From the NCBI RefSeq assembly GCF_002157895.1, contig NZ_CP021377.1, positions 1,674,001-1,738,000 of the forward strand: DNA of 64,000 nucleotides. Direction: 5' to 3'. The notes under the pieces are model-generated. The model saw nothing but the letters and a program-made list of their open reading frames with translations. It was not told the origin of the DNA and ran no database searches. Of the stretch, positions 1 to 64,000 are shown piece after piece (the stretch's first letter is position 1; each line of letters starts with the position of its first letter). The DNA comes from Oceanisphaera profunda (GTDB taxonomy: Bacteria > Pseudomonadota > Gammaproteobacteria > Enterobacterales > Aeromonadaceae). Made by a program: the position numbers and the translations under genes.

Positions 1-949
1 GCGGCACCAATGAGCCCCCAGTTACGGCATTATTAGCCGTTTCGGCGGCCACTAAACCCTCTTCAGAACCTTTGCCGAACTGCTCAGGCGTACGAGAGCT
101 ACGTTTTGCTGCATCGTAGGCTATAAAGCTGGCAATACTTTGGCCGGCTCCAGGTATGATACCAATCACAGTGCCGATCACGGAGGAACGTAGCACGTTA
201 AGACGCTGTGCCAGCACGCCTTTTAAAGCGCTTAATGCTCCCGTGAACTCAGAGTTTTCACGCTTTTTCGCGGAGGATTTCTCGCTAAGGATATTGACAA
301 CTTCCGGTATAGAATAGAGTCCGATCAATGTGATGACGAGTGGAATACCATCGTATAGCGAAGGTTGGCCTAAAGTTAGACGCATTTCACCGGTCAGAGA
401 ATGCATGCCAATCAAACTGATGATTAATCCTAATACGCCCCCTATCATGCTTTTCAGCATGCTGCCTTCAGACAGCGAAGCAATAATAGTCACCCCGAAT
501 AAAGCGAGTAAAAAGTATTCAGGGGCACCTAACATTAAAGAAAATTCGGATAACATTGGTGCCATAAATAGCAGCACAATGGCACTAAATATACCGCCTA
601 TGCAGGATGCAAAAACCGAAAGTCCAATAGCGCGCCCCGCTTTACCGTTACGAGACATCGGATAACCATCTTGACAGGTAGCCACTGCGGATGGAGTACC
701 TGGAATATTGAGCAAGATAGCACTGATTGAGCCGCTGAAGGTTGATGCTAAGTATATCCCGCCTAACAGGGCAAGCCCCACCGCTGGGGGAAATGAAAAT
801 GTTACAGGAATTAGTAACGCAACACCCATAGTGCTGGTTAGGCCCGGTAACATGCCAATAAAAACGCCGATCGTGACACCTACAAATGCTGCAAGCAGCA
901 TACTAGGTTGCGATGCGGTGAGTAAGCCAATAGATAGAGCGTCCAACAT
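1..949 (-). CDS. tctA: Tripartite tricarboxylate transporter permease TctA (partial)
   Basis: Large integral-membrane permease of a tripartite tricarboxylate transporter (TTT), which imports carboxylates using a periplasmic binding protein and an ion gradient. The minus-strand frame is open from ATG at 949 to the window edge, about 316 codons of a protein that is usually near 500 residues, so the C-terminus lies outside. The translation has the glycine/proline-rich family segments GVFIGMLPGLT and LLNIPGTPSAVATCQDG near the N-terminus and GTVIGIIPGAGQSIASFIAYD further on. It starts 24 bp after the TctB stop and is the last visible gene of the GntR-TctC-TctB-TctA operon. The substrate cannot be deduced from the permease. 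Confidence 0.93.
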   Translation of the reverse strand, partial: MLDALSIGLLTASQPSMLLAAFVGVTIGVFIGMLPGLTSTMGVALLIPVTFSFPPAVGLALLGGIYLASTFSGSISAILLNIPGTPSAVATCQDGYPMSRNGKAGRAIGLSVFASCIGGIFSAIVLLFMAPMLSEFSLMLGAPEYFLLALFGVTIIASLSEGSMLKSMIGGVLGLIISLIGMHSLTGEMRLTLGQPSLYDGIPLVITLIGLYSIPEVVNILSEKSSAKKRENSEFTGALSALKGVLAQRLNVLRSSVIGTVIGIIPGAGQSIASFIAYDAAKRSSRTPEQFGKGSEEGLVAAETANNAVTGGSLVP

Positions 950-973
950 AGTGTAGATCCCCGTAAAAATTTA

Positions 974-1462
974 TTAGACGATTTTAAAGAACTCGTCTAA
1001 AGGCAGGAGACTATCAGGCAAACTTACGCCTAATGCGTTAAAGAAAAGCATGAAAATTAATATTGATAAAATAGCGCTGTAGGCCAGATAGTAATTGCGA
1101 TGCTTACCCGAAAAGAAACACATGGACAGATAGACGAAAAAGAAAGTTGCGAAAACAAAGCCAACTAATGTAATCGTCACGATATATCCACCCACAAGTC
1201 CAAAGACAAGTAACGCCTTGAACAGCTGGTGAACATCCTCGCTTTTAAAGTAAGGCGCTGAGTGTCCATTAGATATTACTAGGCGACGATATTGAACAAC
1301 CCGAATAATAAAAAATGTGGCACTCATTACTACCAATATAATGGCTAATCCCCGCAAGAAAAAAGATGAATCCAGGGAGTAGCTGAACGATTCCCAAGTA
1401 ATCCAGATTCCTAAGATAGTGAAAGCCAGCGCAAAGGCGGCATCTCTTTTAATATTCGTCAC
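974..1462 (-). CDS. tctB: Tripartite tricarboxylate transporter small subunit TctB
   Basis: Small membrane subunit of the TTT transporter, 162 residues, with four hydrophobic segments (roughly residues 8-28, 35-55, 80-105 and 112-150), the normal size and layout for TctB. The start is GTG at 1462, preceded at good spacing by GAGGTG. Sequence conservation in TctB is low, so the assignment rests mainly on topology and position between the binding protein and TctA. It partners with TctA in the inner membrane. Confidence 0.85.
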   Translation of the reverse strand: MTNIKRDAAFALAFTILGIWITWESFSYSLDSSFFLRGLAIILVVMSATFFIIRVVQYRRLVISNGHSAPYFKSEDVHQLFKALLVFGLVGGYIVTITLVGFVFATFFFVYLSMCFFSGKHRNYYLAYSAILSILIFMLFFNALGVSLPDSLLPLDEFFKIV

Positions 1463-1514
1463 GTTGGCACCTCGAAGAAGAAAAGTCGCGTTTTATTCTT
1501 TGACGGAGTGAAAA

Positions 1515-1550
1515 AACTTTCCCGCAGGTAATATTGCCTACGGGAAAGTT
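1515..1550 (-). terminator. Stem-loop with T tail between tctC and tctB
   Basis: Inverted repeat AACTTTCCCG ... CGGGAAAGTT with extra pairing inside (AGG/CCT). Read on the minus strand it is followed by a run of T. It lies just after the tctC stop, so it is either a partial terminator or an mRNA-stabilising hairpin. It would leave the binding protein made in excess over the permeases, as is common in binding-protein transport operons. Confidence 0.75.
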
Positions 1551-1553
1551 GGA

Positions 1554-2519
1554 TTATTTCATCAGGTCAATGTAGCGCTTGGTTCCGTCACGTGAAGATT
1601 TTAGTGTCGCTTCAAAAGCTTCACTGTTTTGATACGTTAATTCGATGCCTAAGTTTTGAGTAGCTTTGACAAAATCCTTATCTTTAAGTAATGACTCGAA
1701 GGCTGTTTCCAAATGTGCAATACGCTCTTTAGAAACACCTACTGGCGAGGCTACACCTCGAATAGCAGTTCCGATATCTGTAACATCAGTACCTGAAGCT
1801 TCCTCAATCGTCGGCACCTCTTTCAGTGCAGGGTGACGTTCGGGAGAAAAAATCGCTAACGGGCGAATTCGGCCGGACTCAATAAATGCTAAGGCTGAGC
1901 TGGTGGTCAGCAAAGCAGCTTCTACTTCATTACCTAATAGTGCCGTTGCAGAAGGGCCTGAACCGCTATAACTAACGAAGTTAATGTCTAACGATAGTGC
2001 ATCTTCGAGAGCGGCCGCCTGAAGATGGACATTAGACTGAGGACCATCGCCGGAGACATTAATAGAGCCTGCATTGTTCTCGACTTTTTTGGAGAAATCC
2101 TCAAAGCTTTGATAATCGCTCTTAGCATTCACCGCTAACAAGATTGGGTCAGATTGAATGTTGGCAATCGCTTGGAAATCATCCAGTGTGAAGGCCACAT
2201 TCTTACGTAACATCTCGATCATGAAAATAGATGGCGAACTAAGAAGCCCTAGTGTATAGCCATCGTTATCGGCTTTAGCTAGACGGGTAAAACCTATCTG
2301 ACCGCCGGCTCCTGAGGCGTTCTCTACCACCATACGAGCGCCAAGATAAGGTTCAATGTGCTTTGCCATCAAACGAGCAACGGTATCATTGCCGCCACCG
2401 GGTGAGTAGGCGACGATCATTGTTACCGGTTTTTCTGGATAATCATCGGCTATCGCGAGTGGAGTAGTCAAAACGCTGGAACAAACAATGGCAGTAAAAA
2501 GCTTTTTATATAATTTCAT
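1554..2519 (-). CDS. tctC: Tripartite tricarboxylate transporter substrate-binding protein TctC
   Basis: Periplasmic solute-binding protein of the Bug/TctC family, about 321 residues. It has an N-terminal signal peptide (KKLFTAIVCSSVLTTPLAIA, cleavage expected before DDYPEKPV), the family opening YPEKPVTMIVAYSPGGGNDTVARL and later GAGGQIGFTRLAKADNDGYTLG. ATG at 2519 is preferred over the GTG one codon upstream because AAGGAAG then has normal spacing. It follows the GntR gene by 16 bp and precedes tctB after a hairpin. Ligands in this family are usually carboxylates such as citrate or tartrate; the exact ligand here is unknown. Confidence 0.92.
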   Translation of the reverse strand: MKLYKKLFTAIVCSSVLTTPLAIADDYPEKPVTMIVAYSPGGGNDTVARLMAKHIEPYLGARMVVENASGAGGQIGFTRLAKADNDGYTLGLLSSPSIFMIEMLRKNVAFTLDDFQAIANIQSDPILLAVNAKSDYQSFEDFSKKVENNAGSINVSGDGPQSNVHLQAAALEDALSLDINFVSYSGSGPSATALLGNEVEAALLTTSSALAFIESGRIRPLAIFSPERHPALKEVPTIEEASGTDVTDIGTAIRGVASPVGVSKERIAHLETAFESLLKDKDFVKATQNLGIELTYQNSEAFEATLKSSRDGTKRYIDLMK

Positions 2520-2535
2520 CACGGCTTCCTTGTGT

Positions 2536-3282
2536 TTATTTAGCTTTTATTTTAAGAACATGGCGACAACGACTTCCGCTGAATAGCCACTTAGAGAAAA
2601 CAATCGCCCGCCCCTGCTGATCATAGGTGGTGCGCTCATTTAATAGGCCCGCAGCAGGAGTATTCTCAATACCTAGCACTTTAGCTTCTTCTGCGGTGAG
2701 AAGAACTGGCTCTATTTGGAGCATTACCTCTCCAATGATAAAACCAAATTCTCTGGTTATTTTGTTTGAAAATACTTTAGTAGATATAAAGTCTTCTGCT
2801 ACAAGCCTAGGAAATAACGACTTAGGTAGATATATTTTCTCAATAAATAAGGGTTCATTATCAGCGAGACGAAGGCGCGTCACCTTGATAACCTCTTCGC
2901 CTGCCTGCCCCAGTCGCGAGGTAGCGCTTGGCGAATGGTAGCTGGTATCAAAATTGATAAGCTCTACATTATTGGTATGACCACCCGCTTCAATTTGGAT
3001 ATCAAAGTCGTGCATACCCAGCAAGTCACGTTCCACTTTGGCTGCGCGCTTGACGAAATTACCCGCACCTCGTTGGGTTATCACTAGCTGCTCATTTTTT
3101 AGTTGGCTAATTGCCTCGCGCACAGTGGCGCGGCTAATGTCATGCGTCTCTTGCAGTACTCTTTCAGGAGGCAACATATCCTCTGGCTTCAATTTTCCTG
3201 TATTGATTTGCTGACGTAAAATCTCTGCCAGCTGCAGATATAGTGGGACGGGGCTTTGTCTGTCGATTGTCATATCAAGCAT
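2536..3282 (-). CDS. GntR-family transcriptional regulator (HutC/UTRA type)
   Basis: 248-residue regulator. The N-terminal winged helix (residues about 8-75) carries the GntR signature PLYLQLAEILRQQI and SRATVREAISQLKNEQLV. The C-terminal part (about 95-240) has UTRA features such as EVIKVTRLRLADNEPLFIEKIYLPK and LLNERTTYDQQGRAIVFSKWLFSG. It is the first gene of the minus-strand operon and lies 16 bp from tctC, so it is likely an autoregulated, substrate-responsive repressor of the transporter. The upstream gap 3283-3420 is AT-rich and includes GGATGTCATGATGTCC, a possible operator-like sequence; I have no independent support for that. Confidence 0.9.
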   Translation of the reverse strand: MLDMTIDRQSPVPLYLQLAEILRQQINTGKLKPEDMLPPERVLQETHDISRATVREAISQLKNEQLVITQRGAGNFVKRAAKVERDLLGMHDFDIQIEAGGHTNNVELINFDTSYHSPSATSRLGQAGEEVIKVTRLRLADNEPLFIEKIYLPKSLFPRLVAEDFISTKVFSNKITREFGFIIGEVMLQIEPVLLTAEEAKVLGIENTPAAGLLNERTTYDQQGRAIVFSKWLFSGSRCRHVLKIKAK

Positions 3283-3459
3283 ATTTTTCCATTTGCTGAC
3301 CGGATGTCATGATGTCCGTACCAATAGCCAAACGTTACATTATTGTTAATTAATGTGTCAAGTAATGTTTTGAAATGTAAAGATGGTCGTTTGGTCTAGG
3401 ATGGCTGCTATCGACGAAACTTGCAAAAAACACGCTTATAGCGTGAACATCAAGGTGCA

Positions 3460-3673
3460 GGTTTAAGCCCTGAGCAAACCAAGGTACTTAATCGGCTGCT
3501 GGACGGCGGTGAACGAGGCTTTACAGAGGGGAGCAGTGCCGCCCAGTACCAGAAAGTAGCCAAGGTCAGCAAGGCCACCGCTACGCAACACTTGGCAAGA
3601 TCTGCTAGAAAAAGGCTGTATCGAAAAATTACCCGGTAGCGGGCGCAGCACGCGTTATCAAGTTAAGCGGTAA
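3460..3673 (+). pseudogene. Fic-family protein C-terminal remnant (frameshifted)
   Basis: Translation gives GLSPEQTKVLNRLLDGGERG, then AAQYQKVAKVSKATATQHLA, then after a +1 shift near 3599 [20 protein letters not shown] and a TAA stop at 3671. This is the winged-helix tail typical of Fic (AMP-transferase/adenylylating) proteins of the DUF4172-Fic type. The catalytic Fic core is absent, and an in-frame stop lies just upstream (3439-3441). It is a decayed gene fragment beside a helicase remnant and an insertion sequence, so this stretch is a degraded accessory patch. Confidence 0.7.
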
Positions 3674-4010
3674 TCGTTGCTATATTGGCTTAACCAGACA
3701 AGATTTATGCGGATCTTTCGTCAGATACGGTGACTGGTGGATAAGTTACCCGCCAAGATATCGGGAGGATGTGGATATACAAACGAGTGATGCACTCAAA
3801 GCGTTAGACGCTAGGCTGATGGAATTGGAGCACACAGGTGTAGTAGCAACCGGAAAATACATTGGCGAGGGGTTTGATCTACCCCGACTGGATACGCTGT
3901 TCCTGGCCTTACCCATCGCTTGGAAAGGGACGTTAGCGCAATACGTTGGCCGGATACATCGCGAGGCAGATGGCAAACAGCAAGTAACGGTGTACGACTA
4001 CGTAGACATG

Positions 4011-5222
4011 CAGGGCGGGAGCATACTTTGCTTAATATTCAGCCAAAGAATAACTCTGCTCGATAATTGTCATCCCAGCCCGCTCTCTTCAGCTTGTTAC
4101 GCTGGCTAGGCGCACCACATGTACTTTGCTTGAGGATGTTCAGAACGAACCGCCGAAACAATCCCATATTTTCTACCGCATCTCCGATGGCAATCCGGGA
4201 AGCATCTTCTTTAAATAGCACATCTAAAATGTAATGCTGACTGTTTTCTATCCGCCAATGTTGGCGAATATAGTGCCCTATCATCTTATGTTTAGGTGAT
4301 AAGGAGCTGACGTAGTAAGCAGTATCGACTGTTCCTTTACCCTTCATCGTACGGTGTCGCTCGACGGCGATAATGCTGCGGATAGTGGGCCACTTCTCCT
4401 CTAACTCAGGAGGTAGTTTCGCTTTTAATTGAAAGACATAGCGCTCTTCTTTACGTCCATGGGCTGTCTCTTTATGCTCAGCAACCACTTCCTCTTTGTT
4501 AGCGTCGAATACCGCTTGGAACTGTGACTGTACGGCCTTACGTAGGTTAGGTTGGTTGTGTTTAACCTGCACCACAATATGCGCTTTCTTATCTTGTATC
4601 TTTTCTAATGTTTCCCGCTGACAGTGCAGCGCATCCAGGGTAACGACCGCCCCTTTTATGTTGAGCACATCGAGCATGTCTCTGACCGTCGCGAGCTCCC
4701 CTTTTTTGGATGGGGTGGCTTTCTGGCTCAGTACCAAGCCATTTTCAGTATCGTAAGCGGTGACTAGCTGTACGGCTTCGGAAGATTTATTGCGGTAAGA
4801 GCCCCGTAATACTTTGCCGTCAAAAGCTATCACCGGTTTACCATGATGAATACGATGCTCGTTAAGCCAGCTTAATAATGCGTCGAGCAAAGATTCGACT
4901 ACGACACTGCGTAAAATACGGGCAATGGTGTGTCGGCAGGGAATACCGTGCGTAAAAGGACGATATTGACGTAGCCAGTCGGCCTTAGCTTCACCATAGG
5001 TTTCAATGTCACGCCACCCTTCAGCGCCGGCCATAATGGCGCTAATAACGAGAAACATGACATCGACCAAGTCATGCTTACGATTAATATCTGAGCGAGT
5101 TTCTTCAACAAGAGTAAGGTGGTCAATTAATGTCATGGCAAGGCTCCTCCAACTAGAGGAACGATTAGATCACAGACAATTCACTCATTCAAATTTTGTT
5201 AACAAAGTATGCTCCCGCCCTG
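4011..5222 (-). mobile_element. ISAs1-family insertion sequence, complete
   Basis: Perfect 20-bp terminal inverted repeats: CAGGGCGGGAGCATACTTTG at 4011-4030 and its reverse complement at 5203-5222. They are flanked by identical 10-bp direct repeats CGTAGACATG at 4001-4010 and 5223-5232, which are the target-site duplication. Total length is 1212 bp, within the usual range for ISAs1-type elements, and it carries one transposase gene on the minus strand. Intact ends, intact transposase and unmutated duplications indicate a recent insertion. Confidence 0.95.
4039..5136 (-). CDS. ISAs1-family DDE transposase
   Basis: 365 residues, full length for the ISAs1 (H-repeat-associated) group. An N-terminal associated domain ([20 protein letters not shown], about 22-41) is followed by the catalytic core. 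Candidate DDE residues lie in [25 protein letters not shown] and [15 protein letters not shown]. It occupies nearly the whole element between the 20-bp inverted repeats, and no frameshift or internal stop is seen, so it is probably functional. Confidence 0.93.
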
Positions 5223-5331
5223 CGTAGACATGGGCCTTCCTATGCTGCAGCGGATGTTTAACAAGCGTGAAAAGGGTTATAAGGCGATGGGCTATCAGTT
5301 TGCTTCGTCGGAACAAATCGCCCTGCTTTAA

Positions 5332-5922
5332 CAAAACTCACTCTAGAATCATTGGTCAATAAGGCGAGGCTTGCACTAGTTGCCTAGCAACTGTGGTATA
5401 TCTCTCAATCACTACCTAAAGTAACTTCCCCAAAACCACCCACATAAATCAATTATCTTACTAATATTAAAGATAATTTAACTTTTTGTAGTGGTAAGTA
5501 AGGGCAGCGCCAAGCGCCGTCTTTAAGCCGTCTTCCTGAACTCGATTCAGGATCTCGGGTTAGGTTTTAAAAACTAAAGATCATCTGCTACGGAAGAACG
5601 CTGAACAATAGTGATCTTAATAGCAGCACCAAGCGCCTAGCGTCCGGCACCAAGCTAAAAAAAGAGGGTGTTGGTCTTTCAGCTCGGTGCTTAGCGCTCG
5701 GCGCTGTAATTACTTGCCGCACGTGATCTCTTCCGTGAGTTCCGTGTTCTTGCGTGGCAAAAAATCGCTCTGGCTCTACACTTTTTAGTGTTTGGCCGTT
5801 TGTTAATCATTAGCTTGGCACCATCAATCAACTTTATTCGCTATTATTAAACGTCTTTTTTACTATTCGTTTAACATAGTTTATTTATTACCCACTATTC
5901 ATTAGCCAACAGGAATAGCAAG
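5332..5922. repeat. Intergenic stretch with nested dispersed repeats
   Basis: No gene is seen. At 5533-5551 there is TCCTGAACTCGATTCAGGA, a hairpin of the TCCTGA-loop-TCAGGA family. From about 5586 to 5765 a composite inverted repeat occurs. The outer arms carry CTACGGAAGAACGCTGAACA on the left and TTCCGTGTTCTTGCGTGGCA on the right. The inner arms are heptamer arrays (gcaccaa gcgccta gcgtccg gcaccaa, then gctcggt gcttagc gctcggc). The same composite reappears at 44530-44712. The ilvE promoter must lie in the AT-rich last 120 bp. Confidence 0.75.
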
Positions 5923-6918
5923 ATGTCAGCATTTGGTACCGTATTTGCCCCTGAAATGAGCCTAGCTCGTTACGATCAAGGACAGTGGAGCGCTACAGAG
6001 TTCGTGAGCAGCGATAGTCTCAACCTGCACCCGGGTGCCCATGTGCTGCATTACTCCAGCACCTGTTTTGAAGGTTTGAAAGCCTTTAAGCATGAAGATG
6101 GCTCCATCAATATTTTTCGTATGGAGCAAAACATTGCCCGTTTGATCCAAAGCAGCGAATTATTATCACTGCCGCCAGTGAATGCCGGACAGCTCAAATT
6201 GATGATCCTTGATATTGTGAAGCGATACGCTGCAGACGTGCCTCAGCCTCCTGGATCTATGTATATTCGCCCTACTCATATCGGTACCGAAGCCTCGATT
6301 GGCAAAGCCGCAGCACCGAGTAGTACGTCGCTGCTGTATGTGTTGCTGTCGCCAGTGGGTGATTACTTTGCCAGCGGCAGCAAGCCATTACGCTTGTTAC
6401 TGGCCGACGAAACCCGCTGTGCCTCACACATGGGGATGGTAAAGAGTGGCGGCAACTATGCCAGTGCCTTACAGCCCATCTTAAAAGCTCGCCAATCAGT
6501 GCAGGCCGATCAAGTATTATTCTGCCCAGGGGGCGATGTACAAGAAACCGGAGCGGCTAACTTTTTACTCATCGACGGCAACGAGATCATTACTAAATCC
6601 CTCGATAGCTCGTTTTTACACGGCATTACCCGTCATTCTATTCTGACCTTGGCCCGCGATCGCGGTATGACAGTCTCGGAGCGGGCGTTAAGCGTGGATG
6701 AGTTACTAGAACGCGCACAAAAGCCCGGTGCAGAAGCTGCACTGTCTGGCACCGCTGCAGTATTAACCTCTGTTGGCACCTTAATCCACGATGGTAAAGA
6801 ATATACCGTAGGTGACGGTGAAGCTGGCCCTATCACCAATGCGCTGCGCCAAGCACTCAATGATATTCAGTGGGGCAAAGCCGCCGATACTCACGGCTGG
6901 TTAACCAAAGTCTGTTAA
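5923..6918 (+). CDS. ilvE: Branched-chain amino acid aminotransferase
   Basis: PLP-dependent class IV aminotransferase, 331 residues, catalysing the last step of leucine, isoleucine and valine synthesis and the first step of their breakdown. The BCAT pattern is clear: VLHYSSTCFEGLKAFKHEDG near residue 45, MYIRPTHIGTEASIG, then MVKSGGNYASAL with the PLP lysine at about residue 174, and QVLFCPGGDVQETGAANFLL. It is the eukaryote-like (type II) BCAT subgroup rather than the shorter E. coli form. It stands alone, with repeats upstream and a hairpin downstream. Confidence 0.93.
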   Translation: MSAFGTVFAPEMSLARYDQGQWSATEFVSSDSLNLHPGAHVLHYSSTCFEGLKAFKHEDGSINIFRMEQNIARLIQSSELLSLPPVNAGQLKLMILDIVKRYAADVPQPPGSMYIRPTHIGTEASIGKAAAPSSTSLLYVLLSPVGDYFASGSKPLRLLLADETRCASHMGMVKSGGNYASALQPILKARQSVQADQVLFCPGGDVQETGAANFLLIDGNEIITKSLDSSFLHGITRHSILTLARDRGMTVSERALSVDELLERAQKPGAEAALSGTAAVLTSVGTLIHDGKEYTVGDGEAGPITNALRQALNDIQWGKAADTHGWLTKVC

Positions 6919-6932
6919 TCAACACATATTAT

Positions 6933-6961
6933 GAGCCGAATAAACACCTTGTTCGGCTCCT
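6933..6961 (+). terminator. Putative terminator after ilvE
   Basis: Inverted repeat GAGCCGAA / TTCGGCTC (8 bp, 11-base loop) 15 bp after the stop codon. The T tract is weak (CTTCTGCACTTT), so termination may be inefficient. Confidence 0.5.
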
Positions 6962-7021
6962 TCTGCACTTTAAAAACGAAAGTTTTTGACACAGATTTCA
7001 AGCTACAAGCGGATCTCCAAA

Positions 7022-7064
7022 TAAGCCAAGGTCAGCAAAGCTAGCGCTACTCAGAACTTAATCA
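7022..7064 (+). pseudogene. Second, very short Fic-tail remnant
   Basis: AAGCCAAGGTCAGCAAAGCT followed by AGCGCTACTCAGAACTTA closely matches TAGCCAAGGTCAGCAAGGCC... at about 3566-3600, the stretch that encodes VAKVSKATATQHL in the first Fic remnant. Only about 40 bp is recognisable. It is either a relic of the same gene family or of the same deleted locus. Confidence 0.4.
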
Positions 7065-7197
7065 GCCTACTACCGCGAACACACAATCCACTTTTCCTAG
7101 AGCATGATGAGCAAAGCCTGACGCTGCGCAAAACTGTTATTGCAAACCTCGGTTCAGAGCATGGAAATAAACACATCTCTCTAACTGCTACTGGTTA

Positions 7198-7462
7198 GGG
7201 TCTGTTGACCTTTCGAGATGATTTTTGCAGCAGTTTGTGGAGTCTTTATACAAGGCAGTGCTTATGCCATGTAGTTATTCTCCATAAATAAGTGCTAACG
7301 CAGTAGAAAGGCACCACAAGCGCTGCCCTGCGGGTTCGGCTAAACGCGTTTTTCTCTTTGTTGAGCGGGGTTTTGCTTAGAACGACTAAGCTACAACCCA
7401 CTCGCCGCGATAAAAACGCGTTTAACTCGAACAAAATTTAACCGCGAAAGGTCAACAGACCC
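7198..7462. mobile_element. MITE-like element, 265 bp
   Basis: Perfect 18-bp terminal inverted repeats GGGTCTGTTGACCTTTCG (7198-7215) and reverse complement (7445-7462), flanked on both sides by TA (7196-7197 and 7463-7464), which fits a TA target duplication as made by IS630/mariner-like transposases. Internally there is another inverted pair around AAACGCGTTTTT. The only open frames are short and unconvincing, so it is non-autonomous. The family of the mobilising transposase is not recognised. Confidence 0.8.
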
Positions 7463-7629
7463 TAGGCGTTGCGTAATTTCTGATACCACAACGCCAGGGT
7501 AACCCACCGACTCCTATGAGCTTAATTAGCCCGAGAGTAACCGTACCTTGAATTCAACGGGATAATCATGTAAGATACTGATTATATTAGTTTTTTAAAT
7601 AAATGAGGTTTTAATACTAGGAGAGCATT

Positions 7630-8142
7630 ATCACTATTAATCAAGGTGACCGTATTTACCATCCCGGTTATGGTATCGGTATCGTTAAATCCATTCGTAA
7701 AAAAAGTTTTTCTGGCGAAAACAAAGCCACATTCTTCAAACTCTATTTCAAACGTAATGGCCTCACTTGGCTGGTGCGCGCTAACGATATGCCGAACAAC
7801 ATTCGTAGTGTGATGAGTGCTGGAGAAGCAAAAAAAATTATTCAACATTTAACCAGCTGGCAAGGCAAGCTCAGTGAGCAATGGAAAGTTCGTGCAACGG
7901 CTAATCAGGCGGCTATCGATAAAGGTGATCCATTTGGCTACGCCGAAGTCGTAAAAGGGCTGAGCGTGATGCAAGAACAGCTCCCCCTGAGCGCAACTGA
8001 CCGCAAGCATTTAAACCATAGCATTGATTTTCTGTGTGATGAACTGGCCGATGCTTTGGGTAAGACTCACGACAGAGCACGTCAAATTATTGAAAATGCT
8101 AGATTTTCACAACCCACTGTAATCCACTCCCCCCTTCAATAA
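7630..8142 (+). CDS. CarD-like/TRCF-interaction domain protein with apparent non-AUG start
   Basis: The frame runs from just after a TAG at 7618-7620 to TAA at 8140. The N-terminus TINQGDRIYHPGYGIGIVKS is the CarD/CdnL/TRCF RNA-polymerase-interacting domain (basic Tudor-like fold, residues about 2-60), followed by a helical part. No ATG, GTG or TTG exists upstream of this conserved motif in frame. A strong AGGAG at 7619-7623 sits six bases before ATC at 7630, with alternative ATT codons at 7627 and 7636. The first conventional in-frame codons lie inside the domain and would delete it. Initiation at AUC/AUU, as for infC with AUU, is therefore the best reading; an ATG-to-ATC mutation or base error is the alternative. 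Confidence 0.72.
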   Translation: MTINQGDRIYHPGYGIGIVKSIRKKSFSGENKATFFKLYFKRNGLTWLVRANDMPNNIRSVMSAGEAKKIIQHLTSWQGKLSEQWKVRATANQAAIDKGDPFGYAEVVKGLSVMQEQLPLSATDRKHLNHSIDFLCDELADALGKTHDRARQIIENARFSQPTVIHSPLQ

Positions 8143-8549
8143 GATCTCACATTGCTAAATACGGTCCGCTGAATTGATGGAAGCGTTAGAGCATTCACTG
8201 ATCTTGGATTATTACCACAGTGAGGTTTTAACTCGACGCTTCGGTGGCCAATCAGCCTAGCTTGTGAGCCCCAATATAACATTCCCGACTTTTTCCCCAG
8301 CATCGTCGCCGAAAGATGACTAGCACTGGGCATTTACGCCAATCCATAACGGACGTGCAGCGGATCAAATGAACGTCTGCTGCTCTTAAATTATTTTGAC
8401 ACCCTGAAAACTCTCAGCGAAAAAACATGGTCTAACTTACTTGTTCCCTTATACCGCAGAGCCGTTATCCGTTCGCTAATAAATTTTTGCTACCGCCAAA
8501 ACAGCGAATAATTTATAATTTATAGTCCTAAAAACATCAAGAATTCTAC
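8143..8549. other. Intergenic stretch without a convincing gene
   Basis: About 400 bp. One + frame reads EALEHSLILDYYHSEVLTRR then stops, and a minus frame reads GKKSGMLYWGSQARLIGHRS; both look like possible gene relics but neither matches a family I recognise. The last 80 bp before yqhA are AT-rich and probably hold its promoter. Confidence 0.4.
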
Positions 8550-9074
8550 ATGCTAAAAAAAGTTGAGCAGTCCTTGGAAAGAACTATCTTTAACAGCCGC
8601 TGGATACTGGCTCCTTTTTACCTCGGGTTAGTGCTGGGTATAGTGTTGTTGTTTATCAAGTTCACCCAAGAGCTGTGGCACATGACCACTCATGTGTTTA
8701 GCGCCTCGGAAGCCGATGTTATCGTAGGAATATTGTCGCTGGTCGATATGGCGTTAGTGGCCAGTTTACTGCTTATTATTATCTTTAGCGGCTACGAAAT
8801 TTTCGTGTCAAAGATTGATACCGGCAATCACACAGACCGCCCTGACTGGATGGGAAAAATCGACTTTTCTGGTCTTAAACTAAAAGTGATTGGTGCCATA
8901 GTAGCTATTTCTGCGATTGATCTTTTAAAGTCGTTTATGGATATCCCTCGTGAGATGAATGAGGCTGATGCCGCTAGCCTGATGTGGAAAGTCATCATTC
9001 ACATGACCTTCGTGCTGTCCGGCGTATTCTTTGCCGTTATGGACAAAGTTGCCGGTGAAACTAAAAAGCACTAG
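8550..9074 (+). CDS. yqhA: UPF0114 (YqhA-family) membrane protein
   Basis: 174 residues with hydrophobic segments at about 20-42, 60-85, 110-130 and 142-165. The UPF0114 signature is visible: LERTIFNSRWILAPFYLGLV at the N-terminus, SLVDMALVASLLLIIIFSGYE and later HMTFVLSGVFFAVMDK. The family is a conserved inner-membrane protein of uncertain role, possibly channel-like. It is a single gene on the plus strand; the tail to nemR is about 220 bp of non-coding sequence. Confidence 0.88.
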   Translation: MLKKVEQSLERTIFNSRWILAPFYLGLVLGIVLLFIKFTQELWHMTTHVFSASEADVIVGILSLVDMALVASLLLIIIFSGYEIFVSKIDTGNHTDRPDWMGKIDFSGLKLKVIGAIVAISAIDLLKSFMDIPREMNEADAASLMWKVIIHMTFVLSGVFFAVMDKVAGETKKH

Positions 9075-9263
9075 TGCTTATCAAGGCTCAGCATCGGCAT
9101 TGCATACCCACCACCAAGAGCCCCGCTCTTGGTGGTGGTAAGTCTCCTCACCATTGCTAACTCCCTCATTACCAATTTCCTAATGACCAGCTCCCTGGTG
9201 GGCAGTCCTCCTGCAAACAGTGTTGTTCGCGGATTATCCATCGCGTACATACACAAAAACCAC

Positions 9264-9278
9264 TAGACGACTGGTCTA
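9264..9278. promoter_or_regulatory. NemR-type operator upstream of nemR
   Basis: Palindrome TAGACGACTGGTCTA (half sites TAGAC/GTCTA), 22 bp before the nemR ATG. The surrounding 19 bp ACTAGACGACYGGTCTAAT is repeated before yqhD. It matches the known NemR box logic TAGACC-N4-GGTCTA. Confidence 0.8.
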
Positions 9279-9299
9279 ATAATATATAAAGTGCCGTTT

Positions 9300-9887
9300 A
9301 TGAACGCAAAACATCAAGATACTCGCCAACACTTACTGGATACCGGTCGCGAAATTCTCGCAGCAAAGGGCTTTAGTTCGGTTGGTTTGAGCGCACTGTT
9401 ACAACAGGCAGGCGTGCCCAAGGGCTCCTTCTATCACTACTTTAAGTCGAAGGAGCAATTTGGCGAGGCACTGCTAGAAGATTACTTTGATTTTTATCTG
9501 GCCGAGCTAGAGCAATTATTTAGCCAGCCTAATAAAACGGGCCAACAGCAGTTAATGAGCTATTGGCAGGAGTGGCAGCGCCGCTATTGTGGCCCAAATA
9601 GTCGCAGCGACTGCTTGGTGGTTAAGCTAAGTGCCGAAGTGGCAGACTTATCAGAGCCAATGCGGCTCACGTTAAAAGCCGGCACCGATAAGGTGATTGC
9701 GCGCATTACTCGCTGCATTGAAACAGGCGTGAGTGATGGCTCTTTACAGAGTGCGCAGCCGGCTTTTTTAGCCACCTGCTTGTATCAATTGTGGCTGGGC
9801 GCCAGCCTGTTAACCAAGTTGCACCGTGATAAACAGCATATGGATTTGGCCATGAACATGACGTGCCAGCTGCTCAACACCAAGTAA
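9300..9887 (+). CDS. nemR: TetR-family electrophile/redox-responsive repressor NemR
   Basis: 195 residues. The N-terminal TetR helix-turn-helix (about 5-55) reads SALLQQAGVPKGSFYHYFKS. The C-terminal region contains SDCLVVKLSAEVADLSEPMR, aligned with E. coli NemR, whose Cys106 in the equivalent motif senses quinones, aldehydes and HOCl; the cysteine here is about residue 105. ATG at 9300 is chosen over a GTG three codons upstream because it matches the NemR N-terminus; neither has a clear Shine-Dalgarno. It is preceded by a palindromic operator, so it is presumably autoregulated, and it lies upstream of yqhD and curA, its likely targets. Confidence 0.9.
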   Translation: MNAKHQDTRQHLLDTGREILAAKGFSSVGLSALLQQAGVPKGSFYHYFKSKEQFGEALLEDYFDFYLAELEQLFSQPNKTGQQQLMSYWQEWQRRYCGPNSRSDCLVVKLSAEVADLSEPMRLTLKAGTDKVIARITRCIETGVSDGSLQSAQPAFLATCLYQLWLGASLLTKLHRDKQHMDLAMNMTCQLLNTK

Positions 9888-9901
9888 TTTTAATTGCGAT
9901 A

Positions 9902-9929
9902 AGCTCGCCAATAGTGCGAGCTTTTTATT
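9902..9929 (+). terminator. Terminator after nemR
   Basis: AGCTCGC / GCGAGCT stem (7 bp, 7-base loop) followed by TTTTATTT. It separates nemR from the yqhD-curA unit, which has its own operator. Confidence 0.85.
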
Positions 9930-9954
9930 TACCCTTTTTTATTTACTTAAGCAC

Positions 9955-9969
9955 TAGACGACCGGTCTA
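9955..9969. promoter_or_regulatory. NemR-type operator upstream of yqhD
   Basis: TAGACGACCGGTCTA, differing by one base from the operator at 9264-9278, 27 bp before the yqhD ATG. A TetR-type repressor bound here would control yqhD and curA. Confidence 0.8.
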
Positions 9970-9996
9970 ATCTAAACTCAAACCCAAGGATAACTC

Positions 9997-11154
9997 ATGC
10001 AAGATTTTAGCTTTTACAACCCGACCCGCATTGAATTTGGTGCCGGCAAGATTGCGACTATAGGCCAACTGGTTCCGGCCAAAGTAAAGGTGATGGTGCT
10101 GTTTGGCGGCGAGAGTGCGCTGCGTAACGGCACTATAGATGAAGTGACCACGGCGTTAGGAGATCGCGAAGTACAGTTGTTTGGTGGCATAGAGCCCAAC
10201 CCCAGCTTCGAGACCTTGATGGAAGCCGTGCAGATGGTACGCGAGCAAAACATTGAATACTTACTCGCCGTGGGTGGGGGTTCGGTGATTGACGGTACCA
10301 AGTTTGTGGCGGCAGCCGCACTGTATGAAGGTGATGCTTGGGATATTTTGCTACAAGGCGGCCAGAATATTACTCGCGCCCTGCCCTTTGGCTCGGTATT
10401 AACACTGCCGGCAACTGGTTCAGAAATGAATAAAGGCTCGGTGATTACCCGCAAATCACTGGCCGCTAAACTGCCCTTTATGAGCGAGCATGTGTATCCG
10501 GTGTTTTCAATTTTAGATCCGGTCAAGACCTACACCCTGCCCACCCGCCAAATTGCCAATGGCGTGGTCGATGCCTTTATGCACGTGATTGAGCAGTACC
10601 TAACTTATCCCGCGAACGCGCCGGTGCAAGATCGCTTTGCCGAAGGTTTACTACAAACCTTAATTGAAATTGGCCCCAATGCACTGGCCGAACCAGAAGA
10701 TTACCAAACGCGCGCCAGCTTAATGTGGACCGCCACTTTGGCGCTCAATGGCTTAATTGGCGCCGGTGTACCCCAAGACTGGGCAACCCATATGTTGGGC
10801 CATGAGCTCACCGCCTTGCACGGCTTGGATCACGCCCAAACGCTGGCCATTATTTTGCCGGAGATGCTGCGCCAGCGTAAAGCCACCAAACTGGGTAAGT
10901 TGGTGCAATACGCCGAGCGCGTGTGGCATATCCGAGACGGTAGCGATGATGAAAAAGCCGAAGCCGCCATTGAGCATACCCGTAACTTCTTCGAGTCGGT
11001 GGGCGTAAAAACCCGCCTAAGCGACTATGAGCTGGGTGCCGAGCATATCGATGCCATCATCAATAGCTTAGAGGCCCACGGCATGGTGGCGTTAGGCGAG
11101 CACGGTGATGTGACGCCAGAGCATTGTCGCCAAATCCTATTAGCCAGCCTGTAA
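9997..11154 (+). CDS. yqhD: NADPH-dependent aldehyde reductase YqhD (iron-containing alcohol dehydrogenase)
   Basis: 385 residues, nearly the length of E. coli YqhD. It reduces short-chain, reactive and lipid-peroxide-derived aldehydes with NADPH in the cytoplasm. Seen: cofactor segment LLAVGGGSVIDGTKFVAAAA (about 90-107), LTLPATGSEMN, and metal-ligand segments NGVVDAFMHVIEQYLTYPA and MLGHELTALHGLDHAQTLAI. FGGIEPNPSFETLM is also YqhD-like. It is the first gene after the second NemR-type operator and is followed by curA after 36 bp, so the two form a carbonyl detoxification unit. Confidence 0.94.
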   Translation: MQDFSFYNPTRIEFGAGKIATIGQLVPAKVKVMVLFGGESALRNGTIDEVTTALGDREVQLFGGIEPNPSFETLMEAVQMVREQNIEYLLAVGGGSVIDGTKFVAAAALYEGDAWDILLQGGQNITRALPFGSVLTLPATGSEMNKGSVITRKSLAAKLPFMSEHVYPVFSILDPVKTYTLPTRQIANGVVDAFMHVIEQYLTYPANAPVQDRFAEGLLQTLIEIGPNALAEPEDYQTRASLMWTATLALNGLIGAGVPQDWATHMLGHELTALHGLDHAQTLAIILPEMLRQRKATKLGKLVQYAERVWHIRDGSDDEKAEAAIEHTRNFFESVGVKTRLSDYELGAEHIDAIINSLEAHGMVALGEHGDVTPEHCRQILLASL

Positions 11155-11190
11155 TTTGCCTTGTAGTCAACTAAGAGCGAAGGAGTAATT

Positions 11191-12234
11191 ATGAAACAGA
11201 CTCAGCACACCAATCGTCAGCTCACTTTGGCCTCGCGACCAATCGGTGCGCCCACTGTGAATGACTTTGCACTACAAGAAACGACTATCCCCGAGCCCAA
11301 ACAAGGCGAAGTACTGCTGCGCACGGTGTTTTTAAGTTTGGATCCTTATATGCGCGGTCGCATGAGCGATGCCAAGTCCTATGCGGATCCGGTGGCCATT
11401 AGTGAGCCCATGGTCGGTGGCACCGTGAGCCGAGTGCACACCAGTCTGCATCCAGATTTTAAAGTCGGTGACTGGGTACTCAGCTACAGCGGCTGGCAGG
11501 ATTATGCGCTGTCTAATGGTGAGGGCTTAATTAAGTTGGACCCAGCCCAAGTGCCGCCTTCCTATGCCTTAGGTGTACTGGGCATGCCGGGCTTTACCGC
11601 TTATATGGGCCTGCTGGATATTGGCAAACCACAACATGGTGAAACCATAGTGGTGGCCGCCGCAACCGGCGCCGTGGGCTCCATGGTGGCGCAAATCGGC
11701 AAACTGAAAGGGTGCCGCGTGGTGGCCATTGCCGGTGGTACGGAGAAATGCGCTTATGCACTGGATAAGCTAGGCGTAGATGTGTGTATCGACCATAAGG
11801 CTGAAGATTTTGCCGAGCAACTGGCGAAAGCTTGCCCCAAGGGCATCGATGTTTACTACGAGAATGTCGGCGGCAAGGTGCTGGATGCGGTATTACCGCT
11901 ACTGAACACCGGCGCCCGTATTCCCGTGTGTGGTTTAATTTCACAGTATAACGCCACCGCCTTGCCAGATGGCCCAGATCGCTTAGGCCAACTGATGGGC
12001 ACTATTCTCGTAAAGCGCATGACGGTGAAGGGTTTTATTATCTTCGATGATTATGCCCATCGTTATAATGAGTTTGCCCAAGACATGAGCCAGTGGCTAC
12101 ATGAGGGCAAAATTCATTATCGTGAGCAAATAGTGGATGAGCTAGACCAAGCACCACAGGCTTTTATCGGCCTGCTGCAAGGTGAAAATTTTGGCAAGCT
12201 GGTAGTGCGGGTCGGTGCCGACGCATTGGCGTAA
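11191..12234 (+). CDS. curA: NADPH-dependent MDR-family oxidoreductase (CurA/YncB-like)
   Basis: 347 residues, zinc-independent medium-chain reductase of the leukotriene B4 dehydrogenase type. It starts QLTLASRPIGAPTVNDFALQ, has LSLDPYMRGRMSDAKSYADP, the nucleotide-binding loop VVAAATGAVGSMVAQIGKLK (about 150-170) and YYENVGGKVLDAVLPLLNTG. E. coli CurA reduces the double bond of curcumin and other enones. ATG at 11191 follows AAGGAG by a short spacer. Co-transcription with yqhD under NemR-like control suggests removal of unsaturated carbonyl electrophiles. The 265 bp after the gene hold only a GGCAGC/GCTGCC hairpin at 12248-12263 without a T tail. Confidence 0.9.
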   Translation: MKQTQHTNRQLTLASRPIGAPTVNDFALQETTIPEPKQGEVLLRTVFLSLDPYMRGRMSDAKSYADPVAISEPMVGGTVSRVHTSLHPDFKVGDWVLSYSGWQDYALSNGEGLIKLDPAQVPPSYALGVLGMPGFTAYMGLLDIGKPQHGETIVVAAATGAVGSMVAQIGKLKGCRVVAIAGGTEKCAYALDKLGVDVCIDHKAEDFAEQLAKACPKGIDVYYENVGGKVLDAVLPLLNTGARIPVCGLISQYNATALPDGPDRLGQLMGTILVKRMTVKGFIIFDDYAHRYNEFAQDMSQWLHEGKIHYREQIVDELDQAPQAFIGLLQGENFGKLVVRVGADALA

Positions 12235-12499
12235 ATACTAAACGGGTGGCAGCTAAGGCTGCCCCCTGTAACAACAGACTAACCACTCCCGATATTGATC
12301 CGTCATAAATAGCTGCCGCACCGTATCTGAAGACCATCCCCCTCCGCCGACTGTTCCATAATGATTCATGCGACTCCGTCGCAACTCCACGATAAAAACA
12401 TTGACCCTGCTGAGTTATTGAACGATGTTAGTCAATCAGACCGAGTTTCAATAAGGTCCGCGCTAGCACTTGCCGGTGCTTACATTTAGGAGTTCACGG

Positions 12500-13597
12500 A
12501 TGAACACTGCCCTCTCAAGTCCCACTCAGGGCAAAATAAACAGCGCCCTACTTGCGTCTATTCTCACCCTATTGCTGCTGGCTTCTGGGCCAATACTGGC
12601 AGCAGATAAACCCGCTACCTTGACCTTCCTAACTTGGGGAGATTATATCGACGAACAGGTAGTCGCAGATTTTGAAACCGAATATAACGCCCACGTTAAA
12701 TTCGCCTATTACGAGTCGGATGCCGCCCGGGACGAAATTCTCACCACCTCTAACGCCGATGGGTTTGATCTGATTCTGGTCGACTCAGTAACCAAGCTTT
12801 TCCATCATCAATTAGCTTGGATCACCGAGTTCGACGCCCAACAAGCCCCCAATATCAATCAGACTAAGCTGCCCAAGCTGGCCGGACTCGAAACGCGAGA
12901 TAAGCTCTGTGTGCCTTATGCGTGGGGCACCACTGGCATTGCTTATCGCACTGACCTAGTCTCCGAGCCCATCACCCGTTGGCAACAGCTTTATGAGCCC
13001 ACCCCCGAGCTTGAAGGTCGGATTTTGATGTCAGATATGGGGGAGGAAGTCATTGGCATGGCGCTCAAAACTCTGGGCTATTCCATGAATAGCGAGCATC
13101 CTCAACAGTTGGAGCAAGCCCGCCAGTTATTACTGGCCCAAGCGCCGGCGGTAGCTGGGTACTCACCGGTGGCGGTTGAGGCCGAAAAATCCAAGCTAGT
13201 GAGCGGTGAAGTCAGTGCCATTCTCACCTACAGCGGCGACGCCCTTATGCTCAAGGAGGCCGAGCCCCGCATCGAATATGTGCTGCCAGAAGAAGGCGGT
13301 GTGGTCTGGGCGGATTTTATCTGCTTGGCCGCCAAGGCGAGCAATCCAACGTTGGCACATCACTTCGTGGACTTCATCAATAGGCCTGAACAAGCGGCAA
13401 AAAATGCGCTTTATCTTAACAATGCCACGCCTAACCAAGCGGCAGAAGCCTTGCTACCCGCCGAATTTTTGAATGACCCACAGATTTATCCGGATAAAGC
13501 CAAACTGGCTAAATCCGAAACCCATCAGATTCTGTCACCTCGGCTTATCAAGCAGCACAAAAGAATAATGCGGGATATTAGCCAAGCACACCGCTAG
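12500..13597 (+). CDS. nspS: Periplasmic polyamine-binding protein, NspS/PotD-like
   Basis: About 365 residues from ATG 12500, which has AGGAG seven bases upstream; a start 30 bases earlier has no such site. A signal peptide (LLASILTLLLLASGPILA) precedes the mature ATLTFLTWGDYIDEQVVADFE, a spermidine/putrescine-binding (PotD) family opening. Later segments include CVPYAWGTTGIAYRTDLV and VVWADFICLAAKASNPTLAH. No PotABC transport genes follow; instead a GGDEF-EAL gene starts 27 bp downstream. This is the V. cholerae nspS-mbaA arrangement, in which the binding protein is a sensor of norspermidine/spermidine rather than a transport component. The ligand is inferred. Confidence 0.85.
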   Translation: MNTALSSPTQGKINSALLASILTLLLLASGPILAADKPATLTFLTWGDYIDEQVVADFETEYNAHVKFAYYESDAARDEILTTSNADGFDLILVDSVTKLFHHQLAWITEFDAQQAPNINQTKLPKLAGLETRDKLCVPYAWGTTGIAYRTDLVSEPITRWQQLYEPTPELEGRILMSDMGEEVIGMALKTLGYSMNSEHPQQLEQARQLLLAQAPAVAGYSPVAVEAEKSKLVSGEVSAILTYSGDALMLKEAEPRIEYVLPEEGGVVWADFICLAAKASNPTLAHHFVDFINRPEQAAKNALYLNNATPNQAAEALLPAEFLNDPQIYPDKAKLAKSETHQILSPRLIKQHKRIMRDISQAHR

Positions 13598-13624
13598 CAG
13601 CGTAGCCATCGGCAGGAGAAGCAG

Positions 13625-16084
13625 ATGCAACTAAAACCCAAAATAGCCCTCTGGCTATTACCCCTGCTATTGGTGCAAGCATTAGTATTAATTGGCACCT
13701 CTTATCACCTTTATCAGGACTACGTTAGAGAGCAGATCCAGGTGCAGACCAAAGACTCTCTGCTGCAGGTGAGAAGTACGCTACAAGCCAAATTGAAGGT
13801 AATAGAGGCCGACAGTGCGATACTGGCCAATAATGTGGTGCTTAATCGTTATTTAATGACCGAAGAAAACATTCGTGCTCATGTTATGCACAACGTGCTG
13901 GCTAAGGAGTTCGAGTCTTTTATGTCGGTTTACTCGGAATACCAAGAAATAAGCTTGCTGATGCCCGATGGCTATGAAGAGCTGGCATTGCTGCTCGACG
14001 ACTCCCTCAACCAAAGCGATGACGAGAGCAATACCTCCTACTTCAAGGCCATACAAACCGCAAATACCGACTACAAGGTCTGCATCATCATAGATCCCGA
14101 TACCGGTCGCTGGATGCTGATATCGCTCAGAAAGCTGGTATTACACAACCCGGTAGAAAGGACCCAAAATAGCCAAGGTGAGCTGCAGGGCTATCTGGTG
14201 ATCAAGTCTAATTTGGATTTCTTCAATCCCATCGTCAATAACAATAACCTGTTCAGCGAGGGGTTCAGTCTGCTTTATCATGGTGACGGCACTCGAGTGC
14301 TGCAATTGGGCGATACCCGACTGTCCACCGCAGGCCTGTCGACGTTAGCAACGCTTAGGCAAGAGACTAGTGATGACGCTATTCATTATAAAGAAAACTT
14401 TATCCTCGATGCACAGCCTTACTTGGTAGGCCACATGCCGTTAATGGACGACCTTTATTTTTCCATTGGTTGGCCCGCATCCGAACTACACCAGCTACTG
14501 TGGGAAGTGGGCTCCAGCTCAATCAAATATACCCTCGCGGTCACGCTGTTCAGTATGCTGCTGTTGTACTGGCTGCTGAATCGACTGCTAATTAATCCTA
14601 TCCAACAATTAGGCCATGCCGCCCGTCAGCTAGGTAATGGCTTCGGGTGGAACTTTGACAGCCGCAGCAATGACGAAATAACCAGCCTAGCCAATAGGGT
14701 GCGAGACATGGGCCAGGCCCTGCTTGAACAAAAGCGGGAATTACACGAAATCGCCTATTTAGATAGCCTGACTCGACTGCCAAACCGGCGCCAACTGCTG
14801 GAAGAACTGGATAAGCATTATGCGAACAGCGGTGGCGGCCCTCCAACCATTGCCCTCCTATTTCTCGATTTAGACGAATTCAAAAATATTAACGATACTC
14901 TGGGCCACGAAACCGGTGACGCCATGCTGATGGCCGTGGCGCGCTGCATTGAACAAGTACTGCCTAACGCCAATGCCTTAGAACACAAAAACTATCCCCT
15001 GCTGGCTCGGCTGGGGGGTGACGAGTTCACCATACTACTGCGCAACATTCGAGAACGAAGCGAGGCCGAGGCAGTGGCCCAACGCATCATACAGGCACTA
15101 AATTCACCACTGATGGTGGCCAATAAAGAACTGCGTATCGGGGTGAGTATCGGTATTAGTCTGGCCGTTGAGGCGGGCGACAGCGTGAGCGAGTTACTGA
15201 AAAACGCAGACTTAGCCATGTACGACGCCAAACATCACGGTAAGAACACCTATCGTTTCTTCTGTCGCAGCACCGCCTTGGCCTCACTCAGAAATCTAGA
15301 AATCAAAGATGACCTGCATAAAGCCATCGATCACAACGAGCTGCAGCTGGCCTATCAACCACAGATTTGTGCCCGCAGTGGCCGCTTGGTAGGCTGCGAA
15401 GCTCTGCTGCGTTGGCATCACCCAGACAAAGGCTGGATCCCACCCGACGTGTTTATTCCCGTGGCCGAACAGTCCGGACTTATTCTGCCACTGGGTCGCT
15501 GGGTCATTCTAGAGGTCTGCCAGCAAATTAAAGCTTGGCAAGATCAAGGTAAAATCGTGCCCAGAGTGTCGGTGAACGTCTCCTTTGTGCAGCTACTCCG
15601 AGAAGATATGCCCCGCCTACTGCAAGACTGTCTGACCCAGCAACATCTTCCTCCTTCAAGCCTCACGATAGAGGTCACCGAATCCAGCATCATGCAAGGA
15701 GAAGTAGCCATCGCCCGGCTAAGGAAAATCCGCGATACGGGGGTTCGAATTGCGCTTGACGACTTTGGTACCGGTTATTCCTCCTTGAGTGCACTTAAAG
15801 GGCTACCGATAGACGAGCTGAAGATAGACAAAAGCTTTGTCACCGACCTGAATCAAGGCAGCGATGGCAAGGCCATTATGTCTGCCGTTATCGCCATGGC
15901 TAAACAGCTAAACTTAGCAGTGGTAGCGGAAGGGGTCGAAAACGAGTTCGAACTGGCCTACTTGCAGCAAAAAGGAGTGGATATTATTCAGGGTTACTAC
16001 TTCAGTAAACCGCTGCTAAAAGCTGCATTTACCGCCTACCTGAGCCAACATTCGGAGTTTCGGCTGCTGGCGACAGACTGCTAA
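13625..16084 (+). CDS. mbaA: Membrane GGDEF-EAL cyclic-di-GMP protein, MbaA-like
   Basis: 819 residues: first membrane segment (about 8-28), a roughly 270-residue periplasmic sensor, second membrane segment (about 303-325), HAMP (about 325-375), GGDEF domain with RLGGDEF at 464-468, and EAL domain from about 560. The EAL module keeps its catalytic set: EALLR at 592, SVNVS, EVTESS, LDDFGTGYSS, DKSFV, AEGVE and QGYYFSKP. The GGDEF is canonical, whereas V. cholerae MbaA has a degenerate SGDEF. The RxxD inhibitory site before GGDEF appears absent. With the upstream binding protein it probably turns a periplasmic polyamine signal into c-di-GMP changes. Confidence 0.9.
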   Translation: MQLKPKIALWLLPLLLVQALVLIGTSYHLYQDYVREQIQVQTKDSLLQVRSTLQAKLKVIEADSAILANNVVLNRYLMTEENIRAHVMHNVLAKEFESFMSVYSEYQEISLLMPDGYEELALLLDDSLNQSDDESNTSYFKAIQTANTDYKVCIIIDPDTGRWMLISLRKLVLHNPVERTQNSQGELQGYLVIKSNLDFFNPIVNNNNLFSEGFSLLYHGDGTRVLQLGDTRLSTAGLSTLATLRQETSDDAIHYKENFILDAQPYLVGHMPLMDDLYFSIGWPASELHQLLWEVGSSSIKYTLAVTLFSMLLLYWLLNRLLINPIQQLGHAARQLGNGFGWNFDSRSNDEITSLANRVRDMGQALLEQKRELHEIAYLDSLTRLPNRRQLLEELDKHYANSGGGPPTIALLFLDLDEFKNINDTLGHETGDAMLMAVARCIEQVLPNANALEHKNYPLLARLGGDEFTILLRNIRERSEAEAVAQRIIQALNSPLMVANKELRIGVSIGISLAVEAGDSVSELLKNADLAMYDAKHHGKNTYRFFCRSTALASLRNLEIKDDLHKAIDHNELQLAYQPQICARSGRLVGCEALLRWHHPDKGWIPPDVFIPVAEQSGLILPLGRWVILEVCQQIKAWQDQGKIVPRVSVNVSFVQLLREDMPRLLQDCLTQQHLPPSSLTIEVTESSIMQGEVAIARLRKIRDTGVRIALDDFGTGYSSLSALKGLPIDELKIDKSFVTDLNQGSDGKAIMSAVIAMAKQLNLAVVAEGVENEFELAYLQQKGVDIIQGYYFSKPLLKAAFTAYLSQHSEFRLLATDC

Positions 16085-16228
16085 AGCGCTGGCACGCCTC
16101 TTTTTCTACCAATGGCGCTTTTTCTATAGGTAATGGCAATCAAACCTTCACCCACTTAAATAAGACGTGAGATGCACGCTATATTTGAGATATAGATCAC
16201 ATTCACTTAATCTGTTGATATACCTTTT

Positions 16229-16250
16229 AGGGCGCTACGGCGCCCTTCTT
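16229..16250 (+). terminator. Putative terminator between mbaA and sitA
   Basis: GGGCGC-TACG-GCGCCC hairpin followed by TTCTT, about 145 bp after the mbaA stop and 100 bp before sitA. Confidence 0.55.
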
Positions 16251-16351
16251 GTGCTTGATCGATATATAAATGCAGTAAACGTCAGAGTGACGCTGTGCCA
16301 CTGTATGTAGACCTTGTGTATTGTGTCTTTACGTATTGTTAAGGAGCCAAC

Positions 16352-17272
16352 ATGTTAAACCTTAAGTCAGGGACGCTGCTCAAACGTGTGTGCGCATTAG
16401 CACTGACCAGCCTAATCTGGGTAAGCCCAGCGCAAGCCGCAGACAAATTTAAAGCCGTGACCACTTTTACCGTGATCGCCGATATGGCGCGCAACGTAGC
16501 CGGTGATGCGGCAATTGTAGAGTCCATCACCAAACCCGGTGCGGAAATTCACGACTATCAGCCCACACCTGGCGATATTATTCGCGCTCACGATGCCCAG
16601 CTGATTTTTTCTAACGGTTTGAACTTAGAGCTGTGGTTTGAGAAGTTCTATCAAAACATGAAACAGATGCCAGAAGTGGTGGTCTCCGATGGCATAGAGC
16701 CCATGAGTGTAGTAGCCGGCCCTTATGAAGGTAAACCTAACCCCCATGCGTGGATGTCGCCGAAAAACACCATCATCTATGTAGATAACATTCGTGATGC
16801 CTTTATGAAATACGACCCAGATAACGCGGATATTTATCTGGCCAACGCCGCCGTTTATAAAGCCAAAATTGAAGCAGAAATTGCGCCTATTCAGCAATTG
16901 ATCGCAGAGCTACCAGAAGATAAACGCTGGCTGGTCACCAGCGAAGGCGCCTTCTCTTATTTAGCTCGCGACTTTGGCTTAAAAGAGCTGTTTCTATGGC
17001 CCATTAATGCGGATCAGCAAGGTACACCGCAACAAGTACGCAAGGTTATCGATACCATGCGCCAGCATCAGATCCCGACCGTATTTAGCGAAAGTACTAT
17101 TTCTGATAAGCCCGCCAAACAAGTGGCACGCGAAACCGGCAGTCACTATGGCGGCGTCTTGTATGTGGACTCCTTGAGTGCCGAAGATGGCCCAGTGCCG
17201 ACTTACCTCGACCTATTGAGCGTGACCTCACAAACCATTGTTACTGGCATCAAAGAAGGATTGGCAAAATGA
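16352..17272 (+). CDS. sitA: Manganese/iron ABC transporter substrate-binding protein SitA
   Basis: 306-residue cluster A-I metal-binding protein. Signal peptide [20 protein letters not shown]. The four metal ligands expected for the Mn/Fe (SitA/PsaA) type are visible: His in [12 protein letters not shown], His in [12 protein letters not shown], Glu in [14 protein letters not shown] and Asp in [13 protein letters not shown]. No His-rich loop is present, which argues against a ZnuA-type zinc protein. First gene of a four-gene operon with overlapping junctions. AAGGAG precedes the ATG. Confidence 0.92.
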
Positions 17273-18189
17273 TCGAACGGCATCAGCAACCGAATGCAGC
17301 CACCGCGCTAGCGGCCGATGCCGGCATGAAGGTCGAAGACGTCACCGTTACTTACCGTAACGGCCACACAGCATTACGTGATGCGAGCTTTGCTATTCCC
17401 ACCGGCACCATCACAGCATTGGTGGGCGTAAACGGCTCCGGCAAGTCGACCTTGTTTAAAGCCATTATGGGCTTTGTGCGCTTAGCCAAGGGCAATATTA
17501 GCGTGCTGGGCATGAGTGTGGACGAGGCCTTGCGCCAAAACCTGGTGGCCTACGTACCCCAAGCAGAAGAAGTGGACTGGAACTTTCCGGTACTGGTAGA
17601 AGATGTGGTGATGATGGGCCGCTATGGCCATATGGGCTGGTTACGCCGCGCCAAGAAGGTGGATCATGAAGCCGTGAGCCAAGCGCTGGCGCGCGTGAAC
17701 ATGACAGAATTTCGTAAACGCCAAATCGGTGAGTTATCGGGCGGCCAAAAGAAGCGGGTATTTTTGGCTCGTGCCTTGGCGCAAAACGGCCGCATTATCT
17801 TACTCGATGAGCCCTTTACCGGCGTGGATGTAAAAACCGAAGATCAAATCATCGCCCTGCTCCGTGAATTACGGGCCGAAGGCCGAGTTATGTTAGTGTC
17901 TACTCACAACCTAGGCTCGGTGCCGGAATTTTGTGATCGCACTATCTTGATCAAAGGCACAGTTTTGGCCCACGGCACTACCCAAGAGACTTTTACTCAA
18001 GACAACCTAGAGCTGGCCTTTGGCGGTGTGTTGCGCCACTTCGTGCTCAATGAAAATCGCCACGGCCGCCAGCACGCCATTGGTATTATCAGTGATGATG
18101 AGCGCCCCTTGATCATCAAGGCCGGCCAAGTGCACAGCCGAGAAGCACAAACCCAGTGGGAGGGTGAAAACGATGACCATACTGCTTGA
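17269..18189 (+). CDS. sitB: Manganese/iron ABC transporter ATP-binding protein SitB
   Basis: 306 residues. Walker [10 protein letters not shown] (about 51-59), Q-loop [23 protein letters not shown] signature LSGGQKKRV, Walker [13 protein letters not shown] and switch histidine STHNLGSVP, all intact. The start ATGA overlaps the sitA stop, so the two are translationally coupled. It powers metal uptake through SitC and SitD. The tail after about residue 250 is longer than in many homologues. Confidence 0.93.
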
Positions 18190-19030
18190 GCCCTTTGGCT
18201 ATCAGTACATGATTAACGCCATGTGGGTCTCGGCATTAGTGGGTGGTGTGTGCGCTTTTTTATCCTGCTATTTAATGCTCAAAGGCTGGTCGCTGATTGG
18301 CGATGCCCTGTCCCACTCTATCGTGCCAGGGGTAGCGGGCGCTTACATGCTGGGCTTACCTTTTTCGCTGGGCGCCTTTTTTTCCGGTGGACTGGCGGCG
18401 GGCGCCATGCTGTTTTTAAACCAGCGCAGCAAGCTTAAAGAAGACGTGATTATCGGGCTGATTTTTTCCAGCTTCTTTGCGCTGGGTCTGTTTATGGTGT
18501 CGCTCAGGCCCACAGCCGTAAACATCAAAACCATAGTATTGGGTAATATTCTGGCCATAGATCCCATGGATATCTTGCAGTTAGTGCTGATAAGCGTGGT
18601 GACCTTGGTGATTTTGCTGTTTAAGTGGAAGGATATTTTGGTGGTGTTCTTCGATGAGAACCACGCCCGATCCATTGGCATTAATCCCACTAAAATTAAG
18701 CTACTGTTCTTTACGCTACTGGCCGCCTCTACGGTAGCGGCGCTGCAAACCGTGGGCGCGTTTTTGGTGATTTGCTTAGTGGTCACGCCGGGAGCCACCG
18801 CTTACTTACTCACGGATCGCTTTCCTCGGCTACTGATTATCGCCATCAGTATTGGCTCAGTGAGCAGTTTTATTGGCGCTTATGCCAGTTACTTTCTCGA
18901 TGGTGCCACCGGCGGCATCATAGTGGTGTTACAAACCTTATTGTTTTTACTGGCCTTTTTCTTCGCCCCTAAGCACGGCTACTTCGCTGCTCGCAAACGA
19001 GCGGCGCAAGCACTGGAGGTGGCATCATGA
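18173..19030 (+). CDS. sitC: Manganese/iron ABC transporter permease SitC
   Basis: About 285 residues from ATG 18173, preceded by GGAGGG; an upstream GTG at 18164 coincides with the ribosome binding site and is less likely. Eight or so hydrophobic segments typical of ABC-3 permeases; the motif [20 protein letters not shown] is the family signature and [20 protein letters not shown] the cytoplasmic coupling region. It overlaps sitB by 17 bp and sitD by 4 bp. Confidence 0.92.
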
Positions 19031-19860
19031 TGGAAACCTTACTGGCGCCCTTTCAGTTTAGTTTTATGACTAATGCGCTGCTTATTTCGGTACTGATTGC
19101 CGTGCCAACCGCGCTATTATCCTGCTTCTTGGTGCTTAAAGGCTGGGCGTTAATGGGTGATGCCATGAGCCATGCCGTATTCCCAGGCGTAGTGATTGCT
19201 TACATAGTCGGTGCGCCTTTTACTATCGGCGCCTTTATTGCCGGCATGGTGTGTGCGCTATCGATTGGTTTTTTAAAGAATAATAGCCGCATTAAGCAAG
19301 ACACCATCATGGGAATCGTCTTTTCTGGCATGTTCGGCTTAGGCTTGCTGTTATATGTGAAAATTAACTCAGATGTGCACCTCGACCATATTCTGTTTGG
19401 CGACATGCTGGGCATTGGTTGGCCAGATATAATCGAAACCGGCGTTATTGCCTTAATTACGGTGCTGATCTTAGGCAGTAAATGGCGAGATTTTTTACTG
19501 CATGCCTTTGACCCCGCTCATGCACAGGCCATAGGCTTGCGCGTGAATGTGCTGCATTACAGCTTATTGTGTTTGATAGCACTAACCATAGTGGCCGCAC
19601 TCAAATCGGTGGGCTTAATCTTGGCCATCTCGCTATTAATCGCGCCCGGTGCCATCGCCTTCTTGCTGACCAATAAGTTCAGCACCATGTTGATACTGTC
19701 GGTAGTGATAGCCGTTGTGGGCGCTTTCTTTGGCGTGTATTTGTCGTTCTTTATCGACAGCGCACCCGCGCCCACCATAGTACTGCTGCTCACGCTGTTC
19801 TTTATCGCGGCTTTTATTCGTGCCACTTATCGCCAAGCAAAGGTGGAAATCACGCTTTAG
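19027..19860 (+). CDS. sitD: Manganese/iron ABC transporter permease SitD
   Basis: 277 residues, second ABC-3 permease and paralogue of SitC: LKGWALMGDAMSHAVFPGVV corresponds to [20 protein letters not shown] of SitC. GGAGG seven bases upstream and a start overlapping the sitC stop support ATG 19027 (19030 possible). It ends the operon before a strong bidirectional terminator. Confidence 0.92.
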   Translation: MMETLLAPFQFSFMTNALLISVLIAVPTALLSCFLVLKGWALMGDAMSHAVFPGVVIAYIVGAPFTIGAFIAGMVCALSIGFLKNNSRIKQDTIMGIVFSGMFGLGLLLYVKINSDVHLDHILFGDMLGIGWPDIIETGVIALITVLILGSKWRDFLLHAFDPAHAQAIGLRVNVLHYSLLCLIALTIVAALKSVGLILAISLLIAPGAIAFLLTNKFSTMLILSVVIAVVGAFFGVYLSFFIDSAPAPTIVLLLTLFFIAAFIRATYRQAKVEITL

Positions 19861-19890
19861 TCGTCACCTCTCTAACCGCTGCAAACATAC

Positions 19891-19923
19891 AAAAATACCG
19901 AGCCTAGGCTCGGTATTTTTTTG
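19891..19923. terminator. Bidirectional terminator between sitD and the TehA-like gene
   Basis: Near-perfect palindrome AAAAATACCGAGC-CTAG-GCTCGGTATTTTT with A tract on the left and T tract on the right, between convergent genes. Confidence 0.93.
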
Positions 19924-19946
19924 TCTAACTCGCGATTAAAACTTTA

Positions 19947-20918
19947 TTAAGCCAGTTCGGCTAAGGCCTTACGCAGTGGGTTAAAGTTTTGCGCGAAGCG
20001 CAGTGCCACGTAGCTGACCACCAAGGTCGCGATAACCAGCTCGCCTTCTGCCATCCAACGTAACTGATTAATAGCCGCAGTATCCAAACCTAGCGTTTCA
20101 GCCAAGGTCGCCACTTTAAATAAGGCAGTGGCACCTATTACCAGCGGAAAAGTAAAGGCAGCGTAGCCTGGGCTAAAGGGTAAGCGTAATAACTTAATAA
20201 AGGCCAAGTAAATAAGGGCGGTCATTAACACGGCGATACCTAACAACACGGCCACTAATACCGGTGCTGGTTCGGCGGTAACGGTTAAGTAACCCGCTAA
20301 AGATAGGCTGGCGGGAGCGGCCATAATAGCGATAGTCGGTTTGGCGGCATCCGGCACCTCGGCACAAAATATCAGGCGATACAGCATCATGGGTAACATC
20401 ACCGCATAGCAAACGATACCAAACCACAGTAGCACTTGGGCCAAAGGAGCAAATGCACCACCTGGGCTGGCTACATCGGCCACTATGATGCCAATGGGCG
20501 GCACAAACCAGCTGGGCACCATATGGTGTAGTTTAAAGTCTTTCAGACGATGCCAGATAAAGGTCACCAAAAACGCCAGATGCAGGGCGATGGCAAACAG
20601 CCATAAGCCGCTACCTAACTGGTCGCTTACGTTCATGCTCACCGCTTTAGATACCACCATGGTGGCCATGGCAAAGGTCGGCACCACGCTGCCTACTACT
20701 GGGTGTGCCAAGTCTTGCATTAGTAACTGCGGATGCAGCACAAATTTAACGGTTAAGATCAGCAGCAACACAGCGGCGATCACAGCGCCCAGCAGTTGTG
20801 CGCCACCCGCAAACAGGCCCACATTCTCCCAAGCCCAGCCAAGGCTTGCGATACCTAACGCCAGCCCCGCCATGGGAGTGGGAACATTGGCAAAACGATG
20901 TCGAGAAATATTTAGCAT
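19947..20918 (-). CDS. TDT-family (TehA/SLAC1-like) membrane channel or transporter
   Basis: 323 residues, about ten hydrophobic segments, typical of the tellurite-resistance/dicarboxylate (TDT) family including TehA and SLAC1 anion channels. Family-like features are FANVPTPMAGLALGIASLGW at the N-terminus and HPVVGSVVPTFAMATMVVSK. The later PSWFVPPIGIIVADVASPGG and FSPGYAAFTFPLVIGATALF are like those of the exfoliative-toxin-A/B-annotated subgroup. It is divergent from a LysR gene 91 bp away, which is probably its regulator. The substrate is unknown; naming it tehA would be too specific. Confidence 0.82.
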   Translation of the reverse strand: MLNISRHRFANVPTPMAGLALGIASLGWAWENVGLFAGGAQLLGAVIAAVLLLILTVKFVLHPQLLMQDLAHPVVGSVVPTFAMATMVVSKAVSMNVSDQLGSGLWLFAIALHLAFLVTFIWHRLKDFKLHHMVPSWFVPPIGIIVADVASPGGAFAPLAQVLLWFGIVCYAVMLPMMLYRLIFCAEVPDAAKPTIAIMAAPASLSLAGYLTVTAEPAPVLVAVLLGIAVLMTALIYLAFIKLLRLPFSPGYAAFTFPLVIGATALFKVATLAETLGLDTAAINQLRWMAEGELVIATLVVSYVALRFAQNFNPLRKALAELA

Positions 20919-21009
20919 GTGAGCCTCCTTGTTAACTGGCTCTAATCATAAAAAAACCTTAGTATTTACGATATCTAAATGATTTAAACAAAGTGTTTGG
21001 TTTTTCTAA

Positions 21010-21888
21010 ATGATAAGTCTAAAACAGCTACAGGTATTTAGCAGTATTGCCCGCCACGGCAACTTAGGGCTGGCGGCAGCAGAGCTGTTTTTAAGCAAAG
21101 GTGCTCTTTCTCAAGCGCTGGCCGAATTGGAGCGCCAGCTCGGCCAGCCGGTCTTTGATCGGGTGCATCCACGCTTGCAGCTCAACGATCAGGGTCGCCA
21201 ATTACAGCCGCTGGCCGAAGAAGTATTAAGCCGCATCACGGATATTGAGCACTTGTTTGATGAGCAAGGCGCGCCCAGCGGCTCTTTACGCTTAGGTGCC
21301 AGTCAAACCATCGGCAATTACCTGCTGCCCAAATTATTGGCGCAACAACCCGAGCTTCAGGCCAAGGTGCGCATCACCAATACTCATAACCTGTGTGACA
21401 TGCTGCTGCGCTTTGAGCTGGATATAGCATTGATTGAAGGGGAAAATTTTCATCCCACCTTGGTCACCCAAGACTGGTTGCAAGATGAGATGTTAGTGAT
21501 CGCTCACCCTCACCACCCGCTGGCCGAGAAAAAAACGCTCAAGCTCGCGCAATTAGCACACCACAACTGGGTATTGCGGGAGCCGCAATCGGGCAATCGT
21601 GAGCAGTTTGATCGCGAGCTGACGCCACAAATTGGCACTCTAGGTCAGACCCTAGAACTCAATACCCTAGAGGCGGTGATGCAGGCCGCAGAGCAAGGAT
21701 TAGGGCTGGCGTTTGTGTCTAGAAGAGCGGTCAGTGATAGGCTGACCTATGGCCGTTTAGTCACAATCAATGTGAACACTTACTTATCCCGCACGCTTAA
21801 GCTGGTATGGCATAAGCAAAAATATCACTCGGCTTTATTACGCCGTTTTATCGCGCTGTGCCTGCAATATGATGAAACAAAGCGCTAA
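21010..21888 (+). CDS. LysR-family transcriptional regulator
   Basis: 292 residues. N-terminal winged helix MISLKQLQVFSSIARHGNLG with AAELFLSKGALSQALAELER (about 20-39), then the LysR effector-binding domain starting near residue 88 (GSLRLGASQTIGNYLLPKLL). GLGLAFVSRRAVSDRLTYGR near the C-terminus is typical of CysB/CysL-like members. It is divergently arranged with the TDT transporter, so control of that gene is likely. Confidence 0.9.
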   Translation: MISLKQLQVFSSIARHGNLGLAAAELFLSKGALSQALAELERQLGQPVFDRVHPRLQLNDQGRQLQPLAEEVLSRITDIEHLFDEQGAPSGSLRLGASQTIGNYLLPKLLAQQPELQAKVRITNTHNLCDMLLRFELDIALIEGENFHPTLVTQDWLQDEMLVIAHPHHPLAEKKTLKLAQLAHHNWVLREPQSGNREQFDRELTPQIGTLGQTLELNTLEAVMQAAEQGLGLAFVSRRAVSDRLTYGRLVTINVNTYLSRTLKLVWHKQKYHSALLRRFIALCLQYDETKR

Positions 21889-22201
21889 GCAAACAAAACT
21901 CAGGGCCTACACCCATGATCTTTGGCAACGGAACCTGCGAACCCCACGGAAAGTAAAAATAAGATCGGAAGAATACTAAGAGATTTTATTGGTAAGACCA
22001 AAGCCATTTGGCTGCAGGCATTGTGAGCAGAGGAGCTTTAGTTAGGTAAAGCGTATTCAACCGATTTGAGCCCAGTTTATAACTTTGCTCCAGTGCTATT
22101 ACCTAAATGATGAGACCTTACAAAATATCTTTTTCAGATTTTATCACTATTTTTCCGTGGATTTAGCGTTCTTCCGTTGCAAGAAACTCTGATTTTTAAA
22201 G
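21889..22201. repeat. Intergenic stretch with an inverted CCACGGAA-type repeat pair
   Basis: No gene is seen. Left arm near 21922-21957 contains TTTGGCAACGGAACCTGCGA and CCCCACGGAAAG; right arm near 22150-22186 contains TTTTTCCGTGGATTTAGCG and TTCTTCCGTTGCAAG. The arms are roughly reverse complements, so the stretch resembles the composites at 5586-5765 and 44530-44712 but lacks the heptamer core. Confidence 0.6.
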
Positions 22202-22233
22202 AAAAAAGCCCCGAGTCATCAGACTCGGGGCTT
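22202..22233 (-). terminator. Terminator of sstT
   Basis: AAGCCCCGAGT-CATCAG-ACTCGGGGCTT. On the minus strand the stem is followed by TTTTTTC. It sits 24 bp past the sstT stop. Confidence 0.92.
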
Positions 22234-22256
22234 ATCTTTATATTGACAGCTAAAGC

Positions 22257-23516
22257 CTAGCGCACGATGGCTTTGTTTTCTGCAGCCTGATAGGCGGTAG
22301 CTTTCGCTTCTTCAGCCTGACAAGCGGCGGCGGTAAACAGTACGTCGGTGGAGCTGTTTAAGCCGGTTTCTGCCGAGTCTTGCAGCACGCCAATAATAAA
22401 GCCCACCGCTACCACCTGCATCGCGATTTCGTTAGGAATACCAAACAAGCTACAAGCCAGCGGTATCAGCAGCAAGGAGCCACCGGCCACGCCGGATGCG
22501 CCACAGGCCGAGACGGAGGCGATCACACTTAATAGCAGTGCTGTGCCTAAATCTACTTCGATGCCCAAGGTATGCACCGCCGCCAAGGTGAGTACGGTAA
22601 TAGTAATAGCCGCACCACCCATGTTGATGGTGGCACCCAGAGGGATAGACACTGAATAGGTGTCTTCATGCAGGTCTAAGCGCTTACATAATTCCATGTT
22701 CACCGGAATGTTAGCGGCTGAGCTACGCGTAAAGAAGGCGGTTACGCCACTTTCACGCAGGCACTTAAACACTAACGGATACGGATTGCGGCGGATTTTG
22801 AAGTAAACGATCAGCGGGTTCATCACCAGCGCAATAATCAGCATGGAGCCGATTAACACTGCCAATAACCGTGCATAACCCCAGAGTGCATCAAAGCCGG
22901 TGGCCGCTATGGTGCTGGCTACCAAACCAAAGATACCGAAAGGCGCCAAACGGATAACGAAGCGCACTATGCTGGACACGCCATCGGAAATATCCCGAAA
23001 CACATGCTTGCTGGAATCGGCACCGTGGCGCAGTACCATACCTAAGCCAAGGGCCCAAGCCAAAATACCGATAAAGTTACCTGTGAGTAGCGCATTTACT
23101 GGATTATCAACGATCTTGAATAACAAAGTTTGCAACACTTCGGCGATGCCTTCTGGCGGCGAGGCCTCAATGCCGGTGCTGACTAATACCAAGGTAGTGG
23201 GGAAGATAAAACTCATCACCACAGCGGTCAGCGCCGCTACAAAGGTACCAATCAGATACAAAGCCAAAATAGGCTTGATACTGGTTTGGCTACCTTTTTT
23301 ATGGTTGGCGATAGAAGACAGCACCAACACAAATACTAAGATGGGCGCCACCGCTTTTAGCGCGCTCACAAACAGGTTACCCAATAAGCCAGCCGACTCG
23401 GCCGCCGAAGGTGCCAGCACAGCTAACGCTACGCCGGCAATAATACCGATCAATATCTGCGTCACTAAGCTAACGCGATTACTTAAACGCAATAAAAAGG
23501 GCTGTGTTTGGTTCAT
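22257..23516 (-). CDS. sstT: Sodium:serine/threonine symporter SstT
   Basis: 419 residues, DAACS family, importing serine and threonine with Na+. Strong family motifs: [80 protein letters not shown] and [23 protein letters not shown] at 23516 is chosen because AAGGA precedes it by five bases; an upstream ATG at 23552 would add 12 residues with no ribosome site. Single gene. The 310-bp gap to the next gene holds nothing recognised. Confidence 0.95.
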
Positions 23517-23826
23517 AGTCATCCTTTGATGGTAAAAATCCATCTTATCCAATCATGTTTCAGCGACTTTATAGCAGAAGTCACTATAAAAAAACCGCTA
23601 CTGCAGCATTTTGCAACGAGGCGCACATCTCGCTACTTTTTTATGCTACTTGAGTAATGGCCGCTAACAGAAAAAAACTGCATTTATGCTCCAGTTTAGA
23701 CTGCACTGCTTACTTGTCACCCCCTCACTGTGCTCCTGCGGCTATGTTTTAAGGTCTTCATGTTAGGATGCGATTAAAGCCTAATACCACACCGCCTGAG
23801 TTTGGCTAAGCAAAGAAAGGATTCTT

Positions 23827-26800
23827 ATGCGTTACCTGATGTTTTTTACGCTGTTATTACTCAACTTAAGCGCCCTTTCAGCTCGCGCCACCACGCCTAT
23901 ACCTGAGCCCTTGCAGCCTTGGGTGGAGTGGGTCTTAGCCGATGAGCCGCAACGCTTATGCCCTTTTTTATACAATCAAGCTCACGATCAGCCCTGTGCT
24001 TGGCCTACTCAGCTGAACTTGGACTTAACCGAGCGCGGCGGACAATTTAGCCAACAATGGCAGCTTTATAGCGATAGCTGGGTACCCTTACCGGGCGATA
24101 CTCAGCATTGGCCACAACAGGTTACGGTTAATAATCAGCCACAACCTATCGCCTTAAAAAATGGCCGGCCCAGCGTTAAACTCGCCGCCGGCCAATATAT
24201 GATCCGCGGCCAATGGCAATGGCATACCCTGCCCAAGAGCCTGATGCTACCGCCCGCTAGCGGCTTGTTAGCGCTTACTATTAATGACCAAGCCAAACGA
24301 GATCTGGATATCGACACCAAGGGGCTACTGTGGTTGGCAAAGTCCCAGACTGAGCAGCCCAATACGGCGCCGCCCTCAGATGCACTCACGTTGCAGGTGT
24401 TTCGAAAAATAAGCGATCTCAATCCGCTACAAGTGACCAATCAAATAACGCTAGAGGTAACCGGTGAGCAGCGCGAGCTAGTGCTGGGCCCGGTATTGCT
24501 GGATAAGCAAATCCCCTTGCAACTCGACAGCCCCTTGCCTGCCAAAATAGAGCCCGATGGCCGTTTAAGAGTACAGGTGCGCCCGGGCCGCTGGACTCTC
24601 ACCCTGATTAGTCGCCACCCCAGTGCCGTGCATGAGATAAGCCTACCTACGATCAAAGCGCCTTGGCCTGAGCAAGAGGTGTGGGTATTTGAAGCCGCAC
24701 CGCAGCTGCGCTTAGTCGAAGTGGAAAGTCTCAGCTCGATAGACCCACAACAAACTAATTTGCCCAATGACTGGCAACGCCTGCCCGCCTATCGCGTAAA
24801 CCAAGGCGAGCGCATGGTGTTGCGCGAAATTCGCCGTGGCAATCCCGATCCACAACCCAATCAACTTGAGCTAAGGCGCCAGCTGTGGCTGGACTTTGAT
24901 GGCGCTGGCTATAGCGTACAAGACCGGCTTACCGGCCAAATCAACCAAGGTTGGCGCTTAGAGGCCAACCCCGCATTAGAGCTGGGTCAGGTAACCCTAA
25001 ATGGCCAACCGCAGTTTATTACTCAGCAAGTAGGCTCTGAATTGAAGGGCGTGGAAATTCGCCAAGGCAACATAGATCTTATCGCCGACAGTCGTTATCA
25101 AGGCTCTGTTAGCAGTTTGCCGGCGGTCGGTTGGAATACGGATCTGGCCTCCTTACAGACTCGGCTATATTTGCCGCCCGGTTGGAGCCTACTTTCCGCC
25201 TCGGGCATGGATAAAGCACCCAACACTTGGCTGTCCCATTGGACGTTGCTGGATTTGTTTTTGGTGTTAATTGCCGCCGTGGCCGCTTTTCGCTTATGGG
25301 GTGGCTGGTGGGGTTTGCTCACCTTAGTAACGCTGGCATTAATCTGGCATGAAAGCTCAGGCTTTGGCCCGCCGCGCTGGGTATGGCTCAATCTAATGGC
25401 CGCCAGCGCCTTACTCAAAGTGCTGCCCGCGGGCTTACTCAGAAAAGCGATGATCGGGTATCGCAGTGTTTGCTTAGCAGTATTGCTGTTGATTGCGCTG
25501 CCTTTTATGGCCGAACAAGTGAGGCTTGCCATGTATCCGCAGCTGGCTAAAGTGAGTTATCACTTACCTAATACGGCTCTAGAACACTACTCATCTGCCC
25601 AAGAGGCAGAAATGTCGGCAGCGGATGATATGGGCGATGTTCGGGATGGTGAGTATCGGTCTTTAAAATCTGAGTCCTCACCCGTGCAATCCTTAACCGA
25701 CAGCTATGTGCGCCGCCAAGGCTCAGCGGCACCCATGGCCAGCAAATCACTCCCACCCGCTCGAGCTCTGCATCAAGCAGACCCCAATGCTAAGTTACAA
25801 ACCGGCCCCGGACTGCCCCAGTGGCATGCCAACAACATAGACATGAGCTGGAATGGCCCGGTAGAGGAGGCGCAACAAATTAATTTAATCTTGTTATCAC
25901 CGACCATGAATCTGGCATTAAGCCTATTAAGGGTGCTATTACTCAGCCTGCTGATGCTGCGCATGGCGGGCTTTACCCTCAGCCGCCAACGCGGTTTTTA
26001 TCAAGAGTCGCGCTTATGGTCAGCCCTGTTACCCATCGGCTTATTACTGCCTTTGCTATTAGCTTTGCCCTTGCCGGCCCAAGCGGACATCCCTAATCAA
26101 GCATTACTGAATGAGCTAAAAACGCGTTTACTGGTGCCCGCCGACTGCCTGCCCGAATGCGCACAAATCACTAGGCTGCACCTCGTTTTACCGGCCTTAT
26201 CTAATAACGTGCCTGAAAACGTACCTGATAACTTGACTGATAACCGGGCTGAGCACACACCTCAGCCGCTCAACATGGAATTGGAAATCCATGCCCAAGC
26301 GTCTGTGGCCGTCCCCTTGCCCCGTGCTCACGCTCATTGGCAGCTCAAGGCAGTATTAGTGGATGGGCAGCCGGCCACAGCTTTACGCCGTGATGCGGCT
26401 GGAGTCTTATATGTACCGCTGAGCAAGGGTATTCATCAGCTACAGCTGCAAGGTGACTTGTATGGCGAGCAATTACAGCTGGATCTACCGTTAGTGCCCC
26501 GTCATGTAAAAGTGATCGCTAACGGCTGGGCGGTGCGTGGGCTCAATGATAATGGCGTACCTAAAAGCCCGCTACAGTTTAGTCGCGCCCAAGCACAGGC
26601 TGGCTCCCAAGCGGGAGCGGCTCAGTTAGCGAGCGGCCCGCAACCGGACTTCGTGCAAGTTACGCGCACCGTGCAATTAGGGCTGGACTGGCAGGTAGAC
26701 ACCCAAGTAAGCCGCGTTTCTCCTTTAGGTCAGCCCATTATCTTGAGCCTGCCGCTCTTAAAAGGCGAATCGCTGCTCACGGATGGCCTCACCGTCAAAG

Positions 26801-28056
26801 ACGGTAACTTGCAGCTCACCTTGCAGGCGGATCAAACGAGCGCTCATTGGCAATCGCGCTTAGATAAATCCGCTGAGTTAACGCTCACCGCCGCCGATAC
26901 TACTCGTTGGAGTGAAGTGTGGCGCCTAGATAGCAGCGCCATCTGGCACGTAGAAAGCAGTGGCTTAGTGGAGAGCCAACCCAATAGCGCGCAAGGCGGC
27001 GAACAAAATACTTGGCTGCCGGTGTGGCATCCGTGGCCAGGTGAGTCGCTAACCTTGCACATTAGCCGACCAGCCGGGGTGCCGGGGCAAACCCTAACCA
27101 TAGATAGTAGCCAGTTAAACTTAGCCACAGGACGCAAAGCAGTAGACGTGGACTTAAGGTTACAAGTGCGTAGTAGCCAAGGCGGCCAGCATAGCGTGCA
27201 ACTGCCCGAGCAAATAGAGCTGCAATCAGTACTTATTAACGGTAGAAGCCATACTTTGCGCCAGCAAGCAGATCACAGCTTGCTGCTCCCATTAACGCCC
27301 GGCGCGCAACAGATACAGATTAACTGGCGCCAGCAGCCCGGCATTGCCACCCTCTTTAACACGCCCCACATTGTGCTGAATAGCGCCAGCGTCAATAACG
27401 ATATTCAGCTCACCTTAGGCGATGACCGTTGGATATTATGGGCCTCGGGCCCGCCCATGGGGCCGGCGGTATTGTTCTGGAGCTTACTGCTAATTATCGT
27501 CTTGCTGGCCTTTGGTCTGAGCCGTGTGCGCTTTACACCGCTGCGCTTTCACCACTGGTTATTATTGGGTATCGGCTTAAGCCAAGTGCCACTGTGGATG
27601 GCGCTGGTGGTAGTGGCGTGGCTGCTGGCGCTGGGCTTGCGCGGCCGTTGGCAGCATCAAGCGGCGGGCGCGGCCTTTAATCTGGCACAAATTGGCTTGG
27701 TGCTGCTGAGTCTATTGGCGCTAGGCTTTCTGTTCTTGGCCATTCAACAGGGCTTGTTGGGTTTGCCGAATATGCAAATTAGCGGCCATGGCTCTTATGC
27801 AAACACCTTACGCTGGTATCAAGACCGCAGTGCCGGAAACTTACCCCAAGCTTGGGTATTATCGGTACCACTATGGGTGTATCGCTTGCTGATGTTGGGC
27901 TGGGCACTGTGGCTGGCTTTTGCCTTGTTAGGTTGGTTGCGTTGGGGCTGGGAGTGTTTTTCTCAGCAGGGAATATGGCGGCCGTTAAATATACAGTTCG
28001 ACTTTGAAGCTAAGAAAAAAGCGAAAACGGGTAGTGAAACACCACCTAAAAACTGA
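23827..28056 (+). CDS. Very large membrane-anchored periplasmic protein with duplicated architecture, function unknown
   Basis: 1409 residues, single gene with AAAGGA upstream of the ATG. Signal peptide MRYLMFFTLLLLNLSALSAR. First half: a beta-rich ectodomain starting with a cysteine pair (C45, C57), then hydrophobic segments at about 474-510 and 535-565 and a polar linker. Second half: hydrophobic segments at about 694-715 and 731-750 ending in a signal-like LPLPAQAD, another ectodomain opening with a cysteine pair (C774, C778), then membrane segments from about 1212 to 1380. Both ectodomains share the layout Cys pair, beta-rich region, WxxPxP-like segment and membrane return, so an ancient internal duplication is likely. 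No catalytic motif is seen. I recognise no named family. Confidence 0.85.
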   Translation: MRYLMFFTLLLLNLSALSARATTPIPEPLQPWVEWVLADEPQRLCPFLYNQAHDQPCAWPTQLNLDLTERGGQFSQQWQLYSDSWVPLPGDTQHWPQQVTVNNQPQPIALKNGRPSVKLAAGQYMIRGQWQWHTLPKSLMLPPASGLLALTINDQAKRDLDIDTKGLLWLAKSQTEQPNTAPPSDALTLQVFRKISDLNPLQVTNQITLEVTGEQRELVLGPVLLDKQIPLQLDSPLPAKIEPDGRLRVQVRPGRWTLTLISRHPSAVHEISLPTIKAPWPEQEVWVFEAAPQLRLVEVESLSSIDPQQTNLPNDWQRLPAYRVNQGERMVLREIRRGNPDPQPNQLELRRQLWLDFDGAGYSVQDRLTGQINQGWRLEANPALELGQVTLNGQPQFITQQVGSELKGVEIRQGNIDLIADSRYQGSVSSLPAVGWNTDLASLQTRLYLPPGWSLLSASGMDKAPNTWLSHWTLLDLFLVLIAAVAAFRLWGGWWGLLTLVTLALIWHESSGFGPPRWVWLNLMAASALLKVLPAGLLRKAMIGYRSVCLAVLLLIALPFMAEQVRLAMYPQLAKVSYHLPNTALEHYSSAQEAEMSAADDMGDVRDGEYRSLKSESSPVQSLTDSYVRRQGSAAPMASKSLPPARALHQADPNAKLQTGPGLPQWHANNIDMSWNGPVEEAQQINLILLSPTMNLALSLLRVLLLSLLMLRMAGFTLSRQRGFYQESRLWSALLPIGLLLPLLLALPLPAQADIPNQALLNELKTRLLVPADCLPECAQITRLHLVLPALSNNVPENVPDNLTDNRAEHTPQPLNMELEIHAQASVAVPLPRAHAHWQLKAVLVDGQPATALRRDAAGVLYVPLSKGIHQLQLQGDLYGEQLQLDLPLVPRHVKVIANGWAVRGLNDNGVPKSPLQFSRAQAQAGSQAGAAQLASGPQPDFVQVTRTVQLGLDWQVDTQVSRVSPLGQPIILSLPLLKGESLLTDGLTVKDGNLQLTLQADQTSAHWQSRLDKSAELTLTAADTTRWSEVWRLDSSAIWHVESSGLVESQPNSAQGGEQNTWLPVWHPWPGESLTLHISRPAGVPGQTLTIDSSQLNLATGRKAVDVDLRLQVRSSQGGQHSVQLPEQIELQSVLINGRSHTLRQQADHSLLLPLTPGAQQIQINWRQQPGIATLFNTPHIVLNSASVNNDIQLTLGDDRWILWASGPPMGPAVLFWSLLLIIVLLAFGLSRVRFTPLRFHHWLLLGIGLSQVPLWMALVVVAWLLALGLRGRWQHQAAGAAFNLAQIGLVLLSLLALGFLFLAIQQGLLGLPNMQISGHGSYANTLRWYQDRSAGNLPQAWVLSVPLWVYRLLMLGWALWLAFALLGWLRWGWECFSQQGIWRPLNIQFDFEAKKKAKTGSETPPKN

Positions 28057-28375
28057 GTCGAATGAAGATTGGATTGGGGTTAACGGCTTAGTAATCCCCT
28101 CATTTTAATAGCAGATCGCGTCATGTTAGCTGCACAATCTAAATATGCACTAACCCCAAAAATCAGCTGAGACCGCATTGTGCCTAGGGATAGGAAATTT
28201 TCTAAGTTACGCAGTACCACAGTAGAGTTTCGTCGTTTCTTGCCACTACTGCTCTCAAACTCAGGTGTGGCGCGGTTTATATGAGGGGATTGGTAAGGGT
28301 TAACGGTTTACCGCAAGATAAGCTTTGCATAAAGTATGCTTATTAGTAATTAATGTTGAGACAAGGATTAATAAC
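28057..28375. other. Intergenic stretch with imperfect inverted flanks
   Basis: No gene. GGGGTTAACGGCTTAGTAAT plus CCCCTCAT near 28075-28103 and ATGAGGGGATTGGTAAGGGT plus TAACGG near 28281-28306 are imperfect reverse complements enclosing about 180 bp. This resembles a small mobile element or a folded 3' UTR. The osmF promoter should lie in the last 80 bp. Confidence 0.4.
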
Positions 28376-29287
28376 ATGAAAAAGTCGTTGGCTTCGGCCA
28401 TGTTTAGTCTTTCTTTGGTGATGACTATGCCCGCCCTGGCTACCGATGCCATAGTGGTATCCTCCAAGATAGATACCGAAGGCGGTTTGCTGGGCAATGT
28501 TATCTATTTAGCGCTAAAAGATGCTGGCCTTAAGGTAGAAAATCGTTCTCAGCTGGGTGGCACCCCCATAGTGCGCAAGGCAATTATTTCTGGTGAAATT
28601 GATATTTATCCGGAATACACCGGCAATGCGGCCTTTTTTCATCATCAGGAAGAAGACCTAGTATGGAGAGATTTTCAGAAGGGCTACCAGCAAGCCAAAC
28701 AAATGGATTATGACCAACATCAGCTGATTTGGTTAGCGCCAGCCAATGCGAATAACACTTGGGCCATCGCACTGCGCCAAGATATTGCCGACAATAATCA
28801 GTTAGTAACCATGTCTGATTTTGGCCGCTACGTTAGCCAAGGTGGCGAGGTTAAATTAGCCGCATCAGCTGAATTTGTCTCCAGCCCAGCGGTATTACCT
28901 GCCTTTCAGCAAACCTATGATTTTACACTGACTGATAAACAACTGCTGGTGCTGGCCGGTGGCAACACGGCCGCCACCATTAAAGCGGCGGCACTGCAAA
29001 CCGACGATACTAATGCCGCCATGGTATACGGCACCGACGGGGCTATCGCTTCGGTTGGTTTAGTGGTGATGGAAGATGATAAGGGTGTACAACCGGTTTA
29101 CGCTCCCGCTCCCATAGTGCGTGAGCAGATTTTGCAGGCTCACCCAGAAATTGCGACTATTTTGGAGCCTATTTTTCAGTCCCTAGATGTCAAAACTCTG
29201 CAGCAATTAAATAGCCGCATCGCTATCGCTGGCGAAAGCCCTGAAGCAGTTGCCAAAAGTTATCTATCCGAAAAAGGATTTTTGTAG
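28376..29287 (+). CDS. osmF: Osmoprotectant ABC transporter substrate-binding protein (OsmF/YehZ-like)
   Basis: About 303 residues from ATG 28376, with AAGGA upstream. Signal peptide ASAMFSLSLVMTMPALATDA. The OpuAC/ProX-type body has SSKIDTEGGLLGNVIYLALK, GGTPIVRKAIISGEIDIYPE and YTGNAAFF near the N-terminus. YehZ-type proteins bind glycine betaine and related compounds with low affinity. The next three genes encode the matching permeases and ATPase, in the order YehZ, YehY, YehX, YehW. Confidence 0.92.
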   Translation: MKKSLASAMFSLSLVMTMPALATDAIVVSSKIDTEGGLLGNVIYLALKDAGLKVENRSQLGGTPIVRKAIISGEIDIYPEYTGNAAFFHHQEEDLVWRDFQKGYQQAKQMDYDQHQLIWLAPANANNTWAIALRQDIADNNQLVTMSDFGRYVSQGGEVKLAASAEFVSSPAVLPAFQQTYDFTLTDKQLLVLAGGNTAATIKAAALQTDDTNAAMVYGTDGAIASVGLVVMEDDKGVQPVYAPAPIVREQILQAHPEIATILEPIFQSLDVKTLQQLNSRIAIAGESPEAVAKSYLSEKGFL

Positions 29288-29408
29288 GACTAATTAGCAG
29301 AGGCCAAACCGCCTACTTTGCTGACTCGCTATAAATTCCCCCGTTACACACTCTGTTTCATCCCTGAAGCAGAGTGTCGGCGGAGCAAATCCTATACTAG
29401 GAGTCTTT

Positions 29409-30560
29409 TTGACGCTTTCTAATTTGGACAAGGTCGGGAGTACGCTGGTCGTTGCCCTACTGCTGTCGCTGTTTACTTTGCCTCTGGTTAGCCTGCAACC
29501 TAACCGCATTATGCCCGGCCAGAGCATAGACCTGCTGAATGTAACCAGCCTCACCACACTCACACCCTTGCTTGTTTTGTTAGCACTTACTAGCTTGCTA
29601 TCACTATTCAAAACAGCCATTACCTTTCGTTTATTACTTACCCTGGTCACGTTAATTACGTTGATATATACGCTAGGCATTAGTGCTTCTCAATTGTTAG
29701 TTGAAGCTAGCCCTTTGGCGCGGGTTTCTCTTAATGGTGGCTTTTGGTTGGCTATTTTCTGGCTGGCACTACTGATCACCGATGCCACCATTAAGCTGGC
29801 ACTCAGCCCGCTGCTTCGTCTTGCTCTGGTAACTTTAATTGTAGGAGCCGTGCTGTTCTTGCTAGCCAGTGGCCAATGGGACTCGCTCTCGTTATTGCGG
29901 GAATATCACAATCAAACTAACTTCTGGGATCAGGCGATTCGCCATTTGCAGCTGTCACTCGGCAGCATTATACCCGCCGTCTTAATCGGCATTCCGTTAG
30001 GGGTGCGTTGTCATCGCTCGCCCAACTTAAAAGCGGCTGTCTTTCCGGTACTTAATATCTTACAAACCATTCCTAGCCTCGCCATGTTTGGTCTGCTGAT
30101 GATACCGCTGAGTTTACTGGCCAACCATTATCCCATGTTATCCGAATTAGGGATCCGTGGCATAGGCGCAACACCGGCGGTAATCGCACTATTTTTTTAC
30201 TCTTTGCTCCCTATTGTGAGTAATACCGCGCTCGGCTTCGATCAAATTGATAGCAAGGTGCGAGACGCCGCCAGAGGTATGGGCATGAGCCGGCGCCAAC
30301 GCTTGTGGCAGCTGGAGTTTCCGCTGGCGTTACCGGTGATCCTGACTGGATTACGAGTGGTGGTAACCATGAATATCGGTTTAGTTGCCGTTGCGGCTTT
30401 GATCGGCGGTGGTGGTTTTGGCACTTATATTTTTCAGGGACTAGGCCAAACGGCTACCGATCTGGTGATACTCGGTGCGGTACCGACACTGATACTAGCT
30501 TTCTTATTTGCCATGGCAATCGACACTCTCATCGCCCTGCAACGAGGCAACAAAACATGA
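29409..30560 (+). CDS. yehY: Osmoprotectant ABC transporter permease (YehY-like)
   Basis: 383 residues, starting at TTG 29409 with a perfect AGGAG five bases upstream. An N-terminal membrane extension (about residues 10-165) precedes the binding-protein-dependent permease domain, as in E. coli YehY. The EAA-loop is visible as KVRDAARGMGMSRRQRLWQL. Also seen: LNILQTIPSLAMFGLLMIPL and VAALIGGGGFGTYIFQGLGQ. Its stop overlaps the start of the ATPase gene. Confidence 0.9.
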   Translation: MTLSNLDKVGSTLVVALLLSLFTLPLVSLQPNRIMPGQSIDLLNVTSLTTLTPLLVLLALTSLLSLFKTAITFRLLLTLVTLITLIYTLGISASQLLVEASPLARVSLNGGFWLAIFWLALLITDATIKLALSPLLRLALVTLIVGAVLFLLASGQWDSLSLLREYHNQTNFWDQAIRHLQLSLGSIIPAVLIGIPLGVRCHRSPNLKAAVFPVLNILQTIPSLAMFGLLMIPLSLLANHYPMLSELGIRGIGATPAVIALFFYSLLPIVSNTALGFDQIDSKVRDAARGMGMSRRQRLWQLEFPLALPVILTGLRVVVTMNIGLVAVAALIGGGGFGTYIFQGLGQTATDLVILGAVPTLILAFLFAMAIDTLIALQRGNKT

Positions 30561-31504
30561 TTGAAGTAAAAGACCTCAGCAAACAATTTGGCGATCACAC
30601 CGCCGTTAAGAACCTTTCGTTTAAAGTAGAGAGCGGGCAGTTCTGTATGCTGGTAGGAACTTCCGGTTGCGGAAAGTCCACCACATTACGCATGCTTAAT
30701 CGCTTGATTGAACCCAGTCAGGGCCAAATTTTAATTAATAATCAAGATGTAACAACCTTGCCGCCAGAGCAATTACGCCGGCGCATCGGTTATGTCATTC
30801 AAGGTGTGGGCTTATTTCCGCATCGTACTATTTATCAAAATATTGCGACCGTGCCCAAGCTGCTCGGTTGGAAAAAAGCGGATATTGATATACGGGTAAC
30901 CGAATTACTGACTTTATTTAAGCTCGATGCTGCCACCTTTGCCGGTAAATATCCGCATCAATTATCCGGTGGTGAGCAGCAACGCGTCGGCGTGGCTCGT
31001 GCTCTGGCAGCTAAGCCTGAGTTACTGTTGATGGATGAGCCTTTTGGTGCCCTAGACCCACTGACTAGAGAACTGTTACAAGATGAACTATTAAAAGTTC
31101 AGCAGTTGCTGGGGATCACCATCATTATGGTGACTCACGACCTAGAAGAAGCGATAAAAATGGCTGATGTGATTGCGGTCATGGATAAAGGCGAACTACT
31201 ACAATTAGATACGCCAGAAGCATTATTGCGTCAGCCTAGAGCCGGTTTTGTTCAAGAGCTCGTTGGCGGCAGTGAGCGACCATTACGTTTGTTAAGTACC
31301 AAACAAGTCAGCCAGATCATGACTACAAAAATAACAGTGGTAAGTCATCCGCTGCCCAATATTCATGCCGATGCCAGCTTACGCGAAGCCATGGCATTAC
31401 TGATCTGGGAGCAAGTAGAGCAATTGCAAGTTGTTGATGCCGCAGGACACGCCATAGGCCAGGTTTCTATGCATGACTTACTACAACAGGGTGCGCGAGC
31501 ATGA
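30557..31504 (+). CDS. yehX: Osmoprotectant ABC transporter ATP-binding protein (YehX-like)
   Basis: 315 residues from ATG 30557, overlapping the yehY stop (ATGA). A much longer open frame exists upstream but it lies inside yehY and is not the start. Walker A VGTSGCGKSTT, ABC signature LSGGEQQRVGVARAL, Walker B LLLMDEPFGALDPLT and switch VTHDLEEAI are all present. The C-terminal part (about 240-315) resembles a single CBS-type regulatory domain, consistent with ionic-strength gating in OpuA/ProV-type transporters. Confidence 0.93.
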   Translation: MIEVKDLSKQFGDHTAVKNLSFKVESGQFCMLVGTSGCGKSTTLRMLNRLIEPSQGQILINNQDVTTLPPEQLRRRIGYVIQGVGLFPHRTIYQNIATVPKLLGWKKADIDIRVTELLTLFKLDAATFAGKYPHQLSGGEQQRVGVARALAAKPELLLMDEPFGALDPLTRELLQDELLKVQQLLGITIIMVTHDLEEAIKMADVIAVMDKGELLQLDTPEALLRQPRAGFVQELVGGSERPLRLLSTKQVSQIMTTKITVVSHPLPNIHADASLREAMALLIWEQVEQLQVVDAAGHAIGQVSMHDLLQQGARA

Positions 31505-32253
31505 AAACACCGACTGTTCGTGGTTGGTTAGGGCCCGGCCTGCCGGTGCTGCTATTACTGATTATGACCATTAATATCGAGTGGTTAACGCCTCTATTTA
31601 GTTACTTTGTCGACGAGCGAACCCCTGCTATTTATAGCCGAGACAGCGTATTTAACCTGTTACTCTGGCACCTCACCGCCGTTTTTCTTGCCATTGCCGC
31701 CGCCACCCTAGTAGCCTTAATCGGCGGTATTTGGGTGACTCGTGCCAGTGGCCGAGAGTTTTTACCGCTGGCCCGAGCCATCGCCAACTTAGGTCAAACC
31801 TTTCCACCTGTAGCAGTATTGGCATTGGCGGTCCCCGCGCTGGGCTTTGGGTTAACCCCAACTTTAGTGGCGTTATTCCTCTATGGCATGCTGCCTATTT
31901 ATGAAAATACCGTTACCGGTTTGCAGCAAGTACCCAGCCAAGTCACTGACGCCGCTCGTGGCATGGGTATGAATCCGCGCCAGCAATTATGGTTTGTTGA
32001 GCTGCCCTTAGCACTGCCGCTGATCGTCGCGGGGATTCGCATATCACTGGTGATCAGCATAGGTACTGCCACCATAGGCTCTACGGTAGCGGCAAAGGGG
32101 TTTGGTGAAGTGATTATTGCCGGTTTACTCACCGACAACATGGCTTTCGTATTACAAGGCGCCATTATGGTGGCACTGATGGCCATTATTATCGACTCGC
32201 TGTTGCAGCGCTTAGAGCGAAGACTATCGCCAACCGCAATAACTAGTAAATAA
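31501..32253 (+). CDS. yehW: Osmoprotectant ABC transporter permease (YehW-like)
   Basis: 250 residues with about six membrane segments and the EAA loop QVTDAARGMGMNPRQQLWFV, very similar to that of the other permease. LGQTFPPVAVLALAVPALGF is a ProW/OpuAB-type motif. The start overlaps the ATPase stop by 4 bp, completing a coupled four-gene operon. Confidence 0.92.
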   Translation: MKTPTVRGWLGPGLPVLLLLIMTINIEWLTPLFSYFVDERTPAIYSRDSVFNLLLWHLTAVFLAIAAATLVALIGGIWVTRASGREFLPLARAIANLGQTFPPVAVLALAVPALGFGLTPTLVALFLYGMLPIYENTVTGLQQVPSQVTDAARGMGMNPRQQLWFVELPLALPLIVAGIRISLVISIGTATIGSTVAAKGFGEVIIAGLLTDNMAFVLQGAIMVALMAIIIDSLLQRLERRLSPTAITSK

Positions 32254-32261
32254 AACCTATT

Positions 32262-32430
32262 TTTGCCACGGAATCCACGGAAAAATAAAGATACCGGGTC
32301 GTGGCCCGATATGACGGCATAGGTCGGCCTTTATGCCGTCTTCCTGACGAAAGTCAGGATCTCGCCCTTAGGCTTTATCTTTAACTGACAGCTTAAAGCT
32401 TACGGCGTACAGCTGCCCGAAGGGCTCGTT
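32262..32430. repeat. Dispersed repeat cluster after yehW
   Basis: Contains TTTTTGCCACGGAATCCACG (CCACGGAA family), the hairpin TCCTGACGAAAGTCAGGA preceded by ATGCCGTCT (32334-32360), and AGCTTAAAGCTTACGGCGTA, which also occurs in variant form near 40005-40050 and 40296. Confidence 0.65.
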
Positions 32431-32440
32431 AATGAATGGG

Positions 32441-33118
32441 TCACTGAAGTAGCGCCAGCAAGGCCTCGGCAGTAGCCGCTGATGACGCCGGATTTTGGCC
32501 GGTGATCAGCAAACCGTCCGTTTCTATATGAGGCTGCCAGTCATCGGCTTTATGATATTCACCGCCATTCTGTTTAAGCATGTCTTCCACCAAGAAGGGC
32601 ACTATATCCGTAAGCCCTGCCGCTGCTTCTTCGCTATTACTAAAACCCGTCACCCGCTTGCCACTTACCCAAGGCAAGCCATCAGCCGCATTAATATGGC
32701 GCAACACACCCGGTGCATGGCACACGGCAGCCACCGGCTTATTAGCGGCCAGCATAGCTTGAATCAAACTAATGGAATGCGGGTCTTCGGCTAAATCCCA
32801 CAATGGCCCATGACCGCCGGGATAAAAAACCGCGTCAAACTCAAAGGCAGAAAAATCTTTTAGCTCAAAAGTATTCGCTAATTGCGCCTTGGCACTGGCA
32901 TCAGCTTCAAAGCGCTCGGTGGCCGGAGTAAGCGCATCGGGCTCAACACTATTGGGATCTATAGGCGGCATACCGCCTTGAGGCGTTGCCAAGGTAATAT
33001 CGGCGCCCGCATCTTTAAATAAGTAATAAGGCGCGGCAAACTCTTCAAGCCACAGGCCGGTTTTTTTGCCACTGTCGCCTAATTTTTCGTGAGAGGTCAT
33101 CACCATCAAGATTTGCAT
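32441..33118 (-). CDS. DJ-1/PfpI-family protein (type 1 glutamine amidotransferase-like)
   Basis: 225 residues. The nucleophile elbow KPVAAVCHAPGVLRH contains the conserved cysteine, with FYPGGHGPLWDLAEDPHSIS upstream and a C-terminal SAATAEALLALL. This fits the HchA/YhbO-type group associated with methylglyoxal metabolism or repair of glycated and damaged molecules. ATG at 33118 has TAGGAG five bases upstream. It stands alone between repeats, so the operon context says nothing about the substrate. Confidence 0.88.
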   Translation of the reverse strand: MQILMVMTSHEKLGDSGKKTGLWLEEFAAPYYLFKDAGADITLATPQGGMPPIDPNSVEPDALTPATERFEADASAKAQLANTFELKDFSAFEFDAVFYPGGHGPLWDLAEDPHSISLIQAMLAANKPVAAVCHAPGVLRHINAADGLPWVSGKRVTGFSNSEEAAAGLTDIVPFLVEDMLKQNGGEYHKADDWQPHIETDGLLITGQNPASSAATAEALLALLQ

Positions 33119-33192
33119 GCTAGCTCCTAAAGCTGAAAAAAGAGTTAATAGACACGCTTTTTAGCATAGGTGGTTTTTAGTGCAGCGGAGGT

Positions 33193-33290
33193 GTGAAGAG
33201 TGATGAGTGAGGAGTGAGCAGTAAAATATGGATTCCGAAAGAGAGGGGGCATGGGGGGAGGCTTTACGCCTCACCCTTTCCCCCTCACGG
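33193..33290. repeat. Heptamer arrays of the GTGAAGA type, inverted pair
   Basis: Left: gtgaaga gtgatga gtgagga gtgagca (33193-33220), exact 7-base register. Right, opposite orientation: ctcaccc tttcccc ctcacgg (about 33272-33292), ending next to the monooxygenase stop codon. Confidence 0.75.
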
Positions 33291-33294
33291 TCAG

Positions 33295-34629
33295 TTACGG
33301 CTTAGCCAAACCTAAGTGGCCGCGTAAGGTATCGGTTTCATAATCGCGACGAAATAGACCACGGCGCTGTAGCTCGGGCACCACCTGATCCACAAAGTCA
33401 TTAAGGCTGTAGGGCAATGAAGGCGGCATTAGATTAAAACCATCGGCGCCTTCATTGTTAAACCACAGCTCCATCTGGTCGGCAATTTGCACCGGCGTTC
33501 CCACTATAGTGCAATGGCCACCACCGGCGGCTAAACGACCCAATAACTGGCGCACCGTCGGCTGCTCGGTTTCTATAATGCGTAAAATGGTGCTGTAGCG
33601 GCCTTTAGGGCCAGTAAATTCAGCCAAAGATGGCAGCTCAGGTACTGGCTTATCTAATTCCCAGTTCATGCAATCTTGTTGAGTATATAAACCGAGCTGG
33701 CGCAATGAGGCATCAACGGGTAATAGCTCATCCAGCTCGCGCTGCTTGGCTTTAGCCTCTTCTTCGGTGGCCGCCACATAAGTGACTAAGCCCGGCATGA
33801 TGGGCACATTAACTTCACGACCGGCAGCCTGCACGCGGCGTTTAATGTCTCGGTAATATTCTTGGGCCGCCGGCAAGTCGTACGCCACCGCATAAATACC
33901 TTCGGCGCGGCGCGCGGCTAATTCTCGACCTTCTTCAGAGGCGCCAGCTTGAAACATAACCGGATGCCCTTGGGGCGAGCGTGGCACGTTAAGCGGGCCA
34001 TCCACCAAGAAGAACTCGCCGTTATGGTTAATGGCGTTCACCTTGGTCGGATCTGCATAGTGACCAGCGCGATCAAAACTAAGCGCGTCAGCTTCCCAAG
34101 AATCCCAGAGTTTAAGCACTGCATCCACAAACTCATCGGCGCGGCGATAGCGGTCGGCATGCACCGGCATGGCTTCGTAGTTATGGTTACGCGCTTCCAT
34201 ATCAAACATAGACGTCACCACGTTCCAGCCCATACGACCGCCAGAGATATGATCCAAGGACGCCATATAGCGCGCCGCGTGAAACGGCGTGTAAAAGGTA
34301 CTGGACACTGTGCTGATCAGGCCGATTTTATCGGTGGCACGGCTCATGGCGGCCAAGGCCGTTAACGGTTCTAAAAACCACCAGCTGCCATCGGACACAT
34401 TACCCGCGGATTGGCCGTCGGCAAAAAACACCGCATCCAACTTGCCACGCTCGGCGGTTTGCGCCAATTCTTCGAAAAAACTGATGTCGCCTAAACGTTC
34501 TACCGACGATTTAGGATGGCGCCACGCGCCCTTATGATGGCCACAACCAAATAAAAATACGTTCAGGTGCATCATGCGTGGGGCTTGTTGATCTGCTAAT
34601 TGTTGATTTACCAATAGTTGTGCTGCCAT
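33295..34629 (-). CDS. LLM-class flavin-dependent monooxygenase (NtaA/SnaA/DszA family)
   Basis: About 444 residues, luciferase-like fold, using reduced flavin supplied by a partner reductase. Family features: MMHLNVFLFGCGHHKGAWRH near the N-terminus, LDAVFFADGQSAG, SGGRMGWNVVTSMFDMEARN, GHPVMFQAGASEEGRELAAR and the C-terminal MELWFNNEGADGFNLMPPSL. ATG at 34629 overlaps the stop of the upstream SDR gene (TAATG), so the two are coupled. The pair sits behind a thiamine-pyrophosphate riboswitch, which points to thiamine metabolism or salvage; the actual substrate is unknown. Confidence 0.9.
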   Translation of the reverse strand: MAAQLLVNQQLADQQAPRMMHLNVFLFGCGHHKGAWRHPKSSVERLGDISFFEELAQTAERGKLDAVFFADGQSAGNVSDGSWWFLEPLTALAAMSRATDKIGLISTVSSTFYTPFHAARYMASLDHISGGRMGWNVVTSMFDMEARNHNYEAMPVHADRYRRADEFVDAVLKLWDSWEADALSFDRAGHYADPTKVNAINHNGEFFLVDGPLNVPRSPQGHPVMFQAGASEEGRELAARRAEGIYAVAYDLPAAQEYYRDIKRRVQAAGREVNVPIMPGLVTYVAATEEEAKAKQRELDELLPVDASLRQLGLYTQQDCMNWELDKPVPELPSLAEFTGPKGRYSTILRIIETEQPTVRQLLGRLAAGGGHCTIVGTPVQIADQMELWFNNEGADGFNLMPPSLPYSLNDFVDQVVPELQRRGLFRRDYETDTLRGHLGLAKP

Positions 34630-35432
34630 TAGTTTTTCACCAAGCCGCCATCCACCACCAAATTTTGGCCGGTGACAGAGCGTGACCAAGGTGAGGCAAA
34701 AAATAAAGTGGCATCGGCAAATTCAGCGGGCGTAGTAACGCGGCGCAGCGGTGTGGCGGCGGCAATGTAATCAAACACCGCTTCTGGGGTGGCCGCAGAG
34801 GCATCGGTGGTGCGCAGCAAGCCGCCAGATACCATGTTTACGGTGATTTGGTCAGGACCTAAGTCTTGAGAAAGGGTGCGGGTCAGCGAGAGTAATGCGG
34901 CTTTGGCAGCCGTGTAGTCGTGGTATGGCACTACTGGGTTTTGGAACAGATTGGTACCAATATTCACGATACGACCAAAGCCCGCTTCGCGCATACCGGT
35001 AAGGGCGGCTTGGGTGGTGTTTAACGCCCCCTTAACCACACCTTCAAACTGCTGCTGCACATTACTCCAGCTTAATTGGTCGGCATTTTCACGGGCATCG
35101 CCATTAAATGAGAAAGCCGGCAAGGCGTTATTGATAACAGTGGTAATGGGCTGACCAAAATGGGCTTTCGCCTCGGCAAACAGAGCTTGCACAGCCGCCG
35201 CATCGGTCACGTCAGCTTGTATGGCTAGCGCCTGAGCAGGGTAATCGGACGCCAGCTGTTGGGCGGCCTCGGCACTGTTTAAATAGTTGATGACCACCTT
35301 GGCACCTTCACGCAAGAAGGCACGCACTAAATGCTCACCTAAGCCGCGAGCGCCGCCGGTGACTAATACCAACTGTTGCTCGAATGGCTGTGCAGTGTGC
35401 AGATTTTGAGGATCGGTTTGGTTGTGTTGCAT
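34629..35432 (-). CDS. Short-chain dehydrogenase/reductase under a TPP riboswitch
   Basis: 267 residues, FabG-like SDR. Cofactor loop VLVTGGARGLGEHLVRAFLR (about 22-41), NVIN-like VINNALP, catalytic Tyr-Lys in YHDYTAAKAALLSLTRTLSQ, and C-terminal SVTGQNLVVDGGLVKN. First gene after the riboswitch at 35500-35585 and coupled to the LLM monooxygenase. The enzyme class is certain. The substrate is not, though regulation suggests a thiamine-related alcohol, aldehyde or ketone. Confidence 0.9.
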   Translation of the reverse strand: MQHNQTDPQNLHTAQPFEQQLVLVTGGARGLGEHLVRAFLREGAKVVINYLNSAEAAQQLASDYPAQALAIQADVTDAAAVQALFAEAKAHFGQPITTVINNALPAFSFNGDARENADQLSWSNVQQQFEGVVKGALNTTQAALTGMREAGFGRIVNIGTNLFQNPVVPYHDYTAAKAALLSLTRTLSQDLGPDQITVNMVSGGLLRTTDASAATPEAVFDYIAAATPLRRVTTPAEFADATLFFASPWSRSVTGQNLVVDGGLVKN

Positions 35433-35499
35433 GGGCTTTTACTACCTCTAAAAAGTCAGAGGCGAAGGCAGATGGGCAGCGTTGCCGAGAGCCGAATGG

Positions 35500-35585
35500 C
35501 TGACATCCCTTCGCCAGTATGAACTGGATCAGGTTCGACGGGTGTTATCTCAGCCAGGCAGATGTGCTGCCAGACACCCCGTGTC
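35500..35585 (-). promoter_or_regulatory. TPP (THI-box) riboswitch upstream of SDR-monooxygenase operon
   Basis: Read on the minus strand: GGGGTGTC, then CTGGCTGAGATAACACCCG, then GAACCTGATCCAGTTCATAC, TGGCGAAGGGA. CTGAGA (complement of 35548-35553), ACCTGATC and the GCGAAGGGA end are the invariant THI-box elements. A further hairpin (AGCCATTCGGCT) lies between the aptamer and the SDR start and may be the expression platform. Confidence 0.95.
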
Positions 35586-35611
35586 ACGAGCTAGACCATA
35601 GCATAAATAAA

Positions 35612-35711
35612 GTGAAGAGTGAGGCGTAAGGAGTGAGATGAAAAACCTAACCGTAAGTCTGCAGACTCACAGTTGTTGTCACCCTAACACCTTACTCTTC
35701 ACCCCTCACGT
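35612..35711. repeat. Heptamer arrays of the GTGAAGA type, inverted pair upstream of pyrC
   Basis: Left: gtgaaga gtgaggc gtaagga gtgagat (35612-35639). Right: ccttact cttcacc cctcacg (about 35690-35710), the reverse complement pattern. The pair can fold as a long hairpin and yields an in-frame extension upstream of the true pyrC start. Confidence 0.78.
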
Positions 35712-35781
35712 TAATGGGGATTTGGTTAAAACAGCTCGGCAGTGGATAATGGCCGCCTGGATGCAATGGAGAACCCACCCA

Positions 35782-36825
35782 ATGAGCACACAACTGACGA
35801 GCCTGACCATTACCCGCCCTGATGATTGGCATTTACACCTGCGTGATGGCGAACAACTCAAAGACACAGTGGCTGATGCTAGCCGTTATTTAGGTCGCGC
35901 TTTAGTGATGCCTAATCTTTTGCCGCCGGCCACCACTACCGAGCTGGCGCTGGCTTATTACGACAAGATAACGGCCGTGCGCCCATCAGGCAGCCTGTTT
36001 GAACCTTTGATGAGCTTGTACCTCACCGATAAGACAGATCCAGAAGAGATCCGTCGTGCCAAAGCCAGCGGTAAAATCGTGGCCTGTAAGTTGTATCCAG
36101 CGGGTGCCACCACCAACTCGGACTCCGGCGTAACTGACGTGAAGAATATTTACTCGGTGCTGGAAGTGATGCAAGAAACCGGTATCTTGTTATTGGTACA
36201 CGGCGAAGTGACCGACGCCAGCGTGGATATTTTCGACCGCGAGAAGGTGTTTCTTGAGACTATCTTGCCCGACGTAGTGCGTGATTTTCCTAATCTGAAA
36301 ATCGTCCTCGAGCACATTACTACCGAGCACGCAGTTAAGTTTGTAGAGCAAGCCGGTGATAACGTAGCGGCTACCATTACCACCCATCACTTGATGTTTA
36401 ACCGTAACCACATGCTGGTGGGTGGCATTCGTCCGCACTATTACTGCTTACCGATTTTAAAGCGCAACACCCATCAGCAAGCGTTAGTGCGCGCGGCCAT
36501 CAGTGGTAATAAGAAATTCTTTATCGGCACCGACTCGGCGCCGCACTTTAAGCAAAATAAAGAAACCGCCTGTGGTTGTGCTGGCGCTTATACCTCTCAT
36601 GCCGCCGTTGAGCTGTATGCAGAAGTGTTTGAAGAAGCGGGTGCTCTGGATAAACTGGAAGCCTTTACCAGCCATAACGGCCCCGACTTTTACGGCCTGC
36701 CACGCAACTCAGACACCATTACCTTGATGAAAGAGACCTGGTCTGTGCCCGCCACCCTGCCCTTAGGTGGTCAAGAGTTGGTGCCAATTCGCGCCGGTGA
36801 AACCATCAGCTGGATGGTTAAATAA
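35782..36825 (+). CDS. pyrC: Dihydroorotase
   Basis: About 347 residues from ATG 35782, with GGAGAA eight bases upstream, matching E. coli PyrC length. It catalyses reversible cyclisation of carbamoyl-aspartate to dihydroorotate in pyrimidine synthesis. Zinc and substrate residues are visible: [17 protein letters not shown] (two His), [16 protein letters not shown] (carbamylated Lys), [28 protein letters not shown] and [15 protein letters not shown] (Asp). An apparent 48-residue upstream extension is repeat-derived and not part of the protein. It is a single gene between two thiamine-regulated units. Confidence 0.95.
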
Positions 36826-36830
36826 CTTAT

Positions 36831-36879
36831 CGCCCAGCGCCCAGCGCCCAGCGCCCAGCGCCCAGCGCCCAGCGCCCAG
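36831..36879. repeat. Perfect heptamer tandem repeat, seven copies of CGCCCAG
   Basis: Seven uninterrupted 7-bp copies between pyrC and its terminator. It is the cleanest example in the window of the 7-base-period repeats. Confidence 0.97.
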
Positions 36880-36888
36880 CGAAATAAT

Positions 36889-36919
36889 AAGCCCCGAACC
36901 TATGGTTCGGGGCTTTTTT
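36889..36919 (+). terminator. Terminator of pyrC
   Basis: AAGCCCCGAACC-TAT-GGTTCGGGGCTT followed by TTTTT. Immediately after it comes ATCCTGACG-CA-CGTCAGGAT (36928-36947), a member of the dispersed hairpin family. Confidence 0.95.
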
Positions 36920-37072
36920 ATGCCGTCATCCTGACGCACGTCAGGATCTCGATTTTGGTGTGATGTTTTAACCCGTTCCGCCTAGGTTGAAATGCGAGAG
37001 TTTTGCTAATTCCGTAGAGGCCGATTTATCCGGCCGGTTTTGCGCAGCAAAACGATAAGCACCAACCTAGAT

Positions 37073-37104
37073 AAAAAGCCCAGAGCCAAGCTCGGGGCTT
37101 TTTT
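37073..37104 (+). terminator. Second terminator-like hairpin
   Basis: AAGCCCAGAGC-CAA-GCTCGGGGCTT with flanking A and T tracts, so it could work in both directions. It is again followed by a dispersed hairpin (CATTCTGACGTATGTCAGGA). No gene lies between this and the pyrC terminator. Confidence 0.75.
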
Positions 37105-37272
37105 CACCGTCATTCTGACGTATGTCAGGAGCTTGGTTTGGAAATATCATCTTGTTTGATCACTTTATGCCGCTACGCGCCATCGGCCAGCTAAAGCGGC
37201 CTCTACCTCCCACCTCACGTAAGTCCAATATTTGACAAGCATCACATTTATTCTTACTCTCATCGTCATTCC

Positions 37273-37380
37273 TGGGGGAGCCTAAGGTGCAGAGATTGCA
37301 CCCGAATCGGCTGAGATTCCGCTACTTGCAGCGGTAACCCTTAGAACCTGATCCGGATAATGCCGGCGAAGGGAAGGAAC
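37273..37380 (+). promoter_or_regulatory. TPP (THI-box) riboswitch upstream of the symporter gene
   Basis: GGGGGAGCCTAAGGTG, CGGCTGAGATTCCGC (CTGAGA at 37311), AACCCTTAGAACCTGATCCG and GATAATGCCGGCGAAGGGAA are the full THI-box consensus on the plus strand. It ends about 110 bp before the symporter ATG. Confidence 0.96.
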
Positions 37381-37490
37381 AAGTCTTACACTCCCTCTCT
37401 GCGCCCGTATTCTCCGGCATACTATCGCCCATATAACCGTCAATGACTGACGATGTTTATCATGTTTGCCTTTAGGCAAAGGGAGAATTC

Positions 37491-38933
37491 ATGCTACTTA
37501 GCACCACCGAAGCCATTCTTTGGCTCTGTTTATTTGCCGCCATGTTCGCCATACCCGGCTTATATTATGCGCGCCGCCAACAAGACAACATCGAAGACTT
37601 TGTAGTGGCTCGTAATAGTCAAAACGGCATGGCCACTATGCTGACCTTATTAGCCACCACCCTCGGCGCTTGGATATTATTTGGCCCAGCAGAAGCCGCC
37701 ACTTGGGGTGGTATAGGAGCGGTGATCGGCTATGCGCTGGGCTCACTTGCACCTCGTTTTATGATGATCCCCTTAGGTAAAAGGCTGCGCGAGCTGATCC
37801 CAGAAGGCCACACCCTCACTGAATTTGTGCTGCACCGCTACGGTAAAACCATGTATTGCTTCGTGATGGTGATCATGATGTTCTATATGTTTATCTCACT
37901 GACCGCAGGCCTCACTGCCGTCGCGAAAATGGTAAGTTTGCTGGCACCCGTGCCCTTATGGGCCACCGCCTCTATCGTGATGCTAGCCACTCTGCTCTAC
38001 ACCTTATACGGCGGCCTGCGCGTCACCATTTTTACCGACCGTCTGCAAATCATAGTAATACTGCCGTTTTTATTACTGCTGATTATGTTTGGCTGGCAAG
38101 CGGTGGGCGACATTGGTCCCACCATCGCTGGTCTCAAAGAAAAAGCGCCTGAGTTACTTAATCCCTTTGATATGAATGGCTTTAAGTCGGGACTGACTTT
38201 TTTTATTGCGGTGGTACTCACCGGCCTCTTCTACCAAGGCACTTGGCAGCGTATTTTTGCAGCCCAAGACAATAAGGCCATTCGTAACGGTTTTATCGTC
38301 AGTGGCCTAGTGAGCTTCGTCTTCATTTTTATTATGGGATTATTTGGCTTAGCCTTCGTCGGTTTAGGCTTAGCCGGAGATGGCTCGGTGGCGGTATTTG
38401 ATGTACTACTGTCAAATATTCCAATGTGGTTTGTGATTGGTTTATTGCCCTTTGGCTTAGCATTGATCATGAGCAGTGCCGACTCTACTATCAGTGGTAT
38501 TTCTAGCATGATAGTGGTCGACTTACGCCGCATGTTGCCGGATTTTAGTGCCAACCGCCTGCTGGGTTTATCGCGCTGGCTGATTGTGTTGATCTCGATT
38601 CCGGTATTAATAGTGGCGTCTCAAGGCTTTAGCGTCTTGTATCTGTTTTTATTGGCCGACCTACTCTGTTGTGCCGCGGCTTTTCCGGTATTTTTTGGCT
38701 TTTATAGCGCCCGTTATCAAGCCTATAACGCCGTGCTCAGTACCGCTGCTGGCTTAGTTGCAGGCTTGTGGTTGTTCCCAGCCCCAGGGGCCGAAATAGA
38801 GTATCTATTAGAGTCTTTCTTGCTGGCGAGCTTAGTACCTGTGCTGGTCTCTGTGTTATTGCAGTTTATGCCTAACCGTCAGACCTTTGATTTTTCTATC
38901 TTGCGCCAACGTATTCGCAGTTTAGAAAGTTAA
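37491..38933 (+). CDS. Sodium:solute symporter, predicted thiamine or thiamine-precursor transporter
   Basis: 480 residues, SSS family (PanF/PutP-like), about 13 membrane segments. Family signature regions are TTLGAWILFGPAEAATWGGI, GQ-like YQGTWQRIFAAQDNKAIRNG and LIMSSADSTISGISSMIVVD. ATG 37491 follows GGGAGA. Control by a TPP riboswitch, and the published prediction of PanF-like ThiV transporters in thiamine regulons, make thiamine or its pyrimidine/thiazole precursors the likely substrate. That is inference from regulation, not from binding residues. Confidence 0.88.
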   Translation: MLLSTTEAILWLCLFAAMFAIPGLYYARRQQDNIEDFVVARNSQNGMATMLTLLATTLGAWILFGPAEAATWGGIGAVIGYALGSLAPRFMMIPLGKRLRELIPEGHTLTEFVLHRYGKTMYCFVMVIMMFYMFISLTAGLTAVAKMVSLLAPVPLWATASIVMLATLLYTLYGGLRVTIFTDRLQIIVILPFLLLLIMFGWQAVGDIGPTIAGLKEKAPELLNPFDMNGFKSGLTFFIAVVLTGLFYQGTWQRIFAAQDNKAIRNGFIVSGLVSFVFIFIMGLFGLAFVGLGLAGDGSVAVFDVLLSNIPMWFVIGLLPFGLALIMSSADSTISGISSMIVVDLRRMLPDFSANRLLGLSRWLIVLISIPVLIVASQGFSVLYLFLLADLLCCAAAFPVFFGFYSARYQAYNAVLSTAAGLVAGLWLFPAPGAEIEYLLESFLLASLVPVLVSVLLQFMPNRQTFDFSILRQRIRSLES

Positions 38934-38974
38934 GTTTCAAGCGCAGGCTTTACACCCTAACCACCTCTCACACC

Positions 38975-39003
38975 AAGCCGGCCCCCAATGGGTCGGCTTT
39001 TTT
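38975..39003 (+). terminator. Terminator of the symporter gene
   Basis: AAGCCGGCCC-CCAAT-GGGTCGGCTT (one G-U wobble) followed by TTTT, 40 bp after the stop. Confidence 0.85.
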
Positions 39004-39194
39004 GGGTCGCGAATCACGGTGCTATTCTCTAAACAGCGAGGCATAAGCAGGCAGACGTTAGCCAGACAAACTGCTACACTCGCGACCCCTTGCATTAAGC
39101 ATTCAGGCTTATGCCAGCCCATTTTATAAACAACCACTTAATGATCGGCTTATCATCTTAAGATAAGGCGCCAACTTATTATTTTGGAGAACCC

Positions 39195-39467
39195 ATGAAG
39201 ATTATGATCCGAGGCTTATCTCGCCTCACCACCGAAGAAAAAATCTTAGCACTGCTCGCCCCTTACGGCTTAGTGCAGTACTTCCATCTGGTTATGGATC
39301 CTAATACCAAGAACTCAAAAGGTTTTGGTTTTGCCTTTATGCCAAACCCTGCTCAAGCTAAAGCCGCCATCAAAAGCTTGAACGGTATCGAAGTAGACGG
39401 TGAAAAAATTCGCGTGAAAAAAGCCGAAGATAAGCCAGAAGAAGCTAAAAAAGTGGAGCCTAAATAA
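39195..39467 (+). CDS. Small RRM RNA-binding protein
   Basis: 90 residues, a single RNA-recognition motif. RNP2 is MIRGLS (about 4-9) and RNP1 is KGFGFAFM (about 41-48), followed by a lysine/glutamate-rich tail. GGAGAA precedes the ATG. Such proteins in gammaproteobacteria are mostly uncharacterised; some are cold-inducible. The gene is followed after one base by yehS, so they are co-transcribed. Confidence 0.9.
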   Translation: MKIMIRGLSRLTTEEKILALLAPYGLVQYFHLVMDPNTKNSKGFGFAFMPNPAQAKAAIKSLNGIEVDGEKIRVKKAEDKPEEAKKVEPK

Positions 39468-39468
39468 G

Positions 39469-39978
39469 ATGACTAATAACGATATTTTACGCCGCGTGCG
39501 TTACTCACTGGATTTAAAAGATGCTCAGTCACTCGCCCTGTTTGCTCAAGGTGGTATTGAGATTGATGAAGCGCAGTTTTTAGCCTTGCTCGCCAAAGAA
39601 GAAGATGAGAACTACCACAGCTGCAGCAATGAGCAACTGTTGGGCTTTTTAGATGGCTTAGTATTACAAGAAAGAGGCCCACGCGAAGGTGGACCTGCGC
39701 CTAAAGCTGAAGGTGCCGAGCCGATGAATAATCAGGTATTTAAAAAGCTGCGCGTGGCCTTACAGCTAAAAGAAGAAGATATTTTAAACTTGCTGGCCTT
39801 AGCCGGTTTTATTGTCAGAAAGCCTGAGCTAACTTCTTTGTTTCGCAAACCCGACCATAAACATTTCAAAGCTTGTGGCGACCAGTTCTTACGTAACTTC
39901 TTACAAGGCCTAGCCCTGCAACGCCGCCACGGCGCAGAGCCCAGCTCTGAACAAGATGCTGACGTTACTGCCGAGTAA
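39469..39978 (+). CDS. yehS: DUF1456 protein YehS
   Basis: 169 residues made of two DUF1456 repeats of about 65 residues: NNDILRRVRYSLDLKDAQSL ... and NNQVFKKLRVALQLKEEDIL .... Each starts N-x-V/I-L/F and ends with a C-x-x-x-x-L motif (CSNEQLLGFLDGL and CGDQFLRNFLQGL). Function unknown; the E. coli homologue is YehS. Transcribed with the RRM gene. Confidence 0.93.
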   Translation: MTNNDILRRVRYSLDLKDAQSLALFAQGGIEIDEAQFLALLAKEEDENYHSCSNEQLLGFLDGLVLQERGPREGGPAPKAEGAEPMNNQVFKKLRVALQLKEEDILNLLALAGFIVRKPELTSLFRKPDHKHFKACGDQFLRNFLQGLALQRRHGAEPSSEQDADVTAE

Positions 39979-40319
39979 TACCATTACTGTAAAATTAACA
40001 GCTTAAAGCCAGCCCCTTCGGGGAGCAGTAAGCTTGAAGCCGTAAGCCAAACAAAGGGCGAGAACAAAAACTCAAGACTAGGGCTATTTTTGCCACGGAA
40101 AAGAGCAGAAGGCACGGAAAATAGGGATAGTTCTGAAAGGACTTTAATGGGTAAGGGCTAAATATCAGTTCATCAGCAGGCAGGCTCTTACCATTAAAGC
40201 TCTGATCCCTATCACTTTTCGTACCTGAATTCTTCTGTGGGTTCCGTGTATTCCGTGGCAAAAAGACACTTGGCTCTGGCCCTTCGGACAGCCGTAAACT
40301 TAAAGTATACGGCTGACGA
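39979..40319. repeat. Long inverted repeat region between convergent genes
   Basis: No gene. Arms: TTTTTGCCACGGAAAAGAGC ... GGCACGGAAAATAGGGAT (about 40089-40128) against GATCCCTATCACTTTTCG ... TTCCGTGTATTCCGTGGCAA (about 40203-40262). Inner arms ACTTTAATGGGTAAG and CTTACCATTAAAG also pair. The whole can fold into a hairpin of about 180 bases. CCCCTTCGGGG at about 40014 is a further small hairpin. Confidence 0.75.
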
Positions 40320-41354
40320 TTATTCTCTAAAGCTGGTCGCCGTTAAGGGCAAAGTACGACCTTCAGCCGAGCTCTTTTCTGCAATATTAATAATATTAAG
40401 TCCATCTAATGCGTCTTGCATGGTCACAGGTGGCGGCGCTTCGCCGCGAATTGCCTTGGCCGTGGCTTGATAGAAGTAACGATAACCGCCCACCTCAGAC
40501 TCAATCACTTGTGCATCATCATCGGAATAGAAAATACCGTAGTCGGTTTCTGCTTCTTTCGCTAAATACGGCGAGTCCGGCACTATGCCGTTTTGCAGAC
40601 GCTCTTCTTGCGGATCAAAGCCACGCTTAATATAGCAGCCCAGTTCGCCCTGTAACTTAAAGCGTAAACTCGGTCCGGGATGATAAGGGCTGGAATGCAA
40701 AATCACTTCTTTATCGCGGTAATGCAACAGCACATGAAAGTAGTCCGTCACTTTGCCACCTGGGCGCATCGATAAACAACGGCCCGTCACCGCTTGTGGC
40801 TTACCAAATAATACCAACGCCTGATCGACTAAATGCCCGCCTAAATCAAACCAAATACCGGCACCCACACCTGGGGTTTCTACCCGTACCCGAGGGCGAA
40901 AGCGATCAAAGTGGGATTCAAAACCATGAATTGGGCCCAAGGTGCCATCTGCCAGTAATTTGCGTAACGTTAAAAAGTCACTGTCCCAGCGGCGGTTATG
41001 AAATGGGATCAAGCACAGGTTATTAGTTTCAGCTAAGCGCATTAACTCTGTACCTTGATGCAGCTGAGTGACGGTGGGGTTTTCCATCACCACATGCAGC
41101 CCCAAGCTCAAGGCCTTGCGCCCTAACTCGTAGTGCACTTCGTTAGGAGCTGTGATCACCACTAGCTCTGCACCGGACTCGGCCAGCATCAGATCTACAT
41201 CTGTGTACACAGCCACATTTGGCCATTCCTCTGCCGCCAGCTCTGGCTTAGAGGTGCTAATGGCGACCAGTTCAAAGTCCGCCAAGCTATCGATAAAAGG
41301 TAAATGAAAAATACTGGCAGACTGGCCGTAGCCGATAATGGCGGTTTTAATCAC
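40320..41354 (-). CDS. Gfo/Idh/MocA-family NAD(P)-dependent oxidoreductase
   Basis: 344 residues. N-terminal Rossmann fold MIKTAIIGYGQSASIFHLPF (about 1-20), then the family signature VVMENPTVTQLHQGTELMRL, with ENPT in place of the usual EKPxA, and HNRRWDSDFLTLRKLLADGT. The C-terminal half carries WFDLGGHLVDQALVLFGKP, typical of the YdgJ/YhhX subgroup. GTG start at 41354 with GAGGTTAACC upstream. Substrate, probably a sugar or cyclitol, unknown. Lone gene. Confidence 0.9.
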   Translation of the reverse strand: MIKTAIIGYGQSASIFHLPFIDSLADFELVAISTSKPELAAEEWPNVAVYTDVDLMLAESGAELVVITAPNEVHYELGRKALSLGLHVVMENPTVTQLHQGTELMRLAETNNLCLIPFHNRRWDSDFLTLRKLLADGTLGPIHGFESHFDRFRPRVRVETPGVGAGIWFDLGGHLVDQALVLFGKPQAVTGRCLSMRPGGKVTDYFHVLLHYRDKEVILHSSPYHPGPSLRFKLQGELGCYIKRGFDPQEERLQNGIVPDSPYLAKEAETDYGIFYSDDDAQVIESEVGGYRYFYQATAKAIRGEAPPPVTMQDALDGLNIINIAEKSSAEGRTLPLTATSFRE

Positions 41355-41576
41355 GGTTAACCTCGTTAAAAATCATATTTGTTATACCATCAGAGAAAAC
41401 TGCCACTCAAGCAACACAGGCTTAAGTAGCACAGTAAAATCGCGACAGTGATTGTCTTACTCTAGCCTAACCTGATGTGGTCGATAAATCAGAATAAACT
41501 GAGACTTACCCTTGTTAGGACCGAATCATAAGCAGGCCTTATCATAAGGCGCAAGCACAGCTAAGGAAGCACTTTG

Positions 41577-44438
41577 ATGGGCTCTCGTTACACTGTATTA
41601 CTAACGGCACTGCGCAATATATTACCCGCAGCGCGTATTATTACCGATCCTGCGCTGTGCTTAGCCCTGGGCACAGACGCCAGTTTTTATCGACTGTTAC
41701 CTAAAATGGTGTTGCGTTTAAGCAGCACCGAAGAAGTCGTTCAGGTACTTCAGCTATGTAGCGAGCACGCCATTCATTGCACCTTTCGCGCGGCAGGCAC
41801 CAGTTTGTCGGGCCAAGCCATTTCCGACTCGGTACTGATCACCTTAACCGATGACTGGCGCGGCCACACCATGAGTGAAAACGCGACCATAATTAAGTTA
41901 CAGCCAGGCGTAATAGGTGCGGACGCCAATAAATATCTGGCGCCGTTCGGGCGCAAGATAGGCCCAGATCCCGCGTCTATTAATAGCTGTAAAATTGGCG
42001 GCATTGCCGCTAATAATGCGTCTGGTATGTGCTGTGGCACTGCCCAAAACTCTTATCGCACACTAGCTGGAATCAGCCTAGTACTGGCCGATGGCACCTA
42101 TCTTGATACCAGAGACTCCTTAAGCAAGGCGCGCTTTGCTCAGTTACAGCCGCAGTTAATCAGCGGCTTACAAGCATTGCATCAGCAAGTGTTAGCCAAC
42201 CCAGCCTTAACTGAGCGTATTCTTCATAAGTACCGATTAAAGAACACCACCGGCTACAGTCTAAATGCCTTACTAGATTTTGCCGATCCCTTCGATATGC
42301 TGGCCCACTTGATGATTGGCTCCGAAGGCACGCTGGGCTTTATTAATGACATTAGTTACCACACGGTACCCGATCATGCCTTTAAGGCCTCTTGCCTATT
42401 GGTGTATACAGATATAGAAAGTACTTGCTTGGCGGTCACCGAATTAGCCAACACGAATGTGGCGGCAGTAGAGATAATGGACGGTCGCGCCCTGCGCTCC
42501 ATTGCCAATCTGCCCGGCATGCCCGACTTTATTCAGACCTTAGATTTAGAAGCAGCGGCGCTATTAATAGAAGTGCATGGCGCTACTCAAGCCGAGTTAA
42601 CGCAAAACTGTGCCCAAGCAATGGCCGCCATTAAGAACTTCACTCTGCTTGAGCAGGTCGCGTTTACGCAAGATACTAAGCTGTGCGCTAATCTGTGGGC
42701 CATGCGCAAAGGCATGTTTCCTGCAGTGGGAGCAATACGTGAAACCGGTACTACTGTGGTTATTGAAGACGTAGCGTTTCACGTGAAACATTTAGCGGCG
42801 GCAGTGCGTAAGTTAACCGCTCTCTTCGAACAGTTTGGTTATCACGAAGCCATTATCTTCGGTCACGCTTTGGCCGGTAACCTGCACTTTGTGTTTACCC
42901 AAGGCTTCGATAGCGAGACAGAGCGCCAGCGTTACGGTAATTTTATGGCGGCCGTTACTCAGTTGGTGGCTGTGGAATATCAAGGTTCACTCAAAGCTGA
43001 GCATGGCACGGGCCGCAATATGGCACCCTTCGTGGAGTTGGAATGGGGACAAGACGGCTACCAATTAGTGCAGCAGATAAAAGCGCTGTTTGATCCGCAA
43101 GGTATTCTTAACCCCGGGGTGATTGTTAACTCAGATAACCAAGCCCACCTTAAAAATCTTAAACCCCTACCCGCCGCCGATCCGCTGGTTGATAAATGTA
43201 TCGAGTGTGGCTTTTGTGAGGCAGTCTGCCCGTCAAAGAATTTAAGCCTCACGCCGCGCCAACGCATCGTCTTGTATCGTGAGCTACAACGTCGCCAAGC
43301 TAATCACGAAGTAATCGACGACAGCTTAGCCCAGGTATTTGAGTATCACGGGATTGATACTTGCGCGGCCACCGGTTTATGCGAACAGCGCTGCCCAGTG
43401 GGTATTAATACCGGCGACATGATGCGCAAGCTACGCACCGCCCGCTATCAGAAATTTCAGCCCATTGCGCGTTGGACGGCTCAACACTTTGCCGGCACCA
43501 CTAAGGCAGTAGGCATAGGTTTGAATGCGGCTAATCTGGCCCGCAAGTTAGTAGGCAACCAAGCGATGACTCGCGTAAATAGCAGCTTGCGCAGTGTTAG
43601 TCGTAACAAGCTACCGATGTGGTTTCCTGAAATACCGGCGGCGAACTCGTATCAGCTGCAGAAAGAATTAACCAAATCTGAGCAAAGGCAGTTTCAAAGG
43701 CTACCGACTGGCAGCGATAAAGTGGTGTATTTCCCCTCTTGTGCCAGCCGCACACTCGGCCAATCTTCGCACGCCACCGACCCTCGCTCCTTAACTGAAA
43801 TCACCTTATCGGTATTAACCAAGGCAGGATTTGAGGTCATCGTACCCGCAGCGCTGAATAGTCTGTGTTGCGGCATGCCCTATCAAAGCAAAGGCATGTT
43901 TGAGCTGGCAGCGGAGAAAATACAGGAGCTGGAAGCACAGTTATGGCAGGTATCAGAACAAGGTAAATGGCCGATACTGATGGACACCAGCCCTTGTGCC
44001 AAGTTGAGCCAAGATAGCTTCGGTGAACAGAAGAATGGCTTTACTCAAGACCTAGCCGTTTATGAGCCGGTTAGCTTTATCATGGAGCATGCCTTGGAGC
44101 GACTACAACTCTCGCCCCTTGATGAGACTGTGATGCTGCACATTACCTGTAGCAGTCAGCGGATGGGGCTGGCAGACAAGATGTTAGCGTTAGCTAAGCT
44201 TTGTGCGACGTCGGTAATAGTGCCAGAGCATATCAGCTGCTGCGGTTTTGCTGGTGATAAAGGTTTTACCCTACCCGAGCTTAACGCCTCGGCATTGGCC
44301 ACCTTAAAGCAGCAAGTACCGTCTGGCTGCACACGAGGTGTCAGTAACAGCCGCACCTGTGAACTCGGATTAAGCCATCACAGCGGTATCAACTATGAGT
44401 CCATTCTTTACTTAGTAGATGAAGCGGCTAGGCCGTGA
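41577..44438 (+). CDS. FAD and 4Fe-4S D-lactate dehydrogenase, Dld-II type
   Basis: About 953 residues: FAD-binding type-4 domain (about 40-270) with FRAAGTSLSGQAISDSVLI and KIGGIAANNASGMCCGT, FAD-linked oxidase C-domain to about 520, two 4Fe-4S motifs CIECGFCEAVCPS (from C541) and CAATGLCEQRCPVG, and a CCG-type heterodisulfide-like C-terminus (NSLCCGMPYQSKG, HISCCGFAGDKG). This is the Shewanella Dld-II layout; related proteins include YdiJ (D-2-hydroxyglutarate dehydrogenase), so the substrate is D-lactate or another D-2-hydroxyacid. ATG at 41577 is preferred to TTG one codon upstream. A parS-like palindrome is embedded at 42775-42790. Confidence 0.87.
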   Translation: MGSRYTVLLTALRNILPAARIITDPALCLALGTDASFYRLLPKMVLRLSSTEEVVQVLQLCSEHAIHCTFRAAGTSLSGQAISDSVLITLTDDWRGHTMSENATIIKLQPGVIGADANKYLAPFGRKIGPDPASINSCKIGGIAANNASGMCCGTAQNSYRTLAGISLVLADGTYLDTRDSLSKARFAQLQPQLISGLQALHQQVLANPALTERILHKYRLKNTTGYSLNALLDFADPFDMLAHLMIGSEGTLGFINDISYHTVPDHAFKASCLLVYTDIESTCLAVTELANTNVAAVEIMDGRALRSIANLPGMPDFIQTLDLEAAALLIEVHGATQAELTQNCAQAMAAIKNFTLLEQVAFTQDTKLCANLWAMRKGMFPAVGAIRETGTTVVIEDVAFHVKHLAAAVRKLTALFEQFGYHEAIIFGHALAGNLHFVFTQGFDSETERQRYGNFMAAVTQLVAVEYQGSLKAEHGTGRNMAPFVELEWGQDGYQLVQQIKALFDPQGILNPGVIVNSDNQAHLKNLKPLPAADPLVDKCIECGFCEAVCPSKNLSLTPRQRIVLYRELQRRQANHEVIDDSLAQVFEYHGIDTCAATGLCEQRCPVGINTGDMMRKLRTARYQKFQPIARWTAQHFAGTTKAVGIGLNAANLARKLVGNQAMTRVNSSLRSVSRNKLPMWFPEIPAANSYQLQKELTKSEQRQFQRLPTGSDKVVYFPSCASRTLGQSSHATDPRSLTEITLSVLTKAGFEVIVPAALNSLCCGMPYQSKGMFELAAEKIQELEAQLWQVSEQGKWPILMDTSPCAKLSQDSFGEQKNGFTQDLAVYEPVSFIMEHALERLQLSPLDETVMLHITCSSQRMGLADKMLALAKLCATSVIVPEHISCCGFAGDKGFTLPELNASALATLKQQVPSGCTRGVSNSRTCELGLSHHSGINYESILYLVDEAARP
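42775..42790. other. parS-like centromere site inside the dehydrogenase gene
   Basis: CGTTTCACGTGAAACA, 15 of 16 matches to the ParB target TGTTTCACGTGAAACA and fully palindromic over the central 14 bases. It lies about 11 kb from parAB and about 7 kb from oriC. Confidence 0.88.
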
Positions 44439-45185
44439 GGGGTATTGGGTGAGGCGTACACCATAAGAGCAGGTAAGCTTGAAGCAGAGATCGAGAAGAA
44501 GTCTCTAAAATCTAGAGCCAGAGCTATTTATGCCACGGAAGAACACGGAACGCACAGACGCAGTTCACGTGCGACAAGTATTAACAGCGCCGAGCGCTAA
44601 GCACCAAGCGCCGAGCTAAAATATAAACACCATCTTTTGTTAAGCTTGGCGCTAGGTGCTGCTGTTAAGATCACTATTGTTCCGTGTTCTTCTGCTCTTT
44701 TCCGTGGCAAATAATCCCTAGTCTTGAGTCTTTAAGGTCGTAGAACGAGATCCTGAAACTTCGTCATGCCGGACTTGATCCGGTATCAGGATGACGGCAT
44801 AAAGATACCTGATTACCCACAAAGCTCAGCCATGTTTCAGAGAGCTCGGTACCAATGAATTCAATAGGTCACAGGGAGGTGCCGTATCTTCGGCAAAGAA
44901 CATGAGGCTCAATTTAGTATTTTGACCTTGTAGAGGCCCGTCTCTTCGGCGAAGAGGACTTCGGCCCGGTTTGGTGTTTTGTTTAAATCAAAACCTCAGT
45001 AACAGCCAGCAGAGCTGGCCTGCCGAATAAATTTGGCAGCTACAAAGAACAAACCGAAACAGGGTGCATTATGGCTGAGGTTCATACGTAATCAGGTAAA
45101 GATAAACAGCGTCTTTTATTTAGCTTGGTGCTTGGTGCTGCTTTTAAAGCTTGTTCCCTTCACTCTTTACCCTTCACTCCTCACC
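44436..45185. repeat. Large composite repeat region between convergent genes
   Basis: No gene is credible in this stretch of more than 700 bp. In order: gtgaggg gtattgg gtgaggc (44436-44456); outer arm GCCACGGAAGAACACGGAAC (44532-44551); heptamer array gcgccga gcgctaa gcaccaa gcgccga (44587-44614); its inverted partner gcttggc gctaggt gctgctg (44644-44664); outer arm TTCCGTGTTCTTCTGCTCTT and CCGTGGCAA (about 44680-44710); hairpin ATCCTGAAAC...ATCAGGATGACGGCAT (44750-44801); gcttggt gcttggt gctgctt (45123-45143); cttcact ctttacc cttcact cctcacc (45158-45185), which runs into the stop codon of the next gene. Confidence 0.8.
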
Positions 45186-47001
45186 GTATTTTCAAAACCA
45201 CATCCGTTAGCGGCACACAGCAACAGGTAAGGACTATACCGGTTTCGCGTTCGGTTGCGGATAACGCGGGGGCTGGCGGTTGTTCCACTTCGCCAGATAC
45301 TAACTGCTGCTTGCAGCTGCCACAAATACCGGCACGGCAAGACCAAGGCAAGGTCATGCCTTGCTGTTCGGCCTGAGTCAGTAAGTCGCGCTGGTTATTG
45401 CCGGTAAAGCGACGTTCGCCAATTTGAATAGAGACTGACTGTGTTTCACGTGAAACATCTTCGCGCTGCAGACTACCAAAGTACTCTTGTTGTAACAGCG
45501 TTGCGGGTAACCCTAACGCTAATAACCAGCTGCGTGCTTGCTGCATAAAACCGGCTGGGCCGCAGAGATAGGTTTGGCGTGTTGGTAACTGTGGGATAGC
45601 CGCCAATTGCCCCAGCGTCAGTCGACCGCCCTCGCCTACTTGAGGTTGAGTAAGTACAAACTGCAGGAGCATGCCAGGATGCTTATCTGCCAAGTGCTGT
45701 AGCTCTGCGGCGGCAGGAATATCCTGCTCTGTTCTACATACATGAATAAACACCACATCATGTAACTGCTTTTTATCTGCTAATGCGCGGATCATAGACA
45801 GCAAAGGCGTAATACCGGAGCCTGCCGATAACAGCAAATAACGATCCGCCGCTTGCAGTACGAAGTCGCCGGCTGGTGCATGCGCCAATAACGTTCTACC
45901 CGGTTGAAAGTGTTCCGCCAACCAAGATGAGACTTTGCCATCGGGCTGGCGTTTCACACTAATACCATAGCGCTCATCCTGAGTAGGACTGGAGCTGAGG
46001 CTGTAGTAGCGCACATAGCGCTGACCATCGATATCGACGGCAATAGGTAAATGCTGCCCCGCTTGATAATTAGGTAACGCTTTGCCATCGCTCGCCGCCA
46101 ACCAATAGCTTTCGATATCGGGGGTAAGTGCTTCCCGTGCCACGCAAATAAGTTCACGGCGCTTAGGTGCCGCATCAGGGTAAATCGCGGTACTGGCGTA
46201 TTCTAAGACCTCAACTTTATCTCCTTGGCGGATAATGCCTTCATTAACCGCAATCAGATTTTGGCCAAAATACACCTCACCATCGCTACCGTGCCGATAA
46301 CGTAGCAAGGTTGCTAAGGGTTCTTTAAGCGCATTAAAACGTTCTGTACCAGGTGTGATGGTAGTCATCACACAACGGCTACAAGGTTTAGCGACCACAA
46401 ACTCCACTTCGCCGATACGAATACGTCGCCAGCCATCTTCTTCAAACGCCCGCGTCTCTGATACCACCAGATTCGGCCTAAACTGCGACATCTCAAGCCG
46501 CGCATCGGCGCGCAAATTAAGATCGTTTACCGAGGCTTGTGAGATCAGCAGTAACGGATAACCATCGGCAAAGCTAACCGCCGTATCCAAGCGCTCGCGA
46601 TAGCGTTGAGAATACTCACCCAACCAAATAAATTGCACCGCTTCACCCAACAGCTCACTAAACCACGCATCGTAATAAGGATGGGTACTGAATGCGGTAA
46701 AGGTGTCGTCCCACACAGAGGCCGTCACGGGCTGCTGTAAAAACTCGCTATAACGTACCGCTAACGGGTGCTCGTCGCCGTAGGGTAAATTAAAGTGTAG
46801 ATCTAAACCGCCGGCCACCGGCTGCACCTGAATACCCTGTAATCGCGGATGAGTACGGGCGCTAATAAAACGACCATCGGGCTTGGCGAGCATAAAGCGA
46901 CGATCACCCAGTAAGCCTTCATAAGTAACAAAAGCCTCATTTGAGGTTAATCCAGCCGCAGATTTCAGTGGGTACAGGTAGAGCTGCGTGATCACCGCCA
47001 T
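45181..47001 (-). CDS. MOSC domain - ferredoxin reductase - 2Fe-2S ferredoxin fusion
   Basis: 606 residues. N-terminal MOSC beta-barrel (MAVITQLYLYPLKSAAGLTS, then YEGLLGDRRFMLAKPDGRFI) and MOSC core with the cysteine motif FVVAKPCSRCVMTTITPGTE (about 195-215). FAD/NAD reductase module (about 280-510): RYVRYYSLSSSPTQDERYGI, LLSAGSGITPLLSMIRALAD and TYLCGPAGFMQQARSWL. C-terminal plant-type 2Fe-2S domain with CRAGICGSCKQQLVSGEV. E. coli YcbX has MOSC plus ferredoxin and reduces N-hydroxylated bases with CysJ; this protein carries its own reductase, so it may be self-sufficient. Molybdenum cofactor binding is inferred from the MOSC family. Confidence 0.9.
   Translation of the reverse strand: MAVITQLYLYPLKSAAGLTSNEAFVTYEGLLGDRRFMLAKPDGRFISARTHPRLQGIQVQPVAGGLDLHFNLPYGDEHPLAVRYSEFLQQPVTASVWDDTFTAFSTHPYYDAWFSELLGEAVQFIWLGEYSQRYRERLDTAVSFADGYPLLLISQASVNDLNLRADARLEMSQFRPNLVVSETRAFEEDGWRRIRIGEVEFVVAKPCSRCVMTTITPGTERFNALKEPLATLLRYRHGSDGEVYFGQNLIAVNEGIIRQGDKVEVLEYASTAIYPDAAPKRRELICVAREALTPDIESYWLAASDGKALPNYQAGQHLPIAVDIDGQRYVRYYSLSSSPTQDERYGISVKRQPDGKVSSWLAEHFQPGRTLLAHAPAGDFVLQAADRYLLLSAGSGITPLLSMIRALADKKQLHDVVFIHVCRTEQDIPAAAELQHLADKHPGMLLQFVLTQPQVGEGGRLTLGQLAAIPQLPTRQTYLCGPAGFMQQARSWLLALGLPATLLQQEYFGSLQREDVSRETQSVSIQIGERRFTGNNQRDLLTQAEQQGMTLPWSCRAGICGSCKQQLVSGEVEQPPAPALSATERETGIVLTCCCVPLTDVVLKIR
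45442..45457. other. parS centromere site inside the MOSC fusion gene
   Basis: TGTTTCACGTGAAACA, a perfect 16-bp ParB target. On the minus strand it encodes DVSRET in the linker before the ferredoxin domain. It lies about 5 kb from oriC and about 8 kb from parAB. Confidence 0.95.
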
Positions 47002-47074
47002 ACTATTTCATCCTTATTGATATTAAACGTTTACAAGCTCAGCTCAGAGGTTAAGGTTTGCGTACTAAAAGATA

Positions 47075-47155
47075 GCGCCTAGCACCAAGCGCCGAGCTAA
47101 AAGAAGAGATAGGTCTTTGTTTTCCTTGGTGCTCGGCGCCGGGCGCTTAGCGCTC
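47075..47155. repeat. Heptamer hairpin of the GCGCCAA/GCTTGGC type
   Basis: gcgccta gcaccaa gcgccga gct (47075-47098), then 26 bp spacer, then ccttggt gctcggc gccgggc gcttagc gct (47124-47154) as the inverted partner. It lies between divergent genes, immediately upstream of the RidA-like gene. Confidence 0.85.
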
Positions 47156-47181
47156 TCTCTATAAACCTAACCGGAGCAGTC

Positions 47182-47538
47182 ATGACTATAGAACGCCAAC
47201 AAACTAGCGAGCGTATGAGCCGCATCGTCAAACACAATGGCATCGTCTATTTGTGTGGCCAAGTGCCTAAAGACGCCAGTAAAGATATTACCGAACAAAC
47301 GGTCACCATGCTGGATAAAGTGGACGAATTACTCTTAGTAGCAGGCTCGAGCCGCGAACACATGTTGACGGTCACTATATTTTTAAAATCCATGAAGGAT
47401 TTTGCTGCTATGAATGCGGTGTGGGATGCTTGGGTACCAAAAGGCCACGCCCCTGCTCGCACTTGTGTAGAAGGTGCCATGGCACGCGAAGAGTTACTGG
47501 TAGAAATAGCAGTAACGGCAGCAATACGTGAAGCGTGA
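47182..47538 (+). CDS. RidA/YjgF-family protein
   Basis: 118 residues, YjgF/YER057c/UK114 family; subfamily resembling YoaB-type proteins. RidA members hydrolyse reactive enamine/imine intermediates. Visible: [40 protein letters not shown] and [20 protein letters not shown], in which the conserved Arg and Glu are retained. GGAG precedes ATG 47182. The last codons (CGT GAA GCG TGA) are themselves the first unit of a GTGAAGC heptamer array, so the C-terminus has been shaped by the repeat. Confidence 0.92.
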
Positions 47539-47556
47539 AGCGTGAAGCGTGAAGCA
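47528..47556 (+). repeat. Four GTGAAGC heptamers overlapping a stop codon
   Basis: Four perfect tandem copies starting within the last codons of the RidA-like gene; the stop codon TGA belongs to the second unit. Confidence 0.95.
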
Positions 47557-47582
47557 AAAATAACGTCATAAATTAGAAAAAT

Positions 47583-47619
47583 AAAAAGCCCCGAGCCATT
47601 AAGCTCGGGGCTTTTTTTA
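47583..47619. terminator. Bidirectional terminator between the RidA-like gene and gdhA
   Basis: AAAAAGCCCCGAGC-CATTAA-GCTCGGGGCTTTTTTT, near-symmetrical, between convergent genes. Confidence 0.95.
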
Positions 47620-47639
47620 TTGAAGAATTTCGTTGGCAA

Positions 47640-47755
47640 AGGGCAAAATCAAGATCCTGACTTTCGTCAGGATGACGGCCTAAGAACGCCGGCTCTAGCT
47701 TGGCGCTCGGTGCTATCTCTTCCTCTTCACCCTTTACCCCTCACTCTTCACAGCA
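47640..47755. repeat. Repeat cluster downstream of gdhA
   Basis: Hairpin ATCCTGACTTTCGTCAGGAT followed by GACGGC (47654-47679), gcttggc gctcggt gct (47698-47714), and cttcacc ctttacc cctcact cttcaca (47725-47752). All three families of the window occur side by side here. Confidence 0.85.
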
Positions 47756-47760
47756 GTTAA

Positions 47761-49257
<1,497 letters not shown>

Positions 49258-49399
49258 TTAATACCCCGTGATCCCGCCTTATTGACCGTGGGTTTGACTC
49301 TTTAGTTAGACTAAAGTGGTCTTGCCAGGCTCTATCTTACACCGACTATTTAAGATGATGGTGCTAAAATCACCAGTTTTTTATTTTATTAGGAGCAAT

Positions 49400-49846
49400 A
49401 TGAAACAGGTAACCCTCTTGGTGGGCTCAACTTTGGGTGCGGCCGAGGATCTGGCAGCAGACTTAGCGGAGATCCTAGAACAAAATAGTTATCACACTGT
49501 TATTCACACTTCTCCCCAAGTTGATCACATCTTGATCAGCCTTGAGCATATCTTATTATTGATCTGTTCTACTCATGGTGCCGGAGATCTTCCGGAAAAT
49601 ATTCAACCTTTCTATCAGCAATTACTTGACCAAGCACCAAATTTAAGTGGCCTTAACTACTTAGCAGTGGGTTTAGGTGATTCTGCCTACGATACGTTCT
49701 GCCAAGCCATAGAAACACTGGATCATCGACTCAACCTACTCGGTGCTACTCGTCTAGAAGATCAACTCAAGATAGACGTGAGTTTGGCCGATCCACCGGA
49801 GATGATCGCAAAAAAATGGCTCGATCTCTGGTTAACTAAGCAATAG
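49400..49846 (+). CDS. mioC: Flavodoxin-like protein MioC
   Basis: 148 residues from ATG 49400, with AGGAG five bases upstream; the E. coli protein has 147. Flavodoxin fold with FMN loops GSTLGAAEDLAADLAEILEQ, CSTHGAGDLPENIQPFYQQL and GLGDSAYDTFCQAIETL. MioC is an electron carrier reported to support biotin synthase. As in E. coli it lies next to oriC and is transcribed towards it, so its transcription may affect initiation. Confidence 0.93.
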   Translation: MKQVTLLVGSTLGAAEDLAADLAEILEQNSYHTVIHTSPQVDHILISLEHILLLICSTHGAGDLPENIQPFYQQLLDQAPNLSGLNYLAVGLGDSAYDTFCQAIETLDHRLNLLGATRLEDQLKIDVSLADPPEMIAKKWLDLWLTKQ

Positions 49847-50336
49847 ATCTATTAATTAGACCTCTTGAGGGGATCGGTTTATACATGGGATCCCCGCTGT
49901 GGATAAATTCTTTCCACCAAGTTATCAACAGATCTCCTCCTCAATTTAGTGTTGTTATTGATCCCGTCCTTTTCCTCACTTGTGTATAACTATGCTTGAA
50001 ACCGGTGTTAAACCTATAGTTATCCTCTTAATTAAATATTTCACTGGTAGTGCCTGTGTATAACTAGGCTAGTTACCCACGGGTCTAAGGGGATCTAACT
50101 AAAGGTTGTACACAGGTAGAGATCGTACTTAAGCTTATGATCTTTAAGATCAAAAACGCCTTACTCACAGAAAAGAGGATCACTAGTAGTAGTCATAATA
50201 GAAGATCTCTCTAGAGATCTAAGATCTATTAAGCACAGCAAAGATCCTCTCGATCGCATTTCCATCTCAGTCGTAAAACAGCTAAAATGATCGGCCTTCG
50301 GGATCCTTACACCTGCTTGTTTCAAGAGTATCCGTT
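49847..50336. other. oriC: Chromosomal replication origin oriC
   Basis: Non-coding 490 bp between mioC and mnmG, the conserved oriC position. At least 17 GATC sites. DnaA boxes: TTATCCACA (complement, 49898-49906), TTATCAACA (49922-49930), TTATACACA (complement, 49981-49989 and 50055-50063), TTGTACACA (50106-50114) and TTACTCACA (50161-50169), the last in the E. coli R1 position. Next to mnmG, 50190-50270 has repeated AGATCT-type motifs (AGATCTCTCTAGAGATCTAA and AGATCTATTAA) like the E. coli 13-mers and is the probable unwinding region. Confidence 0.92.
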
Positions 50337-52226
50337 ATGCATTATGAAGAATCGTTTGATGTCATCGTTGTTGGCGGTGGCCATGCCGGCACAGAAGCCG
50401 CCGCTGCCGCTGCTCGTATGGGAGCAAACACCCTGTTATTGACCCATAACATTGATACTTTGGGACAAATGTCCTGCAATCCCGCCATCGGTGGCATTGG
50501 CAAAGGCCATTTGGTCAAAGAGATCGATGCTCTAGGCGGGATCATGGCCATGGCAGCGGATAACGCCGGGATCCAGTTTCGTACCCTCAATGCGTCCAAA
50601 GGGCCCGCAGTAAGAGCGACCCGTGCACAAGCGGATCGTCAGCTGTATCGTCAAGCCGTGCGTACTCGGTTAGAGAATCAGCCTAATTTAAAGATCTTCC
50701 AGCAAGCTTGTGATGACTTGATCCTCGAAGGCGAGACGGTGGTGGGGGTGATTACCCAAACCGGCTTAAGATTTAGAGCCAAAACCGTGGTGCTCACCGT
50801 GGGTACGTTTTTAAACGGCTTGATCCACATCGGCATGGATCATTACAAGGGCGGTCGTGCAGGGGATCCCCCTTCCACCGCCTTGGCTCAACGCTTGCGT
50901 GAATTACCGCTGCGTATTGACCGACTAAAAACCGGTACTCCACCACGCATTGACGCCAATAGCGTGGATTTTTCGGTGATGCAAACTCAACCTGGTGATA
51001 ACCCGACCCCAGTATTTTCGTTTATTGGTAGCCGAGCGGATCAACCCAGACAGATCCCCTGTTACATCACCCACACCAATGAAAAAACTCATGATGTGAT
51101 CCGCAAAAATTTGGATCGTAGCCCCATGTATGCTGGTGTGATCGAAGGGATCGGTCCGCGCTATTGCCCATCGATCGAAGATAAGATCATGCGCTTTGCC
51201 GATAAAACGTCGCACCAGATCTTCGTCGAGCCTGAAGGCCTAACCAGCACAGAGCTGTACCCAAATGGGATCTCTACCAGCTTGCCGTTTGACGTGCAGT
51301 TACAGATCGTACGTTCGATCAAAGGTTTTGAGCAGGCGCACATCATGCGGCCCGGTTATGCCATCGAATATGATTACTTCGATCCTCGAGACTTAAAGAT
51401 CAACATGGAAAACAAGTATTTACATAACTTGTTTTTTGCCGGACAGATCAACGGCACCACCGGCTACGAAGAAGCGGCGGCCCAAGGTTTGCTGGCAGGC
51501 CTTAACGCCACGCTACGCGCCTTTGGCAAAGAGCCGTGGTCAGCACGTCGTGATCAGGCCTATATGGGCGTGATGATGGACGACTTGTCCACACTCGGCA
51601 CCAAAGAGCCCTACCGCATGTTTACCAGCCGCGCTGAATATCGTCTGCTGCTGCGTGAAGACAACGCCGATCTGCGTTTGACCGAAGCGGGCCGAGAGTT
51701 AGGCTTGGTGAACGATCATCGCTGGGCGCTGTTCTGTGACAAAATGGAGCAGATCACCAAAGAAACCCAACGTCTGCGGGATAACTGGGTAAATCCGGTG
51801 CATGCGTCGGCTGCCAGCTTGAATGAATTACTAAAAAATCCGTTAAGCAAAGAACACACCTTGGAAGAGCTGTTACGCCGCCCTGAGCTGGACTATCCGA
51901 CCTTGATGTCGGTGGACGGCATAGGTCCGGGCATTAGCCACGAGCAAGCGGCTGAGCAAGTTGAAATTCAGGTTAAATATGCGGGTTACATCGAGCGCCA
52001 GAAAGGCGAAATCCAAAAGCAGCTGCGCAATGAAAACACCCACTTGCCACTGGACTTGGATTATCAAGAAGTCCCAGGCCTGTCCACTGAGGTGATCATT
52101 AAGCTTAACCAAGCGAAACCTGAAACCTTAGGCATTGCCTCGCGTACCCCGGGTATCACCCCGGCGGCGATTTCAATTTTGTTGGTTCACCTTAAAAAAC
52201 GTGGCTTGCTGCGCAAATCAGCGTAA
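50337..52226 (+). CDS. mnmG: tRNA uridine-5-carboxymethylaminomethyl modification enzyme MnmG (GidA)
   Basis: 629 residues, full length. FAD-dependent partner of MnmE in making cmnm5U at tRNA wobble position 34. FAD loop [20 protein letters not shown] (about 8-27), then [60 protein letters not shown] and [18 protein letters not shown]. Located immediately after oriC and followed by rsmG after 22 bp. Confidence 0.97.
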
Positions 52227-52248
52227 GACATTGGCGTAAATAAATAAC

Positions 52249-52890
52249 ATGAAAGAACAATTAACAAGCACCCTAGCGCGTTTACTGGCTCAAACAGAGC
52301 TGGCAGTCACCGAGCAACAAGTGGAGCAGTTAGTCACGCTGGTGACGCTGCTCGACAAGTGGAACAAGGCCTTTAATTTGACCTCGGTGCGTGACCCTCT
52401 CGCCATGGTCGGCCGCCATATGGTCGACAGCTTAGTGGTTAGCCCCTATCTGGAAGGTACCCGCTTTATCGATGTGGGCACCGGTCCTGGCTTGCCCGGC
52501 TTACCGCTGGCTATCATGAATCCGGATAAAGAATTTGTGTTGCTTGACAGTCTCGGCAAGCGCATTCGTTTTATCCGTATGGTTATTCATCATTTGGGGC
52601 TGACCAACGTCACCGCCGTTGAAAGTCGTGTGGAGGCCTACCAGCCCGAACAAAAATTTGATGGCGTGCTAAGTCGAGCCTTTGCTTCACTGGATGACAT
52701 GGTAAGCTGGTGCGCACATCTGCCGGGCCCTGAAGGCCGTTTCTTGGCGCTCAAAGGACAATATCCCGAGCAGGAGCTACAATCATTGCCTGCTCACCTG
52801 CAGTTGGATAAGGTTTACGCCTTAATCGTGCCCGAGCAAGACGGAGAGCGACACTTGGTGGTGCTAAAGCAAGTTAGTCAATCTAAGTAG
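52249..52890 (+). CDS. rsmG: 16S rRNA (guanine-527-N7)-methyltransferase RsmG (GidB)
   Basis: 213 residues. Methylates G527 of 16S rRNA; loss gives low-level streptomycin resistance in several bacteria. SAM-binding motif [20 protein letters not shown] (about 74-93), [15 protein letters not shown] near the N-terminus and [19 protein letters not shown]. Co-directional with mnmG and parAB. Confidence 0.96.
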
Positions 52891-52974
52891 TTGTTAACGC
52901 AGTATATAATTACCATCCTGCAAAACTTAACCGCATAAGATCACAAAATCTTAGCTAGCCAATAGAGGTGTTCG

Positions 52975-53778
52975 GTGGGAAAAGTCATCGCCATTGCCAA
53001 CCAAAAAGGGGGCGTGGGTAAAACTACGACCTGTGTCAACTTGGCAGCCTCCATGGCTGCAACCAAGCGCAAGGTACTGGTGATAGATCTGGATCCGCAA
53101 GGCAACGCCACTATGGCCAGCGGCATCGATAAATATCAGGTGCCTAATACCGCCTATGAGCTGTTAGTGGATCAAGTGCCCATCGAGCAAGTGGTTGAAA
53201 GAGAAACCAGCGGTGGCTATCACCTGGTGGCGGGCAATGGTGATGTGACCGCCGCCGAAATCAAGTTGATGGAAGTGTTTGCCCGCGAAACACGCCTGCG
53301 CACGGCGCTGGCTCCGGTGCGTGATTATTACGATTATATTTTTATCGACTGCCCTCCTTCGCTAAACCTGTTAACCGTGAACGCCATGTCTGCGGCAGAT
53401 TCGGTATTGGTGCCCATGCAATGCGAGTATTTCGCGCTGGAAGGCTTAACCGCCTTGGTGGATACCATCAGTAAACTGGCAGCAGTAGTGAATCATGACT
53501 TAAAAATCGAGGGCATATTACGCACGATGTACGATCATCGTAATCGGCTATCGAGTGATGTTTCTGATCAGCTTAAAACCCATTTTGGTGACAAGGTGTA
53601 TCGCACCGTGATCCCGCGCAACGTGCGCCTAGCCGAGGCGCCCAGCTTCGGCCAGCCTGCCATGCATTACGATAAATCTTCTTTGGGCGCTAAAGCCTAT
53701 TTGGCGCTGGCAGGAGAAATATTGCGCCGCGAGGAATTGTCTTTAGATTCTAATGAAACTTCGGAACAACTAGCATGA
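52975..53778 (+). CDS. parA: Chromosome-partitioning ATPase ParA (Soj)
   Basis: 267 residues, starting at GTG 52975 with AGAGGTG upstream. Deviant Walker A KGGVGKTT (about 10-17), IDLDPQGNATMASGID, IFIDCPPSLNLLTVNAM and the C-terminal VIPRNVRLAEAPSFGQPAMH are standard for chromosomal ParA. No N-terminal HTH is present, unlike plasmid type Ia. The stop overlaps the parB start by 4 bp. It acts with ParB and the parS sites at 42.8 and 45.4 kb to segregate origins. Confidence 0.96.
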   Translation: MGKVIAIANQKGGVGKTTTCVNLAASMAATKRKVLVIDLDPQGNATMASGIDKYQVPNTAYELLVDQVPIEQVVERETSGGYHLVAGNGDVTAAEIKLMEVFARETRLRTALAPVRDYYDYIFIDCPPSLNLLTVNAMSAADSVLVPMQCEYFALEGLTALVDTISKLAAVVNHDLKIEGILRTMYDHRNRLSSDVSDQLKTHFGDKVYRTVIPRNVRLAEAPSFGQPAMHYDKSSLGAKAYLALAGEILRREELSLDSNETSEQLA

Positions 53779-54680
53779 ACATGAAACGACGGGGTTTGGG
53801 CAAAGGTTTGGATGCGCTACTGAGCACCAGCTCGGCGGCCAATGTGCGTCAACAGCAGGCCGATACCCATTCGCAACCCGATGCGCACGGTGAGCTGCAA
53901 AGTTTAGGCTTACATGAACTACGACCGGGTAAATACCAGCCGCGGCGCGACATGTCTCAGGTGGCACTGGAAGAATTGGCCACTTCAATTCGCCAACAAG
54001 GCATTATTCAACCCATCATAGTGCGGCCCGTCAGTGAGGGCGGCTATGAGATCTTAGCCGGTGAGCGTCGCTGGCGAGCAGCACGCATGGCGGGCTTAAG
54101 CCAAGTACCTTGTCTGATTAAAGACGTGGCCGACCAAGAAGCCATGGCCATTGGCCTGATCGAAAACATTCAGCGTGAAGACTTAAACGTGATTGAAGAA
54201 TCGCGCGCTTTATCTCGTTTGATTGAAGAATTTGGCTTTACGCATCTGTCGGTCGCCGAAGCCGTGGGCAAGAGTCGCAGTGCGGTTTCTAACCTCTTGC
54301 GTTTGGCGCAATTGAACGACGAAGTGAAACAATTGGTTGAACATGGCTCATTAGAAATGGGCCATGCGCGCGCGTTATTGGCCATTACCGGCGAGCAACA
54401 AACTGAATTAGCACGCCTTGTGGCGCAAAAAGGCCTCACAGTTCGTGAAACTGAGCGTTTGGTCAAACAAAGTCAAAACCCGAAAAAAGTGCCCTTGGAG
54501 CAACCCAGATCCTTGCTAATGAGCCAACTTGAGCAAGAAATTGGATCCAAACTCGGCGCTAAGGTAGAGATAAAGTCGACTAACAAAGATAAAGGCAAGT
54601 TGGTTATATCTTATAACTCTTTGAATGAGTTGGATAAAATCAGTCATTTCTTCGGAATTAATGACCAAGCTGATCTTTAA
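53775..54680 (+). CDS. parB: Chromosome-partitioning protein ParB (Spo0J)
   Basis: 301 residues. N-terminal KRRGLGKGLDALL, ParB/Sulfiredoxin CTPase region with LRPGKYQPRRDM, GGYEILAGERRWRAARMAGL and IENIQREDLNVIEESRAL, then the HTH SVAEAVGKSRSAVSNLLRL (about 160-180), and a C-terminal dimerisation region. Start overlaps the parA stop. Binds the 16-bp parS palindromes. Confidence 0.96.
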   Translation: MNMKRRGLGKGLDALLSTSSAANVRQQQADTHSQPDAHGELQSLGLHELRPGKYQPRRDMSQVALEELATSIRQQGIIQPIIVRPVSEGGYEILAGERRWRAARMAGLSQVPCLIKDVADQEAMAIGLIENIQREDLNVIEESRALSRLIEEFGFTHLSVAEAVGKSRSAVSNLLRLAQLNDEVKQLVEHGSLEMGHARALLAITGEQQTELARLVAQKGLTVRETERLVKQSQNPKKVPLEQPRSLLMSQLEQEIGSKLGAKVEIKSTNKDKGKLVISYNSLNELDKISHFFGINDQADL

Positions 54681-54766
54681 GTTACTCGATGTAAACAAAC
54701 AGTTAATATCCATGAGTAATAGCTAAATGCCAGCACTTAAGCTGTGAAAATAAGGGCTTACTGCAA

Positions 54767-54794
54767 TTGCTTTTACGCCAAGCACGGGTATAAT
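54767..54794 (+). promoter_or_regulatory. Putative sigma-70 promoter of the atp operon
   Basis: TTGCTT, 16-bp spacer, TATAAT, about 90 bp before atpI. The -10 is perfect and the -35 matches 4 of 6. Confidence 0.65.
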
Positions 54795-54882
54795 TTGACC
54801 TGCTTTTTTGGGGCTTAACTGACAACGCCTATCTATCTCGATATGTGTGGCCAATAAGCCCCTAACTGTATCAGGAGTTTTT

Positions 54883-56063
<1,181 letters not shown>

Positions 56064-56087
56064 TAATAAAAGATAACAATACTTTAA

Positions 56088-56354
<267 letters not shown>

Positions 56355-56403
56355 TGCCTCGGTCTGTCAATCAGTCTGTTAACTATTTAAAAGGAGAGTT
56401 GCG

Positions 56404-56873
56404 ATGAATATGAACGCAACAATCCTCGGTCAAACGGTCGCCTTTATTGTCTTCGTTTGGTTTTGCATGAAGTTTGTATGGCCCCGATTATGGGCGCCAT
56501 TGAAGCTCGTCAGAAAGAAATCGCCGAAGGATTATCTTCAGCGGAGAATGCCAAGAAAGATTTGGCCCTGGCGAAAAACAATGCAGCCGAACAGTTAAAA
56601 GAAGCCAAGCTACAGTCTGCTCACATTGTTGAGTTGGCGAATAAGCGTAAGGCGCAGATCGTCGAGGATGCTACACGTGAAGCGCAAGCCGAACGTGAAA
56701 AAATTCTGACACAGGCTCAGGCTGAAGTTGAAGCCGAACGCAACCGTGTCAAAGAGGAACTGCGTAAGCAGGTTGCTGCTCTTGCCTTGGCGGGTGCAGA
56801 AAAAATCCTCGAGCGTCAAATTGATGCCGCTGCTAATAGCGACATTGTTGAGAAAGTAGTAGCTGAACTGTAA
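56404..56873 (+). pseudogene. atpF: ATP synthase F0 subunit b, frameshifted in this sequence
   Basis: The gene starts [20 protein letters not shown] in frame 1. It should continue [20 protein letters not shown], but at the C run 56482-56485 one base is missing, so the reading changes frame; the rest ([20 protein letters not shown] through IVEKVVAEL) is open in another frame to TAA at 56871. Inserting one C restores the whole 156-residue protein. All neighbours are intact and AtpF is needed for ATP synthase. The likeliest explanation is a homopolymer sequencing error; a genuine mutation or slippage at CCCC is possible. The domain order is one membrane helix then a long coiled coil. Confidence 0.9.
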
Positions 56874-56886
56874 GGGACATAGAGCT

Positions 56887-57417
56887 ATGGAAATGAAAAC
56901 CATTGCTCGCCCCTATGCCAAAGCAGCTTTCGATTTTGCCGTTGAGAAAAAAGCGGTTGATAAATGGTTAACCATGCTGGGTTTTGCTGCAGAAGTAGCA
57001 AGCGACTCGCAAGTGGAAGACCTTATCAACAGCAATCTGAACGCGGAAAAGATGGCCGACTTGTTTTTGGCTGTCTGTGGCGATCAGCTCGATGAGCAAG
57101 GCCAGAACCTGATAAGGGTAATGGCCATAAACGGACGCTTGAGTGTGTTGCCAGCAGTGGTCTTAGAGTTTGCCGCACTGAAGGCAGAACAAGACCGGGA
57201 AGTAGAAGCCAATGTGGTTTCTGCCGCCAAACTGACTAAGCAACAAATGGCCAAGATTCAAGCCTCACTTGAAAAGCGCTTAGATCGCAAAGTGAAGCTG
57301 AATTGCAGTGTCGATAAAGCACTGATGGCCGGCATTATTATTACTGCCGGTGACTTAGTAATCGACGGAAGTGTTCGGGGCAGGCTGTCCCGCTTGGCTG
57401 AAACGCTGCAATCTTGA
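56887..57417 (+). CDS. atpH: ATP synthase F1 subunit delta
   Basis: 176 residues. [20 protein letters not shown] at the N-terminus, [20 protein letters not shown] in the middle and [20 protein letters not shown] at the C-terminus are delta-subunit signatures. It links the peripheral stalk to F1. It follows atpF after 13 bp. Confidence 0.96.
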
Positions 57418-57431
57418 TTGGGGAATAGAGC

Positions 57432-58973
57432 ATGCAACTGAATTCAACTGAAATTGCCGAGCTGATTAAACAGCGTATCGAGCAATTCAACGTTGTCAGT
57501 GAAGCACGAAACGAAGGTACTATCGTCTCTGTAAGTGACGGTATTATCCGTGTTCACGGCCTTGCTGATATCATGCAAGGCGAAATGATCGAACTGCCAG
57601 GCGGCTTGTACGCTTTGGCATTGAACTTAGAGCGTGACTCCGTAGGTGCCGTGGTAATGGGTCCGTATACGGATCTGGCCGAAGGCATGAAGGTACGTTC
57701 TACTGGTCGTATCTTGGAAGTGCCAGTGGGTCGTAACCTGCTGGGTCGTGTGGTTAACACCTTGGGTGAGCCAATCGACGGTAAAGGCGCCATTGTTGCC
57801 GATACCTTCTCTCCAGTAGAAATGATTGCACCAGGCGTAATCGACCGTCAATCGGTAGATGAGCCACTGCAAACTGGCTATAAAGCCGTTGATGCCATGA
57901 TCCCTGTAGGTCGTGGTCAGCGTGAGCTGATCATCGGTGACCGTCAGGTTGGTAAAACTGCGTTAGCAGTTGATGCCATCATCAACCAGAAAGACTCTGG
58001 CGTTAAGTGTGTGTACGTGGCCATCGGCCAAAAAGCGTCCACCATTTCTAACGTAGTACGTAAGCTGGAAGAGCATGGCGCACTGGCCAACACTATCGTA
58101 GTAGTGGCTTCTGCTTCTGAGTCTGCAGCACTGCAGTACTTGGCGCCTTACTCCGGTTGCGCCATGGGTGAATTCTTCCGTGACCGCGGTGAAGATGCAC
58201 TGATCGTATACGATGACCTGTCTAAACAGGCCGTTGCTTACCGTCAGATCTCACTGTTGCTGCGTCGTCCGCCAGGTCGTGAAGCTTACCCAGGTGACGT
58301 TTTCTACTTGCACTCCCGTCTGCTAGAGCGTGCCTCTCGCGTATCGGTTGAGTATGTAGAACGTTTCACCAAGGGCGAAGTGACAGGCAAAACCGGTTCT
58401 TTGACCGCGTTGCCTATCATCGAAACTCAAGCCGGTGACGTATCTGCGTTTGTACCGACTAACGTAATTTCCATCACAGATGGTCAGATTTTCTTGACCA
58501 CAGAGCTGTTTAACTCAGGCATTCGCCCTGCTGTTGATCCAGGTATCTCTGTATCTCGTGTTGGTGGTGCTGCACAGACCAAACTTATCAAGAAAGTGTC
58601 TGGTGGTATTCGTACCGCTTTGGCTCAGTACCGCGAATTAGCAGCTTTTGCTCAGTTCTCTTCTGACCTCGATGCAGCTACGCGCAAGCAGCTGGATCAC
58701 GGCCAGAAAGTAACCGAGCTAATGAAGCAAAAGCAATATCGCCCAATGTCTGTTGCAGAACAGGGTTTGGTGTTGTTTGCCGCTGAAAACGGTTATTTGG
58801 ACGATGTTGAGTTAAACCTCATCACTACGTTCGAAGCTGCCCTGCTCGCTTATGCCGATTCAGAACATGCTGCCACCATGGCAGACATCAACGAGAAAGG
58901 TGACTACAACAAAGACGTTGTGGCTCAGCTGACTGCGTTGCTGGATAGCTTCAAGGCTACCCAGTCCTGGTAA
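57432..58973 (+). CDS. atpA: ATP synthase F1 subunit alpha
   Basis: 513 residues, same length as E. coli. Walker [11 protein letters not shown] (about 169-178), [20 protein letters not shown], and the alpha/beta signature region [20 protein letters not shown]. Non-catalytic nucleotide-binding subunit. Confidence 0.98.
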
Positions 58974-59015
58974 CCATGTGGCAGCGTTTGCTGCCACTTG
59001 AATTGGAGAAGCGAC

Positions 59016-61299
<2,284 letters not shown>

Positions 61300-61317
61300 G
61301 CCGCGAAGGAGAACCTG

Positions 61318-61734
61318 ATGGCCGATTTTAGCTTTCATCTCGAGATTGTTAGTGCCGAAGAGCGTTTATACTCTGGTACTGTGCAAGCGGTGACGGTTTC
61401 CGGCTCTGAGGGTGAATTGGGGATCCGTTACGGACATGCCCCCTTGTTGACGTCGATTCGTCCAGGCTTGGTGCAATACGTCACTGTGTCTGGTCAACAA
61501 GAAGTTCTGTATATTTCTGGCGGTATGCTGGAAGTGCAGAACAGCAGTGTCAAAGTATTAGCCGACACTGCTATTCGCGCCGAAGATCTGGATCTAGCCA
61601 AGGCAGAAGAAGCCAAACGAGCGGCAGAAGCTAAGTTGCAAAGTTCCTCTCATGATGTGAACTATGCCGAAGCGGCCGCCGATCTGGCTCGCGCCATGGC
61701 GCAGCTGCGCGTGTTGCAGTTGCTGAAAAGATAA
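61318..61734 (+). CDS. atpC: ATP synthase F1 subunit epsilon
   Basis: 138 residues. [20 protein letters not shown] at the N-terminus, [20 protein letters not shown] and [20 protein letters not shown] form the beta-barrel, followed by the two-helix C-terminal inhibitory domain. Last gene of the operon, ended by a strong terminator. Confidence 0.97.
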
Positions 61735-61754
61735 GGTGCTTGTTACTTGCACCT

Positions 61755-61786
61755 AAAAAAGCGACCTTAGGGTCGCTTTTTTTTTA
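61755..61786 (+). terminator. Terminator of the atp operon
   Basis: AAAAAAGCGACC-TTAG-GGTCGCTTTTTTTTT, 20 bp after the atpC stop. Confidence 0.96.
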
Positions 61787-61802
61787 TTAAATACGGCAAA
61801 GA

Positions 61803-61875
61803 GTTAAGTGTAAAGGGTGAAGAGGTACACAATACCTAAGGCTCTCCCCTTTACTCTTCACTCTTAACGTTTCAC
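61803..61875. repeat. Heptamer inverted pair between atpC and glmU
   Basis: gttaagt gtaaagg gtgaaga (61803-61823) and the opposite array ctttact cttcact cttaacg (about 61850-61870). They can pair into a hairpin of about 70 bases just before glmU. Confidence 0.82.
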
Positions 61876-61898
61876 ATAAAATATTAACGGGAAATCCA

Positions 61899-63257
61899 AT
61901 GACAACACAGGCTGTGATCTTAGCAGCGGGTAAAGGTACCCGCATGCGTTCTTCTTTACCCAAGGTGCTGCATCCGGTGGCGCATCGCCCTATGGTCAGC
62001 CATGTAATAGCGGCGGCACAGGCCTGTGCGGTAGACGGTATTCACTTGGTGTATGGCCATGGTGCTGAGCAATTGAAAGCCCGCATTACTGAGCCTAATT
62101 TAAGCTGGGTGCATCAGGCAGAGCAGCTAGGCACCGGCCATGCAGTAGCCGTAGCGCTACCTGAAATCAATGATAGCGATGACGTATTAGTGCTCTATGG
62201 TGATACCCCCTTATTACAGCCAGATACCTTAAAAGCGCTACTGGCGGCTAAGCCCGTTGGCGGCGTAGGTCTGCTCACCGTGAAGTTAGATAACCCCAGC
62301 GGTTATGGTCGTATCGTGCGTGAACATGGCAAGGTAGTGGGCATTGTCGAGCAAAAAGATGCCAATGCCGAGCAGTTGTTGATTAACGAAGTGAACACCG
62401 GTGTGTTGGTTGCCGAAGCTAAGCTGTTAAAGCGCTGGTTAGGGGCGTTAAATAACAATAATGCTCAAGGTGAATACTACCTGACCGATATCTTCGCCAT
62501 GGCCCATGCTGACGGCTGTGAGATTGCTACTGTGCACCCAGCCTCCACTGCTGAGGTGGAAGGTGCCAACGATCGCGTGCAATTAGCAGGATTAGAGCGC
62601 GCCTATCAAAAAATGCAGGCGGAGCGCTTAATGCGAGATGGCGTCACTTTATTAGATCCGGCGCGCTTCGACCTACGCGGCGAGCTAACAGTAGGCGAAG
62701 AAGTCACCATTGATGTAAATGTGATCATCGAAGGTAAGGTAACCCTAGGTAACCGCGTAGTTATTGGTGCTGGCGCCATTCTTAAAGACTGTGTGATTGG
62801 TGATGATGCCATCGTTAAGCCCTACTCCATTATCGAGCAAGCCGAACTAGGGTGCGCCAGCTCTGCCGGCCCCTTCGCGCGTTTACGCCCAGGTGCGGTA
62901 CTGGGCGAAGATGCCCATGTGGGTAACTTCGTCGAGATCAAGAAAACCCGCTTAGGCAAAGGCTCTAAGGCCGGTCACTTAAGCTATTTAGGCGATGCCG
63001 AGATTGGCGACGGTGTGAATATTGGCGCCGGTACCATTACCTGTAACTACGATGGTGTGAACAAGTTTCAAACCATCATCGAAGATGGCGTGTTCGTCGG
63101 CTCCGATACCCAGTTAGTGGCCCCAGTACGCATCGGTAAAAACGCCACCTTGGGTGCCGGCTCTACGGTGACCAAAGACGTCGCCGAAGATGAACTGGTG
63201 ATCACCCGCGTCCCCCAGCGTCATATTAAGAACTGGCCTCGCCCTACTAAAAAGTAG
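61899..63257 (+). CDS. glmU: Bifunctional UDP-N-acetylglucosamine pyrophosphorylase/glucosamine-1-phosphate N-acetyltransferase
   Basis: 452 residues. N-terminal uridyltransferase: [20 protein letters not shown] (about 5-24), [22 protein letters not shown]-terminal left-handed beta-helix (about 250-450) with hexapeptide repeats and the acetyltransferase segments [40 protein letters not shown] and [19 protein letters not shown]. Makes UDP-GlcNAc for peptidoglycan and LPS. It lies after the atp operon as in E. coli. Confidence 0.97.
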
Positions 63258-63293
63258 CCATACGCTTTACGCGATACGCTGTAAGTTAAACAT

Positions 63294-63332
63294 AAAAACG
63301 CGGCTGTGAGACTCACTGCCGCGTTTCTTTTT
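63294..63332 (+). terminator. Terminator of glmU
   Basis: AAACGCGGC ... GCCGCGTTT stem with 13-base loop followed by CTTTTT, 37 bp after the stop. Confidence 0.87.
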
Positions 63333-63361
63333 ACCTACGACAAGTGATCGCCAATCAGTGA

Positions 63362-63570
63362 AAACCTAAGAGCGAGATCCTGACGTGCAACCGGATGACG
63401 GCATAAGCAGCAGATCCGACCCGCTGGTTTGCCCTTGCGAATAAAAATTCCTTTCAGATCTGATCCCTATTTTTCAGTGGTTTTTGCGTCTTCCGTTGCA
63501 AAAATAGGTCTTGGCCCGATTTTAGATGTTTTTCTTTAGCTAGGCGCTTGGTGCTCGGCGCTTAGCGCGG
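63362..63570. repeat. Repeat cluster after glmU
   Basis: GAGATCCTGACGTGCAACCG then GATGACGGCATAAG (63374-63406, hairpin family), TTTTTCAGTGGTTTTTGCG with TTCTTCCGTTGCAAAAA (about 63471-63505, CCACGGAA-related), and gcttggt gctcggc gcttagc (63546-63566). Confidence 0.78.
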
Positions 63571-63572
63571 CT

Positions 63573-63713
63573 TTACTCAAGATGTCCAATAATCACATCC
63601 ATCAGCTCGTTGGTGATATCGGTTTGGCGCACGTAGTTTAGCTCGCCCTTCACTTCTGCTAAGCGCTCATCCACCGATTGTTCGGCTTGTTGCATTAGTG
63701 ACCGCCGAGCTGA
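63573..63713 (-). pseudogene. Possible gamma-subunit tail of a second (N-type) ATPase, truncated
   Basis: On the minus strand an open frame ends at TAA (63573-63575) and reads ARRSLMQQAEQSVDERLAEV then KGELNYVRQTDITNELMDVI then IGHLE. The pattern AR..M..A...VDERL.E....VRQ.DIT.EL.DV is that of the C-terminal helix of N-ATPase-type gamma subunits. Similarity stops near 63713, where an unrelated remnant begins on the other strand. This call is from pattern recognition only. Confidence 0.45.
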
Positions 63714-63884
63714 TTGCAGCCTTACAACTCGGCCAAGCTCTGTACCTTGAACGGCCCGTACAACAGTTGCCCAGTGATCAGCGCAGAAGTTGGCTTTAGC
63801 ACCGCGTTATCATTGCGTCAGCACTTTTCCTATCAACTGAATATTTATTGCCGTCGCGCCTTTCGTGACAGTACGTCACGATGA
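63702..63884 (+). pseudogene. AraC-family regulator C-terminal remnant (frameshifted)
   Basis: The frame at 63702 gives AALQLGQALYLERPVQQL, and a second frame continues VISAEVGFSTALSLRQHFSY QLNIYCRRAFRDS to a TGA stop at 63882. EVGFSTALSLRQHF is the second helix-turn-helix of GlxA/FtrA-like AraC regulators. The frame change around 63770 and the missing N-terminus mark it as decayed. Confidence 0.6.
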
Positions 63885-63902
63885 ACTAACGGGGCAGATT
63901 GA

Positions 63903-64000
63903 AGGCATATCGTTAAACTGTGCTTTAAACGTGACAAGAACGATCGCCAAGGGCGCGTAAAATTCCGCACGACGCAGTGGGTGCTGGATTCGAGCACTTC
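63903..64000 (+). other. Unidentified open frame running off the right edge
   Basis: After a TGA at 63900 the frame is open to the window end and reads KLCFKRDKNDRQGRVKFRTT QWVLDSST. No initiation codon with a ribosome site is evident. I do not recognise the family. It may be another relic, given its neighbours, or the 5' part of a gene continuing outside. Confidence 0.3.

Follow-up and report, generated by a model that had tools for sequence, protein, structure and literature searches.

Heptamer arrays behind stop codons in Oceanisphaera: a tentative reading as ends of dispersed palindromic elements

Many intergenic gaps of the window, by which we mean the whole 64,000-nucleotide stretch of Oceanisphaera DNA analysed here, contain short arrays that repeat in a 7-base register. 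What are these arrays, and what keeps their step? Oceanisphaera and its relatives carry hundreds of such short, degenerate heptamer blocks, often in mirror-image pairs and tending to begin about 5 bases behind stop codons. We know of no accepted reason why heptamers prevail among long bacterial simple repeats. The mechanism can be tested directly in two syntenic species that carry different unit families at the same gene ends. In the open-licence PMC literature, we found no paper on heptamer repeats of Oceanisphaera, and the known RNA families detected in the window at gathering thresholds were solely two TPP riboswitches.

Periodicity and unit families

A sequence-only reading of the window had proposed at least two array families, genome-wide and intergenic, in which the 7-base step is kept while the units drift; lag tests and genome-wide pattern counts support this. 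By eye, 16 of its 17 listed positions contain clear copies of the given units in 7-base register, the exception being 44436, where one of three units is off consensus. Its perfect CGCCCAG array was recovered with TRF as 7.3 perfect copies (36831-36881); as CGCCCAG is a rotation of GCGCCCA, we assigned this array to family 2. Autocorrelation in the 10,692 bp of 42 intergenic gaps of the window, compared with 60 dinucleotide shuffles, reached z = 5.3 at lag 7, 4.8 at lag 14 and 3.2 at lag 21, with all remaining lags from 2 to 28 at or below 3.9. Lag 7 was not prominent in the whole window including coding DNA. Across 463 kb of the genome, local arrays numbered 21 intergenic and 3 coding at lag 7, 25 and 4 at lag 14, and 5 and 14 at lag 12, with 0–5 intergenic at lags 4–6, 8–11 and 13; these location counts, like those by gene position and synteny below, rely on a codon-usage ORF caller that missed or misplaced some genes.

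Both families are degenerate and genome-wide, family 1 (F1) being GTGARGN and family 2 (F2) GCRCCNA. Counted as overlapping positions rather than arrays, F1 gave 134 matches (three units, at most 3 mismatches) and F2 317 (at most 1 mismatch), against 0 for each reversed pattern. A further group, NTAMGCN (F3/F4), had been overlooked; the F3 definition is loose, and some assignments in this genome may be chance. As a control for the detection of individual array blocks, hereafter arms, reversed gaps yielded 3 in total and forward gaps 63.

The arrays are not absent from relatives: F1 occurs in 21 of the 23 genomes of the genus, which makes an assembly artefact unlikely, its counts being low and near control in some members (for example, 7 vs 3 in G060). 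At other MnmG loci (L041-L110, 1.38 Mb), lag-7 counts were not raised (7 vs 2-8 at other lags). One array in L084 (Thalassotalea) resembles F3/F4. GTGARGN appears to recur behind stop codons in unrelated gammaproteobacterial families, with ORF ends taken as the longest open frames near each array.

Arm architecture and position

The arms in the window are listed in Table 1. Four units make up 32 of 47 F1 arms, and neighbouring arms adopt a preferred polarity. In 165 syntenic gaps of this genome and G059, a syntenic relative with a 4-fold divergence of 15.7%, neighbour pairs were inward-facing in 38 cases, same-direction in 8 and outward-facing in none. By species, '+-' neighbours accounted for 18 of 20 pairs in orthologous gaps here and 20 of 26 in G059, and '-+' for none in either; in a larger sample of this genome (neighbours up to 600 bp apart), the counts were 23 and 2 of 32.

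Table 1. Heptamer arms in the window. "New" marks arms unlisted in the sequence-only reading; z values refer to RNA folding.
Feature	Position	Strand	Remarks
F2 arm, 4 units	5626..5653	+	left half of inverted pair
F2 arm, 3 units	5684..5704	-	right half, partner of 5626..5653; pair folds as RNA, z -3.07
F1 arm, 5 units	33193..33227	+	
F1 arm, 4 units	33261..33288	-	new; inward-facing partner of 33193..33227; pair region z -2.32, left arm mostly unpaired
F1 arm, 4 units	35612..35639	+	gap before pyrC
F1 arm, 4 units	35682..35709	-	new; partner of 35612..35639; pair folds, z -5.26
F2 array, CGCCCAG units	36830..36881	+	directly behind pyrC stop, then terminator hairpin; one of few homogeneous arrays
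Degenerate F1 arm	44435..44455	+	provides stop codon of ydiJ-like gene
F2 arm, 4 units	44587..44614	+	left half of close inverted pair; pair folds, z -5.52
F2 arm	44644..44661	-	right half, partner of 44587..44614
F2 arm, ~2 units	45123..45138	-	inside of F1 arm 45157..45184
F1 arm, 4 units	45157..45184	-	overlaps end of minus-strand reductase gene
F2 arm, 3 units	47075..47095	+	element common to this genome and G059
F2 arm, 4 units	47126..47153	-	partner of 47075..47095; pair folds, z -4.04
F1 arm, 4 identical GTGAAGC units	47528..47555	+	provides stop codon of ridA-like gene; F3 here in G059
F2 arm, ~2 units	47698..47713	-	
F1 arm, 4 units	47724..47751	-	9 bp behind gdhA stop; F3 here in G059
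F1 arm, 4 units	61796..61823	+	behind atp operon terminator
F1 arm, 4 units	61848..61875	-	new; partner of 61796..61823; pair folds, z -4.12
F3 arm, ATACGCT TTACGCG ATACGCT GTAAGTT	63260..63287	+	new; directly behind glmU stop
F2 arm, 4 units	63541..63568	-	behind stop of next minus-strand gene

The arms are anchored to gene ends. Arms that face a gene 3' end lie at a median of 5 bp from the stop codon, 63 of 82 starting no further than 15 bp away (11.9 expected if evenly placed), and at some gene ends the first arm units themselves provide the stop. Arms facing a 5' end lie at a median of 89 bp, with 0 of 43 within 15 bp. Arm density per kb is 2.23 in convergent, 0.90 in tandem and 0.80 in divergent gaps. 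The inner edge of 3'-end arms leads to an A-rich stretch and often to a terminator. Within the arms there is also a positional grammar: the third base of unit 3 is A in 19 of 32 F1 arms with four units vs 21 of 96 other units, and in 9 of 15 vs 8 of 45 for F2.

The two arms of a pair belong to the same family in 16 of 20 cases in G059 (p = 0.0004), 9 of 18 in the syntenic set of this genome (p = 0.27) and 18 of 23 in its larger sample. Two arms from the same gap do not resemble each other more than arms from separate gaps do (p = 0.53 for F1; 0.46 for F2), and hairpin-templated copying between the two arms of a gap was rejected for this lack of excess similarity. In this genome, similarity between arms runs past the inner edge for 62 and past the outer edge for 17 of 143 arms; in G059 the figures are 19 and 6 of 65. 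Some of these matches connect two arms of one element. In another genome (G050), copies of about 135 bp with a common interior are 90-97% identical, two of the three lying in one gap, and similarity also extends outward in 6 of 28 arms. Terminal inverted repeats, a defined outer edge and dispersed copies, as in MITE-type elements, are thus all present; no target-site duplication was seen by eye at the loci inspected.

Changes between species and their possible causes

Of 56 occupied syntenic gaps, 26 hold the same family in this genome and G059, 10 hold different families and 20 are occupied in one species only. At 197 of 252 gene ends, neither species has an arm within 30 bp of the stop. Different families precede the same or nearly the same terminator at our positions 1844788 and 1813659 and at ridA-gdhA; among 14 switched gene ends, only 3 show clear conservation of the inner flank. 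Inspection by eye showed the atpC-glmU gap to be free of arms in Zobellella/Oceanimonas (L033, L034, L040); this genome and L039 carry an F1 element there, L032 carries another F1, and L031 carries F2. Common F1 arms diverge by 10.9% vs 15.7% at 4-fold sites (14 pairs, each at least 60% alike); the idea of hypervariable arms was dropped because common arms diverge near the 4-fold rate, pairs below 60% identity being uncounted. Consensus positions of F1 changed less often than variable ones (16/204 vs 23/153, p = 0.024), with the same trend in F2 and F3 (p = 0.18 and 0.22), but the test carries a bias, as only arms still recognisable in both species could enter it. With that bias, and with significance reached in F1 alone, strong purifying selection on these positions was rejected.

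Arm length tends to change in whole heptamers: indels between the species are multiples of 7 in 7 of 15 cases in arms vs 6 of 55 elsewhere (p = 0.004), the other 8 of 15 not being so. Examples between conserved flanks are 14 bp at our position 1882661, 14 bp and 7 bp in F2 arms, and 21 bp in an F1 arm. Of the proposal that slippage or a copying mechanism is actively expanding the arrays, copy-number change in unit steps is supported, as expected of slippage microsatellites, and plain slippage as the main account is not supported, since neighbouring units are not alike in the heterogeneous majority. A run of three identical units occurs in only 4 of 74 F1 arms. With homogeneous arrays set aside (4/47 F1, 1/29 F2), which in itself somewhat lowers the count, identical neighbours fell below position-kept shuffles (F1 2 vs 6.3; F2 3 vs 6.7); with them kept in, F1 exceeded the shuffles (15 vs 8.8, p = 0.022) and F2 did not (8 vs 8.3). 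Several families, drift and the constant step stand from the sequence-only reading, which had missed the inward inverted pairs, the stop anchoring at about 5 bp and the family differences.

The arrays are mostly not free microsatellites. At what we judge close to an even call, we tentatively favour the reading that they mark the ends of palindromic intergenic elements, dispersed through the genome, whose arms also grow and shrink by whole heptamers. An arm would typically comprise 28 bp, in the form of four degenerate heptamers that belong to a single family and point inward, and a gap or part of it would be bracketed by two arms. Its outer edge would lie at a gene 3' end, about 5 bp behind the stop or with the first units forming it, and its inner edge would lead to the A-rich stretch and often to a terminator hairpin. 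Copies may have dispersed through the genome by copying or transposition, tolerated where coding sequence and 5' signals are unharmed; settled arms would decay at a roughly neutral rate, and whole heptamers would come and go, probably by slippage between units. This reading draws on the inward polarity, stop-side position, outer edge, interior common to the G050 copies, presence and absence between species, divergence of F1 arms, four-unit size, positional grammar and 7-multiple indels. Against it count the family differences around the same terminator, which insertion of a whole element does not give, the weak arm concordance in our own syntenic set, the lack of same-gap likeness, the outward similarity in G050, the lack of target-site duplications to the eye and of a transposase tied to the arms. 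Nor does a mobile element alone obviously account for anchoring to stop codons on the scale of base pairs.

Those family differences, around conserved terminators, would suit a rival that we consider possible, if less probable: the spacer between stop and terminator is grown, shortened or replaced by heptamers in place, through 7-bp slippage combined with ectopic or hairpin-templated conversion that copies in units of other arms, with selection setting the borders at stop codon, terminator and promoter. The 7-multiple indels between conserved flanks, the outer edge at the gene's last codons and the few homogeneous arrays also agree with rewriting in place; the unlike neighbouring units of heterogeneous arms, the two arms of a gap being no more alike than others, the grammar and interior common to arms across loci, and the indels that are not multiples of 7 all speak against it. 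It is unlikely, yet conceivable, that an unrecognised gammaproteobacterial process writes degenerate four-heptamer arms directly behind stops, mirror-imaged around terminators and able to swap families at the same gene end; the recurrence of GTGARGN behind stops in unrelated families points to a sequence-specific mechanism rather than chance slippage.

A selected function, with heptamers kept as RNA or DNA signals at gene ends, either as extended stems around bidirectional terminators or as a fixed-length spacer letting the last ribosome clear the terminator, seems improbable to us. Five of the six close-pair stretches folded form strong RNA structures (z -3.1 to -5.5), A-tracts and terminators follow the arms, and the slower change of F1 consensus positions fits; set against these are the bias of that rate test, the many gene ends without arms, the 23 of 125 arms in divergent gaps, where there is no 3' end at all, and the many ends at which the close relative has no arm or another family. 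Ordinary microsatellites, in the sense of chance 7-bp slippage tracts that intergenic DNA tolerates, are very improbable as a general account and unlikely for the heterogeneous majority: perfect arrays do exist (36831; a GTGAGGA array of about 18 units in G311), and PMC4679880 and PMC4692102 describe heptamers as the most frequent type of long simple repeat in most of the bacteria examined, but polarised inverted pairs, four-unit size, stop anchoring, few families and low neighbour identity outside homogeneous arrays are not what such tracts would give. Hardly any credence goes to copying by reverse transcriptase or REP-type spread by a RAYT transposase. This genome has three Y1_Tnp genes, two of which have a heptamer array no more than about 600 bp away; however, other repeats, of GTAG type, surround both RAYT genes viewed (of three), members of the genus without a Y1_Tnp match still have F1 matches (G049 55, G052 32), and no transposase was tied to the arms. 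An RVT_1 gene is present in 13 of 23 genus genomes, and this genome (G000) has no RVT_1 match.

Relation to known repeat systems

Known intergenic repeats include the degenerate STRR heptamers of Calothrix and Anabaena, and REP/BIME elements with RAYT and MITEs, which are dispersed palindromic elements often at gene 3' ends, REP/RAYT being defined by GTAG/GGAG-footed hairpins around a RAYT gene. Unlike REP/BIME elements and MITEs as we know them, the elements proposed here have ends made of heptamers, and we saw no GTAG/GGAG foot, target duplication or linked transposase.

The resemblance in form to known heptamer arrays, already remarked from the sequence alone, is supported. In PMC4679880, TAACTGA direct repeats of marine Beggiatoaceae are intergenic heptamers, with 169 sets and a patchy occurrence in distant taxa, whose forward repeats place stops in all three frames; they differ in having a single unvarying unit, located particularly just upstream of start codons, and one indirect repeat only. 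PMC4692102, which also mentions three Calothrix heptanucleotides, offers the closest precedent for the Oceanisphaera arms: GGGAATC / (GGGANTN)n of Xanthomonas and GGGGA(C/T)T of Nostoc. That paper describes the Xanthomonas heptamers as heterogeneous and mostly intergenic, numbering 186 and 183 per genome; most have four units, they lie close to the end of the 5' ORF, on average 28 nt away, and two convergent sites were counted in 70 and 75 cases. They are mostly flanked by the same genes in two species, and few separate divergent genes; GGGAATC is linked there to G-quadruplexes. That G-quadruplex account is not transferable, since four G-tracts (at least 3 G each, loops 1-7) occur in a single one of the 144 arms scored in this genome, the 36831 array, and in none of the 67 of G059; G-tracts would be present in the homogeneous GTGAGGG arrays of relatives.

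The arms share with the Xanthomonas/Nostoc type an intergenic 7-bp period above chance, mostly four units, a place near the ORF 3' end and convergent inverted pairs. They differ from Xanthomonas in their unit sequences, in having several families in one genome, in the stop-codon anchoring at about 5 bp, in one gene end carrying different families in different species and in arms leading to an A-rich stretch and often to a terminator. As several unrelated unit sequences have the same size, polarity and gene-end position, the 7-bp step and stop anchoring, not the unit sequence, may be what matters.

Heptamer families and their distribution

The sequence-only reading had described intergenic arrays with a seven-base step, and at 16 of its 17 array positions the heptamers are clear by eye; the exception is 44436, where one unit in three departs from the consensus. 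Across the 42 intergenic gaps of the window, autocorrelation compared with 60 shuffles bears out this period, with z scores of 5.3, 4.8, and 3.2 at lags 7, 14, and 21, and with lag 3 (z 3.9) and lag 12 (z 3.0) as runners-up. A 463-kb sample comprising the window and twenty evenly spaced stretches contains 21 local lag-7 arrays in intergenic DNA versus 3 in coding DNA. We recognize the two families originally proposed, F1 (GTGARGN) and F2 (GCRCCNA), as well as a further group, NTAMGCN. The genome-wide occurrence of F1 and F2 also holds: scoring each overlapping position separately over the entire O. profunda genome (3.51 Mb, one contig), we found 134 matches to F1 and 317 to F2, versus none to either pattern read backwards. 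The MnmG protein of this genome shares 96% identity with the one from Candidatus Oceanisphaera merdipullorum, in line with an Oceanisphaera-like member of the Aeromonadaceae.

Among 201 F1 units, positions 1, 2, 4, and 6 are almost invariant, position 3 is mainly G or A, position 5 is A or G, and position 7 can be any base. The array of seven CGCCCAG units is a variant of F2. The NTAMGCN group (F3/F4) comprises GTACGCN and GTAAGCN, plus GTCAGCN variants, labelled F4; it is frequent in the relatives G059 and G050 and is present in O. profunda too, for example 3' of glmU. In G050, four copies of GCTAGAA lie behind ridA.

Allowing one mismatch, 21 of the 23 genomes in the genus have F1, as do 2 of 52 other genomes of the family, with a single match each; reversed-pattern controls within the genus are lower yet not zero, reaching a maximum of 52 in G046, which has 330 matches. 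F2 is rich only in O. profunda, G059 (122 matches), and G050 (87), with 13–18 matches in G039, G040, and G056 and 0–5 elsewhere. By eye, the atpC–glmU gap carries F1 or F2 elements in O. profunda and at loci L031, L032, and L039, and no arms at the Zobellella/Oceanimonas loci L033, L034, and L040. Exact F1 was sought in 274 genomes sampled across the class, O. profunda among them; 15 of the remaining 273 contain it, and five of these 15 have 9–56 matches each. One long array yields many matches, and since a homogeneous array is similar to its reversed pattern, some of the controls give matches as well. Nine loci viewed from these five genomes (four families) hold 12 arrays; in 9 of the 12, the start lies no more than 22 bp from the point where a same-sense long open frame ends. 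This is a raw, uncontrolled count, and F1 units themselves contain stops.

Other repeats and genes were recorded in the same regions (table). The two TPP riboswitches flank pyrC; one precedes a sodium:solute symporter gene, and the other an SDR gene with an FMN-dependent monooxygenase gene after it. These genes are candidates for thiamine-precursor uptake or salvage.

Other repeats and genes recorded alongside the heptamer arrays
Feature	Location	Strand	Details
Dispersed element, ~290 bp	window 44808-45099		ends CTGATTA / TAATCAG
G059 copy of the CTGATTA/TAATCAG element	beside window ~6985		site empty in O. profunda; AAAGTTTT on both sides, looks like an 8-bp target duplication
Element of ~270-290 bp	window ~7200-7470		inverted ends GGGTCTGTTGACCTTTCG / CGAAAGGTCAACAGACCC; G059 lacks it at this position
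Nested palindromes	window 44532-44710 and 5590-5765		outer arms CCACGGAA/TTCCGTGG enclosing F2 arms; several O. profunda and G059 gaps hold related CACGGAA palindromes
TPP riboswitch	window 37264-37391	+	
TPP riboswitch	window 35489-35591	-	
RAYT-like gene	L111:6171-6503		GTAG-type repeats surround this gene and the L115 gene; two kinds, GTAGCCGGC..., GTAGGCGAACG...
RAYT-like gene	L115:13901-14233		GTAG-type repeats, see the L111 gene
RAYT-like gene	G000:C1:997656-997868		
Hairpin repeats	window 44760, 47650, 63370 (examples)		GCCGTCATCCTGACG...CGTCAGGATCTCG; dotted over O. profunda and G059 gaps
ISAs1-family transposase gene	window 4039-5136		upstream of an ilvE-like gene

Placement, orientation, and anatomy of the arms

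An arm is typically a short array of degenerate heptamers of one family, and the arms, two of which can bracket a gap or part of it, mostly face inward. Among the arms facing a gene 3' end, 63 of 82 start within 15 bp of the stop codon, against 11.9 expected from an even spread over those gaps, and the median distance is 5 bp; none of the 43 arms facing a 5' end lies within 15 bp (median 89). Of 638 gene ends in O. profunda and G059 together, 74 have an arm whose start lies under 30 bp downstream of the stop, and 25 of those 74 arrays already begin within or upstream of the stop codon. Across 165 orthologous gaps, O. profunda has 20 pairs of neighbouring arms and G059 has 26; 18 and 20 of these pairs, respectively, face inward, the remaining eight are oriented in the same direction, and none faces outward. 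For neighbours up to 600 bp apart in a larger O. profunda sample, 23 of 32 face inward and 2 outward.

We scored 47 F1 and 29 F2 arms in 543 kb. Four units make up 32 of the F1 arms, and three or four units make up 27 of the F2 arms. At its third base, unit 3 has A in 19 of the 32 four-unit F1 arms versus 21 of the 96 remaining units, with 9 of 15 versus 8 of 45 for F2; the F1 preference was seen again on 45 arms (p = 2e-5). Outside the arms, information content is about zero save for the final bases, ..GCA before F2 and ..AGC before F3. It is higher inside, with GCTAAA.AA.AA for F2, AAA.A.AAA for F3, and G.A.AA for F1, and this inner flank resembles the A-rich run that leads into a terminator. 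RNA folding of eight stretches, six of them with close pairs, gave z scores of -3.1 to -5.5 in five of those six; in the sixth (z -2.3) the left arm is mostly unpaired.

Turnover between relatives and possible origin of the arms

G059 is collinear with O. profunda across most of 415 kb, with 252 orthologues at 96.7% amino-acid identity and 15.7% divergence at 4-fold sites. Comparing 165 gaps, we found 109 armless in both genomes, 26 with the same family, 10 with different families, and 20 with arms in one genome only; the corresponding figures for 252 gene 3' ends are 197, 15, 14, and 26. Where the families at a gene end differ, the two coding sequences match up to or near the stop; beyond it, one species has F1 or F2 and the other has F3/F4 (F3 in O. 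profunda with F1 in G059 just once). The terminator is kept at some of these ends, most clearly at O. profunda position 1844788, where its stretch is identical, and the 60 bp inside the arm beats 95% of mismatched pairs at only 3 of the 14. Shared arms, counting only pairs of at least 60% identity, diverge by 10.9% for F1 (14 pairs), 10.1% for F2 (7), and 8.3% for F3 (5), near or somewhat under the 4-fold rate.

Slippage or a copying mechanism had been proposed as active in these arrays. With the few homogeneous arrays included, identical F1 neighbours number 15 versus 8.8 in shuffles (p = 0.022), consistent with slippage having acted recently in these arrays. Once they are set aside, however, adjacent units are less alike than in shuffles, so slippage alone fails for the other arms. 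Similarity between arms passes the inner edge in 62 of 143 O. profunda arms and the outer edge in 17, and in G059 in 19 and 6 of 65, counts that include some matches joining both arms of one element. G050 contains 135-bp copies that are 90–97% identical, interior included, two of the three lying in one gap, and similarity there also extends outward in 6 of 28 arms. Given this inner-edge similarity and these copies, together with the polarity, the four-unit size, and the presence or absence of arms between genomes, the arms look most like terminal parts of palindromic elements dispersed through the genome. Two features stand against a purely mobile element: the exchange of families around terminators that are kept, and anchoring to the stop codon on a base-pair scale. 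Once in place, arms gain or lose whole heptamers, as shown by the indels, whose length is divisible by 7 for 7 of the 15 that overlap arms versus 6 of 55 elsewhere (p = 0.004).

Known heptamer systems

Excerpts of PMC4679880 and PMC4692102 state, at second hand, that heptamers are the commonest long repeats. The TAACTGA repeats of Beggiatoaceae, as excerpted from PMC4679880, differ from the O. profunda arms in having one unit and in their position, mostly upstream of start codons. The closest precedent within this material is the GGGAATC heptamers of Xanthomonas, which the excerpt of PMC4692102 describes as heterogeneous, mainly of four units, and situated downstream of the 5' ORF, including inverted pairs in convergent orientation. 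Their G-quadruplex formation was shown in vitro, and in that excerpt the authors found no role for it. The four G-tracts needed for such a structure occur in 1 of 144 O. profunda arms (the array at 36831) and 0 of 67 G059 arms. Since such sets of four G-tracts are nearly absent from the arms, what the arms have in common with the Xanthomonas repeats, as excerpted, is size, polarity, and position.
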